Shown: in pieces, positions 1-64,000 of the stretch
Numbering within the stretch: position 1 is the stretch's first letter
How the letters are laid out: each line of letters begins with the position of its first letter
Assembly (NCBI RefSeq): GCF_025999835.1
Contig: NZ_AP025628.1
Location: forward strand, 2,604,001 to 2,668,000
From: Caldinitratiruptor microaerophilus
Lineage (GTDB): Bacteria; Bacillota; Sulfobacillia; Symbiobacteriales; ZC4RG38
Length of the DNA stretch: 64,000 nt
Direction: 5' to 3'
Position numbers and translations under genes: made by a program
Notes under the pieces: model-generated
Told to the model about the DNA's origin: nothing
Seen by the model: only the letters and a program-made list of their open reading frames with translations
Databases searched by the model: none

Positions 1-222
1 GACGGCCAGGCGCAGGGAACCGCCCACGGGGGAGAGCCGCAGGGACTCGACCTCCACCCCCATGACCGCCGCCACCAGGAGGTGCGCCAGCTCGTGCGCG
101 GCCAGGGAACCCGCGACGAGCAGGCCGTGCACCGGGTACCCCAGGAAGACCGGCACGGCCAGGAGCACCACGAACAGAGGGTCGACCTCCAGGCGAAGCG
201 CCGGGCCCAGCCGCAGCCGCAC
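1..222 (-). CDS. spoIVFB: SpoIVFB-like site-2 (M50) intramembrane metalloprotease, N-terminal part
   Basis: Only the first 74 codons are in the window; the gene runs off the left edge. Reading from a GTG at 222, the protein has a hydrophobic stretch (VVLLAVPVFLGY) and then AAHELAHLLVA, which carries the HExxH zinc motif of M50 proteases. In spore formers SpoIVFB cleaves pro-sigma-K in the outer forespore membrane. The start lies 6 nt after the stop of the SpoIVFA-like gene, the normal spoIVFA-spoIVFB order. The family is clear from motif plus neighbour; the substrate is inferred. A general M50 protease is the alternative. Confidence 0.85.
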   Translation of the reverse strand, partial: MRLRLGPALRLEVDPLFVVLLAVPVFLGYPVHGLLVAGSLAAHELAHLLVAAVMGVEVESLRLSPVGGSLRLAV

Positions 223-228
223 GCCGCT

Positions 229-1305
229 TCAGACCCCCGACCCCGCACCCAGGAGGGGAGCGGGGTCCACCGCGCGCCCGTCCTGGCGGACCTCCAGGTG
301 CAGGTGCGGCCTCCAGGGCTCTCCGGGCGGCGGCTCACCCAGGACCCCGAGCACCTGCCCGGCCTCCACCCGCCGCCCGACCCCGGCCCCGGACGGCGTC
401 ACCGGCGCGTAGCGCGTGCTGAGGCCGCCCCCGTGGTCGACCTCCACGAAGGGCCCCAGGAGCGGGTCCCGCCCGACCCGGGCGACCACTCCGGCGCGCA
501 GGGCGCGCACGGCGGCGCCCGGCTCAGCCGCGAGGTCGACGCCCTCGTGCAGTTCCTCCCCGCCCCCGGCGCGTCCGCGCCAGCCGAAGGGCGAGATCAT
601 CTCCCCTGCCACCGGCCGCGCGCCGGCGCCACCTCCGTCCCCGGCTGCCGGCCCCGGTCCGGCGGAAGGGCCACCGCCCGACGGTCCGCCGGCGGTGGCC
701 CCGCTGCCGGCGGACACGCCCCCGGAGGGCGAGGATCCGGGGCGCTCCAGCGTGATCAGGCCAGGGTAGCCCGGCGCCGGCGCGGCGGCCTGGCCGCCCG
801 GCGGGGAGACCGGGACGCCCCCCTCGGGCAGCGGGGGGCGGGTGCCCAGCGGTGCCTCGTCCCGGGAGGACGGGAGGGCGGGCGGCGGGGTCGGCGGCGA
901 ATCGACCCGCCCGGGGGCCGGCGCGGGCGGGAGGATCTCGTCCGCCAGGCGCTGAAGGCGGGCGCGCACCCCGCCATGGACGCCGGCCACCGCCCGCGAC
1001 CAGCCGCCCTCCCGGGCCGCCCAGGCCGAAACCCGGCGCCAGGCGTCGCTGACGGAGAAGTCGCCGGCCACGTGACGGGCAACGGCCCGACGGGCGCCAT
1101 CGAGCGAGGCGAAGGGAAGCCAGCGCACCAGGAGCGCCGCCCCCACCAGCGCGGCGGCAAGGGCGGTCTGGAGCCCGAGCCGCGACAGCGTCTCGGCCAC
1201 GTCCTCCCGGCGCAGGAACTGGCGCAGCCGGCCGGGCGGACGCCGCCGCTCCGGCACCACCCCCGCGGACGGATCGGGCCAGACCTGGCGAACGCGCTCG
1301 CGCAA
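229..1305 (-). CDS. spoIVFA: SpoIVFA-like membrane-anchored M23 peptidase-domain protein
   Basis: A 358-residue protein with one membrane segment near residues 45-65, a long Pro/Ala/Gly-rich linker (about 110-215) and a C-terminal M23 (LytM) domain. SpoIVFA holds SpoIVFB and BofA in an inhibited complex in the forespore membrane. The gene directly precedes the M50 protease, which supports the call. The LytM domain keeps both zinc signatures, HEGVD and PHLHLEV, so it may be an active endopeptidase. The start is uncertain: TTG at 1305 is used, but the same frame stays open and coding-like for about 15 more codons upstream, with no ATG, GTG or TTG there. Confidence 0.75.
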   Translation of the reverse strand: MRERVRQVWPDPSAGVVPERRRPPGRLRQFLRREDVAETLSRLGLQTALAAALVGAALLVRWLPFASLDGARRAVARHVAGDFSVSDAWRRVSAWAAREGGWSRAVAGVHGGVRARLQRLADEILPPAPAPGRVDSPPTPPPALPSSRDEAPLGTRPPLPEGGVPVSPPGGQAAAPAPGYPGLITLERPGSSPSGGVSAGSGATAGGPSGGGPSAGPGPAAGDGGGAGARPVAGEMISPFGWRGRAGGGEELHEGVDLAAEPGAAVRALRAGVVARVGRDPLLGPFVEVDHGGGLSTRYAPVTPSGAGVGRRVEAGQVLGVLGEPPPGEPWRPHLHLEVRQDGRAVDPAPLLGAGSGV

Positions 1306-1748
1306 CGGCTCCCACCCCCGTCCGCACCTGCCAGTCCACTCCCATACGTATGCCGCTGCCCTTCCGGCATTACGGGATCTCGCCGGCGCCGCCTCGTCCC
1401 GCGGAGCCGCGGACGGGCGCGGCGCATGGGCCGGCGGGCAGGGGGCACACTGGGTGACGGAGCCCGCGGTGGCGCCGGAGGGGGGTGCGGAGCGCGTGAA
1501 CCGAGGTCACGGCGCGGAGCGGCCAAGCGTGAGCGGCCGTCCGGCTGGCGAGACCGGGCGGGAGCAGACGCTCGTCAAGCGCGACAGCCCGGACGACATC
1601 CGCGCGGATCGGGAAGGGACGCCGAACGCCCGCCGGGCGCAGCCGGCGGGCGGCGCCGGCGCGGATCCCCACCCCCGTGAGGACCACTGACGCCGATGTG
1701 ATGAACCGGTCCGCCCTGCGGCCAGACTATCGGCGGAGGTGATGCCTC
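1306..1748. other. 443-bp intergenic stretch with no supported gene
   Basis: Both strands are open in several frames because of the GC content, but no frame shows a recognisable domain. The only clear signal is the ribosome binding site GGAGGTG at 1736-1742 for the DUF1540 gene. The left end may contain the true N-terminus of the SpoIVFA-like gene. Confidence 0.4.
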
Positions 1749-1988
1749 GTGGCCCGCCAGCAGATCGAGTGCACGGTGAGCAGCTGCTTCTACTGGGGAG
1801 ACGGCGACCGGTGCCACGCCGAGCGGATCATCGTCACGGGGAACCCGGCCGGGATCCGGAACGCCCGCACTGAGTTCGGCCAGCTGGAGGGGCGGGACGC
1901 CGCGCATTCCAGCGAGACCCAGTGCCACACCTTCGTTCCGCGGCAGCAGGGCCCCAAGCCGGGAATCCGGCGGCTCGACGAGGTCTGA
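1749..1988 (+). CDS. DUF1540 small cysteine protein
   Basis: A 79-residue protein starting at GTG behind GGAGGTG. It matches the DUF1540 pattern: Cys8, then SSCFYW with Cys13, Cys22 followed by HAERIIVTG, and Cys59 in QCHTF. The spaced cysteines suggest metal binding, but the function of the family is unknown to me. DUF1540 proteins are common in clostridia and other spore formers, often as small abundant proteins. It is transcribed alone and ends at a strong hairpin shared with the convergent YkuS gene. Confidence 0.85.
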   Translation: MARQQIECTVSSCFYWGDGDRCHAERIIVTGNPAGIRNARTEFGQLEGRDAAHSSETQCHTFVPRQQGPKPGIRRLDEV

Positions 1989-1998
1989 CCGGAGACAC

Positions 1999-2028
1999 GC
2001 GGGCCCGGTGCACGAGCACCGGGCCCGC
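1999..2028. terminator. Bidirectional hairpin terminator
   Basis: A perfect 13-bp inverted repeat (1999-2011 and 2016-2028) with loop ACGA lies between the convergent DUF1540 and YkuS genes. There is no long T run, as is usual for this very GC-rich sequence. Confidence 0.75.
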
Positions 2029-2040
2029 AGGCTGGGCGGT

Positions 2041-2301
2041 TCAGCGGCCGAGCTGCCGCCGCCGCACCTCGGCCACCACCTGCTCGGCGCTCAGGCCCCG
2101 GGCGTCGATGACCGGCGCCCTCTGGCCCCGGGCGTCCCCACGGCCGGCCAGGTTCTCGCTCATGCCGGTCACGACGATCGCGTCGACCTGCAGGGTGGCG
2201 CCCGGCTCGAGCGGCACCACCTCGAACCCTTCGCGCTCCAGCGCCGCACGGACCGGCGCCAGGTTCGGCTCCACGGCTACGCGCCCTGGCACGGCTCTCA
2301 C
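2041..2301 (-). CDS. ykuS: YkuS family (UPF0180) protein
   Basis: A short protein of 86 residues (GTG at 2301; a second GTG four codons in is possible). It shows the family pattern: an N-terminal VAVEPNLAPV segment, a REGFEVVPLE strand, VDAIVVTGMSEN in the middle, and a C-terminal VIDARGLSAEQV helix. UPF0180/YkuS proteins are small, widespread in Bacillota and of unknown role. It lies just downstream of the Fur-family gene on the same strand (about 70 nt gap), so the two may be co-transcribed. Confidence 0.8.
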   Translation of the reverse strand: MRAVPGRVAVEPNLAPVRAALEREGFEVVPLEPGATLQVDAIVVTGMSENLAGRGDARGQRAPVIDARGLSAEQVVAEVRRRQLGR

Positions 2302-2370
2302 CTCGCCGGGCGTAGTGTGAGCCGCCCGGCGGGCCGCGTATTCCGCACCGAGCCGCGGCGAGGCCCGGGA

Positions 2371-2826
2371 CTAGCCCCGGGCCTGGTGGAGTTCGGCCTG
2401 ACAGCTCCGGCACAGGCCGTAGAACGTCACGATGTGATCCTGGATCTGAAACCCCGTCTTCTTCTGGATGGCCACCTCCAGCGACTCCATCAGGTCGTCC
2501 TGGAACTCGGTCACGCTGCCGCAGCGCGTGCAGATCAGGTGGTGGTGGTGGTGTGGCTCGTCCGGATCGTAAATCTCGAACCGCGCCCGCCCGTCGCCGA
2601 ACTCCAGCTTCTTGAGGACTCCCAGGTCCACCAGGAGGTCGATGGTCCGGTACACGGTGGCGATGCCGTTGTTCGGGTAGAGCGCCTTCAGGTGCGTGTA
2701 GACCTCGTCCGCGCTCAGGTGCCGGCCCTTGTTCTGGAGAAAGATGTTGAGGATGGCCCACCGCTGCGGGGTCAGCTTGTGTCCCCGCTCCAGAAGCTTC
2801 TCGTAGATGTCCTTGAGGAGGGGCAC
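2371..2826 (-). CDS. Fur-family metal- or peroxide-responsive transcriptional regulator
   Basis: A typical 151-residue Fur family protein. Residues 1-80 form the winged helix (KLTPQRWAIL, NNGIATVYRTIDLL). The C-terminal dimerisation half has a run of five histidines (about 91-95) and two CxxC pairs, ICTRC and LCRSC, that bind structural zinc. The GTG start has GAGGTGAGG just upstream. Which metal it senses (Fur, Zur or PerR) cannot be decided from the sequence. No obvious target, such as a catalase or iron importer, is adjacent. Confidence 0.92.
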   Translation of the reverse strand: MPLLKDIYEKLLERGHKLTPQRWAILNIFLQNKGRHLSADEVYTHLKALYPNNGIATVYRTIDLLVDLGVLKKLEFGDGRARFEIYDPDEPHHHHHLICTRCGSVTEFQDDLMESLEVAIQKKTGFQIQDHIVTFYGLCRSCQAELHQARG

Positions 2827-2904
2827 GGTGCCTCACCTCGCTTGGACCGCCCCCTCCAGCATAGCCGGAACCCCGGGGGGCGTCAACGCGCCCGGGCGCC
2901 GGCC

Positions 2905-4314
2905 CTAACCGGCCCCGCCCGGCGCCCCTGCGCCGTCTGCGGGCGGGCTGCTCCCGCCGCCGGTCATGCCGGTCGTGCCCCCACTGTTCCCTGTCGTCCC
3001 GCCGTTCGTGCCGCTACCCGTGGTTCCACCTGCGCCGGTCTGGCCGGCTCCAGCCGTGCCCTCGCTTCCACCCGGCTGGGTGCCAATCCCCGCCGCACCG
3101 CCGGCGGCTGCCCCGGCTTGCGAACTCCCGGCCGCCGAGCCGGCTCCGTCGCCGCCAGGAGCCGCAGGCGGCGCCTGGCCGGCCGCGCGGCCGGCGTTGC
3201 CCGCCTCCGAGGGGGAGCCGGGCTCACCGGCACCCGCCTTCGCCTTCGCCGCCTCCTGGGCCTGCCGGGCCTTCTCCGCCTCCTGCCGCCCCCGGTCCTG
3301 GGCCGCCCACCGCCGGACCACCGCCTCCAGCTCCGCCTGGTCCTCCCGCGCCTTCTCGAGGAACCGGGCCGGCGGCTCCGCGCCGAGGAGCATCCGGTAG
3401 GCCTCCGTCCGGAGCTTCACCAGGTCCGGGATGAGGTAATAGACGCCGTGCAGGTACCGGTCGTTCCCGCCGGCGACCAGGGTCTGCAGGTGCGGGCCCT
3501 GGGTTTGCGAACCCTGTGCCACTTCCTTGCCGGCCATCGCGAAGTCGAGCAGCTGACCGAGGCCCAGGTCGGTGTCCACGGCCTGGTAGAGGGACCTCAC
3601 CAGTCCCGGCAGGCGCACCACCACCGAGGGGCTCAGCGCCTTGTCCAGCAGGAGTTTCACGACCTCCTGCTGGCGCCGCATCCGCCCCCAGTCGCCCTCC
3701 TCGTCGTGGCGGAAGCGGGCGTACTTCAGGGCCTGTTCGCCGTTCAGGTGCTGGGGGCCGGGCTTGAAGTCGATCACGAGGCCGCCGTTGTCGTCGTAGG
3801 GGTCCACGTAGTACATCCGCTTCGGGATGTTCACGTCGATGCCGCCGAGCGCGTCGACGATCTTCTCGAAGCCCTGGAAGTCCAGCCGGGCGTAGTGGTC
3901 GATGGGGATGTCGAGCATCCGTTCCACGGTGGCCAGCGCCAGCTCCGTCCCACCGTAGGCGTAGGCGTGTGCGAGCTTGTCGTACCCGCGGCCGGGAATC
4001 TCCACTAGGGTGTCCCGTGGCAAGGAGATGAGGGTCAGGACCCGGTCCTTCGGGTGAACCGCCGCGACCAGCACGGTGTCGGATCGCCCCTTGGAGTCCT
4101 TGCGGTCGTCGACGCCCAGGATGAGAACCGTCGTGCGGCCGAGGCGAGCCGGCGAGGGCGCGCTCGGCCCTTCCGCCCGGGCCTCGGCCCCCGCGCGGAC
4201 GCCGACCCGCCCCCCGAAGCCGAAAAGGCGTCTCGCCGCCGCCCCCGCGATGCTGAGGGCGATCACCAGGGCCACCGCCGTGACCACGTACCAGCCGGAT
4301 CGGGAACCCTTCAT
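2905..4314 (-). CDS. LytR-CpsA-Psr (LCP) family cell-wall polymer ligase
   Basis: LCP enzymes transfer undecaprenyl-linked anionic polymers onto peptidoglycan outside the membrane. The protein has an N-terminal membrane anchor (YVVTAVALVIALSIAG). The catalytic domain carries ILGVDDR, the SDTVLV strand, ISLPRDT and the KYARFRHDEEGDWGRMRRQQ region, whose Arg and Asp residues bind the polyprenyl phosphate. After about residue 300 comes a long Ala/Gln region and then a Gly/Thr/Ser-rich tail with many TG[GN] steps, extending the protein to 469 residues. ATG at 4314 follows AGAGGTCGAG; a TTG at 4338 would add 8 residues. Confidence 0.9.
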   Translation of the reverse strand: MKGSRSGWYVVTAVALVIALSIAGAAARRLFGFGGRVGVRAGAEARAEGPSAPSPARLGRTTVLILGVDDRKDSKGRSDTVLVAAVHPKDRVLTLISLPRDTLVEIPGRGYDKLAHAYAYGGTELALATVERMLDIPIDHYARLDFQGFEKIVDALGGIDVNIPKRMYYVDPYDDNGGLVIDFKPGPQHLNGEQALKYARFRHDEEGDWGRMRRQQEVVKLLLDKALSPSVVVRLPGLVRSLYQAVDTDLGLGQLLDFAMAGKEVAQGSQTQGPHLQTLVAGGNDRYLHGVYYLIPDLVKLRTEAYRMLLGAEPPARFLEKAREDQAELEAVVRRWAAQDRGRQEAEKARQAQEAAKAKAGAGEPGSPSEAGNAGRAAGQAPPAAPGGDGAGSAAGSSQAGAAAGGAAGIGTQPGGSEGTAGAGQTGAGGTTGSGTNGGTTGNSGGTTGMTGGGSSPPADGAGAPGGAG

Positions 4315-4408
4315 CGACCGCTCGACCTCTTGCCCCAACTGCGAGCCGCTTCTCTGCGCGATCCGCTTGATCGAAGGTTAGACGGCGCGGACACGCACCC
4401 GGTTCCTC

Positions 4409-4437
4409 ATTATAGCCTTCCTGCCGGTCCCACGGAA
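4409..4437 (-). promoter_or_regulatory. Probable promoter of the LCP gene
   Basis: On the minus strand a perfect -10 TATAAT (4414-4409) lies 17 bp from a weak -35 TTCCGT (4437-4432). It sits between the terminator of the molybdoenzyme operon and the LCP start, about 95 nt upstream of the ATG. Confidence 0.45.
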
Positions 4438-4443
4438 CGGCAA

Positions 4444-4475
4444 GGGCTGGCGCCGCCCCGGGACGGCGCCAGCCC
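4444..4475 (-). terminator. Terminator of the dsrE-tusA-molybdoenzyme operon
   Basis: A perfect 12-bp stem (4444-4455 with 4464-4475) and an 8-nt loop lie 20 nt after the stop of the molybdopterin oxidoreductase. Confidence 0.75.
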
Positions 4476-4495
4476 CTGCAGAGGTGTACCGGCCC

Positions 4496-7462
4496 TCAGC
4501 CGTCCCCCGCCGGGGCGCAGGCGACCTCCTGGACCAGGCGGTAGGCCCTGGGCGACGGCTTGAGCGGCCGCATGAGCCAGTAGGGGCGGCGCAGGCCGCC
4601 CGGACCGGGCGCGGGCCGGGTCAGCTCGAGCCACCGCCGGAAGACCGCCCGGGAGCGGGCGGTATCGACGGCGATGTCCCCGTACCGGTCCTCGGGCCGG
4701 GCCTTGGTCACCCGTGCGCGCACGTGCCAGCAGTGGGCCCCGGAGATGGGGTCCGGCTGGACCGGGAAGATGAGGTTCTGGTGCACGCCCGCCTCCCGCC
4801 ACCCGATCCGGGAGGAGTCGGGGTCGGAGCTCGGGAAGGGCTGAGCCCCGTGGAGCTGCTTCATCTGCCAGTTCGTGCCTGCCCGCTCGAGCTTCACGAG
4901 GGACGAGTTCCACCGGTCGCTGCCGTGGTCCTCGTGGAGGCGCCAGCGGCCGAGGTGGTGGGAGCAGGCCACGACGCCGGGCCGGATGGCCTCCGTCACC
5001 CACACCCGGTCGACGAGGTAGCCGATCTCCGTCTCCACCCGTACCAGATCGCCCGTCCGCACACCCAGCCGCCGGGCGTCGCGCGGGTTGATCCACAGCG
5101 GGTTGTGGTGGGCGGTCTCGTAGAGCCACTTGGCCCCGTTGGTACGGGTGTGGATGAGCGTGGGCAGGCGGAACGTGGGCAGGAGGATGAACTCCGACTC
5201 GTCCCAGCGGATCCGTGCGTGGTGCACCTGGCTCGTGATGTGGGGCATGGCCTGGCGGCCGGCCTCGTCGAGCGGGTAGACGGGCAGCGCGTACTCGGGC
5301 CAGCCCCAGTCACGCAGGGTCGTGGAGTAGAACTCGAGCAGCCCCGAGGGGGTCGGGAAGCCGGTCCGCGCCTCGCCCTCCACCATGACCCCGACACGGT
5401 AGCGCCCCTCCCCGTCCTGGAAGGGCCCGGGATACGGGCGGTAGTTCACCTTGGGCGGCGGCGACGAGGTGTACACGCCGCCGTCCGGCCCCACGGCCGC
5501 CCCGGCGAGGACCTGGGGAGGCACGGGCCGCTCGTGCTCCTCGTACACGGCGCCCGGCAGCTCGAAGGCGCCATGCCGGCGCATGTACTCGAAGGGGGTG
5601 AGGCCCGCGCGCTCGGCGGCCTCCGGAAGCCCGGGCACGCCGTTCTCGAAGATCCAGCGGTAGTACTCGTCGATGCGGATCTTCTCGCCGGGCCGGTACG
5701 GCGACTCGTGGTGCTGCCGGACGCCCAGCGACCCGTCGGGGTCGATCCGCCACGAGAGCTCGATCCAGAACTCGTTTTCCTCCCACACCTCGCCCGGGTT
5801 GGCCAAGCGGGTGTCCCCGACCGGCCGGCCGAGGCGCTCCGCCGCCACCCGCCGCACGGGCTGGCGGAAGCCGACCCACTGCTTTGCGTGGGTCTCGTAA
5901 CTGTGCAGGTCGTGTCGCTCGGGCCCCAGGCCCATGGGAAGGACGTAGTCGGCGTACTGGGCGGTCTCGTTCCAGGTGGGCGTGAGTGCCACGTGCAGGC
6001 CGATGCGGTCCGACAGGAACATCTCGATCCACGAGAACCCGTCCGGGTTGGTCCAGACTGGGTTGTAGACCCGGGTGAAGTACACGTCCAGCTTCTTGTC
6101 GAGCCGCTCCAGGAGGTGCGGGAGCAGGAAGCTCATCTCGAAGTGGGAGAGCGGGTACTCCTTCGGCCAGTGGGCCTCGTTCCACGCCTCGATCGGGTGC
6201 GGGTGGGTCGGCGGCTTGGGCACGAACTTGGCGTAGGCGCTCGGCAGGCACCCGCCCTTCGTCCCGACGGATCCCGTGAGCACGTGCAGGAAGAACAGGT
6301 TCCGGGCGACCATCCACCCGCCGAGGTGCCCGGCCGCGGCGCCGCGCCAGATGTGGCTGGCGAAGGCGGTGCCCGCCCGGCCGATCTCCCGGGCGATGGC
6401 CCGGAGGGCGCCCGCCTCGACCCCGCACTCGGCGGCGGCCCACTCGGGGGTGTACGGCCGGTAGAGTTCCCGCAGGAGCCACAGGAAGCCGCCGAAGTCG
6501 TCCGCGGGCGGGAGGCGCTCCAGCCGGCCGAGGTCGGCCAGGTACTGCAGGTACTCCCGGTCCGCCATGAGTTGGCGCCAGTTCACCCACCGGCGCACGA
6601 AGTCGGTGTTGAGGTACCCCTCCTCGATGAGGACGTGGGCGATCGCCAGCAGCATCCCGGCCTCCGTGCCCGGCCAGGGCGACAGCCACCAGTCGGCCGC
6701 CGCCGCCGTGTTCGAGAGCCGGGGGTCGACGACCGCGATCCGGGCGCCCGCCTGCTTCGCCTCCATGATCCGCTGGGCGTGCGGGTTGAAGTAGTGTCCC
6801 GCCTCCAGGTGCGAGGACATGAGCAGGATGAACCGGGCGTTGGCGTGGTCGGGCGCCGGGCGGTCGATGCCCATCCACATCGCGTACCCCACGCGGGCGC
6901 CGGCCGAGCACACGTTCGTGTGGGAGTTGTGACCGTCCACGCCCCAGGTGAGCAGCACCCGCTCGGTGAACAGGTCCTCGCCCGGCCGGCCCACGTGGTA
7001 GACCACGCTGTCCCGGCGCCCGGCCAGGAGGGCCGCCCGGATCCGTCCGGCGATGTCGTCCAGCGCCTCGTCCCAACTCACGCGCTCCCACTTCCCCTCC
7101 CCGCGGGCGCCCGCACGCCGCAGCGGGTAGAGGATGCGGTCCGGGTTCGACACCTGGGTGACGGTCGCCGGGCCCTTGGCGCAGTTCCGACCCCGGCTGG
7201 CCGGATGCAGGGGATGGCCCTCGAGCTTGCGGATCTCCAGGGTCTGGACATCCACGTAGGCCAGGAGTCCGCAAGCGGCTTCGCAGTTGAAGCAGACGGT
7301 GGGGACCAGGGTGTACTCCCGTTCGACCCGCCGGGGCCACGCCCGGGCGTCGAGCTCTCGCCACCGTTCCCACTTCTCCGGTGCCGGGTGTGTCTCCAGG
7401 GAGCCGAACCCGGGGAAACGCCCCCGGGCGCCGACCTCCTCGGGGATCTCCATCCGCGCCAT
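4496..7462 (-). CDS. Molybdopterin oxidoreductase catalytic subunit (DMSO reductase family, PhsA/PsrA/SoeA-like)
   Basis: A 988-residue catalytic subunit of a complex iron-sulfur molybdoenzyme. Cys57, Cys60, Cys64 and Cys94 (CFNC-EAAC ... RNCAKG) form the N-terminal [4Fe-4S] site. Cys185 in HTNVCSAG is a candidate molybdenum ligand. The C-terminal part has the molydopterin-dinucleotide-binding fold (WINPRDARRLGVRTGDLVRVE). There is no twin-arginine signal, so the enzyme should face the cytoplasm, as SoeA sulfite dehydrogenase does and unlike PsrA or PhsA. It is the last gene of the operon after the fused iron-sulfur/NrfD protein, TusA and DsrE. A sulfur substrate (sulfite, polysulfide or thiosulfate) is inferred from these neighbours only. 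Confidence 0.85.
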   Translation of the reverse strand: MARMEIPEEVGARGRFPGFGSLETHPAPEKWERWRELDARAWPRRVEREYTLVPTVCFNCEAACGLLAYVDVQTLEIRKLEGHPLHPASRGRNCAKGPATVTQVSNPDRILYPLRRAGARGEGKWERVSWDEALDDIAGRIRAALLAGRRDSVVYHVGRPGEDLFTERVLLTWGVDGHNSHTNVCSAGARVGYAMWMGIDRPAPDHANARFILLMSSHLEAGHYFNPHAQRIMEAKQAGARIAVVDPRLSNTAAAADWWLSPWPGTEAGMLLAIAHVLIEEGYLNTDFVRRWVNWRQLMADREYLQYLADLGRLERLPPADDFGGFLWLLRELYRPYTPEWAAAECGVEAGALRAIAREIGRAGTAFASHIWRGAAAGHLGGWMVARNLFFLHVLTGSVGTKGGCLPSAYAKFVPKPPTHPHPIEAWNEAHWPKEYPLSHFEMSFLLPHLLERLDKKLDVYFTRVYNPVWTNPDGFSWIEMFLSDRIGLHVALTPTWNETAQYADYVLPMGLGPERHDLHSYETHAKQWVGFRQPVRRVAAERLGRPVGDTRLANPGEVWEENEFWIELSWRIDPDGSLGVRQHHESPYRPGEKIRIDEYYRWIFENGVPGLPEAAERAGLTPFEYMRRHGAFELPGAVYEEHERPVPPQVLAGAAVGPDGGVYTSSPPPKVNYRPYPGPFQDGEGRYRVGVMVEGEARTGFPTPSGLLEFYSTTLRDWGWPEYALPVYPLDEAGRQAMPHITSQVHHARIRWDESEFILLPTFRLPTLIHTRTNGAKWLYETAHHNPLWINPRDARRLGVRTGDLVRVETEIGYLVDRVWVTEAIRPGVVACSHHLGRWRLHEDHGSDRWNSSLVKLERAGTNWQMKQLHGAQPFPSSDPDSSRIGWREAGVHQNLIFPVQPDPISGAHCWHVRARVTKARPEDRYGDIAVDTARSRAVFRRWLELTRPAPGPGGLRRPYWLMRPLKPSPRAYRLVQEVACAPAGDG

Positions 7463-7504
7463 CGTGCTACCTCCCCTGCGCCGACGGTTCGTGCTCCGCC
7501 GCGC

Positions 7505-9052
7505 TCAGCTGAGTGGAACGCTCTGGCCGGCCTGGACGTAGGCGTGCTCGTACGCCAGGAGCCCGGCCAGGGCCAGCATGGCGCCGCTGGCGCCCCAGCC
7601 GGCGCCGGCGGCGAAGGCCGCGGCCGCCGCGAGCGCCAGGCCACCCCAGAAGAGCCGGGCGTAGGTGCCCCGGGTGAGGTGCCAGGCGGCGCGGGCGGCA
7701 TCCCGGGTGCCGTGCGGGATGGTCAGTTCGGACAGGACCACGGCCACGTGCGCGGCGGCGCCGCCCGCCAGGCCCCACAGGAGCGCCGGCCCGGCCTCCA
7801 CGCCGGAGGCGATCGCCAGGAGCAGCACCGCGGCCGCCCCGGCCACGAGGGCCTGCACCAGCAGGTGGATGGGCAGCAGCGGGTTCTGCCAGAGGTCCCG
7901 CGCCTTCGCCTGGGCAAAGAGGAAGGCCGTGTAGATGGCCGTCAGGGTGCCGAGGATCGCCCCGGGAACCCGTAGCCCGACCACCAGGCCCTGCCAGCCG
8001 GCCAGCCGGCCCAGCAGGTCCATCGCCAGGAGCGCACCGTAGGCGGTGATCACGTACGCGCCCCGCGCAAGCCAGGAGTTCCACCGCGGCCGCACGAGAA
8101 TGCGCCAGAACCGCTCCGGGTGGGCCAGGTCAGCGATGAGCAGGGCACCGGTCAGGCCCAGGAAGAGGAGGGCGACCGCCGTCGCCGCCAGCTCCACCCC
8201 GGCGCCCAGGCCCGCCCCGAACCAGGCGAGGAGGGCAGGGACCAGGTAGGCGCCGGCGGCCACCGACTTGGTCCACGTGTAGGCCGAAACCCGCCAGTCC
8301 CAGGGAGCGCCGTGGGGGACGTCGTACTGCAGGACGGCCGCCGCGGCGGTGCTGCGGGGCTCCCTCGCCGGCCGGCGGGTGTTGGCGAAGCCGCCCTCCC
8401 GCACCAGGAGCTCGAGCAGGAGGTCCGGCTCCGGCGGGTAGCGCTCGTGCTGCTCCGCCGTCGCGTGGATCGGGGGCAGGGCGGCCAGCCCCGGCACGCG
8501 CGTGAAGTCGCTGGCGTCGAGGTAGAAGAGCTTGGGGTTGGTCTCCTTCTCGGGCTTGCGCACCGCGACCTTGCCCGTGGCCACCAGCCGGGAGACCTCG
8601 CTCTCGGGGTCGGCCAGGTCGCCCACGATGATCGCGCGCTCGGGGCAGACCGCCACGCAGGCGGGCTCGAGGCCCTGGTCGATGCGATGGGCGCAGAAGT
8701 TGCACTTCTCGGCGCTGTGCGAGACGGGGTCGATATAGATCGCGTCGTACGGGCACGCGGCCATGCACGCCTTGCAGCCGATGCACGCGTCCCGGTCGAA
8801 GTCCACGATCCCGTCCGGGCGGCGGTACATGGCCGTGACAGGGCAGATGGCAGCGCACGGCGCGTCCTCGCACTGGTTGCAGCGGGTCACCTGGAAGTGC
8901 CGCTGGACGCTGGGGTAGGTGCCCACCTCGACCTGCTTGACGTAGGTGCGGGTGACGCCCAGCGGCACCTGGTGTTCGGACTTGCAGGCGATCGTGCAGG
9001 CGTGGCAGCCGATGCACTTCCCCTGGTCGATGACCTTGCCCCAGAGCGTCAT
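7505..9052 (-). CDS. Fused four-cluster ferredoxin and NrfD/DmsC-type membrane anchor
   Basis: One 515-residue protein joins what are usually the B and C subunits of a molybdoenzyme complex. Residues 1-140 hold sixteen cysteines in four groups (13/16/19/23, 58/61/66/70, 90/93/96/100, 117/120/132/136), the DmsB/PhsB pattern of four [4Fe-4S] clusters. Residues 140-245 are a linker. From about 255 to the end there are roughly eight hydrophobic segments of the NrfD type, which exchange electrons with quinone. It starts 3 nt after the tusA stop and is followed 42 nt later by the catalytic subunit. The frame is uninterrupted, so the fusion is as sequenced. Confidence 0.9.
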   Translation of the reverse strand: MTLWGKVIDQGKCIGCHACTIACKSEHQVPLGVTRTYVKQVEVGTYPSVQRHFQVTRCNQCEDAPCAAICPVTAMYRRPDGIVDFDRDACIGCKACMAACPYDAIYIDPVSHSAEKCNFCAHRIDQGLEPACVAVCPERAIIVGDLADPESEVSRLVATGKVAVRKPEKETNPKLFYLDASDFTRVPGLAALPPIHATAEQHERYPPEPDLLLELLVREGGFANTRRPAREPRSTAAAAVLQYDVPHGAPWDWRVSAYTWTKSVAAGAYLVPALLAWFGAGLGAGVELAATAVALLFLGLTGALLIADLAHPERFWRILVRPRWNSWLARGAYVITAYGALLAMDLLGRLAGWQGLVVGLRVPGAILGTLTAIYTAFLFAQAKARDLWQNPLLPIHLLVQALVAGAAAVLLLAIASGVEAGPALLWGLAGGAAAHVAVVLSELTIPHGTRDAARAAWHLTRGTYARLFWGGLALAAAAAFAAGAGWGASGAMLALAGLLAYEHAYVQAGQSVPLS

Positions 9053-9055
9053 CGG

Positions 9056-9295
9056 TCAGCCGCCCTTCCGGACGTAGTAGCGGAAGACCCCGCCGTCCTC
9101 TTCCCAGTGCAGCAGCTCGTGTTTCTGGCTCTCGCACCACGCCGGGATGTCGGTGACCGACCCGCGGTCGGTGGCGAGGACCTCCAGGATGGCCCCGGCC
9201 GGGAGGTCCCGGATCGCCCGGCTGGCGCGGACGACCGGCATGGGGCACAGGAGGCCCCGGGCGTCAAGGGTGGAATCCACCTTCTCCGGCTTCAT
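9056..9295 (-). CDS. tusA: TusA-family sulfurtransferase
   Basis: A 79-residue protein with the TusA/SirA signature LDARGLLCPMPVVRA; Cys17 of CPMP is the persulfide-carrying residue. A second cysteine lies in IPAWCESQ. TusA-like proteins pass sulfane sulfur between enzymes in the cytoplasm, in tRNA thiolation or, when next to dsrE genes, in dissimilatory sulfur metabolism. It is the second gene of the operon, between dsrE and the iron-sulfur/NrfD fusion, which favours the dissimilatory role. Confidence 0.9.
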   Translation of the reverse strand: MKPEKVDSTLDARGLLCPMPVVRASRAIRDLPAGAILEVLATDRGSVTDIPAWCESQKHELLHWEEDGGVFRYYVRKGG

Positions 9296-9319
9296 CTCGC
9301 GTGTTCCCCCCCACCCCGC

Positions 9320-9910
9320 TTACACGAAGAGCGTGACGTGGGCGCGCGACGCCTCGTTCAGGAACGCGGCCGCCCCGCCGACCTCGATCCCGTCGATCAG
9401 ATCCTCCCGCTTGAAGCCCAGGACGTCCATCGTCATCTGGCAGGCGATCAGGCGGACGCCGCTCTCGATGCAGACGTCCCGGAGCTCGGCGACGGAGGGG
9501 ACCCCCTTCTTCCGGAACATGTCGGACATCATCCAGGTGGCGGCGCTGCGCACGCCGGGCAAGGCGGCCACCAGGTTGGGAACCGGGATGGGCATCGCCG
9601 GGTTACCGATGGGGTCGACCTGAACCCGCAGGTCCCGCTTCAGCAGGTTCAACCCGTAGAAGGTGAAGAAGACGGCCGCGTCCATGCCCATGGCGGCGGC
9701 GGCGGAGGCCAGGATGAACGGCGGGTAGGCCCAGTCGAGTGTACCCTTTGAGGCGATGATCCGGCACGTCTGCCTGGCGCGGTCACCCTCCAGTGCCTTC
9801 CGAACCTCCGCGGCCACCAGATCCGGCAGCCGTTTCCTGAGGTAGGCCTCGACGGCCTCCTCAAGGGTCCGCCCGGCGGGCACCTCACCTGCCCGGTCCG
9901 GCACAGCCAT
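9320..9910 (-). CDS. DsrE/DsrF-like family protein (DsrE2/DsrE3 type)
   Basis: A 196-residue protein. Residues about 1-45 are a helical extension (LEEAVEAYLRKRLPDLVAAEV). The DsrE fold follows: ASKGTLDWAYPPFILASAAA, MDAAVFFTFYGLNLL, then IACQMTMDVLGF with the single conserved cysteine expected to carry sulfur, and a C-terminal GGAAAFLNEA segment. DsrE-type proteins act as sulfur carriers partnered with TusA. ATG at 9910 has AAAGGAGTGATC upstream. First gene of the sulfur/molybdoenzyme operon. Confidence 0.88.
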   Translation of the reverse strand: MAVPDRAGEVPAGRTLEEAVEAYLRKRLPDLVAAEVRKALEGDRARQTCRIIASKGTLDWAYPPFILASAAAAMGMDAAVFFTFYGLNLLKRDLRVQVDPIGNPAMPIPVPNLVAALPGVRSAATWMMSDMFRKKGVPSVAELRDVCIESGVRLIACQMTMDVLGFKREDLIDGIEVGGAAAFLNEASRAHVTLFV

Positions 9911-9923
9911 CGGTGATCACTCC

Positions 9924-10050
9924 TTTCTTGATTAAGCAGTTTTGCAAGCAAGAAGTACGATTGGCGGGTTGAACGCCTTTTCCTGCCTCGGGCAAACGTG
10001 TCGTTACCTCCAATTCTACGGCGAGACCCGTTACTTTCGCAATCAAGAAA
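9924..10050. repeat. 10-bp inverted repeat flanking the dsrE promoter region
   Basis: TTTCTTGATT at 9924-9933 is matched by its exact complement at 10041-10050, with 107 bp between. The two arms bracket the whole region from the -35 to the dsrE ribosome binding site. It could be a two-site operator for the IclR-type regulator, or chance. Confidence 0.35.
10013..10042 (-). promoter_or_regulatory. Candidate promoter of the dsrE operon
   Basis: On the minus strand TTGCGA (10042-10037), an 18-bp spacer and TAGAAT (10018-10013) form a moderate sigma-A promoter about 100 nt upstream of dsrE. The same -10 hexamer TAGAAT is used at the iclR promoter. Confidence 0.4.
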
Positions 10051-10162
10051 TTGGTCGCCAGAGAAGGCGAGCCGCCAAGGCGGCCGGAAACGCAAGCGCC
10101 CTGCCGGGTTGGCGCTCACCCGGGCAGGGCGCAGACTGCCCTTCCGAACCGGAGCGATCGAC

Positions 10163-10966
10163 TTACGAAATCGACGCGGAGGCCGGCCCGCGGCCGGGCC
10201 GCCAACCCACCTGGCGGGACATCTCGGCTGCGGCCCGGGTGACGAGCGGGGCCAGCGCCGCCGGGCCGCCCTCGCCGAGGCGGAAGAGCGGCACGCTGAT
10301 GCTGATCGCCGCCACCTGCCCGCGCGGGTCCCGCACTGCGGCCGCCACGCAGGCGATCCCCTCCATGGACTCCTCCCGGTCGATGGCATACCCGCGCCGC
10401 CGCACCCCTGCCAGGTCGATGAGCAGGCCCCGCCGCGTGGTGATGCTCCGGGGCGTCATGGCCGGCAGCGGGTCGGAGCCGTAGCGGCGCTCCACCTCGC
10501 CGTCCGGCAGGGTCGCCAGGAGCGCCTTGCCCAGGGCCGTGCAGTGCGCCGGGACCCGCTTCCCCACCGCGGACACCAGCCGGACCGGCCGCACGCCCTC
10601 CTGCTTGGCCACGTAGACGATCTCGGTGCCCTCCAGGACGGCCATCTGCACGGTCTCGCCGGTCTCCTCCACGAGCTGGCGCGCCACGGCGTTGAAGGAC
10701 CGGAAGAGGTCGTTGTGCTCCAGGTACGCGTAGCCCACCTCGAAGGTGCGAAGGCCGAGCCGGTATGGCCCGCGGCCGGACCGGGACACGTACCCCTCCG
10801 CCTCCAGGGTGTACAGCACAGGGAACAGGCTGCTTTTCGGGGCCCCCAGCTCCCGGCTGAGGTCCGCCAGGCTGAGCCCGTCCGGATACCTGCCGAGCAC
10901 CTCCAGCACCTGCATGGTCCGGGCCACCGTCTGGGCGTAGTAGGCGTTCGCACGCTCCACGGCCAT
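10163..10966 (-). CDS. IclR-family transcriptional regulator
   Basis: A 267-residue protein with the IclR layout: an N-terminal winged helix (residues about 12-75, GLSLADLSRELGAPKSSLFPVLYTLEAEGYV) and a C-terminal effector domain (ETGETVQMAVLEGTEIVYV, RVPAHCTALGKALLA, CVAAAVRDPRG). The helix-turn-helix reads SSLFP where many IclR proteins have STVHR. It lies upstream of and co-directional with the sulfur/molybdoenzyme operon, which makes it the likely local regulator. The effector is unknown. Confidence 0.92.
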   Translation of the reverse strand: MAVERANAYYAQTVARTMQVLEVLGRYPDGLSLADLSRELGAPKSSLFPVLYTLEAEGYVSRSGRGPYRLGLRTFEVGYAYLEHNDLFRSFNAVARQLVEETGETVQMAVLEGTEIVYVAKQEGVRPVRLVSAVGKRVPAHCTALGKALLATLPDGEVERRYGSDPLPAMTPRSITTRRGLLIDLAGVRRRGYAIDREESMEGIACVAAAVRDPRGQVAAISISVPLFRLGEGGPAALAPLVTRAAAEMSRQVGWRPGRGPASASIS

Positions 10967-11001
10967 GCGCTGCTCACTCCCCCGCGGACCCCGCGCCGAA
11001 T

Positions 11002-11017
11002 GTTCGTGATTACGAAC
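11002..11017. promoter_or_regulatory. Palindromic operator upstream of iclR
   Basis: GTTCGTGATTACGAAC is a perfect 6-bp inverted repeat with a GATT centre. It lies downstream of the -10 of the iclR promoter, in the 5' leader. Position and size fit an autoregulatory IclR-family binding site. Confidence 0.55.
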
Positions 11018-11044
11018 GTCTATTCCAATTCTCGTTTGCCGCCC

Positions 11045-11073
11045 ATTCTACGACCAATTGTGTCACGTGTCAA
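11045..11073 (-). promoter_or_regulatory. Consensus promoter of iclR
   Basis: On the minus strand a perfect -35 TTGACA (11073-11068), a 17-bp spacer and TAGAAT (11050-11045). Transcription would start about 70 nt before the iclR ATG and run through the palindrome at 11002-11017. Confidence 0.75.
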
Positions 11074-11114
11074 CGCGCGTTCCGGCGGCGGCCGGTCGGG
11101 CCCGACCGGCCCGC

Positions 11115-11960
11115 TCACGGATGGCGGCGCCGGCGGGGCTCCACGTCGTGGACGGGAACGTACTGCACGGAGGGGCGACGTCCCGCGGGCTGGGGGAAGA
11201 GCTCCATGAGTTCGTAGACCTCGCGGGGCAGCCCGGCACGCACCGGCAGGCCGTAAGACCGGAGCTTCTCGAAGGTGATGGGGTAGTCATGGGTCCACTG
11301 CCCCTCCGTGAGGTCGCGGACGATCGTCTCCGCCCGGTCGGGGGGAAGCTTGTCCGCCACCAGCTCGCGGACGAAGTCCTGCACCTGGCGCACGGCCTTC
11401 TCCGCGACGTCGGCCAGGATGAGGGTCTCGTCGTCGACCTCGGCCACGGGCTTGCGGCTCACGGCCCGCAGGATGGAGGCGGCGGGGAACTGGCCGAGCT
11501 GGGGATCCACCGGGCCGAGCACCGCGTGCTCGTCCATAACGATCTCGTCCGCCGCCAGCGCCAGCAGGGTGCCGCCCGACATCGCGTAGTGAGGCACGAA
11601 CACGGTCACCCTGGCGGGGTGGCGGCGAAGCGCGGCGGCGATCTGCTCGGCGGCCAGGACGAGTCCGCCGGGGGTGTGCAGGACCAGGTCGATGGGCATG
11701 TCCCCCGGGGTGAGGCGGACGGCCCGGAGCACCTGCTCGGAGTCCTCGATGTTGATGTAGCGGGCCAGCGGGATACCCAGGAGGCTCAAGGCCTCCTGCC
11801 GGTGGATGAGCGTGATCACCCGCGTGCCCCGGCGCCGCTGAAGTTCGTGGATCTTCCAGAGGCGGCGCAGGTGGATCCGCTGCCGCTCCCAGGCAGGCCA
11901 CACGAACGTCGCGAACAGGAAGAGGAACCAGAAGAGGCTGGCCGGATCGGCCGTCGGCAC
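11115..11960 (-). CDS. SDH-family Clp-fold serine proteinase, membrane-anchored
   Basis: A 281-residue member of the SDH (serine dehydrogenase proteinase) branch of the ClpP/crotonase fold. Residues 8-24 are hydrophobic and likely anchor the protein. The catalytic core shows LVLHTPGG (oxyanion region) and VPHYAMSGGT, in which Ser128 is the probable nucleophile, then LAADEIVMDEHAVLGPVDPQ. Such proteins resemble signal peptide peptidase A and membrane-quality-control proteases. GTG at 11960 follows a GGGGGGTT stretch. It ends close to iclR but has its own terminator upstream, so it is probably monocistronic. Confidence 0.85.
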   Translation of the reverse strand: MPTADPASLFWFLFLFATFVWPAWERQRIHLRRLWKIHELQRRRGTRVITLIHRQEALSLLGIPLARYINIEDSEQVLRAVRLTPGDMPIDLVLHTPGGLVLAAEQIAAALRRHPARVTVFVPHYAMSGGTLLALAADEIVMDEHAVLGPVDPQLGQFPAASILRAVSRKPVAEVDDETLILADVAEKAVRQVQDFVRELVADKLPPDRAETIVRDLTEGQWTHDYPITFEKLRSYGLPVRAGLPREVYELMELFPQPAGRRPSVQYVPVHDVEPRRRRHP

Positions 11961-11976
11961 GGCGGCAACCCCCCGT

Positions 11977-12051
11977 GGGGCCCGGGGCCGGAAGAGTCGC
12001 CTGCCCGCCGGCCGGGAGCCCCGGCAGGCGAAGACCCCCGGCCCCGGGGCC
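11977..12051. terminator. Nested hairpin terminator
   Basis: An inner 8-bp perfect stem (11998-12005 with 12023-12030) sits inside an outer near-perfect 13-bp stem (about 11979-11991 with 12038-12051). It follows the stop of the coat-protein gene and precedes the SDH-protease start on the minus strand. Confidence 0.6.
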
Positions 12052-12056
12052 TCGCC

Positions 12057-12377
12057 CTAGATCTGCGCCCGGGGCTCTGCGCCGCCGCCCGGCGCCATGG
12101 CTGCGCCGGCCATCATCCCTGCCCACTGGCTCAGGTTGCCCTGCACCTGCTGCAGGTTGGCCCCGTTGGCCTGGGCCGGCACGTACCACCCGCGCTGGAT
12201 CATGATCCGCGCCACCTGTTCCTGGGCGCGGATGGCGTCGGCGCACGCCTGCACGAAGTGCTGGCGCAGCGACGGGTCGGACGACTCGCAGGCCGCCATG
12301 GCCGCCTGCATGGCCTCCATCTTGAGGCTGTTACTGCAGCGCATCGCGATCGCCATGTCGGACATCATGTCGGGCAC
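12057..12377 (-). CDS. CotF-like spore coat protein
   Basis: A 106-residue helical protein. The GTG start at 12377 is set by GGAGGAAGGGGAG just upstream; the frame is open further upstream but that part is not protein-like. The sequence (MAIAMRCSNSLKMEAMQAA, LRQHFVQACADAIRAQEQV, RGWYVPAQ) resembles the CotF/spore-coat family: two amphipathic helices, then a YVPA motif and a Gln/Asn-rich tail. It is paired with a second small protein of the same type upstream. The role as a coat component is inferred from family resemblance. Confidence 0.7.
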   Translation of the reverse strand: MPDMMSDMAIAMRCSNSLKMEAMQAAMAACESSDPSLRQHFVQACADAIRAQEQVARIMIQRGWYVPAQANGANLQQVQGNLSQWAGMMAGAAMAPGGGAEPRAQI

Positions 12378-12429
12378 GTCGCTCCCCTTCCTCCTCCGAT
12401 CGGATCCGCCCCTGGGCCTGCGGCCGCGG

Positions 12430-12627
12430 CTAGTGCGGCTGCGCGCCCAGCATCTGCTGGATCTTCTGCACGCTCTGCCGGTGCCGCTGCGCCTCGCTCT
12501 GCAGGAACTGCCGCAGCTGCGGGTCCTGGCAGCTCTGGGCCTCCAGCATGGCCGCCTGGGCGCTCGCCGCCGCCCCGCGCAGGGCCTCGGAGAGCATGAG
12601 GGCCTCGGCCGCCGTGTACTGATGCAC
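12430..12627 (-). CDS. Small CotF-like spore coat protein
   Basis: A 65-residue protein starting at GTG 12627, placed 8 nt after GGAGG; a GTG three codons upstream is too close to that site. The sequence (VHQYTAAEALMLSEALRGA, DPQLRQFLQSEAQRHRQSV) is an all-helical hairpin like the N-terminal half of CotF. Same strand and about 50 nt upstream of the larger coat-like gene, so the two are probably one small sporulation operon. Confidence 0.65.
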   Translation of the reverse strand: MHQYTAAEALMLSEALRGAAASAQAAMLEAQSCQDPQLRQFLQSEAQRHRQSVQKIQQMLGAQPH

Positions 12628-12679
12628 GCTCGACACCTCCCGCCGTTAGCTTGCGCGCCCGGGCCGCCGCCATACCCGG

Positions 12680-12722
12680 GCACGGCCGGGCGGCCCGGAG
12701 GGGAAGCGGCCCGGGGCCGTGC
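12680..12722 (-). terminator. Terminator after the HSP20 gene
   Basis: GCACGGCC (12680-12687) pairs with GGCCGTGC (12715-12722), with further GC pairing inside, directly after the HSP20 stop. Confidence 0.5.
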
Positions 12723-12729
12723 ACCGCGG

Positions 12730-13191
12730 TCAGGCCGGGTGGATCGGGATCTGCGGGAGCTTCGGGACCCGGACGTCGATGGTCGTGCCGTCGTACGTGG
12801 CCCTCGCCCGGGAGGTGTCCACCGGCGCGGGAAGCGGCACCAGCGTGCGGAACTCCCCGTACGACGTGCTCATCCGGGCGGCTCCCGGGCGCTCCTCCCG
12901 GTACTCCTGGCGGGCCCGGCCCGCCAGGTACACGGCCCCCGGGCCCACGCGTACGTCCAGGGACGCGGGGTCGAAGCCGGGGGCGTGGACCCGCACGGCG
13001 ACCTCGCTGCCCAGGTCGTCGACCTGCACCGCCGGTGACGGAGCCCAGGGCCAGGCGGAAGACAAGAGCCCCCACGCGTGCCGGAGCATCCGCGTCATGT
13101 CCTCTGCCAGGCTCTCCAGGTCGCGGCGCATCTCCGCGAACCAGCTGTCCGGGCCACCCCCCGGCCAGGGCTGGATGGGCAGGTTATGCAT
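12730..13191 (-). CDS. HSP20-family small heat shock protein
   Basis: A 153-residue alpha-crystallin-type chaperone. The core spans residues about 50-145: AVQVDDLGSEVAVRVHAPGFDPASLDV, then YLAGRARQEY, FRTLVPLPAPVDTSRARATYDGTTIDVRVPK. The ATG at 13191 is chosen because GGAGGCG lies 10 nt upstream; the frame is open beyond it. It ends IPIHP, a variant of the I-x-I tail used in oligomer assembly. Divergent from glutamate dehydrogenase. No CIRCE element was seen in the 215-bp divergent region. Confidence 0.88.
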   Translation of the reverse strand: MHNLPIQPWPGGGPDSWFAEMRRDLESLAEDMTRMLRHAWGLLSSAWPWAPSPAVQVDDLGSEVAVRVHAPGFDPASLDVRVGPGAVYLAGRARQEYREERPGAARMSTSYGEFRTLVPLPAPVDTSRARATYDGTTIDVRVPKLPQIPIHPA

Positions 13192-13406
13192 TGTCCATGC
13201 GCCTCCCGCGGGGTGAGATCGGTAACAGTTTATGTTGCCGCCACCCCGCGTGGGCCGGGCGCAGAAGGGTGGCAGAGTGGTAGACAATATCTCAGAGGTG
13301 GAAGAAAATCGTGCATGGGAATACGGTATCATGCAGGGAATTCGCGGGCCGCGTCGTATTCTCGTGCCATTAACCTTACACGCACCTGACAAGGAGGCGT
13401 CCCCCT

Positions 13407-14672
13407 GTGCGTGCGGTGCAAGAAGATTTGCGTAACCCCTTCCGGATCGCCCAGCAGCAGGTTCGCCACGCGGTCGACGCGCTCGGCGCCGACGAGCGCG
13501 TCTATGAGATCCTGAAAGCGCCGCAGCGCACGGTGGAAGTCCAGATCCCGGTCCGCATGGACGACGGCCGGCTCCAGGTCTTCACCGGATACCGCTGCCA
13601 GCACCTCCGGTCGATCGGCCCCACCAAGGGTGGCATCCGGTTCCACCCGCAGGTCACCCTGGACGAGGTCCGGGCCCTGTCGATGTGGATGACCTTCAAG
13701 ACGGCCGTGGTGGGACTTCCGTACGGCGGCGCCAAGGGCGGCGTGATCGTCGACCCGAAGCAGCTCAGCGAGCGGGAACTCGAAGCGCTGGCGCGCGGGT
13801 ACATCCGGGAGATCGCGCCCGTCATCGGTCCCGAGCGCGACATCCCGGCGCCGGACGTCAACACCGACGCCCGCATCATGGCCTGGATGATGGACGAGTA
13901 CGAGCGGACCCGGGGCGGCGGCGCCTTCCCCGGCGTCATCACCGGCAAGCCGCTGGTGCTCGGCGGCTCCGAGGGCCGGGCCGCGGCCACGGGCCAGGGC
14001 CTCGTCTACACGGTCCGGGAGGCGGCCGCCCGCCTTGGCGTCCCGCTCGCCGGCGCCCGGGTGGTCATCCAGGGGTTCGGCAACGCGGGCACCTTCACGG
14101 GCACGCTGCTGGAGCAGATGGGCGCCCGGGTCGTCGCCGTCAGCGACTCCCGCGGCGGCATCTTCTCCCCGAAGGGCCTCAAGATGGCCGACGTGATCGA
14201 GCACAAGCGGCGGACCGGCTCCGTCGTCGGGTTCCCCGAGACCGAGGCGGTGACGCAGCAGGAGCTCCTCCAGCTGGAGTGCGAGATCCTGGTCCCTGCC
14301 GCCCTGGAGAACCAGATCACCGGCGAGGTCGCCCGGGGCATCCGCGCCCGCATCGTGGCCGAGGCGGCCAACGGCCCCACCACGCCCGACGGCGACCAGG
14401 TCCTCGCCGAGCGCGGGATCTTCCTCATCCCGGACATCCTGGCGAACGCCGGGGGGGTGACCGTCTCCTACTTCGAGTGGGTGCAGAACCTGAGCGGGCT
14501 CTACTGGACGGAGGCCGAGGTGCTGCACCGCCTGGAGGAGCGCATGGTCGCCGCCTTCCACAGGGTGACGCGGACCGCCGAAGGGCGGGGCCTCGACATG
14601 CGCACGGCCGCCTACGTCGTGGCCGTCCAGCGGATCACCGAGGCCCTCAAGGCGCGGGGTCTCCTGGACTGA
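13407..14672 (+). CDS. gdhA: Glutamate dehydrogenase (Glu/Leu/Phe/Val dehydrogenase family)
   Basis: A 421-residue enzyme that interconverts glutamate and 2-oxoglutarate plus ammonium. Seen: [27 protein letters not shown] with the catalytic lysine region, [19 protein letters not shown], and the nucleotide-binding [13 protein letters not shown]. Length and the [10 protein letters not shown] form fit the RocG/GudB hexameric NAD type, but cofactor use is not proven. GTG at 13407 is 9 nt after AAGGAGG. Its last 26 nt overlap the end of the convergent downstream gene. Confidence 0.95.
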
Positions 14673-15168
14673 GCGCTGCCAGGATGGCGGCCTCGTGCTC
14701 CGGCCGGAGGCCGCCGGTGACCAGATCCGCCAGAACGCCGGCCAGCGGGGCCACCCGGTCCTGCTGGCCGGCTTCCGTCAGCCGCGCCGTGGCCAGGTGG
14801 CCCAGCGCCAGCCAGTACGCGTCCTCCGGCCCGAACCCCGGGGCCAGCGGCGCCTCCGTCCGCTGCCAGCGTCCGTCGCGCCGTTCGTAGAGGGGCCACA
14901 GGAGGCCCAGGGCGTCCAGGAGGGCCAGCTCGTCGATGACTTCCTCCACCACGGTGTCCCGCGGCCCTCTCAGCCCGATCCGGTCGGCCAGGGACTGCAG
15001 CCGGTCCACGGGTCCCGACTGGCCGCTCAGTTCGGCCAGCACGGCCGCCGCCAGCACCGTGCCCATCCACCAGTAGTCCTCCGGCCCGAAGGGCCGCCCA
15101 TAGAGGTCGGGGGCCTCACGCAGGGCCCCCCGCCCGCTCTCCAGCACTTCCCGCACCTGCGGGTCCAT
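14647..15168 (-). CDS. Unknown protein built from two similar repeats
   Basis: Not recognised. A 173-residue acidic helical protein starting at ATG 15168 (GGAGGGAAGG upstream). It contains two related segments: [20 protein letters not shown] (residues about 26-45) and [20 protein letters not shown] (about 110-130). Each is followed by a helix with SGP/QDR and a hydrophobic LADxxxxRG/GG end. This looks like an internal duplication. Its start overlaps the end of the LonC gene by 53 nt and its stop overlaps gdhA by 26 nt, an unusually tight fit. No enzymatic motif is visible. Confidence 0.65.
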
Positions 15169-17593
15169 TCGCGCGCCTTCCCTCCACGCGGGAGCCGGGG
15201 TTTGCCCACGCCGCGAGCCGCTCGGCAAGCTCCTGCAGGCGCCGGTCGACCCGGTCGAAGACGCTCCCGGGGGTGAACCCGCCGTCCGGGAGCGGCTCCC
15301 CGGCAGGAACGCCGGTGAGGAGCTCGATCCCCTCCTCCACCGTGCTCACGGCCCAGATGTGGAACTGGCCGGCCCGGACGGCGTCCACCACCTCCGGGCT
15401 CAGCATCAGGTTCGCCAGGTTCTGCCGGGGGATCATGACGCCCTGGCGGCCGGTCAGCCCCTTCACCTTGCAGACCTGGAAGAACCCCTCGATCTTCTCG
15501 TTCACGCCCCCGATCGGCTGCACCTGGCCGCGCTGGTTGACCGAGCCCGTGACGGCGATGCCCTGGTCGACGGGCAGCCCCGACAGCGCCGAGAGCAGGG
15601 CGTAGAGTTCGGTGCTCGACGCGCTGTCGCCGTCCACGGGGACATAGGTCTGTTCGAAGGCGATGCTGGCCGAAAGCGCCAGCGGCCGGCGCTGGGCAAA
15701 GCGCTCGCCCAGGTATCCCGAGAGGGTCAGCACGCCCTTGTCGTGGATCTGACCGGACATCTGGATCTCGCGCTCGATGTGAAGGATCCCCTTCTCGCCC
15801 ATGTAGACGCGTGCGGTGATGCGGCTGGGGGCGCCGAAGCTGTAATCGCCGATCCGCATCACCGTGAGCCCGTTCACCTGGCCCACGACCGCCCCGTCCA
15901 CGTCGACGAGGAGGATCCCCCGCTCGATGAGCTCACGCGTCCGCTCGGCCGGCAGGGCAGAGCGCTCCGCCTTCTCGGCGATCGCCCGGTCCACGTGCAC
16001 GGCCCGCACCACGGGGCTACCGTCGGCCGCCGCCCAGGCGTCCGCCTCGTAGATGAGCTCGACCAGCTCGTTGAAGCGGGCGGAGAACTTCTCCCGGTCC
16101 TCCGCCAGGCGGTGGCTGTGCTCCATCACCCGGGCCACCGCTCCGGCGTCCAGGTGCCGGAGGCCGTCGCGCCGGCACACCTGGGCGATGAACGAGGCGT
16201 AGCCGCGCACGGTCTCCGGGACGACCGGCATGACCGTGTCGAACTCCGCCTTGAGCTTGAAGAGCTTGCGGAACCCCTCGTCGACGGCGTAGAGCAGGTG
16301 GAAGAGGTGCGCGCTGCCGATGAGGATGACCTTGACGTTCAGGGGGATGGGCTGGGGGCGCAGCGTCTCCAGGGGTACCAGGCGGAGCTCCTGCCCGGCA
16401 GGCTCGATCCGCACCTCGCGGCTCGCCAGCGCCCGCTTGAGCGCGTCCCAGGCGAACGGGCTCTGCAGGAGGTCGGCGGCCTGCAGGATCAGGTAACCGC
16501 CGTTGGCGCGGTGGAGGGCCCCCGCCTTGATGCGCGTCACGCTGGTCTGGAACTGCGTGCCCGTCCCGGTGTACTCCACCTTCCCGAAGAGGTTGGTGTA
16601 CGTCGGGTTGGTCTCCACCACGACCGGGGCGCCCTTCTCCCCGTCCCGCGTCACGAACACGTTGACGCGGAAGCGGGCGAAGGGGTCCGGCCTCTGGCCC
16701 GGGCGGAGCTCCTCCGTGGCTTGGGGCGGCAGGGGGGCACCGGGGTTCTGGCCCAGCCGCATCCCGCCGATGAGCTCCTCCTGAACCCGCTCGAGCCACG
16801 CCACGACCTCCGGCAGCCCGGTGTAGCGGGCCTTGATCCGCTCCATCACCGGGTGGACGGCCGCCCTCGCCACGGCGGCGTCCAGGGTACGCAGGCTCTC
16901 CTGGACGCTCTTCTCGAGCTCCCACATCTGCCGGCTGGCCTCGGCGATCGCCTCCCGCATCTGCTCGGCTCTGCGGGCAATCTCGCGCCGCCTTTCCGGA
17001 TCCAGCGTGTTGAACTCCTGCTCGGTCAGGGCCTGGCCGCGCAGCACCGGCACCGGCATGTACCCCTGCTCGGTCTGGGTGATCAGGAATCCCTGCTCCT
17101 GCGCGGTGGCCTCCAGCCGGGCGACCACCTCGGCCATCTGCGCCCGCGCCCGGCGCACCAGTTCTTCCCGCTGCTCCGCGTGCTCCTTGCTCTCCAGGGC
17201 GCGGCCGGCTGCGACGACCGCGTCGTGCAGCATCTCGTCGACGTCGCGGGCGAGCTGCGGCCCGACGCCCGGCGGGAGCCGCAGAGCCTGCGGCTGGTCC
17301 GGCTGGTCGAAGTTGCACACGTACACCCAGTCGTCCGCGGGCGGCTCGGCCTCCGCCCGCCGGGCGACGAGGGACCGGGTGTAGCTGGTCTTGCCGGTGC
17401 CGGGCGGGCCGGCCACATAGATGTTATACCCCGGCATCTTGATGGCCAGACCGAACTCCAGGGCCTTCACGGCGCGCGCCTGACCCACGAGTCCGGTGAG
17501 CTCGGGCAGCTCCGCGGTGGTCGCGAACCCGAGCTCGGCGGGGTCCCACGTGCGGCGCAGGTCTTCGGGTGCGAGCGCCAGCCGCTCTCTCAC
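15116..17593 (-). CDS. LonC-type ATP-dependent protease
   Basis: About 825 residues. An AAA+ module comes first (Walker A GPPGTGKTS near residue 63, after LTGLVGQARAVKALEFGL) with a long coiled-coil insertion (about 130-260). The C-terminal S16 Lon protease domain has catalytic Ser in DGDSASS (near 651) and Lys in GGVNEKIEG (near 694). There is no N-terminal LON substrate domain, so it is not LonA; the domain order matches the LonC/archaeal-like group. The start is uncertain: GTG at 17593 is the first codon before recognisable sequence but has no clear ribosome site, and the frame is open back through the repeat element. Confidence 0.85.
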   Translation of the reverse strand: MRERLALAPEDLRRTWDPAELGFATTAELPELTGLVGQARAVKALEFGLAIKMPGYNIYVAGPPGTGKTSYTRSLVARRAEAEPPADDWVYVCNFDQPDQPQALRLPPGVGPQLARDVDEMLHDAVVAAGRALESKEHAEQREELVRRARAQMAEVVARLEATAQEQGFLITQTEQGYMPVPVLRGQALTEQEFNTLDPERRREIARRAEQMREAIAEASRQMWELEKSVQESLRTLDAAVARAAVHPVMERIKARYTGLPEVVAWLERVQEELIGGMRLGQNPGAPLPPQATEELRPGQRPDPFARFRVNVFVTRDGEKGAPVVVETNPTYTNLFGKVEYTGTGTQFQTSVTRIKAGALHRANGGYLILQAADLLQSPFAWDALKRALASREVRIEPAGQELRLVPLETLRPQPIPLNVKVILIGSAHLFHLLYAVDEGFRKLFKLKAEFDTVMPVVPETVRGYASFIAQVCRRDGLRHLDAGAVARVMEHSHRLAEDREKFSARFNELVELIYEADAWAAADGSPVVRAVHVDRAIAEKAERSALPAERTRELIERGILLVDVDGAVVGQVNGLTVMRIGDYSFGAPSRITARVYMGEKGILHIEREIQMSGQIHDKGVLTLSGYLGERFAQRRPLALSASIAFEQTYVPVDGDSASSTELYALLSALSGLPVDQGIAVTGSVNQRGQVQPIGGVNEKIEGFFQVCKVKGLTGRQGVMIPRQNLANLMLSPEVVDAVRAGQFHIWAVSTVEEGIELLTGVPAGEPLPDGGFTPGSVFDRVDRRLQELAERLAAWANPGSRVEGRRANGPAGAGSAGERAGGPA

Positions 17594-17681
17594 GTCGTGG
17601 CGGCCGCCGGGGACCGCAGGCGAGACCCCGGCAGCCTCCCTCCTCTCCGGACGGGTGACCGGTCGCACCTCGTATTTTACA

Positions 17682-17884
17682 GTACTGAGTTGTTCGTTGT
17701 GGGTTGTGAGTTGTACGTTGTGCGGTGCGCGTATCCACGCCGCGGGTACCTTGCGCCTCCACGACGCGCCCAGGGGGCCGCGCCCGCCCCGGAGCCCCGC
17801 CCCACAAACGAACCCCCGCACTGCGAGCGGTGCGGGGGCCACGTTCCACTCACAACTCACAACTCACTGCTCACTGCTCACGAC
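17682..17884. repeat. Heptad-bounded intergenic element, short copy
   Basis: The left end (17682-17730) is seven consecutive 7-bp units on the plus strand: GTACTGA, GTTGTTC, GTTGTGG, GTTGTGA, GTTGTAC, GTTGTGC, GGTGCGC. The right end (17850-17884) is five units of the same kind on the minus strand: GTCGTGA, GCAGTGA, GCAGTGA, GTTGTGA, GTTGTGA. The ends thus face inward, with 119 bp between that hold a terminator hairpin. The right array covers the last codons of the M23 peptidase. The second, longer copy is at 46056-46680. Confidence 0.8.
17813..17838 (-). terminator. Terminator of the M23 peptidase gene
   Basis: A perfect 9-bp stem (17813-17821 with 17830-17838) and an 8-nt loop, inside the heptad-bounded element and 26 nt past the M23 stop. 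Confidence 0.65.
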
Positions 17885-18808
17885 TACTTTCCGGCTTTCC
17901 CACCGCTGCAGGTAGGGGAATGGGTTGAGGGTGGTGCCGTCCGGCCGGTACAGGCCCACGTGCAGGTGCGGGACGAACTTGCCCTCGGTGCCCTCCGGAC
18001 CGTACCCCGTGTTGCCCACGTAGCCGACCAGCTGCCCGGCCTTCACCCGGGCCCCTTCGTACAGGCCCGGCCCGTAGCCGTTCAGATGCGCGTAGTACAG
18101 GCTGATGCCGGGCGCGGCATCCAGGGCAACGGTGAGGCGCCACCCGCCATACTCGTTCCAGCCGATCCGCACCACCTTGCCCGAGCCCGCCGCGACCACC
18201 GGGGTGCCCTTCGGCGAGAGGATGTCGATCCCCTCGTGCCGGCGGCTCACCTGGCCGTCGGGCGACCAGCTCCGGGGGTCCCCGTAGTTGTCCTGCAGGG
18301 GCTCGTACTTGGCACCCTGCGGGAACGGGAAGACGAAGGCCGGGCTCGCCAGGGGATCGCCCTGGACGGCCCCGGCCTGCGGCCGGGTGCGGATGCCCAT
18401 CGTCTGACCGTCCCAGGTCACGGGGTAGCCGAACTGCGCGGCCACGAACCAGGTGGGCACGTAGATCTCGCCGCCGAGCAGCGCCGGCCGGCCGGGAGCC
18501 TCGAGGCGGGTCCCGTTGTGGAACGCGGTCCGGCTGTCCTGCCACAGCGCGAGCGCGTGCCCGGGCGCGGAAAGCTCCACCCGGCGGTCACCCGGGTCCC
18601 AGTGTGGGGTCAGGCCCAGGGCCCGGGCCAGCGGCCAGGTGGAGCTGAGAAGCTGCCCGTCGCGCAGGAAGGGTTTCGCCCCCGCCACCGGGGTACCGTT
18701 CACGACGACCTGGTACGGACCCGCTGCCAGCGCGGGAAGGGCAGGGAGCCAGGCAGCCACGGCAAGGGAAAGGATGCGGGCGAGACGGCGCCGCCACGCG
18801 TGGTGCAT
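17864..18808 (-). CDS. Secreted M23 peptidase with copper-amine-oxidase-like N-terminal domain
   Basis: 314 residues. ATG at 18808 follows AGGTGATC. A signal peptide (RILSLAVAAWLPALPALAAG) comes first, then a copper-amine-oxidase-N-type cell-surface domain (VVVNGTPVAGAKPFLRDGQLL, EIYVPTWFVAAQFGY). The LytM endopeptidase domain follows, with HEGIDI, YYAHLNGYG and PHLHVG, so the zinc ligands and HxH are present. It should cut peptidoglycan cross-links outside the cell, in growth or sporulation. Its last residues (VVVSSEQ) and stop are encoded by the heptad repeat, so the C-terminus has been replaced or extended by the element. Confidence 0.88.
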   Translation of the reverse strand: MHHAWRRRLARILSLAVAAWLPALPALAAGPYQVVVNGTPVAGAKPFLRDGQLLSSTWPLARALGLTPHWDPGDRRVELSAPGHALALWQDSRTAFHNGTRLEAPGRPALLGGEIYVPTWFVAAQFGYPVTWDGQTMGIRTRPQAGAVQGDPLASPAFVFPFPQGAKYEPLQDNYGDPRSWSPDGQVSRRHEGIDILSPKGTPVVAAGSGKVVRIGWNEYGGWRLTVALDAAPGISLYYAHLNGYGPGLYEGARVKAGQLVGYVGNTGYGPEGTEGKFVPHLHVGLYRPDGTTLNPFPYLQRWESRKVVVSSEQ

Positions 18809-19023
18809 GCGGATCACCTGCGGAGGATTTGGTAGGTACCGGGAAGACGGCCGTCTGTTCCCTGACAACCTCTATTCTATCTGGATGTGGTCAGTCGAGA
18901 CAATAACGGTTGATGAGGAAAATGTTCCCATGCGCGCATGAACGGGCGTGCAGCCTCCGCACGGAAAAAACGGCCGGTGGGCGGCGCCATCGCCGCCCAC
19001 CGGCCCGCGGCCGGCCGGGACGC

Positions 19024-19329
19024 TCACAGGAGCCCCATCTGACGGGCCTTCTTCAGCCGGTCGCTCATCATGTCCGGCGTCCACGGTGGGTCCCACACCA
19101 GCTCCACGTGGACGTCCTCCACGCCGGGCAGGCTCCGCAGCACGGCTTCCGCCTGCTGGGTGATCATCGGGCCGATCGGGCACGCCGGCGTGGTGAGGGA
19201 CATCGCCACGAACACCTTGCCGCCGTCGATCTGCACGTCGTACACGAGGCCGAGGTCGACCACGTTGATGTGGAGCTCCGGGTCCTTGACGACCTCGAGC
19301 GCCTTCATGACCTCCTCGCGGGTCGGCAC
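19024..19329 (-). CDS. sufT: SufT-like MIP18/DUF59 iron-sulfur assembly factor
   Basis: A 101-residue protein of the MIP18 family: TREEVMKALEVVKDPELHINVVDLGLVYDV, the SLTTPACPIGPMI motif with the conserved cysteine, and a C-terminal VWDPPWTPDMMSDRLK. DUF59 proteins help maturation of Fe-S proteins; as the last gene of the suf operon, 12 nt after sufB, it fits SufT. Confidence 0.9.
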   Translation of the reverse strand: MPTREEVMKALEVVKDPELHINVVDLGLVYDVQIDGGKVFVAMSLTTPACPIGPMITQQAEAVLRSLPGVEDVHVELVWDPPWTPDMMSDRLKKARQMGLL

Positions 19330-19341
19330 CCCACCACCCCC

Positions 19342-20745
19342 TCAGCCGACGGAGCCCTCCATCTCGAGCTCGATCAGGCGGTTCATCTCGACCGCGTACT
19401 CCATCGGCAGCTCCTTGGTGAAGGGCTCGATGAAGCCCTGGACGATCATCTGGGTCGCCTGCTGCTCGGAGATGCCGCGGCTCATGAGGTAGAACAGCTG
19501 CTCCGCCGAGACCTTGGACACCGTGGCCTCGTGCTCGATGGCCACATCCTCCTCCGCGATCTCCATGTAGGGGATCGTGTCGGTCTTGGACGCCGGGTCG
19601 AAGATCAGGGCGTCGCAGTTCACCTTCACCTTGCTGCCCTCGGCGCCCTTGTGCACCTGCACCAGGCCCCGGTAGGTCGTGCGGCCGCCGTCCTTGCAGA
19701 TGGACTTCGAGGTGATGGTGCTCGAGGTCCGCGGCGCCAGGTGGATCACCTTGGCCCCGGCGTCCTGGTGCTGGCCCTTGCCGGCGAAGGCGATGGAGAG
19801 GATGTCCGCCTTGGCCCCGGGCTCGCGCAGGATGACGGCCGGGTACTTCATGGTGACCTTGGAGCCGATGTTGCCGTCGACCCACTCCATGGTGGCGTCG
19901 GCGTACGCGACGGCCCGCTTGGTCACAAGGTTGTACACGTTGTGCGACCAGTTCTGGATCGTGGTGTAGCGGCAGCGGGCGCCCCGCTTCACGATGATCT
20001 CGACCACCGCGCTGTGGAGCGAGGAGGACGAGTACGTGGGCGCCGTGCAGCCCTCGACGTAGTGGACGAACGCACGCTCGTCGACGATGATGAGGGTCCG
20101 CTCGAACTGGCCCATGTTCTCCGCGTTGATGCGGAAGTAGGCCTGCAGGGGGATCTCCACGTGCACGCCCGGGGGCACGTAGATGAACGAGCCGCCCGAC
20201 CACACGGCGCTGTTCAGGGCTGCGAACTTGTTGTCACCGGGGGGGACCACGGTGCCGAAGTACTGCCGCACGAGGTCCGGGTACTCGCGGACGGCGGTGT
20301 CGGTGTCGACGAAGATGACACCCTTCTCCGCCAGGTCCTTGCGGATGTTGTGGTACACGACCTCGGACTCGTACTGGGCGCTGACTCCCGCCAGGAACTT
20401 GCGCTCGGCCTCGGGGATGCCCAGGCGGTCGAAGGTGCGCTTGATGTCCTCCGGCACCTCGTCCCAGCTGCGGCCCTTCTTCTCGACCGGCTTCAGGTAG
20501 TAGTAGATGTCGCCGAAGTCGATCTCACTCAGGTCTGCGCCCCAGGTGGGCATGGGCTTCTTCAGGAAGATGTCCAGCGCCTTGAGCCGGAACTCCCGCA
20601 TCCAGTCGGGCTCGTTCTTGTGCCGGGAGATCTGCTCCACGATCTCGCGGTCCAGGCCCTTGCGGGTCTTGAAGACGAACTGCTCCGGGTCACGGAAACC
20701 GTACTTGTATTCTGTGCCCAGGATCTCCAGGGCTTCCTTGGCCAT
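19342..20745 (-). CDS. sufB: Fe-S cluster assembly protein SufB
   Basis: 467 residues, the usual SufB length. It shows the SufB/SufD beta-helix core with [47 protein letters not shown] and [25 protein letters not shown] in the conserved C-terminus. SufB is the scaffold subunit of SufBC2D on which clusters are built in the cytoplasm. Located 6 nt after sufU. Confidence 0.97.
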
Positions 20746-20751
20746 GTGTGT

Positions 20752-21213
20752 TCACGACCTCCCCTCGGGGTCGAGCCCGCTCATCCCCATCTCCACCGCG
20801 TTCCAGGCCAGCGTGGCGCATTTGATCCGCACCGGGTACCGGGCCACCCCCTGGAGGCTCTGGATCTCCCCCAGGTCCCGGAACGGCCCGGCGTCCCCCC
20901 GCATCATGGCCCGGAACCGCTCCATGATGCGGCGGGCTTCCTCCAGGGTCTTGCCCTTCAGGGCCTCGCTCATCATGGAGGCGGACGCCATGCTGATGGA
21001 ACACCCACGGCCCTGCCACCGCACCTCTCGGAGGCGGCCCTCCTCGACCTTGAGCTGCAGGTCGATCGTGTCCCCGCAGGTCGGGTTCTCGAGGTGCACC
21101 GTGGTGTCCGGGTCCGGTAGCAGCCCCCGGTTCCGGGGACGGCTGTGGTGGTCCAGGATCACCTGCTTGTAGAGCTCCTGCAGCGGGATGCTGTACCTGT
21201 CTTCAGACGACAT
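20752..21213 (-). CDS. sufU: SufU, sulfur-transfer partner of SufS
   Basis: 153 residues. The zinc/sulfur site is formed by NPTCGD, GRGCSISMAS and RIKCATLAWN; the insertion typical of SufU versus IscU lies between the second and third cysteines. SufU accepts persulfide sulfur from SufS in Bacillota. ATG at 21213 overlaps the end of sufS by 11 nt, which argues for translational coupling. Confidence 0.95.
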   Translation of the reverse strand: MSSEDRYSIPLQELYKQVILDHHSRPRNRGLLPDPDTTVHLENPTCGDTIDLQLKVEEGRLREVRWQGRGCSISMASASMMSEALKGKTLEEARRIMERFRAMMRGDAGPFRDLGEIQSLQGVARYPVRIKCATLAWNAVEMGMSGLDPEGRS

Positions 21214-22429
21214 GGCGGAAGAACTCCCTTGCCCGCGCCAGGCCGGCGACCAGGCGGTCGATATCTTCCTCCGTATTATACACGTAGAACGACGCCCGGT
21301 TGGTGGCAGGCACTCCCAGCACCTCGCGGTGCAGCGGCTGCGTGCAGTGGTGGCCGGCCCGGATGGCAATGCCCTCGCCGTCCAGGACGGTGGCCACGTC
21401 GTGCGGGTGCACGTCTCCCAGGTTGAAGGCCACCAGCCCCGCCCGGGGCTCGCGGGGGCCGTAAACGGTGACGTCGGGCAGCTCGGCCAGGCGCTCGAGC
21501 GCGTACCGCACCAGCGCCTCCTCGTGCTCCCGGATGGCGGCCGGTCCGCCGATGGCGCGGATGTAGTCGACCGCCGCCGCCAGGCCCACCGCACCGGCGA
21601 CGTTGGGCGTGCCGGCCTCGAACTTCCACGGCAGGTCGTTCCAGGTGGCCCCCTCGTAGGTGACCGACCGGATCATCTCGCCCCCGCCCAGGAGCGGCTG
21701 CATCCGCTCCAGGAGCTCGCGCTTGCCGTAAAGGACGCCGATCCCCATCGGCCCCATCATCTTGTGGCCGGAGAAGGCGAGGAAGTCGGCGTCCAGCGCC
21801 TGCACGTCCACCGGCATGTGGGGCACGGACTGGGCGCCGTCCACCACGACGATGGCCCCGGCGGCGTGGGCGGCGGGGATGATCCGCTCGATCGGGTTGA
21901 TCGTGCCCAGGGTGTTCGAGGCGTGGGCGATGGCCACCACCTTGACGCCGTCGAGCATCTCGTCCAGCCGGCGCATGTCGAGCGTCCCGTCCGGCAGGAG
22001 GGGGAAGTAGCGCAGGCGGGCCCCCGTGCGGCGGGCGACGAGCTGCCAGGGCACCAGGTTCGAGTGGTGCTCCATCGGGGTGAGGAGCACCACGTCCCCG
22101 GGGTGCAGGTGGTCGAGGCCCCAGGCGTAGGCGACCAGGTTCAGCGCCTCGGAGGCGTTGCGCACGAAGACGCAGGTCGCCGGGTCGGGAGCGCCGATGA
22201 AGGCGGCCACCTTCGCCCGCGCCTCCTCGTATGCGGCGGTCGCGGCCTCGCCCAGGGTGTGGATCGAGCGGTGCACGTTCGCGTTGATGGTCTCGTAGTA
22301 CCGCGCGATGGCGTCGATCACCGCCCGCGGCTTCTGCGTCGTCGCCGCGTTGTCGAGGTAGACGAGCGGCTTCCCGTTCACCTCGCGCGCCAGGATCGGG
22401 AAATCCTGGCGGATCTTCTCAATGTTCAT
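21203..22429 (-). CDS. sufS: Cysteine desulfurase SufS
   Basis: 408 residues, class V aminotransferase fold, PLP-dependent. Seen: LDNAATTQKP, the PLP-lysine segment FSGHKMMGPMG, and the persulfide cysteine in RAGHHCTQPLHREVLG. It takes sulfur from cysteine and delivers it to SufU. ATG at 22429 overlaps the sufD stop (ATGA). Confidence 0.97.
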   Translation of the reverse strand: MNIEKIRQDFPILAREVNGKPLVYLDNAATTQKPRAVIDAIARYYETINANVHRSIHTLGEAATAAYEEARAKVAAFIGAPDPATCVFVRNASEALNLVAYAWGLDHLHPGDVVLLTPMEHHSNLVPWQLVARRTGARLRYFPLLPDGTLDMRRLDEMLDGVKVVAIAHASNTLGTINPIERIIPAAHAAGAIVVVDGAQSVPHMPVDVQALDADFLAFSGHKMMGPMGIGVLYGKRELLERMQPLLGGGEMIRSVTYEGATWNDLPWKFEAGTPNVAGAVGLAAAVDYIRAIGGPAAIREHEEALVRYALERLAELPDVTVYGPREPRAGLVAFNLGDVHPHDVATVLDGEGIAIRAGHHCTQPLHREVLGVPATNRASFYVYNTEEDIDRLVAGLARAREFFRHVV

Positions 22430-23727
22430 AGGCCCAACTTCCCGTCGATCAGACTCTCGATCTCGGAACGAAGGCCAGTACCCTGGGCCGCCTCGAGGAG
22501 CGGCTGCAGGAAACCCATCACGATCAGCCGCTTGGCCCGGTTCTCCGGGATGCCGCGAGAGCGCAGGTAGAAGAGCTCCTCGTCGTCCACCCGGCCGCTC
22601 GTGGCGGCGTGGCCGCCCCGGACCACGTCGTCGTCGTCGATGAAGAGGCTGGGGATCGAGTCGACCCGGCAGCCCCGGTTGAGGAGCAGGGCGTTCTCCC
22701 GCAGGAAGCACTCGCAGCCCTTGGCCCCCCGCATGATGTGGCCGACGCCCCGGAAAACCGCCCGGGCACTCCCGGCCAGCACGCCCCGCCCCAGGATGTC
22801 GCCGGCGCTGCGGTGGCTGCCCGGCACGTGCAGGTCCTCGGCGACCAGGTCGATGTGCTGGTCGCCGCTCCCGAAGAACACCAGCTTCAGGTTGCCCTGG
22901 GCCCCGGGCTCGTCGAGCACCGTGCGCTGCTCGGAGCGCACCAGGCTGCCCCCGAAGTCGCCGATCAGCCAGTCGACCCGGGCGTCCTTCTGCACCAGGG
23001 CCCTGCGGGTCGTGAAGCTCCACACCCCGGTGCCCCAGTTCTGGACCGAGGCGTAGCGGACCTGCGCGCCCGGCTTCGCCCAGATCTCGACCGCGCCCGC
23101 CTGGACGGTCCGGTCCGGGACCGGCGCCGATCCGACGTACTGGGCGACCGTCACCTCCGCCCCCGGCTCGACCACGACGAGCGTGTGGCCGAAGAGGCCC
23201 GCCCCGGCGCCGCCCGCCCACTCCACGGTCTGGATGGGCTCCTCGACCCGGACGCCGGCGGGCACGTGGATGAAGACGCCACCGCGCCAGATGGCGGCGT
23301 GGAGGGCGACGAAGATGTGTTCGTCCGGCCGGATCACGCGGGACATGAGATGCTCCCGCACGAGGTCCGGATGCTCCCTGGCGGCGGTCTCCAGGTCGGT
23401 CACGATCACGCCGTGCGGCAGCCCGGCAGGTCGGGCCGTCACGACGCCGTTCTCCAGGACAAGGGCCTTGCCGGAGTCTGCCACCTTGCGCAGGCGATCC
23501 GGCAGCGGGGCGGCGGGGCCTTCGGGGGCGTCGGCCACCACCTCGGCCAGCCGGACCGGGCTCACGTCCGTGCGCCGCCAGTCCTCGTCATGCGGGCCGG
23601 GCAACCGCAGGCTCTGGTACACCTCCCACGCCTTCGCCCGGGCCTCGGTCAGCCACTCCGGTTCCCCCCGCTCCCGGGATCGGGCCACCAGGGCCTCCCG
23701 GGAGAGTTCTCCCAGCAGGACAGGCAT
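22426..23727 (-). CDS. sufD: Fe-S cluster assembly protein SufD
   Basis: 433 residues from ATG 23727; a GTG at 23757, overlapping the sufC stop, would add ten residues, but GGAGGAGG sits about 10 nt before the ATG. It shares the beta-helix with SufB (RPDEHIFVALHAAIWRGGVFIHVPAGV) and the C-terminal DEELFYLRSRGIPENRAKRLIVMGF. It forms the SufBC2D complex. Ends in a 4-nt overlap with sufS. Confidence 0.95.
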   Translation of the reverse strand: MPVLLGELSREALVARSRERGEPEWLTEARAKAWEVYQSLRLPGPHDEDWRRTDVSPVRLAEVVADAPEGPAAPLPDRLRKVADSGKALVLENGVVTARPAGLPHGVIVTDLETAAREHPDLVREHLMSRVIRPDEHIFVALHAAIWRGGVFIHVPAGVRVEEPIQTVEWAGGAGAGLFGHTLVVVEPGAEVTVAQYVGSAPVPDRTVQAGAVEIWAKPGAQVRYASVQNWGTGVWSFTTRRALVQKDARVDWLIGDFGGSLVRSEQRTVLDEPGAQGNLKLVFFGSGDQHIDLVAEDLHVPGSHRSAGDILGRGVLAGSARAVFRGVGHIMRGAKGCECFLRENALLLNRGCRVDSIPSLFIDDDDVVRGGHAATSGRVDDEELFYLRSRGIPENRAKRLIVMGFLQPLLEAAQGTGLRSEIESLIDGKLGL

Positions 23728-23753
23728 CCTCCCGAATCCTCCTCCGAGATCGT

Positions 23754-24503
<750 letters not shown>

Positions 24504-24530
24504 AGTCCTGTCCCCTTTCGCCCGTTTTCA

Positions 24531-24561
24531 CGGTATTAACGTGATATAACGTGATATAATA
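24531..24561. promoter_or_regulatory. Divergent suf/sufR operator-promoter with direct repeats
   Basis: Two direct copies of AACGTGATATAA lie at about 24538-24560 and a weaker third start (CGGTATTAACGTG) just before. The second copy contains an extended -10, TGATATAAT (TATAAT at 24555-24560), reading towards the SufR-like gene. The region is the only AT-rich island between sufC and sufR and is the natural binding site of the repressor. No good -35 is visible in either direction. Confidence 0.65.
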
Positions 24562-24591
24562 GAGGAATCCATCGGCCAAGGCGGTGAACAC

Positions 24592-25287
24592 ATGCTGCGG
24601 GACCCATTCAAGGTGGCCGCCGTCCTGGGCGACCCCACCCGCTACCGGATCTTCGAGCACATCGTCCGCAGGGCTCCCGGCGGCGTGACCGCTCAGGAGA
24701 TGGCCCAGCGCTTCTCCCTCCACCCGAACGTGGCCCGCATGCATCTGGCCAAGCTCCAGCGAGCCGGCCTCCTCTTCTCCCGGCCGGATCACCGGGGGCG
24801 GAGCGGCCGTCCCGTGCACCTCTACTTTCCGACGGGCCGGGCCGCCACGTTCGCGGTGCCGAGCCGCAACTTCGAACTGCTGGCGGAACTCCTCTCGCTG
24901 GCGCTGGCCGAGTTCGGCCCGGCCGGCCTCGAGGCCCTGGACCGCGTGGGGGCTGCGTTCGGCCGTCAGGTGGCGGCGGAGGCCGCCCGGGCCGCCGCGC
25001 CTTCCCCGGGCTCGGCCCCGGGCCGGGGGCTGGAAACGGCCGCAGAGCAACTGCGCCAGCAGGGGATCGAGATCGAGGTGGCCGGGGAAGCGGGCGCCAC
25101 GCGGATCACGGTCACCAACTGCGTGTTCCACGAGCTGGCGCTCTCCCACCCGGAACACGTCTGCCGGCTCTGCGCCGCCGTGATGCACGGCCTCGTGAGT
25201 GCCTTCAGCGCCACGGCGGATATCCGGGTGCTGGAGAGCCTGCCGCGGGGCGGGGAACGCTGCGAGTTCGCGGCCACCCACCGGTGA
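24592..25287 (+). CDS. sufR: SufR-like iron-sulfur transcriptional repressor
   Basis: 231 residues. Residues 5-75 are an ArsR/DeoR-type winged helix (DPTRYRIFEHIVRRAPGGVTAQEMAQ, HPNVARMHLAKLQRAGLL). The C-terminal half has TNCVFHELALSHPEHVCRLCAAVMHG, whose Cys residues resemble the [4Fe-4S] ligands of SufR. Transcribed divergently from the suf operon across an 88-bp region with repeated boxes. SufR represses suf genes when its cluster is intact; that role is inferred from family and position. Confidence 0.88.
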   Translation: MLRDPFKVAAVLGDPTRYRIFEHIVRRAPGGVTAQEMAQRFSLHPNVARMHLAKLQRAGLLFSRPDHRGRSGRPVHLYFPTGRAATFAVPSRNFELLAELLSLALAEFGPAGLEALDRVGAAFGRQVAAEAARAAAPSPGSAPGRGLETAAEQLRQQGIEIEVAGEAGATRITVTNCVFHELALSHPEHVCRLCAAVMHGLVSAFSATADIRVLESLPRGGERCEFAATHR

Positions 25288-25449
25288 GCCGGTGCCAGGC
25301 GACCCTCCGGCCGGCAAGCCAACCGAGAATGAGTATTAGACTCGTTCTACGACGTGAGCATACCACAGGGTAGCCGTGGAATCAACACTGCGAAGCCCCG
25401 GGGCGTGCTTGCACCGTACGGCCCTTGGCGCCGTGCGTCAGGTCCGTCA

Positions 25450-25461
25450 ACGTGACATAAT
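25450..25461 (+). promoter_or_regulatory. Candidate promoter/operator box of PBP2, like the suf box
   Basis: AACGTGACATAATAGA (25449-25464) differs by one base from AACGTGATATAATAGA in the suf/sufR region. It contains an extended -10, TGACATAAT. No convincing -35 was found. It lies about 65 nt before the PBP2 start. Confidence 0.5.
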
Positions 25462-25472
25462 AGACACCAGGG

Positions 25473-25500
25473 GCCGCGGGGCTCGCGTCCGCCCCGCGGC
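25473..25500 (+). other. GC hairpin in the PBP2 leader
   Basis: A perfect 10-bp stem (25473-25482 with 25491-25500) and an 8-nt loop lie between the box at 25450 and the AGGAGG ribosome site at 25515. It could stabilise the leader or attenuate transcription. Confidence 0.45.
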
Positions 25501-25528
25501 ATACGAATGCACCCAGGAGGTGGTCCCG

Positions 25529-27403
25529 GTGGAGGACGTGCGCCCCCGGGCCATCACCCTGATGGTGGTCACCCTGATCATGACGGCGGCGCTCGTGGGC
25601 CAGACGGCCAACCTCATGGTGCGCCAGCGCGACCGGTACACCGCGATGGCCCAGGCCCAGCTGTACAGCCGGCTCAAGATCCCGGCGCCCCGCGGCGAGA
25701 TCCTGGACCGCCACGGCATTCCCCTGGCGACCAACCGGCCGGCCAACGTGGTGTCGATCCGCTACCCCCATTACAAGGATCCGGAACTGCAGAAGCGGCT
25801 CTCCGATCTCCTTGGCATCCCGCTTTCCGAGATGCGAAGCACCGTCCAGCGCAAGCTGAGGGAAGGCCGCCACTACGAGCCCCTGACCATTCTGAAGCCC
25901 CTCACCCGCGAGCAGTTCGCCATTCTCACCGAGCAGGCCGAGCGCTACCCCGGCGTCCAGGTGGAGACCGTGGCGCTCCGCAGTTACCCCCGGGGGTCCC
26001 TGGCGGCCCAGGTGATCGGCTACACCGGCACGCTCAGCCCGGAGCAGGCACGGCTCCCCGAGTTCAAGGACTACGAGGGCAGCGACCTGGTCGGTCAGGC
26101 CGGGCTCGAGGCCTACTACGAGCACGAGCTGCGGGGCCGCAAGGGCGAGTGGCAGGTCGAGGTGGACCCGGGCTACCGCCCGACGGCCGACCTGGGGGTG
26201 GCGGTCCAGCCTGTCCCCGGCAACAGCCTGCGCCTGACGCTCGACGCCAACCTGCAGTCGGTGACCGAGCGCGCGCTCGAACGCATCATGAAGTACCTGC
26301 AGGAGACGCCCAACACGATCGACGGCCGGATCTACCGGAACGCGCGCGCGGGCGCGGCCGTCGTCCTCGACGCGCGCACCGGCGCCGTGCTGGCCATGGC
26401 CAGCTATCCGTCCTACGACCTGAACATCTTCGTGCGTCGCGATCCGCAGGAGGTCCAGGCCACCTTCCAGGCTCCCCTGTCCCCGATGCTCAACCGCGCG
26501 ATCGGCGCCCGCTACTACCCCGGGTCCAGCTGGAAGATGGTCACCCTGGGGGCCGCCCTCGCCACCGGCGCCGTCAAGCCCACCGAGCGGATCCTCGCCG
26601 TGGGGCGGTACGAGCCCACCGGCCAGTCGGACTGGCGAAACCACGGCTGGGTGGACGCCGTGCGGGCCCTGCAGGTGTCGAGCAACATCTACTTCTACGA
26701 GATGGGCCGGCGGGTCGGGATCGACAACCTGGTCAACTTCGCCAAGGGCTACGGCTTCGGCCAGCGCACCGGCATCGATCTGAAGGGCGAGCAGGATGGG
26801 GTGCTGCCGGACGCCGAGTGGCGCGCGCGGTGGGCCCGGGTGACCGGGGAGAGCTGGACCCTGGGCTACACGACCCAGGTGGCGATCGGCCAGCTCGTCG
26901 AGGTGACCCCGCTCCAGCTTGCCCGCTACGCGGCGGCCATCGGCAACGGCGGCAAGCTGCTGCGGCCCTACCTGGTCGATTCGATCGTCGACCCGGGCGG
27001 CCGCGTGATCCAGAAGACGCAGCCGCAGGTGGTGGGCCAGTTGCCGGTCCCGCCGGAAGCCCTGGCGGTCATCCGGCGCGGGATGGAGGCCGTCACCGAG
27101 CCGGGCGGGACGTCGAGCTTCGCCGTCTGGCCGCTGCCCGGAATCCGGACGGCGGGCAAGACCGGGACCGCCCAGTACGTCGGCAAGGACCCGTACGGTG
27201 TCTACGTGGCCTACGCCCCCGCCGAGGATCCCGAGATCGCCGTCGCCGTGGTCATCGAGCAGGCCGGGAGCGGGAGCGCCGTCTCCCACGTGGCCCGCGC
27301 CATCATGGCGGCGTACTTCGGGGTCGAGCTGCCGGACGGCGATCCGGCGAAGCTGCCGGCGGAGCCCGAGCCCGGATCGCCGGCGCCCGGCGTGGCGCGC
27401 TAG
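25529..27403 (+). CDS. mrdA: Penicillin-binding protein 2 (class B transpeptidase, MrdA/SpoVD-like)
   Basis: 624 residues. GTG at 25529 is 8 nt after AGGAGG. One N-terminal membrane segment (ITLMVVTLIMTAALVG), a pedestal domain starting RGEILDRHGIPLA, then the transpeptidase domain with Ser333-x-x-Lys336 (GSSWKMV), SSN near 390, and KTG at 544-546 (AGKTGTAQY). It cross-links peptidoglycan, normally with RodA, which is elsewhere in the window. Elongation or sporulation use cannot be separated by sequence alone. Confidence 0.93.
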   Translation: MEDVRPRAITLMVVTLIMTAALVGQTANLMVRQRDRYTAMAQAQLYSRLKIPAPRGEILDRHGIPLATNRPANVVSIRYPHYKDPELQKRLSDLLGIPLSEMRSTVQRKLREGRHYEPLTILKPLTREQFAILTEQAERYPGVQVETVALRSYPRGSLAAQVIGYTGTLSPEQARLPEFKDYEGSDLVGQAGLEAYYEHELRGRKGEWQVEVDPGYRPTADLGVAVQPVPGNSLRLTLDANLQSVTERALERIMKYLQETPNTIDGRIYRNARAGAAVVLDARTGAVLAMASYPSYDLNIFVRRDPQEVQATFQAPLSPMLNRAIGARYYPGSSWKMVTLGAALATGAVKPTERILAVGRYEPTGQSDWRNHGWVDAVRALQVSSNIYFYEMGRRVGIDNLVNFAKGYGFGQRTGIDLKGEQDGVLPDAEWRARWARVTGESWTLGYTTQVAIGQLVEVTPLQLARYAAAIGNGGKLLRPYLVDSIVDPGGRVIQKTQPQVVGQLPVPPEALAVIRRGMEAVTEPGGTSSFAVWPLPGIRTAGKTGTAQYVGKDPYGVYVAYAPAEDPEIAVAVVIEQAGSGSAVSHVARAIMAAYFGVELPDGDPAKLPAEPEPGSPAPGVAR

Positions 27404-27513
27404 CGCCCGCCGGCCGTTTTTTGCCGATTTTTCCCGACTCGCCCCGACCCCGGCCGCTGTCCGCCCGGGAATACTAAGCGCGGCTCCCGTTCCACTTCGC
27501 GGAGGTGAAGGGG

Positions 27514-27888
27514 ATGGCGCAGTTCCAGAACCTGGGCGGGCTGAAGCCCGACGAGAACCGCCAGCAGCGGAACCAGCAGAACGCGGCGGCGGCCCAGGCC
27601 GCGGGGCTGGGGCAGCAGGCGGGGGCGCAGGCCGCCTTCGGGGGCCCGATGGCCACCGGCGCCGCCGGGGGGTTCACGGGCCAGGCGGCTGGCGGCACGG
27701 CGGGCTTCGCCCAGCTGGGCAACCCGCAGGGTAGCGGTCAGGCAGCGGCCCAGGCAGCCGGCGGTAACCTGCAGAGCGGTCTGACCTCGGGCCTCGCCGG
27801 ATACGAGGTCACCCCGCAGTACCGGCAGGCCCGGAGCCAGCAGAACGCGCAGGCCGCGCAGCAGGCGGGCCTGGGCCAGCAGCGGTAG
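27514..27888 (+). CDS. Gln/Ala/Gly-rich small protein, gamma-SASP-like
   Basis: 124 residues of very biased composition with no aromatic core. It starts at ATG 27514 after GGAGGTGAAGGGG. Two similar blocks (NRQQRNQQNAAAAQAAGLGQQ near the start and RQARSQQNAQAAQQAGLGQQ at the end) resemble the repeated Q/N blocks of gamma-type small acid-soluble spore proteins, which are amino-acid stores in spores. A sequence AATACTA at 27470-27476 matches 6 of 7 bases of a sigma-G -10 box, though no -35 is clear. The call is from composition; it could be another low-complexity spore protein. Confidence 0.55.
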   Translation: MAQFQNLGGLKPDENRQQRNQQNAAAAQAAGLGQQAGAQAAFGGPMATGAAGGFTGQAAGGTAGFAQLGNPQGSGQAAAQAAGGNLQSGLTSGLAGYEVTPQYRQARSQQNAQAAQQAGLGQQR

Positions 27889-27907
27889 CCGCGGCCCGGC
27901 AGGGACG

Positions 27908-27943
27908 GGAGAGGCGCCCCGGCGGGAGCCAGGGCGCCTCTCC
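27908..27943. terminator. Bidirectional hairpin terminator
   Basis: A perfect 12-bp stem (27908-27919 with 27932-27943) lies between the convergent SASP-like gene and the HSP90-like gene. Confidence 0.75.
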
Positions 27944-27960
27944 GACTGCGGAAAGGGAAA

Positions 27961-29820
27961 TCATCCCCCGGCGCCGGTGAGGAGGAAATGCTCCCAGACG
28001 CCGGACCAGAACTCGCTCGTGTCGTGGCCCGGCAGGCCGGGACTGACCTCCAGCCCGAGGTCGTCCCGGAGGCGCCGCAGGGCTCCCTCCGCGGTGTCCC
28101 TGTCCGGCAGCGTGCCCAGCTGGACGGTGAGATCCCGGAGCGCCTTCTCGCCCCGGCCGCGGAGGGGCGAGCCCGGAAGTTCGTCCATGAGCTGCCGGAC
28201 CAGCGGGTGCGCGGCGTTCAGCACCCATCCGTCGACGTACGTGAGGAGGGTCTCCGGCCCAGCACCGTCGAAGGGCAGGACGGAGAGCCCGCCCAGACGC
28301 CGGGGCTCGGGCGCGCCGCGGCCGTGGACGGCGTAGCTGACCCCGGCGCGGGTGTCGACCACAACGCGCACGGGCCGGTAGTCCCGCTCGAGCAGGGCGT
28401 CCATGACCGGGTGCGAGTCCAGGGACGTGTAGAAAGGAAGCCCGGAGCCGGCCGCCCGTGTCAGCCGGAAGTGGCGGTCCCACCAGAAGTCGTCCGCCAG
28501 GTGTGCCCCGCTCTCCGGCCACGCCACCCGGTCCTCGCCGACTGGCACCCGTGCCACCTCCGGGTGGCGCAGGACCTCAGCCCACGGGACGAGCGCGCGC
28601 TCGCCGCCGCGCCGCAGGGGATAGACGGGCAGCCCGGCCAGGCGGGACCACACGGCGTCCGACCCCGTGGCCGCCGCGTGGCGCCCCAGGTGGGGCACGT
28701 CGAGGAGGGTGCCCAGCGTGTCCCCCGTCTGGACGGGGGTGAGCCGGCAGGAGCGCAGGAGATCGAGGAGATCGTCCGCCAGCCGCTCGTCCAGCCGGCG
28801 CACCAGCCGGCGGTACGCCTCGTCCTCCACGAACTCGGTGCGGGCGAGCCGGAGCTGAAGCCTCAGCTCCCGGCTCGACAGGTTGAGGTCGAAGGCGACC
28901 GCAGGGCCACCCAGGAACGCCGGCAGCCGGTCCCCGACGTAGATGCCGTCCAGGCTGACGGCCCGCGGGAGCCGCCCGGGGTCGAACTCGGCCACCGCCC
29001 GGGCCTCGCCCACCCCGGCCGCGACCAGCCGGCCGGGCACCTCCAGGTACCCGTACTCGATGAACCCCCGGACCCCGTCCCCGTCGAACTCCACGCGGCG
29101 CGATCGCAACTGGTGCCGTCGCGCCGGGTCACGGAGCAAGTAGTGGGCCGGATCCAGGAGGCGCAACCGGAACCCGGAGCCGTCGTCGGCCGGAATCACC
29201 GTCTCCGCCGTCCCGGCCCGCACCCGGATCGGGAACTCCAGGTGGCGGGCCCAGTGGCGGACGACCTGCTCCAGGTCCGGATACTCCACCCCATCCATGA
29301 GGTCCAGCTCCAGCCGGGTGCCCACGGGCAGGTCCGGCCGGCACGCGGTCTTTCGGATCGTGCTGTGCAGGCCCTCGATCTCGAGCCGCACCGGATCGGA
29401 CCCCGGCAGGTGGTGGCGCGTCTCGACGGTGAGCCGTCGGGCCACCAGGAACGCGGAGAGCGCTCCGATGCCGAAGCGGGCGATCGGGCTGAACCCCAGG
29501 GGCCCGTACTGCTCCCGGAAGGCGGCCGAACTGTAGTAGCTGCGGCCCACCCGCAGGAAGAAGTCCCGGACGATGGCCTCGCTCATGCCGGCGCCATTGT
29601 CCGCCACCACCAGGCGGCCCGGCTCCCACTCCAAGCTGACCTCCGGTTCATACCCGGAAGTGACGGCGCGGCGGAGCCGGCAGGCGTCCACCGCGTTCTG
29701 GAGCAGTTCCCGCACGACGACCCGACGGGGATCGGGGTAGATGTTGTTCCCTGCCAGGAGCTCGATGACCTCGTGGCTCGAAAGCTCAAAGCGCAGAATC
29801 TCGGTTTCCGGTTCGGACAC
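27961..29820 (-). CDS. HSP90-like (GHKL) ATPase of unknown role
   Basis: 619 residues. The N-terminal 130 residues are an HtpG-like GHKL ATPase: RELLQNAVDACR (N box), VVADNGAGM (G1), PLGFSPIARFGIGALSAF (lid and G2). The middle part is weakly like the HSP90 middle domain; the C-terminus (RYRPVRVVVDTRAGVSYAV onward) is not familiar. It is shorter and more divergent than HtpG, and closer to the orphan HSP90-like ATPases found beside regulators or defence genes. GTG at 29820 follows GGAGGAGG. Co-directional with and downstream of the CodY-like gene. Confidence 0.8.
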   Translation of the reverse strand: MSEPETEILRFELSSHEVIELLAGNNIYPDPRRVVVRELLQNAVDACRLRRAVTSGYEPEVSLEWEPGRLVVADNGAGMSEAIVRDFFLRVGRSYYSSAAFREQYGPLGFSPIARFGIGALSAFLVARRLTVETRHHLPGSDPVRLEIEGLHSTIRKTACRPDLPVGTRLELDLMDGVEYPDLEQVVRHWARHLEFPIRVRAGTAETVIPADDGSGFRLRLLDPAHYLLRDPARRHQLRSRRVEFDGDGVRGFIEYGYLEVPGRLVAAGVGEARAVAEFDPGRLPRAVSLDGIYVGDRLPAFLGGPAVAFDLNLSSRELRLQLRLARTEFVEDEAYRRLVRRLDERLADDLLDLLRSCRLTPVQTGDTLGTLLDVPHLGRHAAATGSDAVWSRLAGLPVYPLRRGGERALVPWAEVLRHPEVARVPVGEDRVAWPESGAHLADDFWWDRHFRLTRAAGSGLPFYTSLDSHPVMDALLERDYRPVRVVVDTRAGVSYAVHGRGAPEPRRLGGLSVLPFDGAGPETLLTYVDGWVLNAAHPLVRQLMDELPGSPLRGRGEKALRDLTVQLGTLPDRDTAEGALRRLRDDLGLEVSPGLPGHDTSEFWSGVWEHFLLTGAGG

Positions 29821-29916
29821 CCGAATCCTCCTCCGTGCTCGCCGGCCCGCGGACCCGGCTCGTAGATTTCACGGGCCGGGAGCCCGGTTCCTGCCGGAGG
29901 AGAATCCGGCGGGCGC

Positions 29917-30546
29917 CTAGTGCACGGGGGCTTCGACCCGGGCCAGCTCCTCCACCAGGTGCGGGTTCAGGACCCGGACCCGGACCCCGCGCCGGCCCCG
30001 GGAGCTCGCCTGCAGGACCCCGGCCGCCCGCAGCTTCGCGAGCGCCTGGACCAGGGAGCTGTGGTGGACGCCGGCCTCCCGCGCGGCCTCGTTGAGGCGA
30101 ACGGTGGTGGGCTTGCCGGACCAGCCGGACAGGAGGACGTACATCCCGTGGCGCTCCGCCACCGTCAGGCTGGCCACGGCCTGGCGGGCGGACCTGACGA
30201 GCCGGCGGTCTTCGGCGTCCTCCGCGCTGCGGCGGCGAACGAGGACCGCGCCGATCAGGGCGGCCGCGCTCTCGGCCAGGAGTCGCTCGGCCTCGCCGAA
30301 GGGCCGGCCGGGGTGGCGGAGCACCAGGAAGCCGAACTGGCGGCCTCCCGCCGCCACCGGGACCACGATGTCACCGTCCCGGGCTTCGGGCGCGGCCGAG
30401 GTGACGAGCTGCGGGACGCCGCCGGTCACCCGGGCCAGGGTGGCAAGAAGGCTGGCGGGCTCGACGTTCGGGTCGGAGAGCGCCGCCTGGCTGAGGGACC
30501 GGACCGCAGCCCGGATGCTGGTCGTAGGCTCCATCGTGATCGGCAT
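29917..30546 (-). CDS. Short CodY-like GAF/winged-helix regulator
   Basis: 209 residues. The C-terminal 85 residues match the CodY DNA-binding domain: ASLTVAERHGMYVLLSGW, LNEAAREAGVHHSSLVQALAKLRAAGVLQASSRGRRGVRVRVLNPHLVEEL. Before it lies a GAF-like domain (about 20-115) that is much shorter than the ligand-binding domain of classical CodY (259 residues), so GTP/branched-chain amino acid sensing is not assured. ATG at 30546 is preferred over GTG at 30549 by spacing from GGGAGGG. Confidence 0.78.
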   Translation of the reverse strand: MPITMEPTTSIRAAVRSLSQAALSDPNVEPASLLATLARVTGGVPQLVTSAAPEARDGDIVVPVAAGGRQFGFLVLRHPGRPFGEAERLLAESAAALIGAVLVRRRSAEDAEDRRLVRSARQAVASLTVAERHGMYVLLSGWSGKPTTVRLNEAAREAGVHHSSLVQALAKLRAAGVLQASSRGRRGVRVRVLNPHLVEELARVEAPVH

Positions 30547-30778
30547 CACAAGCCCTCCCTCACCAACTCCGTCCGTCTTATCCTAACGGCCATGCCCGTA
30601 GACTCTGCAGACCCCTTTCTGACTAGTTGCAGTGGACCATCCGTTGCATGTTCGGTCTATCACAAGCCCGGCAGGCCGCGGTTTGGCTCGTGTTCCCGGG
30701 CTGGGTTGCGGCAGGGATCATCCCGCGGGAAGCGAACGTTTGCTAGACGGAGCAGGCCCAGCCGGAGGGGGAAACGGA

Positions 30779-32437
30779 TTGCCGCCCCACGACCGTCCAC
30801 GCCCGCACGCCGCGGCCGGCCTCCTGGCCACCCTCACCGCCCTCGCGTTCGGCCTTGCCGCCTGCCGGCCGGCTCCGGCCGCCCCCGCCTCCGCGCAGGG
30901 GCTCGCCTCACCGCCGGCGGCCGGAACCGGGTCCGCCGGGCCGCCACCGGCGCCCCCGCCGCGGCGGTTCAACCTCATCATCGCCGGCGGCACGGTGATC
31001 GACGGAACCGGTGGTCCGCCCCGGCGGGCAGACGTCGGGGTGAACGGGGACCGCATCGCCGCGGTCGGCGACCTCTCCCGGGACGAGGCGGGGCGCCGGA
31101 TCGACGCGACAGGGCTCGTGGTGGCGCCCGGCTTCATCGACCCGCACTCTCACGTCTGGGACACGCTCCCCGGTTACGCGACCGACGCGGACACCACCGC
31201 CGCCCTCCGACAGGGCATCACCACCTCGGTCGGGGGTGTCGACGGCCGGTCGCGGTGGCCGGTGGGGGCCGGCCTCGCGGACGTGGAGAAGCGGGGTACG
31301 GGGGTGAACTTCGCCACCTTCGTGGGACACGGCACGGTGCGGGCGCAGGTGATCGGTCACGCCGGCCGGGCCCCTTCGCCGGCGGAACTCGCCCGCATGG
31401 AGGACCTGGTCCGGCAGGCGATGGCCGAGGGCGCGCTGGGGCTGTCGTCGGGTCTGGAGTACGAGCCCGGCCTGCACGCGACGACCGACGAGCTGGTGGC
31501 GCTGGCCCGGGTGGTTGCGGCGGCCGGCGGCGTGTACAGCTCCCACGTGCGGGCCGAGCGCCGGGACGTGCTCGCCGGGGTCCGGGAGGCCATCGCGATC
31601 GGGCGGCAGGCCGGGGTCCCCGTCAACCTGTCGCACCTCAAGGTCGTCTACCCGTCGCAGTGGGGGCGGTTCGGGGAGCTGATCGCCGAGGTGGAGACGG
31701 CCCGGGCGGAGGGCATCACGGTCTTCGCCGACGTCTACCCATACCTGGCGCCCGACTACGCGATGGACGTGCCCCTGGGCGCCGTGTACGGCTCGCTGCC
31801 CCCGGAGACCTTGGTCGTGAAGCAGGCGCCCGAGCGCGCGCTGGTGGGCGAGTCGGTCGCCGCGCTCGCCGCCCGGACCGGACGCGACGCGAGGGAGTTC
31901 GCCCGCGATCTGGCCCGGACGGGCGGGGTGACGGTAGCCGCGGAGATCGTCCGACAGGACCAGCTCGAGGCGCTTCTCAAGGCGGACTGGACCGTGGTCG
32001 GGACCGACGGGGGATCGCCGCCGCTCGAGCCGGACCCGGCCCGGGCGCTCGGCCGGATCCATCCCCGCAGCTACGGCACGTTCCCGCGCGTCCTGCGCTG
32101 GACCCGGGAGGGACTCCTTCCCCTCCCGGCCGCCGTCCGGAAGATGACGGGAGAGACCGCCGACCGCCTGGGCCTGACCGGGCGCGGGTACGTCCGGGAA
32201 GGCGCGTACGCCGACATCGTCGTCTTCGACCCGGAGACCGTCGCCGACCGGGCCACCTGGTGGGACCCGCAGCAATACCCGGAGGGCATCCTCTACGTCC
32301 TGGTCAACGGCCAGGTCGCCGTCGAGCGGGGCGAGCGGGTCCCCGGCATCCGCGCCGGCCGTGTGCTCCGGCACGGCGGCGCGGTCGGGGCGCGCTCCGG
32401 GGTGGAAGCCGCAGCGGAAGACACCGGTTCCGATTGA
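30779..32437 (+). CDS. N-acyl-D-amino-acid deacylase (D-aminoacylase), lipoprotein form
   Basis: 552 residues from TTG 30779 (GGAGGGGG 10 nt upstream). An N-terminal signal with lipobox FGLAAC suggests a lipid-anchored, extracytoplasmic enzyme. The amidohydrolase fold shows IAGGTVIDGTG, PGFIDPHSHVWD with the HxH metal site, SSHVRAE, NLSHLKVV, VVGTDGGS and EGAYADIVVFDP. This arrangement is that of the D-aminoacylase/dihydroorotase-like group that hydrolyses N-acyl-D-amino acids or D-peptide remnants. Substrate not shown by sequence. Confidence 0.85.
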   Translation: MPPHDRPRPHAAAGLLATLTALAFGLAACRPAPAAPASAQGLASPPAAGTGSAGPPPAPPPRRFNLIIAGGTVIDGTGGPPRRADVGVNGDRIAAVGDLSRDEAGRRIDATGLVVAPGFIDPHSHVWDTLPGYATDADTTAALRQGITTSVGGVDGRSRWPVGAGLADVEKRGTGVNFATFVGHGTVRAQVIGHAGRAPSPAELARMEDLVRQAMAEGALGLSSGLEYEPGLHATTDELVALARVVAAAGGVYSSHVRAERRDVLAGVREAIAIGRQAGVPVNLSHLKVVYPSQWGRFGELIAEVETARAEGITVFADVYPYLAPDYAMDVPLGAVYGSLPPETLVVKQAPERALVGESVAALAARTGRDAREFARDLARTGGVTVAAEIVRQDQLEALLKADWTVVGTDGGSPPLEPDPARALGRIHPRSYGTFPRVLRWTREGLLPLPAAVRKMTGETADRLGLTGRGYVREGAYADIVVFDPETVADRATWWDPQQYPEGILYVLVNGQVAVERGERVPGIRAGRVLRHGGAVGARSGVEAAAEDTGSD

Positions 32438-32463
32438 CTTCGCGGAGATATGGACCGTACAAT
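32434..32463 (+). promoter_or_regulatory. Promoter of the cupredoxin gene
   Basis: TTGACT (32434-32439), an 18-bp spacer and TACAAT (32458-32463). The -35 overlaps the stop codon of the D-aminoacylase gene, so the cupredoxin gene can be transcribed independently. Confidence 0.65.
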
Positions 32464-32503
32464 GAGGTCACCTTAATACCATAAGGGGGTAGGGGAAGCA
32501 CCC

Positions 32504-32962
32504 ATGGGCCCTCAGCGCCTGGCCCTCGCTGCGCTGCTGGTGGGAGCCGCAACCGCGCTCGCCGGCTGCGGCCAGCGAAGCGAGACATCGGCGGACAAGG
32601 GCGGAGCGCAGCAGGTCGAGCTCGTGGCGAGGTCCGACCTGAAGTTCTCCGTGGACACCCTGAGCGTGAAGGCGGGCCAGCCGGTCGCCCTGGTGCTCCG
32701 GAACGAGGACACCGCCCAGCTCCACGACTTCACCATCCTGAAGATCCCGGTGAAGGATGTACGCGGGGGCAACGAGGCAAAGGGTGAAAACGTCCACGCG
32801 GGAATGGACATGGGCATGGAGCCCGCCCTGCACGTTTCCGTCCAGCCCGGCCAGACCGGGCGCCTGGAGTTCACCCCGACGGACAGAGGGCAGTACGAGT
32901 TCTTCTGCACGGTACCCGGTCACAAGGACGCGGGCATGAAGGGCACACTCACGGTAAACTGA
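32504..32962 (+). CDS. Cupredoxin-domain lipoprotein
   Basis: 152 residues. Signal peptide with lipobox TALAGC, so anchored outside the membrane. The cupredoxin fold has the type-1 copper ligands: His in AQLHDFTI, then Cys-x4-His-x4-Met in FCTVPGHKDAGM. A His/Met-containing stretch (ENVHAGMDMGMEP) in the middle could bind extra copper. Likely an electron carrier or copper-binding protein; similar domains occur in nitrite and nitrous oxide reductase systems, none of which is adjacent. Confidence 0.88.
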   Translation: MGPQRLALAALLVGAATALAGCGQRSETSADKGGAQQVELVARSDLKFSVDTLSVKAGQPVALVLRNEDTAQLHDFTILKIPVKDVRGGNEAKGENVHAGMDMGMEPALHVSVQPGQTGRLEFTPTDRGQYEFFCTVPGHKDAGMKGTLTVN

Positions 32963-32984
32963 GGCCATCGGAACCGCGGTCACC

Positions 32985-33014
32985 TTGACGCCGGACCGCC
33001 CGGCCCTGTATCCT
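32985..33014 (+). promoter_or_regulatory. Promoter of the cobalamin riboswitch-cobT unit
   Basis: TTGACG (32985-32990), an 18-bp spacer, then TATCCT (33009-33014) directly preceded by TG. It lies just upstream of the riboswitch core. Confidence 0.55.
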
Positions 33015-33034
33015 CGTTGCCAGGATTGCCAACC

Positions 33035-33240
33035 GAACCCCTCCGGTGCCGCCTGCCACGGGCGGAGAATAGGGAACCGGGTGCAAGTCCCGGGCGGTCC
33101 CGCCACTGTAACCGGGGAGCAAACCGGGCCCGGCAGTCCGGCTTCGAGCCGCTGCCCGGCCAAGCCACTGGAGGACTTCCTCCGGGAAGGCGCCCGGGGC
33201 GCGAGGAGCCGGAAGCCAGGAGACCTGCCGGAGGAGGTGT
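33035..33240 (+). promoter_or_regulatory. Cobalamin (B12) riboswitch
   Basis: All conserved blocks of the cobalamin aptamer are visible in order: GGTGCC (33045-33050), GGAGAATAGGGAA (33063-33075), GGTGCAAGTCCCGGGCGGTCC, CCGCCACTGTAA (33100-33111) and the B12 box AGCCAGGAGACCTGCC (33214-33229). It precedes a transcription terminator and cobT, so B12 or adenosyl-cobalamin is expected to switch cobT off. Confidence 0.95.
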
Positions 33241-33301
33241 CCGGCCACGGGGCACGGTGTCTGCCCCGGGGCCGGGGTTCGCTGGGGATGATGGTAAAGT
33301 T

Positions 33302-33335
33302 CCCAGCCGGTCATGCACCGGCTGGGCTTGTTCTT
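33302..33335 (+). terminator. Riboswitch-controlled intrinsic terminator
   Basis: CCCAGCCGGT (33302-33311) pairs perfectly with ACCGGCTGGG (33317-33326) and is followed by the T-rich CTTGTTCTTTC. It lies between the riboswitch and cobT, giving a transcriptional off switch. Confidence 0.85.
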
Positions 33336-33367
33336 TCTGGAGCACTCGCCCTGAGGAGGATGCCGCC

Positions 33368-34483
33368 GTGAACGGACTGTACCAGACCGTGCGCCGAATT
33401 GCAGACCTGGACCGGGAGGCGATGCGCCGCGCCCGGGATCGCCTGGACCGGCTCACCAAGCCGCAGGGAAGCCTGGGCGTCCTCGAGGACCTGGCCGAGC
33501 GGCTGGCCGGGATCACCGGCAGCCCGCTGCCGCGCCTCGGCGACCGGGCCGTGGTCGTCATGGCCGCCGACCACGGCGTGGCGGCCGAGGGCGTCAGCGC
33601 CTACCCGCAGGAAGTGACCGCCCAGATGGTCCGGAACTTCGTGCAGGGCGGCGCCGCGATCTGCGTGCTGGCGCGGCAGGCCGGGGCCCGGGTGACGGTG
33701 GTCGACATGGGCGTGCGGGAACCCACCGCCGCCCACGGGGTGGTCGAGCGGCGGATCCGCGCCGGCACCGGCAACATCGCCCGGGGGCCGGCCATGACCC
33801 GCGAGGAGGCCGTGGCGGCCCTGGAGACCGGGATCGAGATCGCACGCATGGAGATCGCCCGCGGCGCCACGCTGCTGGCCACCGGCGACATGGGGATCGG
33901 CAACACGACGGCGGCCAGCGCCGTCACGGCCGCCATCAGCGGGCAGCCGGTCGCCGCCGTGGTCGGCCGCGGCACCGGCATCCCGGACGGGCGGCTCGCC
34001 CTCAAGGTGCGGGTGGTCGAGGAGGCCCTGCGCGTGAACCGCCCCGACCCCGGCGATCCGGTCGACGTCCTGGCAAAGGTGGGCGGGCTCGAGATCGGCG
34101 GCCTGGCGGGCCTCATCCTGGGCGCCGCGGCCGCCCGGGTCCCCGTCCTGGTTGACGGCTTCATCGCCGGCGCCGCCGCCCTCCTCGCCGCCCGCCTGGC
34201 GCCGGCCGCCGTACCCTACATGCTCGCCTCCCACCTCTCCGAGGAGCCGGGGCACGCCGTTCAGCTCCGCCTCCTGGGGCTGGAGCCGCTCCTGCGCCTC
34301 CGGATGCGGCTCGGCGAGGGCACGGGGGCTGCCCTCGCCATGCACCTGGTCGAGGCGGCCACCCGCGTCCTCGCCGAGATGGCGACCTTCGAGTCGGCCG
34401 GGGTCTCTACGCGGCTCGAGCCGCCCGCCGGGGATCGAACCGCCGGAGAAGGAGCGAGTTCGACACCACGGACACCGAGCTGA
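33368..34483 (+). CDS. cobT: Nicotinate-nucleotide-dimethylbenzimidazole phosphoribosyltransferase
   Basis: 371 residues. CobT makes alpha-ribazole phosphate for the lower ligand of cobalamin. Seen: [88 protein letters not shown] with the catalytic glutamate region, and [16 protein letters not shown] at 33368 follows GAGGAGG. The last 77 nt overlap the 3' end of convergent copA; the CobT tail there ([10 protein letters not shown]...) goes beyond the usual end of the family. No other cobalamin gene is in the window. Confidence 0.95.
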
Positions 34484-36869
34484 ACGCCATCGCGGCGCCC
34501 GCGATCATGGGGGTGAGCTGGCCCAGGGCCGCCAGCGGGATGCCCAGGACGTTGTAGATGAACGCCCAGAAGAGGTTCTGCTTGATCTTCCGCATGGTGG
34601 CCCGGGAGAGCCGGATGGCGGCGGGAATCCCGCGCAGGTCGCCGGACATGAGGGTGATGTCGGCGGCCTCGATGGCCACGTCGGCACCGGTGCCGATGGC
34701 GATGCCCAGGTCGGCCGTGGCCAGCGCCGGGGCGTCGTTGATGCCGTCGCCCACCATGGCGACGACCTTCCCCTCGGCGCGCAGCTTCTCGACCTCGGCC
34801 GCCTTGTCCTCGGGCAGCACCTCCGCCAGCACCCGCTCGATCCCGACCTGCCGGGCGATCGCCTCGGCCGTGCGCCGGTTGTCGCCGGTGATCATGACGA
34901 CGTCGACGCCCAGCTGCTTCAGCTCGGCGATGGCCGCCGCCGAGGTGGGCTTCACCGTGTCCGCCACCGCCACGACACCGGCGACCTGGCCGTCGACGGC
35001 CAGGATCATCGCCGTCTTGCCCTCCGCCTCCAGGCGGCGGACCTCCGCCGCCACCGGCGCCGGGTCGACCCCGTGCCGCTCCATGAGCCGGGTGTTGCCC
35101 AGGGCGACGCGGCGGCCCTCCACCCGGGCCTCAACGCCGTGGCCGGGCACGGCCTGGAAACCCTCGGGCTCCGCCAGGTGGAGGCCGCGGGCCCGGGCCC
35201 CCTCCACCACGGCCCGGGCCAGGGGGTGCTCGGAGCCCCGCTCGGCGGAAGCCGCCAGGCGGACCACCTCCGCCGTGTCCCAGCCGGGAGCCGGCACCAC
35301 GTCGGTCAGGTCGGGCTCGCCCCGGGTGACGGTGCCGGTCTTGTCCAGCACGACGACCTGGATCTTGTGCGCCTTCTCCAGGTGCTCGCCGCCCCGGATC
35401 AGGATGCCGGTCTGGGCGCCCTTGCCCGTGCCGACCATCACCGCCGTCGGCGTCGCCAGACCCAGCGCGCACGGGCAGGCGATGACCAGGACCGCCGTCG
35501 CGGCCCGCAGCCCGGTGCTCCAGTCGCCGGTGGCCAGGCCCCAGCCCAGGAGGGTGATCACCGCGACCCCGATCACCGCCGGCACGAAGTAGGCCGAGAT
35601 GACGTCCGCCAGGCGCTGGATGGGGGCCTTCGAGCCCTGCGCCTCCTCCACCATGCGGACGATCTGGGCCAGGGCGGTGTCCGCCCCCACCCGGGTCGCC
35701 CGGAACTTGAAGGTCCCGTGCTTGTTGAGCGTGGCGCCCACCACGGTGTCGCCGGGCCGCTTGTCCACCGGCACGCTCTCGCCGGTGAGCATCGACTCGT
35801 CCACCGAGGACTCGCCCTCGACGATGACGCCGTCGACCGGGATGCGCTCGCCCGGCCGGACGACCACGATGTCGCCCACCGCGACGGCCTCGACCGGCAC
35901 GTCCCGCTCCTCGCCGTCACGCACCACGCGGGCGGTCTTCGCGCCGAGGTCCAGGAGCTTCTGGATCGCCTCGGAGGTCCGCCCCTTGGCGACAGCCTCC
36001 AGCATCTTGCCGAGGATGATCAGGGTGAGGACGGTCGCGCCCGCCTCGTAGTAAACGGCCGGGCGGGCGACGGTCCCCGCGGCGTGGCCGCCGGGGGCGC
36101 CCACCAGGAAGGTCTCCGCCACGCTGTACAGGTAGGCGGCCGAGGTGCCCAGCGCCACCAGCGTGTCCATGTTGGCGCCGCCGTGCCTGAGGTTCAGCCA
36201 CGCCCGCCGGTAGAACTGGGCGCCCGCCACCACCTGCACCGCCGTGGCGAGGGCGAACTGGACGTAGGGGCTGCCGAGGACCGTGTGGATCCCCAGCGGC
36301 ATGAGGACCATGGACTCCAGGAGGAGCGGCAGGGTCAGGGCGGCGGAGAAGAGGAAGAGGTGCAGCTGGTGGCGGATCTCCCGCTGCCGCTCGTCCTTCT
36401 GCCGGCCCTTGTCCTCCCGCGCGACCTCGGCGCCGTAGCCGGCCTCGGTGACGGCACGGATCATCTCCTCCACGTCGACGAGGCCGGGGGTGAACTCCAC
36501 CGTCGCCTTCTCGGTGCTGAGGTTCACGGCCGCCCGCTGCACGCCGGGGAGTCGGGAGAGCCGCTTCTCCACGCGGGCGACGCACGAGGCGCAGGTCATG
36601 CCCCGGATGTTCAGAGTGACCTTCTCCCGCGCCACGCCGTAGCCGAGTTCCTCGACGGCGCGGAACATCCGGTCGAGGTCGACCGCCTCGGGATCGAAGA
36701 CGACGGTGGCCTTCTCCGTGGCCAGGTTGACGCTCGCCTCCCGGACACCCTCGAGGTGGGACAGCCTATTCTGGATGCGCGTCGCGCACGACGCGCACGT
36801 CATGCCGGTGATCTGGAACGTGGCCTTCTCCTCGACCTGCTCTCTCTGCGCCACTGCGGTTTCCGCCAT
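34407..36869 (-). CDS. copA: Copper-exporting P1B-type ATPase CopA
   Basis: 820 residues. Two N-terminal heavy-metal domains with GMTCASC (first at Cys25/Cys28), then membrane segments, the TGES actuator loop, the ion-channel CPCALGL (near 463), phosphorylation DKTGT (near 508) and [14 protein letters not shown] plus two CASC domains indicate Cu+ export from the cytoplasm. ATG at 36869 follows GGGAGGCGAG. A CsoR-type operator lies in its leader. No csoR or copZ gene is adjacent. Confidence 0.96.
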
Positions 36870-36894
36870 GGGCGCTCGCCTCCCGGTTGCCGAC

Positions 36895-36909
36895 TACCCC
36901 CCTGGGGTA
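36895..36909. promoter_or_regulatory. CsoR-type copper operator upstream of copA
   Basis: TACCCCCCTGGGGTA is an inverted repeat of the TACCCC/GGGGTA type bound by CsoR copper-sensing repressors. It lies between the copA -10 and its start codon. Confidence 0.75.
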
Positions 36910-36920
36910 CTACGCCCCCT

Positions 36921-36949
36921 ACTATAGCCCATCCGGCGGGGAGCGTCAA
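36921..36949 (-). promoter_or_regulatory. Promoter of copA
   Basis: On the minus strand TTGACG (36949-36944), 17 bp, TATAGT (36926-36921). The CsoR-type operator begins 11 bp downstream of the -10, where a bound repressor would block initiation. Confidence 0.75.
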
Positions 36950-37049
36950 CGACCCGCCCGCCTCCCGGGCACGGCCGCAGCGCAAGCATAGTGTGGCCAC
37001 GGCCGGTCGGGGTGCGGCGGTCGGGGCGGATCCGGGCCGGCGACGCGAA

Positions 37050-37078
37050 GGCGCCCGCGGCGGGTCCCCGCGGGCGCC
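37050..37078 (-). terminator. Terminator after the small orphan gene
   Basis: A perfect 11-bp stem (37050-37060 with 37068-37078), about 50 nt past the stop of the 85-residue gene. Confidence 0.65.
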
Positions 37079-37127
37079 CGGGCCTGCCAGGCATCGGGCG
37101 GCACGCCGGCCTGCCCGATGTACGGTC

Positions 37128-37385
37128 TCACCACCAGAAACCGGGAAACGCGGCGATGCCCGGGATCCCCGCGACCGTCGGGAATGCCGATGGCACGGTC
37201 GCCACCGTGGTGACCGGCACGGCGTACTCGAACACCCGGTACACGGTCGCATTCGCCGCCGGGTACGAGGCGGCGCCGGGCGCCAGCCAGAGGTCGTCGG
37301 CCCCGGCCTGGGCGCCGATGAACGGCGAGATCCCCGAGACGGCGGCACCGCTTGCGTCGAAGAAACCCCACAGCATCCAGGCCAC
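37128..37385 (-). CDS. Orphan 85-residue hydrophobic protein
   Basis: Not recognised. ATG at 37385 has AAGGAGAG 8 nt upstream. The product starts MAWMLWGFFDASG, has no charged core (one Arg, a few Asp/Glu), several SP/AP/VP turns and repeated V-T/A-T steps, and ends GIAAFPGFWW. It lies in its own unit between the copA promoter and the rodA terminator and is followed by a strong terminator. The composition would suit a surface or spore-associated peptide, but this is a guess. Confidence 0.55.
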   Translation of the reverse strand: MAWMLWGFFDASGAAVSGISPFIGAQAGADDLWLAPGAASYPAANATVYRVFEYAVPVTTVATVPSAFPTVAGIPGIAAFPGFWW

Positions 37386-37478
37386 TCTCCTTGCTCTGAC
37401 TTCTCCTCCGGGCGGGGCGGCTCTCTACATAATACGGCGACAACGAGCGGCGCGCTCCCGGCCCCTTCCCCGGGGCAC

Positions 37479-37517
37479 GCTCCGTGGGGCCCCCTGCGCC
37501 GCGGGGGCCTCCGGAGC
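37479..37517 (-). terminator. Terminator of the maf-mre-min-rodA operon
   Basis: An outer stem GCTCCG/CGGAGC (37479-37484, 37512-37517) encloses a perfect 7-bp stem GGCCCCC/GGGGGCC (37488-37494, 37503-37509). It starts 8 nt after the rodA stop on the minus strand. Confidence 0.6.
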
Positions 37518-37524
37518 GGACGTG

Positions 37525-38667
37525 TCAGAAGAGGAGCGTCTGCCTGCGCATGTGAACGTTCAGCACCAGCCCCACGGCGATCAGGTTGGCGACGGCGGAG
37601 GTGGGCCCGTAGCTGATGAAGGGCAGCGGGATCCCGGTCACGGGCATGAGCCCGACCGCCATCCCCGCGTTCTCCAGCACGTGGAAGCCGATCATCGCCG
37701 CCACCCCGGTGACCAGCAGCACCCCGTAACGGTCCTTGGCGTGCATGGCGGCGTTCAGCACCCGCCACAGGACGACCAGGAACAGGAGCAGGACCACCGC
37801 GGCGCCGATGAAGCCCAACTCCTCCGCCACGGCCGTGAAGATGAAGTCGGTGTGCGACTCGGGCACGTACCCGAGCTGGGTCTGGGTGCCCCGGAACAGG
37901 CCCATCCCCGGCAGCCCCCCGCTGGCGATGGCGATGCGGGCCTGGATGACGTTGTAGCAGGCGTTGCGCACGTCCCGCTCGGGCTCCAGCCAGCAGAGGA
38001 TGCGGTCGACCTGATACCGGCTCACCCCGGGCACCTGGATGCCGTACACCGTGGTGGCGACCACGATGCCCGCCAGCGCCCCGGCCCCCAGCAGGGCGAG
38101 GAGTCCCAGCCGCCACCCGGACATGCCCGCCATGTAGAGCATGGCGGCCACGATGGCGAGCAGCACCAGGGCGGTGCCCAGGTCCGGCTGGAGCAGGATC
38201 AGGCCCAGCACGGGGGCGATGTGGCCGCCGGCCAGGAGAAGGTGCCAGAAGGACCCCAGGTTCCCCTCCTGGCGGGCCAGGAGCGTGGCCAGCGTGACGA
38301 TCACGAGCACCTTCGCGATCTCCGAAGGCTGCACGAGGATCACGCCGAGGTCGAGCCAGCCACGGGTACCGTTGACCTCCTTGCCGAGGAAGGGGACGAA
38401 GACGAGCGACAGCAGCGCGATGTTCGCGATGTAGAGGAATCGGTACAGCCGCTCGAACTCGGTGTAGTCGAACAGGAGCACAAGAACAAGGCCTGCCAGC
38501 CCCAGGAGGAGGCCGGCAGCCTGCTTCAGCACGTAGGCGCTGGATTGCTCCCCGAACTGGCCCCGGGTCGCGCTGGCCACCACGAGGAGGCCGAGCGTCC
38601 CGAGGGCGAGAACCGCCGCGAGCAGCACCCAATCCATGTTGCGGAGAAACCGGAGGTCGAAGTTCAA
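37525..38667 (-). CDS. rodA: Rod-shape peptidoglycan polymerase RodA (SEDS family)
   Basis: 380 residues with about ten membrane segments. SEDS signatures: GTRGWLDLG, IQPSEIAKV in the form VQPSEIAKVLVIV, and the end HVLENAGMAVGLMPVTGIPLPFISYGPTS. RodA polymerises glycan strands with a class B PBP during elongation. Last gene of the mreBCD-minCDE unit; TTG at 38667, about 120 nt after minE. Confidence 0.94.
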   Translation of the reverse strand: MNFDLRFLRNMDWVLLAAVLALGTLGLLVVASATRGQFGEQSSAYVLKQAAGLLLGLAGLVLVLLFDYTEFERLYRFLYIANIALLSLVFVPFLGKEVNGTRGWLDLGVILVQPSEIAKVLVIVTLATLLARQEGNLGSFWHLLLAGGHIAPVLGLILLQPDLGTALVLLAIVAAMLYMAGMSGWRLGLLALLGAGALAGIVVATTVYGIQVPGVSRYQVDRILCWLEPERDVRNACYNVIQARIAIASGGLPGMGLFRGTQTQLGYVPESHTDFIFTAVAEELGFIGAAVVLLLFLVVLWRVLNAAMHAKDRYGVLLVTGVAAMIGFHVLENAGMAVGLMPVTGIPLPFISYGPTSAVANLIAVGLVLNVHMRRQTLLF

Positions 38668-38790
38668 CGCCCAAAACCCCCGCGGTCACCGGCAGGCTCG
38701 ATCCGCATGAATTATAACGGCCGGGCACCCGAGAGGGGTACGGCCGGGAAAGGGTGCCGGCCCGGGGGACCCTGCAGCCGCTGGCGGGCG

Positions 38791-39063
38791 CTACCGCACC
38801 AGCGCGGCCCGGCGCACCCGGCGGACCGGGATGTTCGCCACCAGGACCGCCTGGTGTTCTGCCTGGGACAGGCGGACCTCCATGTTCTCCGTGTCGATCT
38901 CCATGTACTCGCTGATCACGTGGATCAGCTCTTCCTTCAGCCGCTCCAGGAATTGCGGCGTGACGCTGGCCCGGTCGTGGACGAGCACCAGGCGAAGCCT
39001 CTCCTTCGCGATCTCCGCGCTCGGCGCCTCCCGTCCCAGCACTCTGGCGATCAGGTCGAACAC
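38791..39063 (-). CDS. minE: Cell-division topological specificity factor MinE
   Basis: 90 residues, GTG start. It has the N-terminal membrane/MinD-binding part (MFDLIARVLG, AKERLRLVLVHDRASVTPQFLERLKEELI) and the C-terminal anti-MinCD dimer part. MinE drives MinCD oscillation that keeps the division septum at mid-cell. Placed 15 nt after minD. Confidence 0.92.
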   Translation of the reverse strand: MFDLIARVLGREAPSAEIAKERLRLVLVHDRASVTPQFLERLKEELIHVISEYMEIDTENMEVRLSQAEHQAVLVANIPVRRVRRAALVR

Positions 39064-39078
39064 AGCCCCCCGCCCCCT

Positions 39079-39879
39079 TCACCGGGTCCCGAAGCCGAAC
39101 GCCCGCTTGAGCCTGGCCAGAAGGCCCTCGTCTGTCTCCAGGTCCATGATGGGCACCTCTTCGCCCATCAGGCGGCGGGTGATGTTGCGGTAGGCCTCCC
39201 CGGACCGGGAGTTGCGGTCGAGCACAGCCGGCTCGCCCCGGTTGGTCGTCACGACGATCTGCTCGTCTTCCGGCACCACACCCAGGAGGTCGATGGCCAG
39301 GATCTCCAGCATGTCGTCGATCGCCAGCATGTCGCCCTTGCGGACCATCCCCGGGCGGTAGCGGTTGATGATCAGCATCGGCCGCTCTTTCTCCGCGGCC
39401 TCCAGCAGCCCGACCACCCGGTCGGCGTCCCGCAGGGCGGACATCTCCGGGGTGGTGACGATGATCGCCTTCTCCGCCCCGGCGATGGCGTTCTGGAACC
39501 CCTGCTCGATCCCTGCGGGGGAGTCGATCAGCACCCAGTCGAACTCCTGCCGGAGCTCCTCCGCCAGGTCCCGCATCTGGTCCGGGCGGACGGCGGTCTT
39601 GTCCTTGGTCTGGGCGGCCGGCAGGAGGAACAGGTTGTCGAACTGCTTCGACTTGATCAGGGCCTTCCGGTACTTGCAGTGGCCGTTGGCCACGTCGACC
39701 AGGTCGTAGACGATGCGGTTCTCCAGCCCCAGGAGAAGGTCGAGGTTCCTGAGCCCGATGTCCGCGTCCACCAGGCAGACCTTTTGCCCGCGCATGGCGA
39801 GCCCGGTCCCCAGGTTGGCCGTGGTCGTGGTCTTGCCGACGCCACCCTTGCCCGAGGTGACCACGATCACCTGTCCCAT
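39079..39879 (-). CDS. minD: Septum-site-determining ATPase MinD
   Basis: 266 residues. Deviant Walker A SGKGGVGKTTTTANLG, VDADIGLRNLDLLLG, DWVLIDSPAGIEQGF, and a C-terminal amphipathic helix (LLARLKRAFGF) that binds the membrane. ATG at 39879 follows GAGGAGGGAC. Confidence 0.96.
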   Translation of the reverse strand: MGQVIVVTSGKGGVGKTTTTANLGTGLAMRGQKVCLVDADIGLRNLDLLLGLENRIVYDLVDVANGHCKYRKALIKSKQFDNLFLLPAAQTKDKTAVRPDQMRDLAEELRQEFDWVLIDSPAGIEQGFQNAIAGAEKAIIVTTPEMSALRDADRVVGLLEAAEKERPMLIINRYRPGMVRKGDMLAIDDMLEILAIDLLGVVPEDEQIVVTTNRGEPAVLDRNSRSGEAYRNITRRLMGEEVPIMDLETDEGLLARLKRAFGFGTR

Positions 39880-39913
39880 CGGAGTCCCTCCTCGTCCGGC
39901 CGCTCGGCCCTCG

Positions 39914-40606
39914 CTACGCCGGGCTGTACCGCCCCAGGAGCGGCCGCCCCTCCACCACGATTTGCCCGTTCGCCACCCGGGCGACCTCCGGCACCCCGGC
40001 TCCGGCCGGATCGGCGTCCGGCGGACGGCCCACGTACCGGCCGATGCGGAGCTGGGTGGGCTCCAGCCGCACGGCCGCCACGATGGCCGTCTCGTCGCCG
40101 GCGGCGCCGGCGTGCGCCACCCCGCGCAGGGCACCGAGCACTACGATGTGCCCCGTGGCGACCACCTCGGCACCAGGGTTCACGTCCCCCACGATGACCA
40201 CGTCCCCCGGGTGCCGCAAGGTCTGCCCGGACCGAAGGGTGCGGGTGACGACCAGCGGCGGGGCGGACCGTGCCGGGCCGAACCCGACCGCGCCGGGCGC
40301 ATCCGGCTCGACCCGGCGGGGGGAGGGCGGCTGCGCCGAAGGGAGCAGCCGGGTGAGATCCTCCCCTTCGCGGATCTGGCGGGGTACCAGTCCGTGCTGG
40401 CGGAGCAGGGCCACCAGCTGGGCCCGCTCCTCCTCCCCGAGCTGGCGCTTCCCGACGGCGACGGTCACCTCCGCACCGCGGAAGAACCCGCCGCTCGCTT
40501 CGAGCTTCTCGGCCAGCGCACCCATGAGCGAGTCCCAGCCCGGATGGTCCTCAAGCACGATCAGCAGGCCGTCCCGGGTCCCGCGAAACCATACTTCCTG
40601 CCGCAT
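39914..40606 (-). CDS. minC: Septum-site-determining protein MinC
   Basis: 230 residues. The N-terminal FtsZ-inhibiting domain (residues 1-100) is followed by a Pro-rich linker and the C-terminal beta-helix TLRSGQTLRHPGDVVIVGDVNPGAEVVATGHIVVLGALRGVAHAG, the conserved MinC_C sequence. ATG at 40606 gives the expected MRQEVWFRGTRDGLLIVLED start. Confidence 0.95.
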   Translation of the reverse strand: MRQEVWFRGTRDGLLIVLEDHPGWDSLMGALAEKLEASGGFFRGAEVTVAVGKRQLGEEERAQLVALLRQHGLVPRQIREGEDLTRLLPSAQPPSPRRVEPDAPGAVGFGPARSAPPLVVTRTLRSGQTLRHPGDVVIVGDVNPGAEVVATGHIVVLGALRGVAHAGAAGDETAIVAAVRLEPTQLRIGRYVGRPPDADPAGAGVPEVARVANGQIVVEGRPLLGRYSPA

Positions 40607-40787
40607 CCAGACTCCCTGCTTTGGCTCGTTGCGGGGACCGCACCCGGCAGGCTCCGGGCACGGGCTTGATCGGTACTTCGTCAACCGAGCGCCAAATCCT
40701 CCCTCTACGAGTAAAAAAGAGTAGCGTGCGCGGCCGAGTGCCATTGCCACCGGAAACCTGTCACGACGACCGCCGCGCCCGGACGGG

Positions 40788-41354
40788 TCACCGGGCCGCC
40801 CCGCGCCGGGACGGGGACGGCCGGGACCCGGGGGCCGGTGCGGGGCGCACCGCCACCGCTCCCCGCGGGTCGGGCCGGAAGTGGGTGTACCGCCCCAGGA
40901 GCCACAGGTACACGAGGGTGGTGAGGCCGGCAGACAGGATGGCGCCCGGCAGGACGGTCCCGCGCAGCGCCTGGAGGGGGGGGAGGGGCCAGCCGAAGTA
41001 GAGCAGGACGCCCAGTGTCAGCCCGCCCGTGAGCAGCCCCCCCGCCGCCCCGCCCACCACCGGCAGGAGGACGTTCTCCTTCACCACGAACCGCTCGGCC
41101 TGGCCGGCGACGAGCCCTGCCAGGCCGAGCGTGAGCACGTGCAGTCCCATGAGCCGCCCGATGGCCACGTCGAGCGCGGCGCCGGCCAGCGCCCCGGCCC
41201 CGAGCCCGACGGCCGGCCCGAAGAGGAGCCCGTAGCTCACCACCACCGCCAGGAGCACGTCCGGCACCACGCCCCACAGGCGCACGAAGCTGGCGGCCGT
41301 GGTCTGGACGAGGAAGGCCACACCGAGAACCCCGAGCAGGTGCCCGTACCTCAC
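40788..41354 (-). CDS. mreD: Rod shape-determining protein MreD
   Basis: 188 residues, five to six membrane segments, with FGPAVGLGAGALAGAALDV typical of MreD. GTG at 41354 overlaps the mreC stop (GTGA). The C-terminal tail is basic and Pro-rich. Confidence 0.92.
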   Translation of the reverse strand: MRYGHLLGVLGVAFLVQTTAASFVRLWGVVPDVLLAVVVSYGLLFGPAVGLGAGALAGAALDVAIGRLMGLHVLTLGLAGLVAGQAERFVVKENVLLPVVGGAAGGLLTGGLTLGVLLYFGWPLPPLQALRGTVLPGAILSAGLTTLVYLWLLGRYTHFRPDPRGAVAVRPAPAPGSRPSPSRRGAAR

Positions 41355-42214
41355 GGATTGTCCACCCCGGTCCCCTCGTCCGGCCCGGCCAACACCACCT
41401 GCACGAAGTCCAGGCGCGTAAAGTTCACCGCCGGCCGCACGGTGGCAAACTTGACGAGGTTGTTCTCCCGCATCCCCACGGTCTCGACGGTCCCGACCAC
41501 GAGCCCACGCGGCAGCACTGCGCCGAGGCCGCTGGTCACCAGCGCGTGGCCGGGCTCCACCTGGGCGTCGCGGTTGAAGGGAAACTCCGCGACCGCTCCC
41601 TCGCTCCCCCGGCCCTGCACCCGGCCGTCCTCACCGGTGACCGCGTCGAGGATGGACGCCTGGAAGTCCGGATCGATCAGGAGCTTCACGGTCGAGGTGA
41701 AGGGAGTCACCCGCTCCACCTTGCCGACCAGGCCCTCGCTGTTCACCACCGCCATGTTGACCCGGACGCCGTCCCGGCTGCCCCGGTCGATGACCACCGA
41801 CGAGAACCACGCGGAAGGGCTGCGGACGATGACCTGCGCCGGCAGAAGGGAGTAATTCGAGCGGGCCTTCAGACCGAGTTCCGAGCGCAGGGCCCGGTTC
41901 TCGTTCTCGAGGTCCGCGTACAGTGCCTGCAGCTGCCGGAGCTGGGCCAGTTCGGCCCGCAGCTGGGCATTCTCTTCCCGCAGCCGCAGGATCTCCTGGA
42001 TCGCCTGGGCGGTACCGCGGACGCGAGCCGAGGTCCAGCCGGCGACCGACTGGACCGGGTAGAGCAGTGTGGCCAGGATGTTCTCCACCGCCGTGGAGGC
42101 GGGGCGCTCGCGGGCTGTCGCGACCATGAGCGCGAACAGGACGACCACCGTCACCAGCCCCGCTACCAGGGCCCGCACACCCCGGGCCCCGTGGGGCGCG
42201 GGACGTGGCAGCAT
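41351..42214 (-). CDS. mreC: Rod shape-determining protein MreC
   Basis: 287 residues: one N-terminal membrane segment (ALVAGLVTVVVLFALMVA), a coiled coil (LRLREENAQLRAELAQLRQLQALY) and the MreC beta domain (VIDRGSRDGVRVNMAVVNSEGLVGKV, VTSGLGAVLPRGLVVG). It links MreB filaments to the wall-synthesis enzymes. Confidence 0.95.
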   Translation of the reverse strand: MLPRPAPHGARGVRALVAGLVTVVVLFALMVATARERPASTAVENILATLLYPVQSVAGWTSARVRGTAQAIQEILRLREENAQLRAELAQLRQLQALYADLENENRALRSELGLKARSNYSLLPAQVIVRSPSAWFSSVVIDRGSRDGVRVNMAVVNSEGLVGKVERVTPFTSTVKLLIDPDFQASILDAVTGEDGRVQGRGSEGAVAEFPFNRDAQVEPGHALVTSGLGAVLPRGLVVGTVETVGMRENNLVKFATVRPAVNFTRLDFVQVVLAGPDEGTGVDNP

Positions 42215-42231
42215 GGCGACTCCTCCCGGCG

Positions 42232-43257
42232 TCAGGCGCGGGCCGCCCGCCGCAGGATGTGCATTTCGTCGAGGACCTTGCCGGTCCCCTTGACGACGCA
42301 GAGCATGGGTTCGTCGGCCACGTGCACCGGCATGCCCGTCTCCCGGGACACCAGCACGTCAAGGCCCTTCAGGAGCGAGCCGCCGCCGGTCATCACGATG
42401 CCCCGGTCCATGATGTCGGCAGCCAGCTCCGGCGGCGTGTTCTCGAGGGTCACCTTGATGGCCTCGATGATGGCGGCCACAGGCTCCGCGAGGGCCTTGC
42501 GCACCTCCTCGCTCGTGATGCGGAGGGTGCGCGGCAGGCCCGTCACCAGGTCGCGTCCCCGGACCTCCATCTGCTCGTCCTGGCCGGTGGGGTAGGCGGA
42601 GCCGATGGCGATCTTGACCTCCTCGGCCGTGCGCTCGCCGATGAGCATGTTGTACGTCCGCTTCACGTACTGCACGATGGACTCGTCCATCTCGTCCCCG
42701 GCGATCCGGATCGACCGGGACGTGACCAGGCCGCCGAGGGAGATGATGGCCACCTCGGTGGTACCGCCGCCGATGTCGACGACCATGCTCCCGGTCGGCT
42801 CCTCCACCGGCAGCCCGGCGCCGATGGCCGCCGCCATCGGCTCCTCGATCACGTACGCCTCCCGCGCCCCGGCCTGCAGGGCCGCGTCCTGCACGGCCCG
42901 GCGCTCGACCCCCGTGACGCCGGAAGGCACCGACACCACCACGCGGGGCCGGAACGGCGTGCGGCGGGGCTGCGCCTTGTTGATGAAGTACTTGAGCATG
43001 GTCTGCGTGATGTCGAAGTCGGCGATCACGCCGTCCTTCATCGGCCGGACGGCGATGATGTTCCCGGGCGTCCTGCCGATCATCTGCTTGGCGTCCAGAC
43101 CCACGGCCATGGGCGCCTTGGTGTCCCGGTCGATGGCGACCACCGACGGCTCATACAGAACAATGCCCCGGCCTTTCACGTAGACCAGGGTGGTCGCTGT
43201 ACCCAGGTCGATCCCCATGTCCCGGGCGAACAGGTTGAAGATGGACACGGCCTGCAT
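42232..43257 (-). CDS. mreB: Rod-shape actin-like protein MreB
   Basis: 341 residues of the MreB/actin fold: [56 protein letters not shown] and [17 protein letters not shown] at 43257 lies very close to AAAGGAG; the GTG three codons on is a possible alternative start. It guides lateral wall growth beneath the membrane. Confidence 0.96.
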
Positions 43258-43273
43258 GACTCCTTTCTCGGCG

Positions 43274-43981
43274 TCAGAGCAGAACGCCCGGGCCGTACCG
43301 TTCCCGGAGGCTGACGAATTGCCGATCGCCGATCACGATGTGGTCCAGGACCTCGATCCCCATGATCCGGCCCACCTCCGCCAGGCGGCGGGTCACCTCC
43401 CTGTCCTCGGGACTGGGCGTGGGATCGCCGCTGGGGTGGTTGTGGACCAGGATGACCGAGTGGGCGCTGCGGCGGATGGGTCCCTTGAACACCTCGCGGG
43501 GGTGGACGACGGACGTGCTCAGGCTGCCGACGGACACCGTCTCGACGCCCAGGACGCGCCCCCGCACGTCCAGCAGGACCACCCGGAACTCCTCCCGGTC
43601 CAGGCGGCGCATCTCCTCCATGAGCAGCGCCGCGACCTCGGCGGCCGTCCGCACGCTCGGCCGCGCCGCCCGGGCCCGCCACAGGCGCGTCCCCAGCTCC
43701 ACGGCCGCCTTCAGGCGGGCGATCTTGGCCGGGCCGAGCCCTGCCACGCGCCGGAGTTCCTCCGCCGGAGCCTCGGCGAGGTAGTCGAGCGGGTGCCCGC
43801 CCCCCTCGCCCAGGAGAAGCAGTTCCTGCGCCACCTCCACCGCCGTGACCCCCGGCCGGCCCGAGTCGAGGAGCACCGCCAGGAGCTCGGCGTCGGTCAG
43901 CGCCCGGGGCCCCTGCGCCAGCAGGCGCTCCCGGGGACGCTCGGAGGGCGGCAGCGACTTCAGGGTCACGCCCTTCCGCAA
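43274..43981 (-). CDS. radC: RadC/DUF2466 JAB-domain protein
   Basis: 235 residues. An N-terminal helix-hairpin-helix domain ([36 protein letters not shown]) is followed by a JAMM domain: Glu in [12 protein letters not shown], then [20 protein letters not shown]. The family name RadC is historic; a DNA-repair role is doubtful. TTG at 43981 has GGGAGGGA 8 nt upstream. Confidence 0.93.
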
Positions 43982-44027
43982 GGGGAGTGTCCCTCCCGGG
44001 GGGCCACCGCCCCCCGCGGCCGCCCAC

Positions 44028-44603
44028 CTACAGCACGGTCAAGCCGAACTCCTCCAGAAGGCGGGCGACGCGGCCGAGAGGCAGCCCGACTACATTATAG
44101 TAACACCCGAAAATACGCTCGACCAGCAGGGCTCCGAGCCCCTGCACGGCATAGGCCCCGGCCTTGTCAAGCGGCTCCCCGCTGCGGACGTACCACTCCA
44201 CCTGGGCGCGCGTCAGAGGCCGCATCCAGACCGTGGTCTCCTCGTGTTCCACCCGTTTCCTCCCGCCCGGGGCGACCAGGGCCACGCCGGTGATCACGAC
44301 GTGGGACCGGCCCTGGAGCCGCTCGAGCATGCGCACCGCTTCGGCCTCGTCCCGTGGCTTGCCCAGCACGGCCCCATCCAGGACGACGATCGTGTCGGCC
44401 CCGAGGACCAGGGCGTCCGGTTCCCGGGCCGCCACGGCCTCCGCCTTGCGCAGGGCCAGCGCGCGGGCGAGGTCCGCTGGCTCGCGGGTCCCGTCCCCCG
44501 GGTCTTCCGGCACACCGGAGGGCACCACCTCGAACGACAGGCCGACCTGCTCGAGCAGGCTCACCCGCCGGGGCGATGCCGATGCCAGAACGAGACGCGT
44601 CAC
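44028..44603 (-). CDS. maf: Maf nucleotide pyrophosphatase
   Basis: 191 residues. Typical LVLASASPRRVSLLEQVGLSFEVV start, ADTIVVLDGAVLGKPRDEAEAVRMLERLQGRSHVVITGVAL in the middle, and GAYAVQGLGALLVERIFGCYYNVVGLPL near the end. Maf proteins hydrolyse dTTP/UTP-type or modified nucleoside triphosphates and are linked to septum control; the maf-radC-mreB order is classical. Confidence 0.95.
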   Translation of the reverse strand: MTRLVLASASPRRVSLLEQVGLSFEVVPSGVPEDPGDGTREPADLARALALRKAEAVAAREPDALVLGADTIVVLDGAVLGKPRDEAEAVRMLERLQGRSHVVITGVALVAPGGRKRVEHEETTVWMRPLTRAQVEWYVRSGEPLDKAGAYAVQGLGALLVERIFGCYYNVVGLPLGRVARLLEEFGLTVL

Positions 44604-44626
44604 CTATACCCCTTTCCGATCGGACG

Positions 44627-44848
44627 TCAGCTTCGCAGAGCCCAGACCAGCGCCAGGGCGAGTCCGACGGCCCCTGCGACCGAGATCCTGAGCTGCAGCT
44701 CGAACGAGAAGCCCGCGACCGCCAGGAGCAGGCGCCCCAGGTCGTACGAAACGTGCAGGAACGGGACCGGCAGGGCCTGTCCCACCACGTTCCCCACGAC
44801 CGCTCCCGCGACGCCGACAACCAACACCAGACCGAGCGAGCGACGCAC
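44627..44848 (-). CDS. DUF4321 membrane protein
   Basis: 73 residues with two membrane segments (LVLVVGVAGAVVGNVVG and LRISVAGAVGLALALVWAL) around LPVPFLHVSYDLGRLLLAVAGFSFEL, the DUF4321 pattern. GTG at 44848 after GGAGGAGG. DUF4321 genes regularly sit just before maf in Bacillota; function unknown. First gene of the shape/division operon. Confidence 0.85.
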   Translation of the reverse strand: MRRSLGLVLVVGVAGAVVGNVVGQALPVPFLHVSYDLGRLLLAVAGFSFELQLRISVAGAVGLALALVWALRS

Positions 44849-44998
44849 TCCGGGCCTCCTCCGGGTACCGCCAGCGGGCGGCGCCCACGGGTTTCGCTTG
44901 CGATGCTGGTGAGATTCGTGGCCGGGGCCAAGATCTCCTGGCGGCGGCCACCCGCGCGGACGGCACTTGAAGGACCGGGGCGTGCACCACTTTTTTCT

Positions 44999-45027
44999 AT
45001 TTTACCCAGGCTACGGCCAGAATGCAA
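44999..45027 (-). promoter_or_regulatory. Promoter of the DUF4321-maf-radC-mre-min-rodA operon
   Basis: On the minus strand TTGCAT (45027-45022), 17 bp, TAAAAT (45004-44999), in the only AT-rich patch of the gap. The leader to the DUF4321 GTG is about 145 nt. Confidence 0.65.
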
Positions 45028-45029
45028 CA

Positions 45030-45048
45030 GGGGCCCCCGGCGGGCCCC
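45030..45048 (-). terminator. Terminator after the SPOR-domain gene
   Basis: GGGGCCC (45030-45036) and GGGCCCC (45042-45048) form a 7-bp stem about 35 nt after the stop of the SPOR gene and just upstream of the next promoter. Confidence 0.5.
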
Positions 45049-45081
45049 CGTGCAGGGACGTGGCGGCGCCGGACCCGGCGG

Positions 45082-45921
45082 CTACGCGCCGGACGTCCAG
45101 CTCCGGAACTGCTCCACCAGGGCCAGGTAGCCCGACATGGCGGCGCGGTACTGGTCCTCCCCGCCCCCCTGAGCGAGCACGCCGATCTGGCCGCCGTTCT
45201 GCACGGCCTTTTCGACCATGGCCACGAGGCTCCCGACGACGGGGTCGGACGTGTGCGGGCGCAGTTCGTCGGCCACGCCCTGCAACTGGCTCGTGTACTG
45301 AGTGAGGCGATCGGCGCCGGTGGCCTGGCCGGTGGCGTACCGGTCCCACCACGCCGCGGCTTCGTGGAGGTATCCGCTCAGCAGGCCGAGGCCCTTGTCG
45401 AACGCAGCCTGGGCAGCGGCGTTCTGCGGGCGCACGGCAGGCTCGGCGGCGATCGACACCGGATTGGCGTACAGGGACAGCTTGGTCGGTCCGCGGTACG
45501 CCGACTCCGCCTCCGCCTTGGCCGCCATGGCACCGTCCCGGCTCCCGTAGGCGCCGACCACGACCTTGTACCACTCACCGGCGTGGGACACGGCAGCGGG
45601 GAGGCCGTTCTGCTCCAGATCCGCCGCGGCCCGGCGCGCCGCCTCGGGTGACTTCAGGGCGTGTGCCTGGAGGAAGTAGACCGTGAGCGGCCGCCGGGAC
45701 GTGTCCAGCGGCGCCTGCGCGGACGGCATCCCGGCCATCTCCCCGCCACCCGGAGACCCGGCCGGGTTGGTCCCGCTGCTGGCCGGCTCCTGGCTGGCCC
45801 ACCGGTCGCTCAGCCAGTTCCCGAGCCACCACGCGCCGGCCAGGGCGAGGACAGTGACGATGACGAAACCGCCGCCCCACCGGTCCTTCCACCTGCTGTC
45901 CGACCGGCCAAATCGCTGCAT
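45082..45921 (-). CDS. SPOR-domain membrane protein
   Basis: 279 residues. One N-terminal membrane segment (VIVTVLALAGAWWLGNWL), a short linker, then a SPOR domain (RPLTVYFLQAHALKSPEAARRAAADLEQNGLPAAVS, YKVVVGAYGSRDGAMAAKAE) that binds denuded septal peptidoglycan. The C-terminal 110 residues are helical and unfamiliar (DRYATGQATGADRLTQYTSQ). It may be a division- or spore-cortex-associated factor. Confidence 0.85.
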   Translation of the reverse strand: MQRFGRSDSRWKDRWGGGFVIVTVLALAGAWWLGNWLSDRWASQEPASSGTNPAGSPGGGEMAGMPSAQAPLDTSRRPLTVYFLQAHALKSPEAARRAAADLEQNGLPAAVSHAGEWYKVVVGAYGSRDGAMAAKAEAESAYRGPTKLSLYANPVSIAAEPAVRPQNAAAQAAFDKGLGLLSGYLHEAAAWWDRYATGQATGADRLTQYTSQLQGVADELRPHTSDPVVGSLVAMVEKAVQNGGQIGVLAQGGGEDQYRAAMSGYLALVEQFRSWTSGA

Positions 45922-46055
45922 CCCTCTCCCCTCCTGTCCGGCACGGCGGCCGGGGTCGCTCCGGCCCCCGTCCTCATGGTCTGCCGGGAGGGCGGCGTGC
46001 AGGTTCGTCCGCCCCGTCCCACAAATGCGTATGACCCACGCTCGCCGCTCATGCT

Positions 46056-46680
46056 GTTGTGAGTGGTGCGTTGCGCGTGGTGAGGGCGCACGCCGTGGGT
46101 GAACACGCGCGGACCTGGGAGGTTCGGAGCAGGGGATTCTCTCTCCGGCGCCGCCCGGAAGGCGAGCAGACCATGCTCCGGCCGGGGGTTGCAGCCGTAT
46201 GTTGCCAGAGATGGTATAGTCTCCCTCAAAGAGTCAGCCGATGCGAGTCTGCCGGGACGCCAGACCCGCATTTCTTGCGCCTCACGACCCGACCAAGATT
46301 GACATAATGCCTGATCCGGAGACGCGCTGGCCTGTCCGGGTCGACACAAGATGCATTTCCGGTGCACCGATTGCCTCACGTACCATCAGGCGGAACGGGG
46401 TCTCGCTCCGCAAACCGAAGATGTCCGACGCCGTGTTGGGGCAGGGACGGCCCGGCCGCGCCCCGGGGTCCGCCAGCGGGACGGGCCGGCCGGGTCCCGT
46501 GGCCGGATGACGCGCCCCTCCTGCGCTCTGTCCCCGACCCGCGACCCCTGCTTCCTCCAGGCGCACCCGGGTGGGGCCCCTCACGCCGGAGCACGGGTGG
46601 ACCCGAGGCCCGCGCGTGTTCACCCACACCGTGCGCGCTCACAACTCACAACTCACTACTCACTACTCACAACTGATAAC
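46056..46680. repeat. Heptad-bounded intergenic element, long copy
   Basis: The left array (46056-46083) reads GTTGTGA, GTGGTGC, GTTGCGC, GTGGTGA on the plus strand. The right array (46639-46680) is six units, reading on the minus strand GTTATCA, GTTGTGA, GTAGTGA, GTAGTGA, GTTGTGA, GTTGTGA. Inside the arrays, an 18-bp perfect inverted repeat lies at 46095-46112 and 46610-46627. The 500-bp core is less GC-rich and has no recognised gene. The element fills the gap between folC and the SPOR gene and probably holds the SPOR promoter. Confidence 0.8.
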
Positions 46681-47933
46681 GCGTGCGCCCTCGCCGGCCC
46701 CACGAGGTACAGCGAGCCCGTGATCACCACGGCACCGTCCGGTCCGGCCAGAAGGGCCGCCCGGTCGACAGCCCGCTCGAGTTCCGGCTCGACGGTGACC
46801 GGCACGCCGTAGGGGAGGACGTACCGGGCCAGCTCGTCCGCCGCCAGGGCGCGCCGCACGCTGCGGGGCGCGGTCGCCACGACGGCCCGGGCGCCCGGGA
46901 CCAGGGCATCGAGGAGCGGGCGGAGCTGCTTGTCGGCCAGGACGCCGAGGACCAGGACCCTGGGACGCTCGGGCAGGAGGCCGTCCAGCGCCTGGCGCAG
47001 CGCGCGGGCGCCGGCCGGGTTGTGGGCGCCGTCGGCGAGGACCAGGGGCTCCTCCCGGAGCACCTCGAGCCGGCCGGGCCACTCTGCGGTGCGAAGCCCC
47101 GCCCGCAGGGCAGCCTCGTCCACCCCGCACAGGCGGAGCACGGCGGCCGCCACTGCCGCGTTGCGCAGCTGGTACCTGCCCGCCAGCCGGAGCTCCAGGC
47201 CCGGAAGGCCCGGCAGGTCGAACCGCTGGCCGTACAGGTCCCCGCCGCGCGGGAGGGCAGGCGGGGCCAGGACCAGCGGCGCCCCCACCCGGGCCGCCTC
47301 GCGGCGCAAGACCCAGAGCGCGCCGGGATCGTCGGCGCCGGTCACGCACGGGACGCCGGGCCGGAGGATCCCCGCCTTGTCCCAGGCGATCCGCTCCCGG
47401 GTGGGGCCGAGGACCCGGACGTGATCGAGGTCGACGTTGGTGATGCAGGTGACGGCCGGGCGGGCGACCACGTTGGTCGCGTCGTAGCGGCCGCCGAGCC
47501 CCACCTCCAGCACCACCCAGTCGACCTGCCGGCGGGCAAAGTGCAGGAAGGCGACGGCGGTCGACACCTCGAACTCCGTGGGCTGCTCGAAGCCCTCCCG
47601 CACCATGGCCTCCACGTGGGGCCGGACCTCGGCCACCAGTTGGGCGACGTCCTCGTCGGGAAGGGGGGCGCCGTCGACCTGGATGCGCTCGTTCCAGCGC
47701 TCCAGGTGGGGCGAGGTGTACAGCCCGACCCGGTACCCGGCCGCCCGCAGGCCCGCCGCGACCATGGCGCACACGGATCCCTTGCCGTTCGTGCCCGTCA
47801 CGTGAACGACCCGGCCCGGAGCGGGCAGCGGGTCGCCGAGCCGGCGGAGAAGCTCCCGCGTGCGCTCCAGGCCCGGTTTCATGCCGAAGCGGTAGAGGCC
47901 GTGGATGTAGGCGATGGCCTCCTCGTACGTGAT
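46656..47933 (-). CDS. folC: Folylpolyglutamate synthase / dihydrofolate synthase
   Basis: 425 residues from an ATC at 47933. Seen: FGMKPGLERTRELLRRLG, VVHVTGTNGKGSVCAMVAAGLRAAGYRVGLYTSPHL, VLEVGLGGRYDATN, ITNVDLDHVRVLG, and LVLADGAHNPAGARAL. It adds glutamate to folates. The family normally begins MxYEEAxxYIHGL; here that position is ATC with GGGGGGGAG upstream and no ATG, GTG or TTG in this frame near it. The first ATG (47882) would remove 17 conserved residues. The C-terminus (VVSSE) is encoded by the heptad repeat. Confidence 0.9.
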   Translation of the reverse strand: MTYEEAIAYIHGLYRFGMKPGLERTRELLRRLGDPLPAPGRVVHVTGTNGKGSVCAMVAAGLRAAGYRVGLYTSPHLERWNERIQVDGAPLPDEDVAQLVAEVRPHVEAMVREGFEQPTEFEVSTAVAFLHFARRQVDWVVLEVGLGGRYDATNVVARPAVTCITNVDLDHVRVLGPTRERIAWDKAGILRPGVPCVTGADDPGALWVLRREAARVGAPLVLAPPALPRGGDLYGQRFDLPGLPGLELRLAGRYQLRNAAVAAAVLRLCGVDEAALRAGLRTAEWPGRLEVLREEPLVLADGAHNPAGARALRQALDGLLPERPRVLVLGVLADKQLRPLLDALVPGARAVVATAPRSVRRALAADELARYVLPYGVPVTVEPELERAVDRAALLAGPDGAVVITGSLYLVGPARAHALSVVSSE

Positions 47934-47947
47934 GGGGTGCTCCCCCC

Positions 47948-50779
<2,832 letters not shown>

Positions 50780-50801
50780 GAAATCGAGGACCTCCTCTTG
50801 C

Positions 50802-51332
50802 TCAGGACGCCTGCCGGCCCGGGGCCAGGGCCGCCAGGACGACCTCGTCCACGTACTGGCCGCCCACGAAGAGCGCACGGCTCAGGCGGGCCTCCTCGAC
50901 GAGCCCGGCCTGCTTGTACGCCTCGACCAGGTCCGGCCGCGACGCCGGGACCCGCCCCTCGACGCGGTTGAGGTTCAGGTGGCGAAACGCCTGGCGCAGC
51001 GCCACGGACAGCGCGTCGGACTCGAGCCCCCGGCCCTGGAACTCGGGCTGGCCGACCATGACGTCCAGCCGGGCCCGCCGGTGGGGCCCCTCGGCCTCCG
51101 ACAGCCGGACCAGGCCCACGTGGCGCCCGTCCTGGGTGTCGATCGACCAGAGCCGCGTGCCCCGCTCCATGCCGCCACCCAGCCGGGTGAGCCACTTCTC
51201 CACCGCGCCGCGGGAGGGGACCGGCACGTCCGGCCCGAACCAGACCCGCTCGACGTCGCTCAGCCATCGCTGCACCCGCTCGGCGTCGGCCGGCTCGGCC
51301 GCCCGCAGCACCACTTTCTCCCCTGCCAGCAC
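50802..51332 (-). CDS. GNAT-family N-acetyltransferase
   Basis: 176 residues, RimJ/RimL type: VVLRAAEPADAERVQRWLSD start, HVGLVRLSEAEGPHRRARLDVMVGQPEFQGRGLESDAL with the acetyl-CoA loop, and NRVEGRVPASRPDLVEAYKQAGLVEEARL. The acetyl-CoA loop QGRGLE departs from the usual QxxGxG/A. The substrate cannot be told. Immediately upstream of valS on the same strand. Confidence 0.85.
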   Translation of the reverse strand: MLAGEKVVLRAAEPADAERVQRWLSDVERVWFGPDVPVPSRGAVEKWLTRLGGGMERGTRLWSIDTQDGRHVGLVRLSEAEGPHRRARLDVMVGQPEFQGRGLESDALSVALRQAFRHLNLNRVEGRVPASRPDLVEAYKQAGLVEEARLSRALFVGGQYVDEVVLAALAPGRQAS

Positions 51333-51351
51333 GTCGCGCCCCCCTTGCCGC

Positions 51352-51651
51352 TCAGTGCCGGGACCCCCACTCCATCATGGCCTCGAGGATCCCCCCGAGG
51401 CTGCGCCCCTTCTCCGTGAGCGAGTATTCCACCCGGGGCGGGATCTCAGGGAAGACCTGGCGGTGGACCACCCCACCTTCCTCCAACTCCTTGAGACGCT
51501 CCGAGAGGGTCTTGGGGCTGATCCCCTCCAGCGAGTTCAGGAGTTCGCCGAAGCGCCGCGTGCCCGCCATCAGGTCCCGCAGGATCAGGACGGTCCACTT
51601 CTTGCCGATCACGCTGAGCGTCTTCTCGATCGGGCAGTCACGGGCAGCCAC
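51352..51651 (-). CDS. HxlR-family transcriptional regulator
   Basis: 99 residues with the HxlR winged helix: Cys6 in RDCPIEKTLSVIGKKWTVLILRDLMAGTRRFGELLNSLEGISPKTLSERLKELEEGGVV, then EYSLTEKGRSL. Cys6 at this position is the redox/electrophile-sensing cysteine of several HxlR proteins such as HypR. GTG at 51651 after GAGGTGAAAG. Confidence 0.92.
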   Translation of the reverse strand: MAARDCPIEKTLSVIGKKWTVLILRDLMAGTRRFGELLNSLEGISPKTLSERLKELEEGGVVHRQVFPEIPPRVEYSLTEKGRSLGGILEAMMEWGSRH

Positions 51652-51727
51652 CGGCTTTCACCTCGCTGCTATTCCTTTGGAAAGTGACTTCCGCTGCCGA
51701 ACAGTGTACCAGCGGCTGGCGCCGGCG

Positions 51728-52543
51728 TCAACTCCGTTCCAGGAGTGCCTCCTTGCGGAGCGGGATCCCGCACCGGTGGCAGTAGTACGCGCCGGTGAGC
51801 ACGGGCGTACCGCACGCCGGGCAGGGGTCCCCGAAGGCAGGACCGTCCGGCTCCGACGGGGGCCGGGACTCGCGGACGGCGGCCTCGAGCTGCCGCGCGC
51901 CCCGCACGAAGAAGAACCCCATCAGGGGAACCAGGAGGTAGAAGAGGGCCTCGACATCGGTGTGCAGGGCCAGGAGGTCGTAGGCGCCGTGCATGGCGAC
52001 CGGCACGGCCAGGGCCAGCACCCACGCCCGGAGGCGGGCGCGGACGGCGGTGGCGAAGCGGGCCCGGCCGAGGTAGTACCCCATGGCGATGCCGAAGAGC
52101 GCGTGGCCCGGGACCGCCAGGAAGGCGCGGGCCCACGCCGTGGCGAAGCCGCCGGTGAAGACGAACACGAGGTTCTCCAGCGTGGCGAACCCGAGCGACA
52201 GCGCCGAGGCGTACACGATGCCGTCGTAGGGCTCGCTCAGGTTGGGGCTGCGGTAGACCGTCACCAGGACGCCGGCGAACTTGAAGAACTCCTCGGTCAA
52301 GCCGGCACTGACGAAGGCCTGCCACATGACAGCCCACACGCCGGTCAGGCCCAGGCGGGCGCGGATGGGCTCCAGGACCAGGAAGTTCACCGCGAGCACC
52401 GGCACCGCCACGAGCGCGCCGGCGAGGAAGGTCCGCGCGATCACCCGGGGAGGCTCCCGCTCGTGCGGGTCACGAAAGTAGAGGTAGAGCAGGATCGCCA
52501 CCCCGGGGGCGAGGGCGAGCGCCAGGAGCTTGAGGTAGGCCAC
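51728..52543 (-). CDS. prsW: PrsW-like intramembrane protease with C-terminal zinc ribbon
   Basis: 271 residues, about eight membrane segments. Conserved PrsW/CPBP motifs: SAGLTEEFFKFAGVL (Glu-Glu), LGFATLENLVFV, PGHALFGIAMGYYLG and VAMHGAYDLL. PrsW starts the cleavage of the RsiW anti-sigma factor in Bacillus and is also needed in spore germination of some clostridia. A double CxxC ribbon (CPACGTPVLTGAYYCHRCG) at the end is an addition not found in the Bacillus protein. GTG at 52543 after GGAGGGA. Confidence 0.85.
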   Translation of the reverse strand: MAYLKLLALALAPGVAILLYLYFRDPHEREPPRVIARTFLAGALVAVPVLAVNFLVLEPIRARLGLTGVWAVMWQAFVSAGLTEEFFKFAGVLVTVYRSPNLSEPYDGIVYASALSLGFATLENLVFVFTGGFATAWARAFLAVPGHALFGIAMGYYLGRARFATAVRARLRAWVLALAVPVAMHGAYDLLALHTDVEALFYLLVPLMGFFFVRGARQLEAAVRESRPPSEPDGPAFGDPCPACGTPVLTGAYYCHRCGIPLRKEALLERS

Positions 52544-52585
52544 GTCCGATCCCTCCGCGTCCCTGGCACTCTTCCATGCGGGTCC

Positions 52586-53209
52586 TCAGTGCTCCTGCCG
52601 CTCCGTCCCCGGGTCCTCCCCGGCGAGCTGCAGGAAGCGGTGCCGGCTCAGGCTCATGAGGAGGATCTCGCCCGGATCGTCCCTGCGGGCGGCCGGAGAG
52701 AGCACGCCGACCGGGACGAACCCGAGGCTCCGGTACAGCCGTACGGCCCGGGTGTTGTGGCGGTACACCCGGAGGTAGACCGTCCGGAAGCGCCAGCGGC
52801 TGAACGCCAGGCGAAGGAAGGTGAGCAGGGCGTCGCGCCCGTAGCCGGCGCCGCGATACGCCCGGTCGCCGATCAGGACCCGGAGTTCCCCGGCGTGGGT
52901 TCGCCAGTCGATCCGGTCGAGCTCCACCTCGCCGATGAGCTTCCCGTCCAGGGTTTCGATGCCGAGCGCCCGGAGCCGCCGGTCGGTGAGAACCCGGCGG
53001 TACCACGTCTCGACATCCCCGTCGAGGCCCGCGAACTTGTGCCCCATGAGCGCGGTGATCTCGTCGTCGCGGTCCCACTGGGCCAGCCGGGGGAGGTCGG
53101 AGCGCAGGACGGGGCGCAGGAGCGTCTTCTCGCCGGTGAGGGGCGTCTCCGCGTACTTCGCCAGGTACCGGGCTGCCGCCTTGGCCAGAACCCCGTTCTG
53201 TGATCTCAT
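52586..53209 (-). CDS. GNAT-family N-acetyltransferase
   Basis: 207 residues from ATG 53209 (GAGGACAGG upstream). LRPVLRSDLPRLAQWDRDDE start, GELRVLIGDRAYRGAGYGRDALLTFLRLAF with the acetyl-CoA loop, and TVYLRVYRHNTRAVRLYRSLGFVPVG. Resembles spermidine/antibiotic-type acetyltransferases; substrate unknown. About 42 nt upstream of prsW on the same strand. Confidence 0.88.
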   Translation of the reverse strand: MRSQNGVLAKAAARYLAKYAETPLTGEKTLLRPVLRSDLPRLAQWDRDDEITALMGHKFAGLDGDVETWYRRVLTDRRLRALGIETLDGKLIGEVELDRIDWRTHAGELRVLIGDRAYRGAGYGRDALLTFLRLAFSRWRFRTVYLRVYRHNTRAVRLYRSLGFVPVGVLSPAARRDDPGEILLMSLSRHRFLQLAGEDPGTERQEH

Positions 53210-53387
53210 GGCCTGTCCTCGCGCGCATGAAATAGGCACGTGTCGACAAGACACGTGGCGAACATCCCGGGGATTCGACGGCCCTTCGCGGGGGTCCTTC
53301 AGGGAATTCGAGGGCGCCGCTGGTCGCCGCAGGAAACGGACGCTACAATGGCCCCGTGGCAATCGTCCGGATCACGGAGGATCTCGG

Positions 53388-54311
53388 TTGGCACTCCGAT
53401 CGTGGCAAGCCGATCTGCTCCTGCTGCTGGTCACCGCCATCTGGGGCTGGACGTTCCCCGTGGTGGAGTCGGCCACCCGCTGGGTGCACGTCTTCCCGTT
53501 CCTCGCGCTGCGCTTCGACCTCGCGGCGGCCGTGCTCGCCGTCCTGGTGTGGCCGCGCCTTCGCCGGGCCCCCGCGGCGACGTGGGGAGCAGGGGCGCTC
53601 GTCGGCCTGTTCCTCTTCGGCGGGTACGCGCTCCAGACCTTCGGCATGGGCCTGAACCGCTCCCCGGCCAAGACGGGGTTCATCACGGGGCTGTCGGTCG
53701 TCCTGGTCCCCGTGCTGAGCCGGATGTGGCTGCGGCGCCCGGTCGCCGTCCAGGCGTGGGCGGGCGTGGCGCTGTCCACCGCCGGGCTGGCGCTCATGAC
53801 GCTGAACGGTCGGCTCGCGCCGCACGCCGGCGACCTCCTGGTGCTGGGCTCTGCGCTGGCCTTCGCACTGCACGTCACGGCCGTCGCCCGCTACGCCGGG
53901 GCGCACGATCCCGCGGCCCTCGCCGCGATCCAGGTCGGCACGGCGGCCCTGGCCGCCCACGCGAGCGCCGTCCTGACGGGCACCTGGCGGCCGCTGTCCA
54001 CCGTGGACGCCGCCGTGTGGCAGGCGATCGTGATCACCGGGCTGCTGGCCACCGCGCTGGCGTTCTGGCTGCAGAACACCCTGCAGCCCTTCACCACCCC
54101 GACCCACACGGCGCTCATCTTCGCCGCCGAACCGGTGTGGGCCGCGGCCTTCGCCTGGCTGCTCAGCGGGGAGACGCTCACCGGCCGGGCCTACGTCGGA
54201 GGCGCGCTGATCGTGCTCGGCATGATCCTGGCCGAGCTGTCATCGCTCCTCAAGCGGAAGCCGGCCTCCCGGGGGGAGGCGCGCGAGGCGGCCCGCCAGA
54301 GCACGCTCTGA
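53388..54311 (+). CDS. EamA-family (DMT) transporter
   Basis: 307 residues, ten membrane segments in two EamA halves (LLLLLVTAIWGWTFPVVES at the start; LATALAFWLQNTLQPFTTPTHTALIFAAEPVWAAAFAWL in the second half). TTG at 53388 is chosen because GGAGG lies 7 nt upstream. DMT transporters often export amino acids or metabolites; the substrate is unknown. TACAAT at 53344-53349 could be its -10. Confidence 0.9.
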   Translation: MALRSWQADLLLLLVTAIWGWTFPVVESATRWVHVFPFLALRFDLAAAVLAVLVWPRLRRAPAATWGAGALVGLFLFGGYALQTFGMGLNRSPAKTGFITGLSVVLVPVLSRMWLRRPVAVQAWAGVALSTAGLALMTLNGRLAPHAGDLLVLGSALAFALHVTAVARYAGAHDPAALAAIQVGTAALAAHASAVLTGTWRPLSTVDAAVWQAIVITGLLATALAFWLQNTLQPFTTPTHTALIFAAEPVWAAAFAWLLSGETLTGRAYVGGALIVLGMILAELSSLLKRKPASRGEAREAARQSTL

Positions 54312-54320
54312 CGGGCCGCC
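54287..54320. terminator. Bidirectional terminator between eamA and lon
   Basis: GGCGGCCCG (54287-54295) pairs with CGGGCCGCC (54312-54320), with an inner CAGAG/CTCTG stem and loop CACG. It overlaps the stop codon of the EamA gene and lies 23 nt past the lon stop. Confidence 0.75.
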
Positions 54321-54342
54321 TGTCTCACACGCCGTCCGCCGG

Positions 54343-56760
54343 TCAGGTGGGGAGCTGGCCCGGCTGCTCGAGGGGGACCTCCGCGCCGCCGGGCGGCACG
54401 GGCGGGGTCACGTTCACCGTCTCCGACTCCTCGGGCTTGTCGCCCAGGGCGTGCCGCAGTACGTCGTCCATGTGATCGACCAGGACGAGGTTCAGCTTGC
54501 GGCGGATGGTGGGAGGTACCTCTTCCAGGTCCTTCTCGTTGTCTCTGGGGAGGATCACGTTCAGGATACCGGCCCGGTGGGCGGCCAGGACCTTCTCCTT
54601 CACCCCGCCGACGGGGAGCACCCGCCCCCGCAGGGTGATCTCGCCGGTCATCGCGATGTCCCGCCGCACCGGCCGCCCGGTGAGGGCCGAGACGACCGCG
54701 GTGGCCATGGTGATCCCGGCCGACGGGCCGTCCTTGGGGATTGCCCCCTCCGGAACGTGGATGTGGATGTCGTACCGGGTGTGGAAATCCTCGTCCACCC
54801 CGAGCTCCCGGGCGCGGCTGCGGATGTAGCTGAACCCGGCCTGCGCCGACTCCCGCATGACCTCGCCCAGCCGGCCCGTGAGGAGAAGGTTTCCCTTCCC
54901 CTTCATCACCGTCACCTCGACCGGGGCAGTGTCGCCACCCGTCTCCGTGACCACGAGCCCCGTGGCGACGCCGACCTGGTCCTTCTCCTCCATGTGCCCC
55001 CAGCGATAGCGCGGGGCACCGAGGAACGTGTGCAGGTTCTGCTGGGTGACCCGGACGCTGCCCTCCCGGCCCTGGACGATCTGCCGGGCGGCCTTGCGGC
55101 ACAGGTCGGCGAGGCGCCGCTCCAGGTTCCGGACCCCCGCCTCCCGGGTGTACTCCCGGATGATCGCCCGGATGGCGTTCTCCGAGACGTCCAGCTGGTC
55201 CTCCCTGAGCCCGTGCTCCTGGCGCTGCTTGGGCAGGAGGTGCCGGCGGGCGATCTCGACCTTCTCCTCCTCCGTGTACCCGGAGATCGTGATGACCTCC
55301 ATGCGGTCGAGGAGGGGGCGCGGGATCGTCCAGGTCACGTTCGCCGTGGTGATGAACAGGACGTTGCTGAGGTCGAACGGGACCTCGATGTAGTGGTCGC
55401 TGAACTGGCTGTTCTGCTCGGGGTCGAGAACCTCGAGCAGGGCGGACGCCGGGTCGCCCCGGAAATCCGAGGACAGCTTGTCGATCTCGTCCAGCAGGAA
55501 CACCGGGTTCTTCGAGCCGGCGTTCCGCATCCCCTGGATGATCCGCCCCGGCAGCGCCCCGACGTAGGTCCGCCGGTGGCCCCGGATCTCCGCCTCGTCC
55601 CGCACGCCGCCCAGCGAGACGCGCACGAACTTGCGCCCGAGCGCGCGGGCCACGGAGCGGCCGAGGGAGGTCTTGCCGACCCCTGGCGGCCCCACGAGGC
55701 AGAGGATGGGGCCCTTCGTCTTGTCCTTCAGCTTGCGGACGGCCAGATGCTCGAGGATGCGCTCCTTGACCTTCTCAAGTCCGTAGTGATCCTCGTCGAG
55801 GATCCGCTGCGCCTCGTCCAGGTCCACCCGGTCCTCGGTGGTCGTGTTCCAGGGCAGCCCCGTGATCCACTCGAGGTAGCTCCGGACCACCACCGACTCG
55901 GCCGCCATGGGCGGCATCTTCTCGAGCCGGTCGACCTCCCGGAGCGCCTTCTCCTCGATCTCCCTGGGCAGGTTCAGCTCGGCGATCTTCTTGCGGAACT
56001 CCTCGACCTCGGAGGCGCGGTCGTCCCGCTCGCCCAGCTCCTTCTGGATCGCCTTGAGCTGCTCCCGCAGGTAGTACTCCTTCTGGGTGCGCTCCATCTG
56101 CTTGCGCACCCGGCTCTGGATCCGGCTCTCGATGTCCAGGAGCTCGTTCTCCCGTGCCAGGATCTCCGAGACGAGATCCAGCCGGTCGATCACCCGGAAG
56201 GCCTCCAGCACGGCCTGCCGGTCCTCCACCTTGAGGGGCAGGTTGGCGGCCACCGTGTCCGCCAGCCGCCCGGGGTGGGTGATCGTCATCACGGTGGCGA
56301 GCGCCTCGGGGGGCGCCTTCTTCGAGCGCTTCACCCACTGCTCGAACTGGCCCACCACCGCCCGCATGAGGGCTTCCGCCTCCGGGCTCGGGTCCGCGAC
56401 CTCGGCGACCTCTTCGGCCTCCACGCGGAAGTGCGGCGACTCCTGGACATAGCGCCGTACCCTGCACCGGCTGAGCCCCTCGAACACCACCTTCATGGTG
56501 CCCCCGGGGACCTTGACCACCTGCTTGATCTCGACCAGGGTACCCACACGGTGGATCTCGTCCGGCGTGGGATCGTCGGTGCGGGTGTCCTTCTGCATGG
56601 CCAGGACCATCCGCTTGTCCCGGCCCAGGGCCTCCTCGAGCGCCTTCAGGCTCTTCTCGCGCCCCACCTCGAGGGGCACGATCATCTCAGGAAAAACGAC
56701 CTGCCCCCGGAGCGGGAGCAGCGGCCATTCCCGGACGGCGGGCTTGCGTTCGGCGGCCAT
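54343..56760 (-). CDS. lon: ATP-dependent protease LonA
   Basis: 805 residues. N-terminal LON substrate domain ([24 protein letters not shown]), coiled coil, AAA+ module ([15 protein letters not shown] near 357), and S16 protease with catalytic Ser in [12 protein letters not shown] (near 675) and Lys in [17 protein letters not shown] at 56760 follows GGAGGTGAGGAG. Degrades misfolded and regulatory proteins in the cytosol. Last gene of the tig-clpP-clpX-lonB-lon run. Confidence 0.97.
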
Positions 56761-56809
56761 CAGCTCCTCACCTCCTGCGCGGCGGGGCCAAGCTGGTTCG
56801 CACTCCATT

Positions 56810-58507
56810 CTACCACATGGCCGCCGGCACTCCCACCGCCACTGCCGGCCGCTCCGGGACCGCTTCCGGTTCTGCCTCCGCCCCGGCGGGAAGGAGGGCC
56901 AGGTCCAGGACCTCGCCGAGGCTCCGCACCGGGACGACCTCCACCCCGGGGAGGCGGGCGTACGCTTCCTGCCAGTTGCCGGCCGGGATGAGCACGCGGG
57001 TGGCGCCGGCGTGGCGGGCTGCCTCCAGCTTGGCCGGCACGCCGCCCACGGGCTTGATCTGGCCCCGCACCGACACCTCCCCGGTCATGGCCAGGCGCTC
57101 ACGCGCGGGACGGTTCAGGATCGCCGAGGCGACGGCCACCGCCATGGTCACGCCCGCCGAGGGGCCATCGACCGGCACACCCCCGGGGAAGTTGACGTGC
57201 AGGTCGTAGTCCCGGGGGTCCACCGGCAGGACCAGGCGCAGGGCCGTCCTGGCGTTCTCCGCCGCGGCCCGGGCCATCCCCTGGCGCCGGAGCACCCTTC
57301 CGGGCGCCTCGAGCTGTTCCTGGTCGACGATCCCGGTGACCGTCAGGCGCCCGGCTCCCGGCGCCGCGCGCGTGGCCGCCACCTCCACCTCGACCACGGT
57401 CCCGACGCCCGGGCCGGTCACCGCCAGCCCCATGGCGACCCCCACGAGGGGCCGCTGCGGCACCTGCCGGTCCGCCCGCGGGGCGAACTGGCAGGCCTGC
57501 ACCACCCACTCCACCTCCGCGGCGGGAATCCGGCTCAAACCCCGGTTCATCGCGATGCCGGCCGCCATCTGGACGATGTTCGCAGCATCCCGCCCCGACG
57601 TGGCGTGCCGCTGGATGATCTCCAGCGCCTCCGGCTCCAGCTCGAGCCCGATCTTCTCCGCCGCCCGCCGGGCGATGAGCCCGATCTCCGCCGGGTACAG
57701 GGCCCGGAAGAACACCTCCACGCAGCGCGAGCGGATGGCCGGGGGGATCTCCTGCGGGAGCCGGGTCGTGGCGCCGACCAGCCGGAAGTCGGCGGGGAGG
57801 CCGTTCTCGAAGATGTCGCGGATGTGGGCGGGGACGTTCGGGTCGCCCGGGGTGTAGTACGCGCTCTCCAGGAGCACCTTGCGGTCCTCCAGGACCTTGA
57901 GCAGCTTGTGCATCTGCACCGGGTGCAGTTCGCCGATCTCGTCCAGGAAGAGCACGCCGCCGTGCGCCCGGGTCACGGCGCCGGGCTTGGGCTGGGGGAT
58001 CCCGGCGATCCCCAGGGGCCCGGCGCCCTGGTAGATCGGGTCGTGGACGCTGCCGATCAGCGGGTCGGCGATGCCCCGCTCGTCGAAGCGCGCCGTCGTG
58101 GCGTCGATCTCGACGAACCGGGCGTCGGGGCCGAAGGGCGAGTGGGGGCTGCGCCGGGCCTCCTCCAGCACCAGGCGGGCCGCCGCCGTCTTCCCCACCC
58201 CTGGCGGCCCGTAGATGATCACGTGCTGGGGGTTGGGGCCGCACAGGGCCGCCCGCAGCGCCTTGATCCCCTCCTCCTGGCCCACGATGTCGGCGAACGA
58301 GCGCGGCCGGATCCGCTCGGCCAGCGGCTCGCCCAGGCGGAGGGCGCGCATCTTCTGGAGGCGCTCCAGCTCCTTCCGGGACTCCCGCTCGACCACGGCC
58401 CGCGAGCCCTGCTGCTGGCGGAGCAGCGTGGTGAAGTAGAGCCCCAGCACGACGACGAAGAGGAGGTTCAGGAGCGTCACCAGGCTGCCGATGGCCACCT
58501 GTCTCAC
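56810..58507 (-). CDS. lonB: ATP-dependent protease LonB (membrane-anchored, sporulation type)
   Basis: 565 residues. An N-terminal membrane segment ([19 protein letters not shown]) replaces the LON domain. AAA+ Walker [12 protein letters not shown] near 99, [24 protein letters not shown], then the S16 domain with Ser in [10 protein letters not shown] (near 446) and Lys in [14 protein letters not shown]. This is the Bacillus LonB layout, a sigma-F-controlled forespore protease. GTG at 58507 lacks a clear ribosome site; GTG at 58498, after GGGGTGAG, is an alternative. Confidence 0.93.
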
Positions 58508-58562
58508 CCCCGCGCCCGTCCACGCGACGCTGTCCGCCGGTAGTATGCGCGCGCCCGGACGC

Positions 58563-58590
58563 GCCGGGGGCGCCCGTTCGGGCGCCCCCG
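58563..58590 (-). terminator. Terminator between clpX and lonB
   Basis: A perfect 12-bp stem (58563-58574 with 58579-58590) and loop GTTC, 20 nt after the clpX stop. It suggests that lonB is at least partly separate from tig-clpP-clpX. Confidence 0.75.
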
Positions 58591-58609
58591 GCCGGCAGTC
58601 GCCGGTGCG

Positions 58610-59887
58610 TCAGGCGGTCTCTTCCTTCTTGTGGCGGCCCCGGGTCTTCTCGGCGACGGTCACGAGGATCGGCGGCTCCTTCTTCAGCACCACGTCCCGG
58701 GTGATCACGCAGCGGCTGACGTCGCTGCGGGACGGGATGTCGTACATGACGTCGAGCATGAGGTCCTCGATGATCGCCCGCAGCCCCCGGGCGCCGGTGT
58801 TGCGCTTCATGGCTTCCTTGGCAATCGCCCGGATGGCCTCCTCCTTGAACTCCAGGTCGATGCCGTCCATCTGGAGGAGCTTTTGGTACTGCTTGACCAG
58901 CGCGTTCTTGGGCTCGGTGAGGACCTTCACCAGCGCGTCCTCGTCCAGGGCATCGAGCGTCACCACCACGGGGAGCCGGCCGATGAACTCGGGGATGAGG
59001 CCGAACTTGAGCAGGTCCTCGGGCATGACGTGCTTGAGGACCTCGCCCACGTTGGTCTCCTGCTTGCCCTTGATCTCGGCGGTGAAGCCCATGCCCCGCT
59101 TGCCGATGCGCGCCCCGATGATCTTGTCCAGCCCCTCGAAGGCGCCGCCGCAGATGAAGAGGATGTTCGTGGTGTCGATCTGGATGAACTCCTGGTGCGG
59201 GTGCTTGCGCCCGCCCTGGGGCGGCACGCTGGCGACGGTGCCCTCGAGGATCTTCAGCAGCGCCTGCTGCACGCCCTCGCCGGAGACGTCCCGGGTGATC
59301 GACGGGTTCTCGGACTTGCGGGCGATCTTGTCCACCTCGTCGATGTAGACGATGCCCTTCTCGGCCTTCTCGATGTCGTAGTCGGCGTTCTGGATCAGCT
59401 TCAGGAGGATGTTCTCGACGTCCTCGCCCACGTAGCCCGCCTCCGTGAGCGAGGTGGCGTCGGCGATGGCGAACGGCACGTTGAGGATCTTCGCCAGCGT
59501 CTGGGCGAGCAGCGTCTTGCCCGAACCGGTGGGCCCGAGCATGAGGATGTTGGACTTCTGCAGCTCGACGTCCTCGAGCTTTCCACCCATGTTGATGCGC
59601 TTGTAGTGGTTGTAGACCGCGACCGACAGGATCTTCTTCGCCCGCTCCTGACCGACCACGTACTGGTCCAGAACGGCCTTGATCTCGTGCGGCTTGGGGA
59701 CGTCCTTGAGCTCGAACTCGACCTCTTCGTTGAGCTCTTCCTCGATGATCTCGTTGCAGAGCTCGATGCACTCGTCGCAGATGTAGACACCGGGACCGGC
59801 CACGAGGCGCTTCACCTGGTCCTGGAACTTCCCGCAGAAGGAGCACTTGAGCTGGCCCTTGTCCTCGCCCGTGAACTTGAAGGACAT
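58610..59887 (-). CDS. clpX: ClpX, ATPase subunit of the ClpXP protease
   Basis: 425 residues. Zinc finger Cys15, Cys18, Cys37, Cys40, Walker [41 protein letters not shown]. ClpX unfolds substrates for ClpP. ATG at 59887 follows AGGGGGTG; a GTG at 59896 would add three residues. Located 12 nt after clpP. Confidence 0.97.
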
Positions 59888-59899
59888 GCCCGCCACCCC

Positions 59900-60502
59900 C
59901 TACCGATTGCGCGCCTTGGGGTGCAGAACCTGGTCGACGAGCCCGTACTGGACGGCCTCTTCTGCGGAAAGCCAGTAGTCCCGGTCGATGTCCTTCAGGA
60001 TCTTCTCCACCGGCTGGCCCGTGTGCTTGTGGAAGATCTGGGCGATCGTCTCCTTGCTCTTCAGGATCTCCCGGGTCCAGATCTCGATGTCCGTGGCCGT
60101 ACCGGTCAGGCCGTGGCCGTGGATGGCGGGCTGGTGGATCATCACCCGCGAGTGGGGCAGCACGTACCGCTTGCCGGTGCCCGCCGTGAGCAGCACGGCC
60201 CCCATGCTGGCGGCCGTCCCCACGCACATGGTGGAGACGGGGGGCTTGATGTGCTGCATGGTGTCGTAGATGGCCAGGCCGGCGTCGACGGACCCGCCCG
60301 GGGAGTTGATGTACATCTGGATCTCGCGGTCGGGGTCGTCGCTCTCCAGGAACAGCAGCTGGGCGATGATCAGGTTCGCCACCTGGTCATCGATGGGGCT
60401 GCCGAGGAAGACGATCCGGTCCTTCAGGAGCCGGGAGTAGATGTCGTACGCCCGCTCGCCCCGGTTGGTCTGCTCGATTACCATAGGGACCAAGTAGCTC
60501 AT
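59900..60502 (-). CDS. clpP: ClpP, proteolytic subunit
   Basis: 200 residues. Catalytic Ser99 ([13 protein letters not shown]), His123 ([10 protein letters not shown]) and Asp in [11 protein letters not shown]; the IGF-loop region and the INSPGGSV strand are present. Starts at ATG 60502 with AAGGAGG upstream, between tig and clpX. Confidence 0.97.
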
Positions 60503-60534
60503 CCCTCGGTTCCTCCTTAAGGCACAGCCGCGCC

Positions 60535-61926
60535 TTACGACTCGGGCTCCTGCCGGGACGTCTCCCCCGGAGGCGATCCGGCGGGGGCGGGACCCTCGCC
60601 GCCGGCCGCACCGGCCCCGACGGGCGCCTTCTCGGCGGCCGGAGGCCGGTTGAGCTTCACCAGGTGGTCGATCGCCTTCTGCTTCAGGAGGCTCTCCCTG
60701 ACCCTTGCACGGTATTCGCGGCTCCGGCGCAGGCTGGCGAGCGAGTTCTGCCGGCCCTGGTACAACCCGGCCAGGGCGTCCAGCTGGGCGTCGATCTCCG
60801 CCTCCGACACCTGCAGCCCTTCCCGGGCCGCCACCGCCTCGAGCACCAGGTCGGTCTTCGTGAGGCTTCGGGCCGGCTCCTCGAACTGGTCGTGGAGCGC
60901 CCGTTCGTCCTGGCCGGTGGCCTGCAGGTAGGCCTGCACCGTCACGCCCTGGGCGGCCAGGCTGCGCACGAAGTCGTCCAGAAGCTCGTGCAGGCGGCGG
61001 TGGACCAGAACCTCCGGCACCTCCACCTCCGCCTCGGCGACGACCGCTTCGACGACCTTATTGCGGAAATCCCGCTCGGCCTGGGCCCGAGCGGAGTCCC
61101 GGAGTCTATTCTCGACGTCCGAACGCAACTCCTGCAGGGTCTCGAACGGGCCCACCTGCTTGGCGAAGTCGTCGTTCAGCTCCGGAAGCTCCTTCACCTT
61201 GAGGTCTCTCACCGTCACTGTATACGACGCTTTCTTCCCCCGCAGGCGTTCGTCCGGGTGATCGTCCGGATAGGTCAGCTCGACCGTCCGGGTTTCACCC
61301 ACCCGCGCGCCCAGGAGCTGATTCTCGAAGTCCGGCAGCAGCCGCCCCGTCCCGATCTCGAGGGTGCGCCCCTCCTGCTTGCCCTCCGGCAGAGGCTGGC
61401 CGTCCACGGTCCCCTCGATGTCGACGACCGCGTACGACCCCGCGCGCACCTCGCCCCCCTCGTCCGGGACGATCTGCGCCACCCGCTCCCTGAGCTGCTG
61501 CAGCTGCCGGTCGACGTCCTCCTCCGTGACCTCGACCTTGGGCTCCTCGATGTCGAACCCCGAGAGGCGGCCGAGCTTCACCTCAGGCTTGACCTGGACC
61601 TTGCCCCGGAAGGTCAGGGGCTTGCCTTCCTCCAGCGTGTCCACGTCGATCTCGGGCTCGTCGATCGGTTCGACTCCGCCCTGATCGACCGCTTCGGCGT
61701 ACGCCTCGGGCACGAGCGCCTGGGCGGCCTCGGCGAGGAGGTTCTCCTTGCCGTAATACCGCTCGAAGATGAACCGAGGGGCCTTCCCCGGCCGGAAGCC
61801 GGGGATCCGGGCCCTGCGGACAAGCCTCCGGTAGGTGTCCTCGATGGCTCGCTGGAAGCGGTCCGCCTCCACCTCCACCGAGAACTGCATCCAGTTCTTT
61901 TCTAGCCTGTCCCAGGTCGCCTTCAT
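60535..61926 (-). CDS. tig: Trigger factor
   Basis: 463 residues. Ribosome-binding domain with [16 protein letters not shown] (the FRxGKxP signature), FKBP-type prolyl isomerase domain ([16 protein letters not shown]), and a long helical C-terminal domain ending in a Pro/Ala/Gly-rich tail ([14 protein letters not shown]). Ribosome-associated chaperone. First gene of the protease operon; ATG 61926. Confidence 0.97.
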
Positions 61927-62006
61927 CTACCCTCGTGCTCCTCCTCCAACCAGTATACGGTTCCGGCGATCGCCCCGAACCCGTCGAGCCCCGACGCAAC
62001 TTCCAT

Positions 62007-62036
62007 ATTATACCGCGCCCCGGCCGCACTTCTCAA
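62007..62036 (-). promoter_or_regulatory. Promoter of tig-clpP-clpX
   Basis: On the minus strand TTGAGA (62036-62031), 18 bp, perfect TATAAT (62012-62007), about 80 nt before the tig ATG. Confidence 0.75.
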
Positions 62037-62199
62037 CAGAATACCAGTCCCTTCCATGCACTCCGGCGCCGGACCCCACCCCGGGCACGGGTTGCCGCCA
62101 GTTTACTCTTCGGCCGCGTTCCCCGGCCCCCCTGCCGCCAACCGGCCCAGCTGCCTGACGGGCGGCCCGGACGAACCCTGGGTGTCGGGAACACCCTCC

Positions 62200-62229
62200 T
62201 TGACAGGCCTGTCAGGGAAAGGCTATAAT
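62200..62229 (+). promoter_or_regulatory. Consensus promoter with overlapping palindromic operator, MFS gene
   Basis: TTGACA (62200-62205), 18 bp, TATAAT (62224-62229), both hexamers perfect. The 14-bp perfect palindrome TGACAGGCCTGTCA (62201-62214) starts inside the -35, so a bound dimeric repressor would occlude RNA polymerase. The rest of the 335-bp tig/MFS gap shows nothing beyond the two promoters. Confidence 0.8.
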
Positions 62230-62261
62230 GCGAACATCTGTTCCACGTCGGAGGAATCCCC

Positions 62262-63518
62262 ATGTCCGGGCCTTCGGCGGCCCGTGCCGCGGTGCTGTTC
62301 GCCCCGGTGGCCCAGGGCGCGATCGAGGCGGTCGTGTATGGCTACGGTCCGCTGCACCTGCGCCAGGCGCTCGGCGAGGGCAGCCTGACCGTGGTGACTT
62401 TGTTCATGGGCGCGACCGCCCTGGTGACGTTCCTCGTGGCGGGCGCCTGGGGCCGGCTGGGCGATCGGAGCGGGCGGACGCTCGAGCTCATGGCAGGAGG
62501 ACTCGCCGGCGCCGGGGTGGGACTGTACCTGCTGCCGGCCGGCCGCACCTCCGCCGCGTTCATCGCGCTGGCGGTCGCGTCGGCGGGACTCCTGGCCGCC
62601 GTGGGACCCCTGGGCGTCGCCTGGCTCACGGTGCGCACGCCGCGGCAGCCGGCGCTGGAGGCCGCGCGGTTCTACCGGGGTCGGTCCATCGGGTGGGCGG
62701 TCGGGAGCTTCGGCACTAGCTACCTGGTCCGGGCGGGAGGGATCGCCGGCGTCACCCGCGCGTTCTGGGCCGGGGGCGGTCTCGCCCTGGTCGCGGCGCT
62801 GACCCTGGCTGCCGCCGCGCTGGCGGGGCGGCGGCCTGCGCCCATCGGTGGTGCCGCGCTGCCCGGCGCCGCACCGGTGCGCCAGCGCGACCCGGGGCCC
62901 GCCGGTTCCGAACCGGGTACCCCGGAGCCGGCCGCCGGGCCGGTCTGGCGCAACCCGTTCGTCGCCGGGGTGGCGCTCACGGTGGTCCTGACGGCCACCG
63001 GCAACGAGGCGTTCTTCGCGGTGCTGGCGACCTACCTCACGGAGTTCCTCGGCGGTCCCCCATCGCTGGTGGGCCTCTCCCTGGGGGTCGCCAGCACCCT
63101 GGGCATCGCCGTGATCGGGCCCGTGGGCAACCTGGCCGACCGCTGGGGACCCGAGCGGGTGCTCTTCCTGGGCACTCTCGGATACTTCGCCATGTACGCC
63201 CTCGTCATCCTCGCCCGCGACCCCGTCGCCGTCACGGCGGCGTTCGCCGTTCCCCTGTACCCCTTCCTCTCGACCGGCGCGACCGGGGTACTGGCCCGCC
63301 GGACCTCCGCCCGGAGGCGGGGTGAGGCGATCGGCCTCTACGAGGGCAGCGCGGCGCTGGCAGCGACGGCCGGCAGCCTGGCGGCGGGGCTCGTCGCCGA
63401 CGCGCTCGGTCTCCCGTGGGTCCCGGTCCTGTCGGTCTCCCTGGCGGCGGCCGGAGCGCTCGCCGCGTGGACGCGGGTAGTGCGGGCGGCCGCGGCCGTG
63501 CGCTCACGGTCCCTGTAA
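62262..63518 (+). CDS. Major facilitator superfamily transporter
   Basis: 418 residues with about twelve membrane segments and a Pro/Ala-rich cytoplasmic loop near residues 190-225. The loop GRLGDRSGRTLELMAG between helices 2 and 3 is the MFS signature, and a related NLADRWGPERV follows helix 8. Probably a drug or metabolite exporter; substrate unknown. ATG at 62262 after GGAGGA. Controlled by a strong promoter with a built-in palindrome, typical of a repressed efflux gene, but no regulator gene is next to it. Confidence 0.9.
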   Translation: MSGPSAARAAVLFAPVAQGAIEAVVYGYGPLHLRQALGEGSLTVVTLFMGATALVTFLVAGAWGRLGDRSGRTLELMAGGLAGAGVGLYLLPAGRTSAAFIALAVASAGLLAAVGPLGVAWLTVRTPRQPALEAARFYRGRSIGWAVGSFGTSYLVRAGGIAGVTRAFWAGGGLALVAALTLAAAALAGRRPAPIGGAALPGAAPVRQRDPGPAGSEPGTPEPAAGPVWRNPFVAGVALTVVLTATGNEAFFAVLATYLTEFLGGPPSLVGLSLGVASTLGIAVIGPVGNLADRWGPERVLFLGTLGYFAMYALVILARDPVAVTAAFAVPLYPFLSTGATGVLARRTSARRRGEAIGLYEGSAALAATAGSLAAGLVADALGLPWVPVLSVSLAAAGALAAWTRVVRAAAAVRSRSL

Positions 63519-63556
63519 GAGGGCCGCCCAGCCTGTCCGTCGCCGAAGGCGAGTAC

Positions 63557-63588
63557 CCCCGGTCCGGCGGGAGAACCTAGGACCGGGG
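63557..63588 (+). terminator. Terminator after the MFS gene
   Basis: CCCCGGTCC (63557-63565) pairs with GGACCGGGG (63580-63588). Its right arm overlaps the ribosome binding site of the next gene. Confidence 0.5.
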
Positions 63589-63598
63589 AGGGACAGAC

Positions 63599-63877
63599 GT
63601 GGTCGATTGGGAGCAGGTCGACCGGACCGGCCGGGAACTCCGGGAACTGGGGCACCGCCGGGCCGAGCTCGTCCGGCGAATCCGGGAGCTCGAGGCGGCC
63701 GGTCGGAAGGAGCGGTGCGTCGAGCTCACGGACGAACTGGAGGCGATCAGCCTCCAGTGTCAGGAACTCCTGAGCCGGCAGCACGGCATCCTCGCCGCGG
63801 CGTTCCCGTCGCCCGGCCTGGGACCCGGCGCACAGGCGGGCGACGGCTTCGCGACACCGGAGCGGGTCACGTCGTGA
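63599..63877 (+). CDS. Small coiled-coil protein of unknown function
   Basis: 92 residues from GTG 63599 (GGGGAGGG upstream). Residues 3-60 are a charged helix with heptad-like leucines (LRELGHRRAELVRRIRELEA, LTDELEAISLQCQELLSRQ), predicted to form a coiled-coil hairpin; the tail is Gly/Pro-rich. Not recognised as a named family. It ends before a strong terminator. Confidence 0.65.
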   Translation: MVDWEQVDRTGRELRELGHRRAELVRRIRELEAAGRKERCVELTDELEAISLQCQELLSRQHGILAAAFPSPGLGPGAQAGDGFATPERVTS

Positions 63878-63897
63878 ATGGGTGCCGCTCGCGAGTC

Positions 63898-63922
63898 GGC
63901 CCCCGGCTGGATACCGGGGGCC
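63898..63922 (+). terminator. Terminator after the coiled-coil gene
   Basis: GGCCCCCGG (63898-63906) pairs perfectly with CCGGGGGCC (63914-63922). It lies between this gene and the convergent tRNA gene. Confidence 0.7.
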
Positions 63923-63949
63923 ATTCCGCTTGGACCCGCTTCCCACGCC

Positions 63950-64000
63950 TGGTGCGAGAGGTGGGGGTCGAACCCACACGCCTTTCGGCACAGGATCCTA
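63950..64000 (-). tRNA. tRNA-Leu, 3' part (anticodon probably TAG)
   Basis: On the minus strand the sequence ends CTCTCGCACCA (acceptor arm with encoded CCA at 63952-63950). It is preceded by the T arm GTGGGTTCGACCCCCAC and a long class II variable arm (TGCCGAAAGGCG). The first bases in the window, TAGGATCCTG, fit anticodon TAG plus G37, A38 and the 3' anticodon stem. The 5' half lies beyond the window. Confidence 0.9.

Follow-up and report, generated by a model that had tools for sequence, protein, structure and literature searches.

A two-gene molybdoenzyme encoded with the sulfur carriers DsrE2 and TusA in Caldinitratiruptor microaerophilus is a candidate sulfite:quinone oxidoreductase of the PSRLC3 type

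In many sulfur-oxidation pathways, the final step that yields energy is the oxidation of sulfite in the cytoplasm, for which SoeABC serves as the usual marker. In the 64,000-nucleotide stretch of C. microaerophilus DNA analyzed here (the window), genes for two sulfur carriers precede those of a membrane-associated molybdoenzyme, which raises the question of what reaction this enzyme catalyzes and on which sulfur compound. The features of the locus are as follows:

4496..7462, minus strand: catalytic subunit, DMSO-reductase family, bis-MGD-Mo type, 988 aa (Pfam)
7505..9052, minus strand: four-cluster ferredoxin fused to an NrfD-type membrane domain, 515 aa (Pfam)
9056..9295, minus strand: TusA sulfur carrier, 79 aa (PF01206)
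9320..9910, minus strand: DsrE2-type sulfur carrier, 196 aa (PF13686, NF047629)
10013..10042, minus strand: candidate sigma-70-like promoter of the four-gene operon (weak), upstream of dsrE2
10163..10966, minus strand: IclR-family regulator, directly upstream (Pfam HTH_IclR and IclR_C)

The initial annotation described an operon of four genes, and all of them were found where it had placed them, on the minus strand and with Pfam support, in the 5' to 3' order dsrE2, tusA, ferredoxin-NrfD fusion gene, catalytic gene, separated in turn by 24, 3, and 42 bases. The candidate promoter is the single sigma-70-like site on the minus strand between 4200 and 10300, where shuffling predicts 0.2 sites, and is weak evidence; the IclR-family gene possibly encodes the regulator of the operon. 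A survey for the same gene order recovered it on the Rhodococcus jostii plasmid pRHL3, with near-identical, tight spacing, and in a second actinomycete locus (L203). Thus, the four-gene arrangement is not a product of chance. No paper naming such an operon was found in the literature, and no relatives were found among viral contigs.

The catalytic subunit comprises the Molybdop_Fe4S4, Molybdopterin, and Molydop_binding domains (Pfam). The four Fe-S cysteines (C57, C60, C64, and C94 in the 988-aa numbering) and C185, the predicted Mo ligand, are invariant among 85 homologs. The residue directly after C185 is an invariant serine. Formate dehydrogenases have a histidine after this cysteine. The serine, together with a tree that places FdnG and FdhF outside the family's clade, makes it very unlikely that the enzyme is a formate:quinone oxidoreductase or another non-sulfur respiratory enzyme, a reading that also leaves the sulfur gene neighborhoods described below unexplained; what speaks for it are weak matches to formate dehydrogenase profiles and an overlap in phyla with 'FqoABC', a name tentatively given to some uncharacterized NrfD complexes of Chlorobi, Chloroflexi, and Actinobacteria (PMC8076601, a review of NrfD). 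A Tat motif was found in 0 of 86 catalytic-subunit homologs and a Tat-like match in one of 134 fusions, in line with the cytoplasmic orientation first proposed. The prediction that the catalytic subunit faces the cytoplasm is therefore supported; it rests on the missing Tat signals, because hydropathy and positive-inside analysis did not resolve the NrfD helices.

The second subunit joins an N-terminal Fer4_11 domain to a C-terminal NrfD domain (PF03916) according to Pfam, and all 16 of its cluster cysteines (four [4Fe-4S]) recur in every one of 134 fusion homologs. By its domains, it is predicted to be the electron-transfer and membrane-anchor subunit. Almost all relatives have the fusion gene next to the catalytic gene, and the two form a conserved pair. 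The initial annotation took the complex for a SoeABC-like enzyme that had shrunk to two subunits; in fact none of the three modules is missing, two of them being fused, and the proposed affiliation with SoeABC did not hold. SoeABC, as found in Allochromatium vinosum, Aquifex, and Sulfobacillus, shares with the window family a cytoplasmic Mo subunit without a Tat signal, a ferredoxin, a membrane anchor, and a link to quinone, and the two would occupy the same place in the rDsr and sHdr pathways. However, SoeABC loci are arranged A-B-C, B and C being separate genes and the anchor of the DmsC/YnfH type, whereas in the window family B and C are fused, the anchor is NrfD (PF03916), and the fusion is encoded before A. 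The catalytic subunit forms a clade separate from SoeA in the tree, and placing SoeA and the window family in one clade was rejected by the AU test (p = 0.007); this value comes from a fair repeat, as a constraint that left a Sulfurovum homolog outside was unfair to the hypothesis and gave p of about 1e-36. SoeA itself was absent from 79 of 79 pair-bearing genomes tested and was detected in the positive control. Tree, anchor type, gene order, and SoeA absence together rule out membership in SoeABC. Among the Proteobacteria examined, soeABC is present in all sHdr and rDsr oxidizers (PMC6397845); therefore, SoeA-less genomes that bear the window family need another sulfite oxidase.

The nearest solved folds raise the question of direction. 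An AlphaFold model of the catalytic subunit (pLDDT 84.7) was closest to PsrA from Thermus (Z 27.9) and to ArrA (Z 27.6), a polysulfide and an arsenate reductase that run reductively, which counts against sulfite oxidation. The PsrA-like fold is consistent with a quinol-driven sulfur or persulfide reductase, in which TusA and DsrE2 would deliver sulfane sulfur for conversion to sulfide at the Mo site, as in PsrABC/Sre-type enzymes; dsrE2 and tusA adjoin the enzyme in the window, and NCBIfam PhsA is among the best matches below cut-off. PsrABC and PhsABC also resemble the window enzyme in the cysteine at the Mo-ligand position and in the NrfD anchor of PsrC, but they are Tat-exported, periplasmic, and reductive, whereas the window catalytic subunit lacks a Tat signal, and their identity to the window family is about 24%. 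PhsA falls outside the family's clade in the tree, grouping with an own-genome paralog; no hit to the TtrA and ArrA families, taken as tree references, reached the NCBI cut-offs.

Gene neighborhoods in other genomes point toward oxidation. At least one scored sulfur gene lies within 6.5 kb in 44 of 59 evenly drawn loci. In 11 genomes, the enzyme is encoded directly upstream of tauE, dsrE2, a rhodanese gene, tusA, and the reverse-dsr genes dsrN-C-A-B, and in three of these the array continues with dsrL, dsrEFH, and dsrMKJO-type genes. Genes for sHdr, LbpA, and lipoate ligase adjoin the enzyme in several loci (LbpA is present in 12 of 79 pair-bearing genomes), persulfide dioxygenase-rhodanese-type proteins and TauE exporters are among its other neighbors, and a SulP sulfate permease often follows directly downstream. 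SulP proteins transport other anions too. These neighboring systems are those of oxidative sulfur metabolism, and the reverse-dsr, sHdr-LbpA, and persulfide dioxygenase neighbors bear out the connection to sulfur metabolism that the initial annotation had drawn. The same neighbors, along with the sulfate/sulfite transporters and the family-bearing genomes that lack DsrE2 or TusA, argue against the sulfur or persulfide reductase, which we regard as unlikely. Two observations count against sulfite oxidation, namely that 11 of 20 Chloroflexota loci have no scored sulfur gene and that LbpA is absent from the window's own genome. An HdrD-like match in that genome (36% identity) was rejected as a sign of sHdr, such matches being common in relatives and not sHdr-specific, with the more specific LbpA absent.

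DsrE2 matches PF13686 (E 3e-50), scores 203 bits against NCBIfam NF047629, just below the cut-off of 210, and has an invariant Cys157; TusA matches PF01206 (E 1e-26) and has the motif CPMP with Cys17, the Cys-Pro-X-Pro motif being kept among neighboring TusA copies. Of 59 evenly drawn loci, 23 have DsrE2 or TusA no more than 6.5 kb from the catalytic gene, whereas about 0.5 such loci would be expected from the genome-wide DsrE2/TusA density, the loci not being independent events; the two are co-conserved with the enzyme across phyla. DsrE2 is nevertheless missing from 8 of 20 enzyme-bearing genomes, and TusA from 3 of 21. Since some pair-bearing genomes lack one or the other, the carriers probably supply the pathway rather than serve as its obligate substrate. 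Of the two substrates first suggested, sulfite is the better supported, and a protein-bound persulfide is weakened by these absences. In a related reading, the Mo enzyme would oxidize a persulfide or thiosulfonate bound to TusA or DsrE2 to sulfite or sulfate, and the four genes would be a complete pathway that requires no sHdr, Dsr, or dioxygenase; such enzymatic oxidation of sulfur bound to a carrier protein would be a new reaction. The gene order shared by the window, R. jostii, and L203, the tight spacing in R. jostii, and the lack of LbpA in the window genome fit such a self-contained pathway; given the genomes that lack DsrE2 or TusA and the dedicated sulfite-producing systems that adjoin the enzyme in many others, we think it quite improbable.

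We know of no assayed enzyme of the catalytic subunit's clade, and none was found in the literature. The initial annotation knew of no characterized complex composed of these genes, but a named relative does exist. PSRLC3 of green sulfur bacteria, described as an alternative sulfite-oxidizing system (PMC6338057) and encoded by two genes (PMC5473276), is matched by a two-gene enzyme next to dsrE2-rhodanese-tusA-dsr; no biochemical characterization of PSRLC3 was found in the literature. The window enzyme, likewise the product of two genes (one for the fused Fe-S/membrane subunit, one for the catalytic subunit), matches the PSRLC3 type, an assignment drawn from architecture and position rather than from comparison with a PSRLC3 accession. 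PSRLC3 is found with the dsr system, and in the 11 genomes above homologs lie directly upstream of dsr; two genes, dsr association, and proposed sulfite oxidation are the points of likeness. Homologs in dsr-bearing genomes have about 57-60% catalytic-subunit identity to the window protein, the same fusion, and dsrE2/tusA neighbors. The window differs in that its carriers lie upstream of the enzyme, no dsr operon adjoins, and its host is a relative of Symbiobacterium within the Bacillota. The carriers are of the same types as in rhd-tusA-dsrE2 sets, and many dsr-bearing loci have dsrE2-rhodanese-tusA after the enzyme, whereas the window has no rhodanese gene and its carriers precede the Mo enzyme in one operon. 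One genome with the complex beside dsr (L168) we take to be consistent with Chlorobium luteolum. That organism has DsrAB and lacks AprAB and Sat (PMC5498476).

On this sequence evidence, the two-gene enzyme is probably a PSRLC3-type sulfite:quinone oxidoreductase, bound to the membrane and facing the cytoplasm (probability roughly 0.7), and the best reading is that it would fill the role of SoeABC without being SoeABC. We infer its substrate, direction, electron acceptor, and carriers' role as follows. Cytoplasmic sulfite would be oxidized to sulfate at the Mo-bis-pterin center, and electrons would pass from the proximal [4Fe-4S] cluster through the four ferredoxin clusters of the fusion to quinone at the NrfD domain. 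TusA and DsrE2 would move sulfane sulfur and thereby generate sulfite, joined in other genomes by rhodanese, sHdr, reverse Dsr, or persulfide dioxygenase; thiosulfate, for example, would give sulfane sulfur to a carrier and free sulfite directly. SulP and TauE, whose genes adjoin those of the enzyme in many genomes, would transport sulfate or sulfite.

If the enzyme is a sulfite dehydrogenase, sulfur-oxidation capacity has been overlooked in Chloroflexota, Actinomycetota, Gemmatimonadota, Bacillota, Chlorobi, and haloarchaea; the enzyme would also account for the missing final step of sHdr/rDsr organisms without SoeABC. The enzyme is common in many bacterial phyla that do not have the established enzyme of the sulfite step: in three phyla, the gene pair occurred in about 22% of 118, 14% of 149, and 19% of 121 evenly drawn genomes. 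On annotated plasmids, the enzyme is named merely 'molybdopterin-dependent oxidoreductase'.

The four genes reported in the initial annotation are all present, each on the minus strand and with a clear Pfam assignment:

9320-9910, minus strand: dsrE2
9056-9295, minus strand: tusA
7505-9052, minus strand: ferredoxin-NrfD fusion
4496-7462, minus strand: catalytic subunit

Gaps of 24, 3, and 42 bases separate them in this order, and the single candidate sigma-70-like site in the stretch lies upstream of dsrE2. The gene upstream, 252 bases away and in the same orientation, encodes an IclR regulator, and a LytR-type gene lies downstream. Exactly this order recurs in Rhodococcus jostii and in one other retrieved locus (L203). 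The four-gene set is a real, conserved module with a predicted role in sulfur oxidation. No NCBIfam equivalog matched the catalytic subunit near its cut-off, and matches to PDB sequences were weak. The same genome encodes a second DsrE-TusA pair ca. 170 kb away (L226:8604-9899), followed by a universal-stress-protein-like gene, and several further molybdoenzymes of the PhsA, DmsA, and TtrA types (L034, L035, L036, L151).

One scan of named genomes returned at least 562 relatives, the best 80 at 55-69% identity. Almost without exception, the catalytic gene of these 80 is directly preceded by the fusion gene; this arrangement was also seen at 50 of 60 additional loci from an even draw across three phyla. 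The enzyme is present in 26/118, 21/149, and 23/121 genomes of these phyla (full-length matches, 56-65% identity), and is carried on the Thermomicrobium roseum megaplasmid, R. jostii plasmid pRHL3, and haloarchaeal plasmids. Four Fe-S cysteines and the cysteine at the Mo-ligand position are invariant among 85 full-length catalytic homologues, as are all 16 ferredoxin cysteines across 134 fusions. The haloarchaeal complexes (Natrinema halophilum plasmid, L121, and others) are ca. 50% identical and, as in R. jostii, are followed by a gene for an Mrp/NBP35 ATPase, possibly an Fe-S assembly helper for the enzyme. The nearest outgroup (39% identity; two aligned pieces, with no CDS annotated at the match) is on a Sulfurovum mangrovi plasmid (L122:9001-12052), with a separate NrfD, a TorD chaperone, and rhodanese and sulfate adenylyltransferase genes nearby.

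Genes near the enzyme in the first scan encode SulP sulfate permeases, TauE exporters, LysR regulators, sHdr/LbpA/lipoate-ligase proteins, and DsrE2/TusA. Because those loci had been chosen by similarity to the window, the survey was repeated on the even draw from three phyla (59 loci with sufficient flank, radius 6.5 kb), where 44 loci had at least one sulfur gene. DsrE2/TusA occurred in 23 loci, versus ca. 0.5 expected from genome-wide density, although the binomial p-value overstates significance because the loci share ancestry. SulP was found in 16, a persulfide dioxygenase-type gene in 15, TauE in 9, and LbpA/lipoate ligase in 8. At L209, presumably from Chloroflexus aurantiacus J-10-fl, a LysR gene is the sole scored neighbor.

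Eleven genomes of a Bacteroidota-type sample share one arrangement: fusion, catalytic, tauE, small membrane gene, dsrE2, rhodanese, tusA, dsrN, dsrC, dsrA, dsrB. This is the reverse-dsr operon layout of green sulfur bacteria. Three of these loci were read further, through dsrL, dsrEFH, dsrM, and dsrK and beyond, and NCBIfam confirmed dsrA, B, C, K, M, and O there. From this layout, and from locus L168, which we take to be Chlorobium luteolum DSM 273, we infer that the family is polysulfide-reductase-like complex 3 (PSRLC3), an equation made by genomic context. C. luteolum DSM 273 has DsrAB, and lacks AprAB and Sat (PMC5498476). The enzyme is a member of a type of complex previously named from green sulfur bacteria, for which we found no characterization in the literature. 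The gene between tauE and dsrE2 (L177:6731-7153) encodes a 141-amino acid hydrophobic protein, kept in ca. 15 loci, with no Pfam matches.

The initial annotation had proposed a SoeABC-like enzyme reduced to two subunits and a phylogeny of the catalytic subunit; that phylogeny separates the window family from SoeA. As reference we used L124, which we take to be SoeA of Sulfobacillus acidophilus DSM 10332. Its position fits TPY_0113 (PMC5114278). The trees place the window family in a clade apart (support 100) and SoeA with TtrA, and a constraint uniting the family, the Sulfurovum homologue, and SoeA was rejected (AU test, p = 0.007). A search for SoeA in 79 genomes that carry the family gave no hit, and the control was positive. 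Together these results rule out SoeABC; the PSRLC3-type enzyme is now seen as widespread, standing where SoeABC is absent. Relatives of the L124 SoeA sit on Azospirillum and Paraburkholderia plasmids in the order A-B-C with a DmsC-type anchor, one locus near the sulfoacetaldehyde gene xsc.

Tat signals are missing from both gene products (no motif in 86 catalytic homologues), which predicts a cytoplasmic-side enzyme. The AlphaFold model of the catalytic subunit (pLDDT 84.7) has PsrA (Z 27.9) and ArrA (Z 27.6) as tied closest folds, as would be predicted for a Mo enzyme that has a Cys ligand and passes electrons to or from a quinone via an Fe-S subunit; the fold is uninformative on direction. 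Reverse Dsr, sHdr, and persulfide dioxygenase each yield cytoplasmic sulfite, the SulP and TauE families include sulfate or sulfite carriers, and quinone-linked sulfite oxidation is strongly downhill. Direction and substrate, read from the partner genes, point to sulfite oxidation. In the Proteobacteria examined, rDsr and sHdr pathways are always coupled to SoeABC (PMC6397845), whereas here the window family is present and SoeA absent.

DsrE2 was not found in 8 of 20 family-bearing genomes, nor TusA in 3 of 21, one of them (L110) a complete chromosome; the carriers are probably accessory. LbpA was not found in the window genome; there, thiosulfate sulfane sulfur might pass to TusA/DsrE2, releasing sulfite directly.

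What the first reader, a model, noticed from the sequence alone, without database searches (positions are those of the whole stretch)
17682..46680. Two intergenic elements bounded by inverted arrays of a degenerate 7-bp unit
At 17682-17884 and 46056-46680 the ends are arrays of GTTGTGA-like heptamers that face inward: plus strand on the left, minus strand on the right. The two right-hand arrays agree in 33 of 36 bases. Each element lies between two co-directional minus-strand genes (M23 peptidase and LonC; folC and the SPOR gene). Heptamer repeats are known in other bacteria such as cyanobacteria, but inward-facing pairs bounding a variable core (119 bp and 555 bp) look like a non-autonomous mobile or regulatory element family. 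No transposase is in the window.
Basis: partly seen in the sequence, partly recalled or inferred. Interest (0 to 1): 0.75.

Follow-up and report, generated by a model that had tools for sequence, protein, structure and literature searches.

The report
Heptamer repeat arrays at gene ends
Short arrays of a repeated 7-letter DNA word sit where genes stop in this bacterium, sometimes facing each other as a hairpin; they look more like repeats that grow and change in place at gene ends, a little-studied feature of many bacteria, than like a jumping element.

Summary
In detail: both places carry inward-facing GTTGTGA-type arrays (13 matches in the window, 1.27 expected). The genome search found 19 such loci: 5 inward pairs, 14 solo arrays. 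What most share is position: in 14 of 19 the array begins at the 3' end of the upstream gene, in sense orientation, and contains or overlaps its stop codon. Among 72 arrays from other bacteria, 31 lie at a sense stop codon and 1 at an antisense one. At one Mesorhizobium site 15 of 20 orthologs carry paired arrays after the same stop codon; the unit (7 or 8 nt) differs between species while each species' two arms match. That fits repeats growing in place by slippage and arm-to-arm copying, not an element with fixed ends. The folC-SPOR site lacks arrays in all five comparable relatives. Against this, some sequence is shared between loci here, so copying between sites also occurs. Heptamer repeats with 3'-end placement and convergent pairs are published (PMC4692102); searches found no report of this unit or its turnover. 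New variant of a known kind.

The parts
17682..17723 (+). left heptamer array of element 1 (6 units, degenerate)
17724..17849 (.). 126-nt core of element 1, with a GC-rich hairpin (arms 17813-17824 / 17827-17838)
17850..17884 (-). right heptamer array of element 1 (5 units); overlaps the 3' end of the M23-type peptidase gene, whose stop codon (17864-17866) lies in the array
17864..18868 (-). M23-type peptidase gene ending inside the array (start of the ORF uncertain)
46056..46083 (+). left heptamer array of element 2 (4 units)
46084..46119 (+). inner left arm of element 2, complementary to the inner right arm; holds GTGAACACGCGCGGAC (46099-46114), also found at the solo locus beside the ruvA gene
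46120..46602 (.). core of element 2
46603..46638 (-). inner right arm of element 2 (GTGAACACGCGCGGGC at 46608-46623)
46639..46680 (-). right heptamer array of element 2 (6 units); overlaps the 3' end of folC, whose stop codon (46656-46658) lies in the array
46656..47882 (-). folC gene ending inside the array

Best explanation
The two elements belong to a genome-wide set of GTTGTGA heptamer arrays that mostly sit at the 3' ends of genes. Proposed working: (1) a heptamer array starts at, or is copied to, a stop codon; (2) it grows and shrinks in 7-nt steps by replication slippage; (3) it survives there because in sense orientation the unit puts a stop codon in every reading frame, so the upstream protein gains at most about seven residues, while the same array inside a gene would cut the protein short; (4) in a minority of loci a second, reverse-complement arm is made from the first, most simply by template switching during replication, giving an inward-facing pair that can fold into a stem-loop in the transcript between two genes. 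Shown: position, orientation, host proteins with complete ends in the best-modelled cases, paired arms, array-free relatives at one site, and (in Mesorhizobium) turnover of the unit with matched arms. Inferred: slippage, template switching, and that the arrays of this genome behave as those in Mesorhizobium. A benefit to the cell (a stem-loop shielding the upstream message, or a back-up stop ladder) is possible but not shown.
For: 19 loci, 24 arrays, 5 inward pairs, 0 outward. In 14 of 19 loci the stop codon of a co-directional gene lies in the array (13) or overlaps its first base (L036). Host proteins with full-length models keep their ends: RpoD matches its model to the last position with its last residue, RpoN to 434/434, RuvA to 202/202, FolC to 395/400. 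Other bacteria: a sense stop at the array's 5' end in 31 of 72 arrays against 1 of 72 for the antisense control; in two Bacteroidota genomes 20 of 42 against 2 of 42. Neighbouring arrays: inward 5/16/17, outward 0/1/2, same strand 0/1/3 in own / GTDB / Bacteroidota loci. Mesorhizobium site: 20 orthologs extracted, 14 with a strong stem; own arms pair at -57.1 on average, swapped arms at -40.4, and none of 20,000 permutations reaches the own mean. Units there include ATAGTGA, GTAGGGGA, GCAGTAG, GGGCAGTA and GCGAATA (read), and in 11 of 17 species the stop codon is in phase with the array. In a 400-kb sample of one Bacteroidota genome many units coexist; of 28 neighbouring array pairs 20 are inverted-matched and 3 direct-matched, against 41 of 374 random pairs matching in either orientation.
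Against: Within this genome all 19 loci share one unit (they were found with it), variants recur in the same order between loci (4 locus pairs share a run of four units in order, 0 in reversed order; 13 against 7 for runs of three), and an inner motif is shared by both arms of element 2 and the ruvA locus: some copying between sites seems to occur, which slippage in place does not give. In the Bacteroidota genome several loci share a palindromic core (by eye). 5 of 19 loci are not at a gene end. The stop-codon phase in Mesorhizobium is one site in related species, and 6 of 17 are out of phase. The permutation test is not corrected for relatedness, and only 4 of 14 left arms pair best with their own right arm. 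With greedy ORF calling the own-genome count falls to 8 of 24 arrays, with 10 arrays wholly inside an ORF; I take these for spurious ORFs at 71% GC. In the unbiased samples of G000 (4 arrays of period 7-8: 1 at a stop, 2 at an ORF start) and G032 (1 array: at a start, none at a stop) numbers are too small to support the rule.
Confidence: 0.55

Rival explanations
1. A non-autonomous mobile element family (MITE-like): the inward arrays are terminal inverted repeats moved by a transposase encoded elsewhere in the genome.
For: 19 dispersed loci; folC-SPOR site without arrays in 5 of 5 comparable relatives; shared variant order and a shared inner motif in three places at two loci; shared palindromic cores between arrays in G040 (by eye).
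Against: 14 of 19 loci are solo; in the array-versus-downstream test only L034 and L048 stand out, and no solo array does; cores look unrelated (by eye); no direct repeat of 4 nt or more immediately beside either window element (inspection); at one Mesorhizobium site the unit changes between species while arms stay matched.
Confidence: 0.17
2. Selected regulatory RNA or DNA element: gene-end stem-loops or protein-binding arrays that stabilise, process or terminate the upstream message, or act on translation of the next gene.
For: Sense, 3'-end placement in many bacteria; stem kept while sequence turns over in Mesorhizobium; both window elements fold better than shuffles (z -2.9 and -5.8); MacGregor proposed translational regulation for TAACTGA arrays (PMC4679880, abstract).
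Against: 14 of 19 loci have no detectable second arm and thus no such stem; no Rfam match at the window elements; the gap to the next co-directional gene varies from -3 to 149 nt by the gene finder; host genes named are of many kinds; template switching alone can keep arms matched (PMC8794818, abstract).
Confidence: 0.2
3. REP/BIME-type elements spread by a Y1 (RAYT) transposase.
For: Solo and inverted-pair copies at gene 3' ends is the REP/BIME layout (recalled).
Against: No Y1_Tnp match in G000, nor in G001, G031 and G038, in a search that rang in 6 of 10 genomes and 5 of 14 controls; the unit is a 7-nt tandem repeat, not a single palindrome of 20-40 bp (size from the listing of PMC3733652).
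Confidence: 0.05
4. Chance or low-complexity sequence.
For: Many weak tandem repeats in this GC-rich window (65 rows at the lowest score).
Against: 13 matches against 1.27 expected, 0 of 100 shuffles; inward bias and stop-codon placement.
Confidence: 0.01

Closest known systems
GGGAATC / GGGGA(C/T)T heptamer repeats of Xanthomonas and Nostoc (Rehm et al. 2015, PMC4692102; sections 10, 14, 16 and passages read)
   Same: 7-nt tandem units, mostly intergenic, in Xanthomonas on average 28 nt from the 5' neighbouring ORF against 160 nt to the next one, 70 and 75 convergent inverted pairs in the two genomes, length varies between species at the same place
   Different: different, G4-forming unit; about as many lie on the strand opposite to the flanking genes; 83% of the Xcc repeats are found again as G-rich repeats in the same context in Xac, whereas the Mesorhizobium site examined here changes its unit
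TAACTGA direct repeats of Beggiatoaceae, Cyanobacteria and some Bacteroidetes (MacGregor 2015, PMC4679880; abstract, passages and section 10 read)
   Different: in the main genome mostly just before start codons and almost never inverted (one indirect repeat); proposed role is translational
Heptanucleotide hairpin in the P6b loop of the Nostoc trnL intron (PMC3488679; passages read)
   Same: degenerate heptamers that base-pair into a hairpin and vary in copy number; two classes of unit at one site
   Different: inside an intron, one site
Heptanucleotide elements of Geobacter metallireducens (PMC2700814; passages read)
   Same: tandem heptamers as dispersed elements
   Different: described as predicted regulator-binding or RNA elements; different units
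REP/BIME and GTAG/CGTC-tagged palindromes (PMC3733652; search listing only)
   Same: gene-end location, solo and inverted copies (recalled)
   Different: single palindromes, not tandem heptamers; no Y1 match here

Membership tests
Heptameric simple sequence repeats (Xanthomonas/Nostoc, Beggiatoaceae kind) | several tandem units of 7 nt, dispersed in the genome | tested here: met
   19 loci, 24 arrays of about 4-11 units
Heptameric simple sequence repeats (Xanthomonas/Nostoc, Beggiatoaceae kind) | intergenic, close to the upstream gene | tested here: met
   14 of 19 loci begin at the upstream stop codon
Heptameric simple sequence repeats (Xanthomonas/Nostoc, Beggiatoaceae kind) | convergent inverted pairs occur | tested here: met
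   5 of 19 loci
MITE | terminal inverted repeats bound every copy | tested here: not met
   14 of 19 loci are solo arrays
MITE | target-site duplication | tested here: not met
   no direct repeat of 4 nt or more immediately beside either window element (inspection); the other 17 loci were not examined for it
MITE | copies share internal sequence | tested here: inconclusive
   element 2 and the ruvA locus share an inner motif; the other cores were compared by eye only
MITE | autonomous partner with the same ends | not tested
   only Y1 transposases were searched
REP/BIME | Y1 (RAYT) transposase in the genome | tested here: not met
   PF01797 has no match in G000; control rang in 5 of 14
23S rRNA intervening-sequence (IVP/S23) element | PF05635 protein | tested here: inconclusive
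   no match in G000, but the control was silent too
Known structured RNA (Rfam) | covariance model match at gathering score | tested here: not met
   none at either element

The most novel reading that the evidence does not exclude
Across bacteria, stop codons act as seeds for 7-8 nt tandem repeats: the stop codon is itself the first unit, the array grows downstream, and a reverse-complement arm is copied from it, so that gene-end stem-loops of quickly changing sequence but lasting structure arise again and again, at the same place with different units in sister species. The GTNGTGA arrays of this genome would be one such lineage.
Probability: 0.3. Interest if true: 0.75.

Novelty: new variant of a known kind. 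Interest (0 to 1): 0.5.

Why it matters
A 2007 survey, as cited in PMC4692102 (passages), found heptamers over-represented among simple repeats in many bacterial genomes, and PMC4679880 (passages) reports them as the commonest long class in most genomes; no agreed reason is given there. A tendency in where they sit (at the stop codon, sense strand, inward when paired) and a site where the unit turns over while the arms stay matched give that old question a concrete test system: related Mesorhizobium species at one intergenic site. It also warns annotators that inverted arrays of this kind need not be mobile elements.

Tried and rejected
Four-helix-bundle/S23 protein link (prompted by the Coxiella IVS paper PMC4990558, passages read): its heptamers differ, and PF05635 is not found in G000, though the control was silent. 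RAYT/REP link: no Y1 match in G000. Structured RNA family: none at the elements. Stop-codon phase lock as a universal rule: seen at the Mesorhizobium site (11 of 17), but the offsets of stops lying before the array elsewhere show no clear phase. A complementary arm hidden beside solo arrays: not clearly found, the best solo being L049 at z -2.4. Array-free site at the M23-Lon locus: a strong match of the Lon-type gene only in G004 (61%), and I recognised no M23 gene in the short flank held, so not comparable. The reversed-pattern control (17+19) is contaminated, because arrays of GTGGTGA match the reversed pattern; I did not use it. A guess at the organism (Symbiobacterium, recalled) was tried by accession and taxonomy and led nowhere. 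Exact-string search of papers for array sequences: 0 papers. Searches for prior art or mechanism: in an open-access library only.
Full report
What is there. Each of the two places holds a plus-strand and a minus-strand array of GTTGTGA-like heptamers facing inward: 17682-17723 with 17850-17884, and 46056-46083 with 46639-46680. In the window GTNGTGAGTNGTGAG matches 13 times with up to two mismatches, all here, against 1.27 expected and none of 100 shuffles reaching 13. The inverted repeat of element 2 extends past the heptamers (83% over 64 nt). As RNA in the direction of the flanking genes both fold better than shuffles (z -2.9, 200 shuffles; z -5.8, 20 shuffles). No Rfam family matches either element at its gathering score.

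Genome-wide. The window lies in an unnamed 3.6-Mb genome (G000). The 22-nt pattern with up to 3 mismatches gives 74 matches, which I grouped into 19 loci; the weakest of these could be chance. A weight-matrix scan finds 24 arrays in them. Five loci are inward pairs, none outward, and 14 are solo. When each array is tested for pairing with the next 600 nt, L034 and L048 stand out (z -7.2, -4.7); the two window elements score weakly by this measure (z -1.7, -2.2), L046 not at all (z 0.7), and of the solo loci the best is L049 at z -2.4. So the pair with a core is the minority form.

Position is the shared feature. With a simple composition-based gene finder, in 14 of 19 loci the stop codon of a co-directional gene lies inside the array (13) or overlaps its first base (L036), at the array's 5' end in sense orientation. 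Exceptions are L031, L032, L033, L038 and L046. 14 loci lie between co-directional genes, 4 between convergent ones, 1 between divergent ones. Host proteins with good full-length models keep their C-termini: RpoD reaches the last model position with its last residue, and RpoN, RuvA, HisIE, PotC and CymR reach or come within five positions of the end of a model. The array itself codes for at most about seven residues. Some proteins (YqeK, FolK) have tails of about 20 residues beyond their models, so for them the native end is unknown. A greedy ORF method finds only 8 of 24 arrays at a stop and puts 10 inside ORFs, which I take for spurious ORFs at 71% GC.

Other bacteria. Of 72 arrays with enough flank, 31 have the stop codon of a sense ORF of at least 100 codons at their 5' end and 1 has an antisense stop at the other end; 17 lie wholly inside an ORF. 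In 20 loci of two Bacteroidota genomes the figures are 20, 2 and 8 of 42. Neighbouring arrays within 700 nt are inward in 16 and 17 cases, outward in 1 and 2, same strand in 1 and 3. The scan was seeded with this unit, so it says nothing about how common this unit is relative to others. G039 and G040 have 840 and 475 overlapping pattern matches. Relatives of G000: 1 of 30 other genomes has a match at up to one mismatch (G003, one place).

Unit turnover. Around one Mesorhizobium locus (L117) I searched 41 genomes, the query's own among them; 38 had some match, many only to the repeat itself, and 20 gave the same gene pair with a readable intergenic region. By my reading 15 of the 20 carry paired arrays directly after the stop codon of the upstream gene, but the unit differs: ATAGTGA/GTAGTGA, GTAGGGGA, GCAGTAG, GGGCAGTA, GCGAATA and others. 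L185, L188 and L189 have no arrays, L181 and L183 only traces. For the 14 with a stem below -30 (6 of 20 were left out: L174, L181, L183, L185, L188, L189) own arms pair at -57.1 kcal/mol on average and swapped arms at -40.4; none of 20,000 permutations reaches the own mean, but relatedness is not corrected, and only 4 of 14 left arms rank their own right arm first. In 11 of 17 species the stop codon is in phase with the array.

Unbiased samples. In 400 kb of G040, period 7 is the commonest array length from 2 to 14 (26 arrays; next is period 8 with 12) and shows many units. Of 28 neighbouring array pairs 20 are inverted-matched and 3 direct-matched, against 41 of 374 random pairs. 21 of 38 arrays of period 7-8 touch a stop codon, 8 an ORF start, 5 lie inside ORFs; 15 of the 21 are richer in G than in C in the direction of the gene. 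In 400 kb of G000 only this unit appears at period 7 (2 arrays), with two unrelated period-8 arrays; in 400 kb of G032 there is one period-7 array. These two samples are too small to test the rule, and what they hold (G000: 1 of 4 at a stop, 2 of 4 at an ORF start; G032: 0 of 1 at a stop, 1 of 1 at a start) does not support it.

Signs of copying between sites. In G000 four locus pairs share a run of four units in the same order and none in reversed order; for runs of three it is 13 against 7. GTGAACACGCGCGGAC, in one copy with G for the last A, occurs in both arms of element 2 and at the ruvA locus; the looser pattern with one mismatch has 3 further matches and 2 in the control. In G040 several loci share a palindromic core between arrays of varying units (by eye). 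So growth in place is not the whole story.

Array-free site. folC and the following gene are adjacent in G001, G002, G003, G004 and G006, with intergenic regions much shorter than the 734 nt here and no arrays; in G013 the following gene looks different (read). Element 2 was therefore gained in the lineage of G000, or lost in the others. The M23-Lon site could not be compared.

Reading. The arrays are best seen as heptamer repeats that persist at gene ends, where their all-frame stop codons do little harm, and that now and then acquire an inverted arm. Template switching is a known way to create and keep hairpins (PMC8794818, abstract), and polymerase slippage has been proposed for heptamers (as cited in PMC4692102 and PMC4679880, passages). 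That these processes act here is inference. Prior art covers the kind: Xanthomonas/Nostoc heptamers with bias to the upstream ORF and convergent pairs, and Beggiatoaceae TAACTGA arrays with stops in all frames. No paper in the held open-access library contains the array strings searched, and the listings and passages from searches showed no report of unit turnover with matched arms.

Noticed in passing
window 33027-33246 (+): Cobalamin riboswitch, 99.2 bits against a gathering score of 31.5.
   Followed up: no
L277, L288, L289, L292, L200, L202, L207 (G040): One Bacteroidota genome carries a set of elements made of tandem 7-8 nt arrays (GTTATGA, GAGAGGT, AAGTCCT, AAGGGGC, GGTGTTTT and others), several around palindromic cores, some of which share GCTCTTGG- or TTGCTATTGG-like stems; units and cores seem to go together (by eye).
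   Followed up: partly
window 46079-46093 and 46681-46695: 14 of 15 nt of the coding end of folC, just outside the right array, recur inverted at the inner end of the left array; possible footprint of a template switch.
   Followed up: no
L219-L222, L224: The intergenic region after folC looks conserved between G003 and G004 and between G001 and G002 (by eye); no Rfam family found in L219-L221.
   Followed up: no
L205 2857-3098 (-): Cobalamin riboswitch about 1.2 kb from a heptamer pair in G040.
   Followed up: no
L098, L089, L106, L058: Other tandem heptamers (GTTTGCA, GCCTCAA, GGCGAAT, GCGAATA) lie next to GTNGTGA-type arrays in several bacteria.
   Followed up: no
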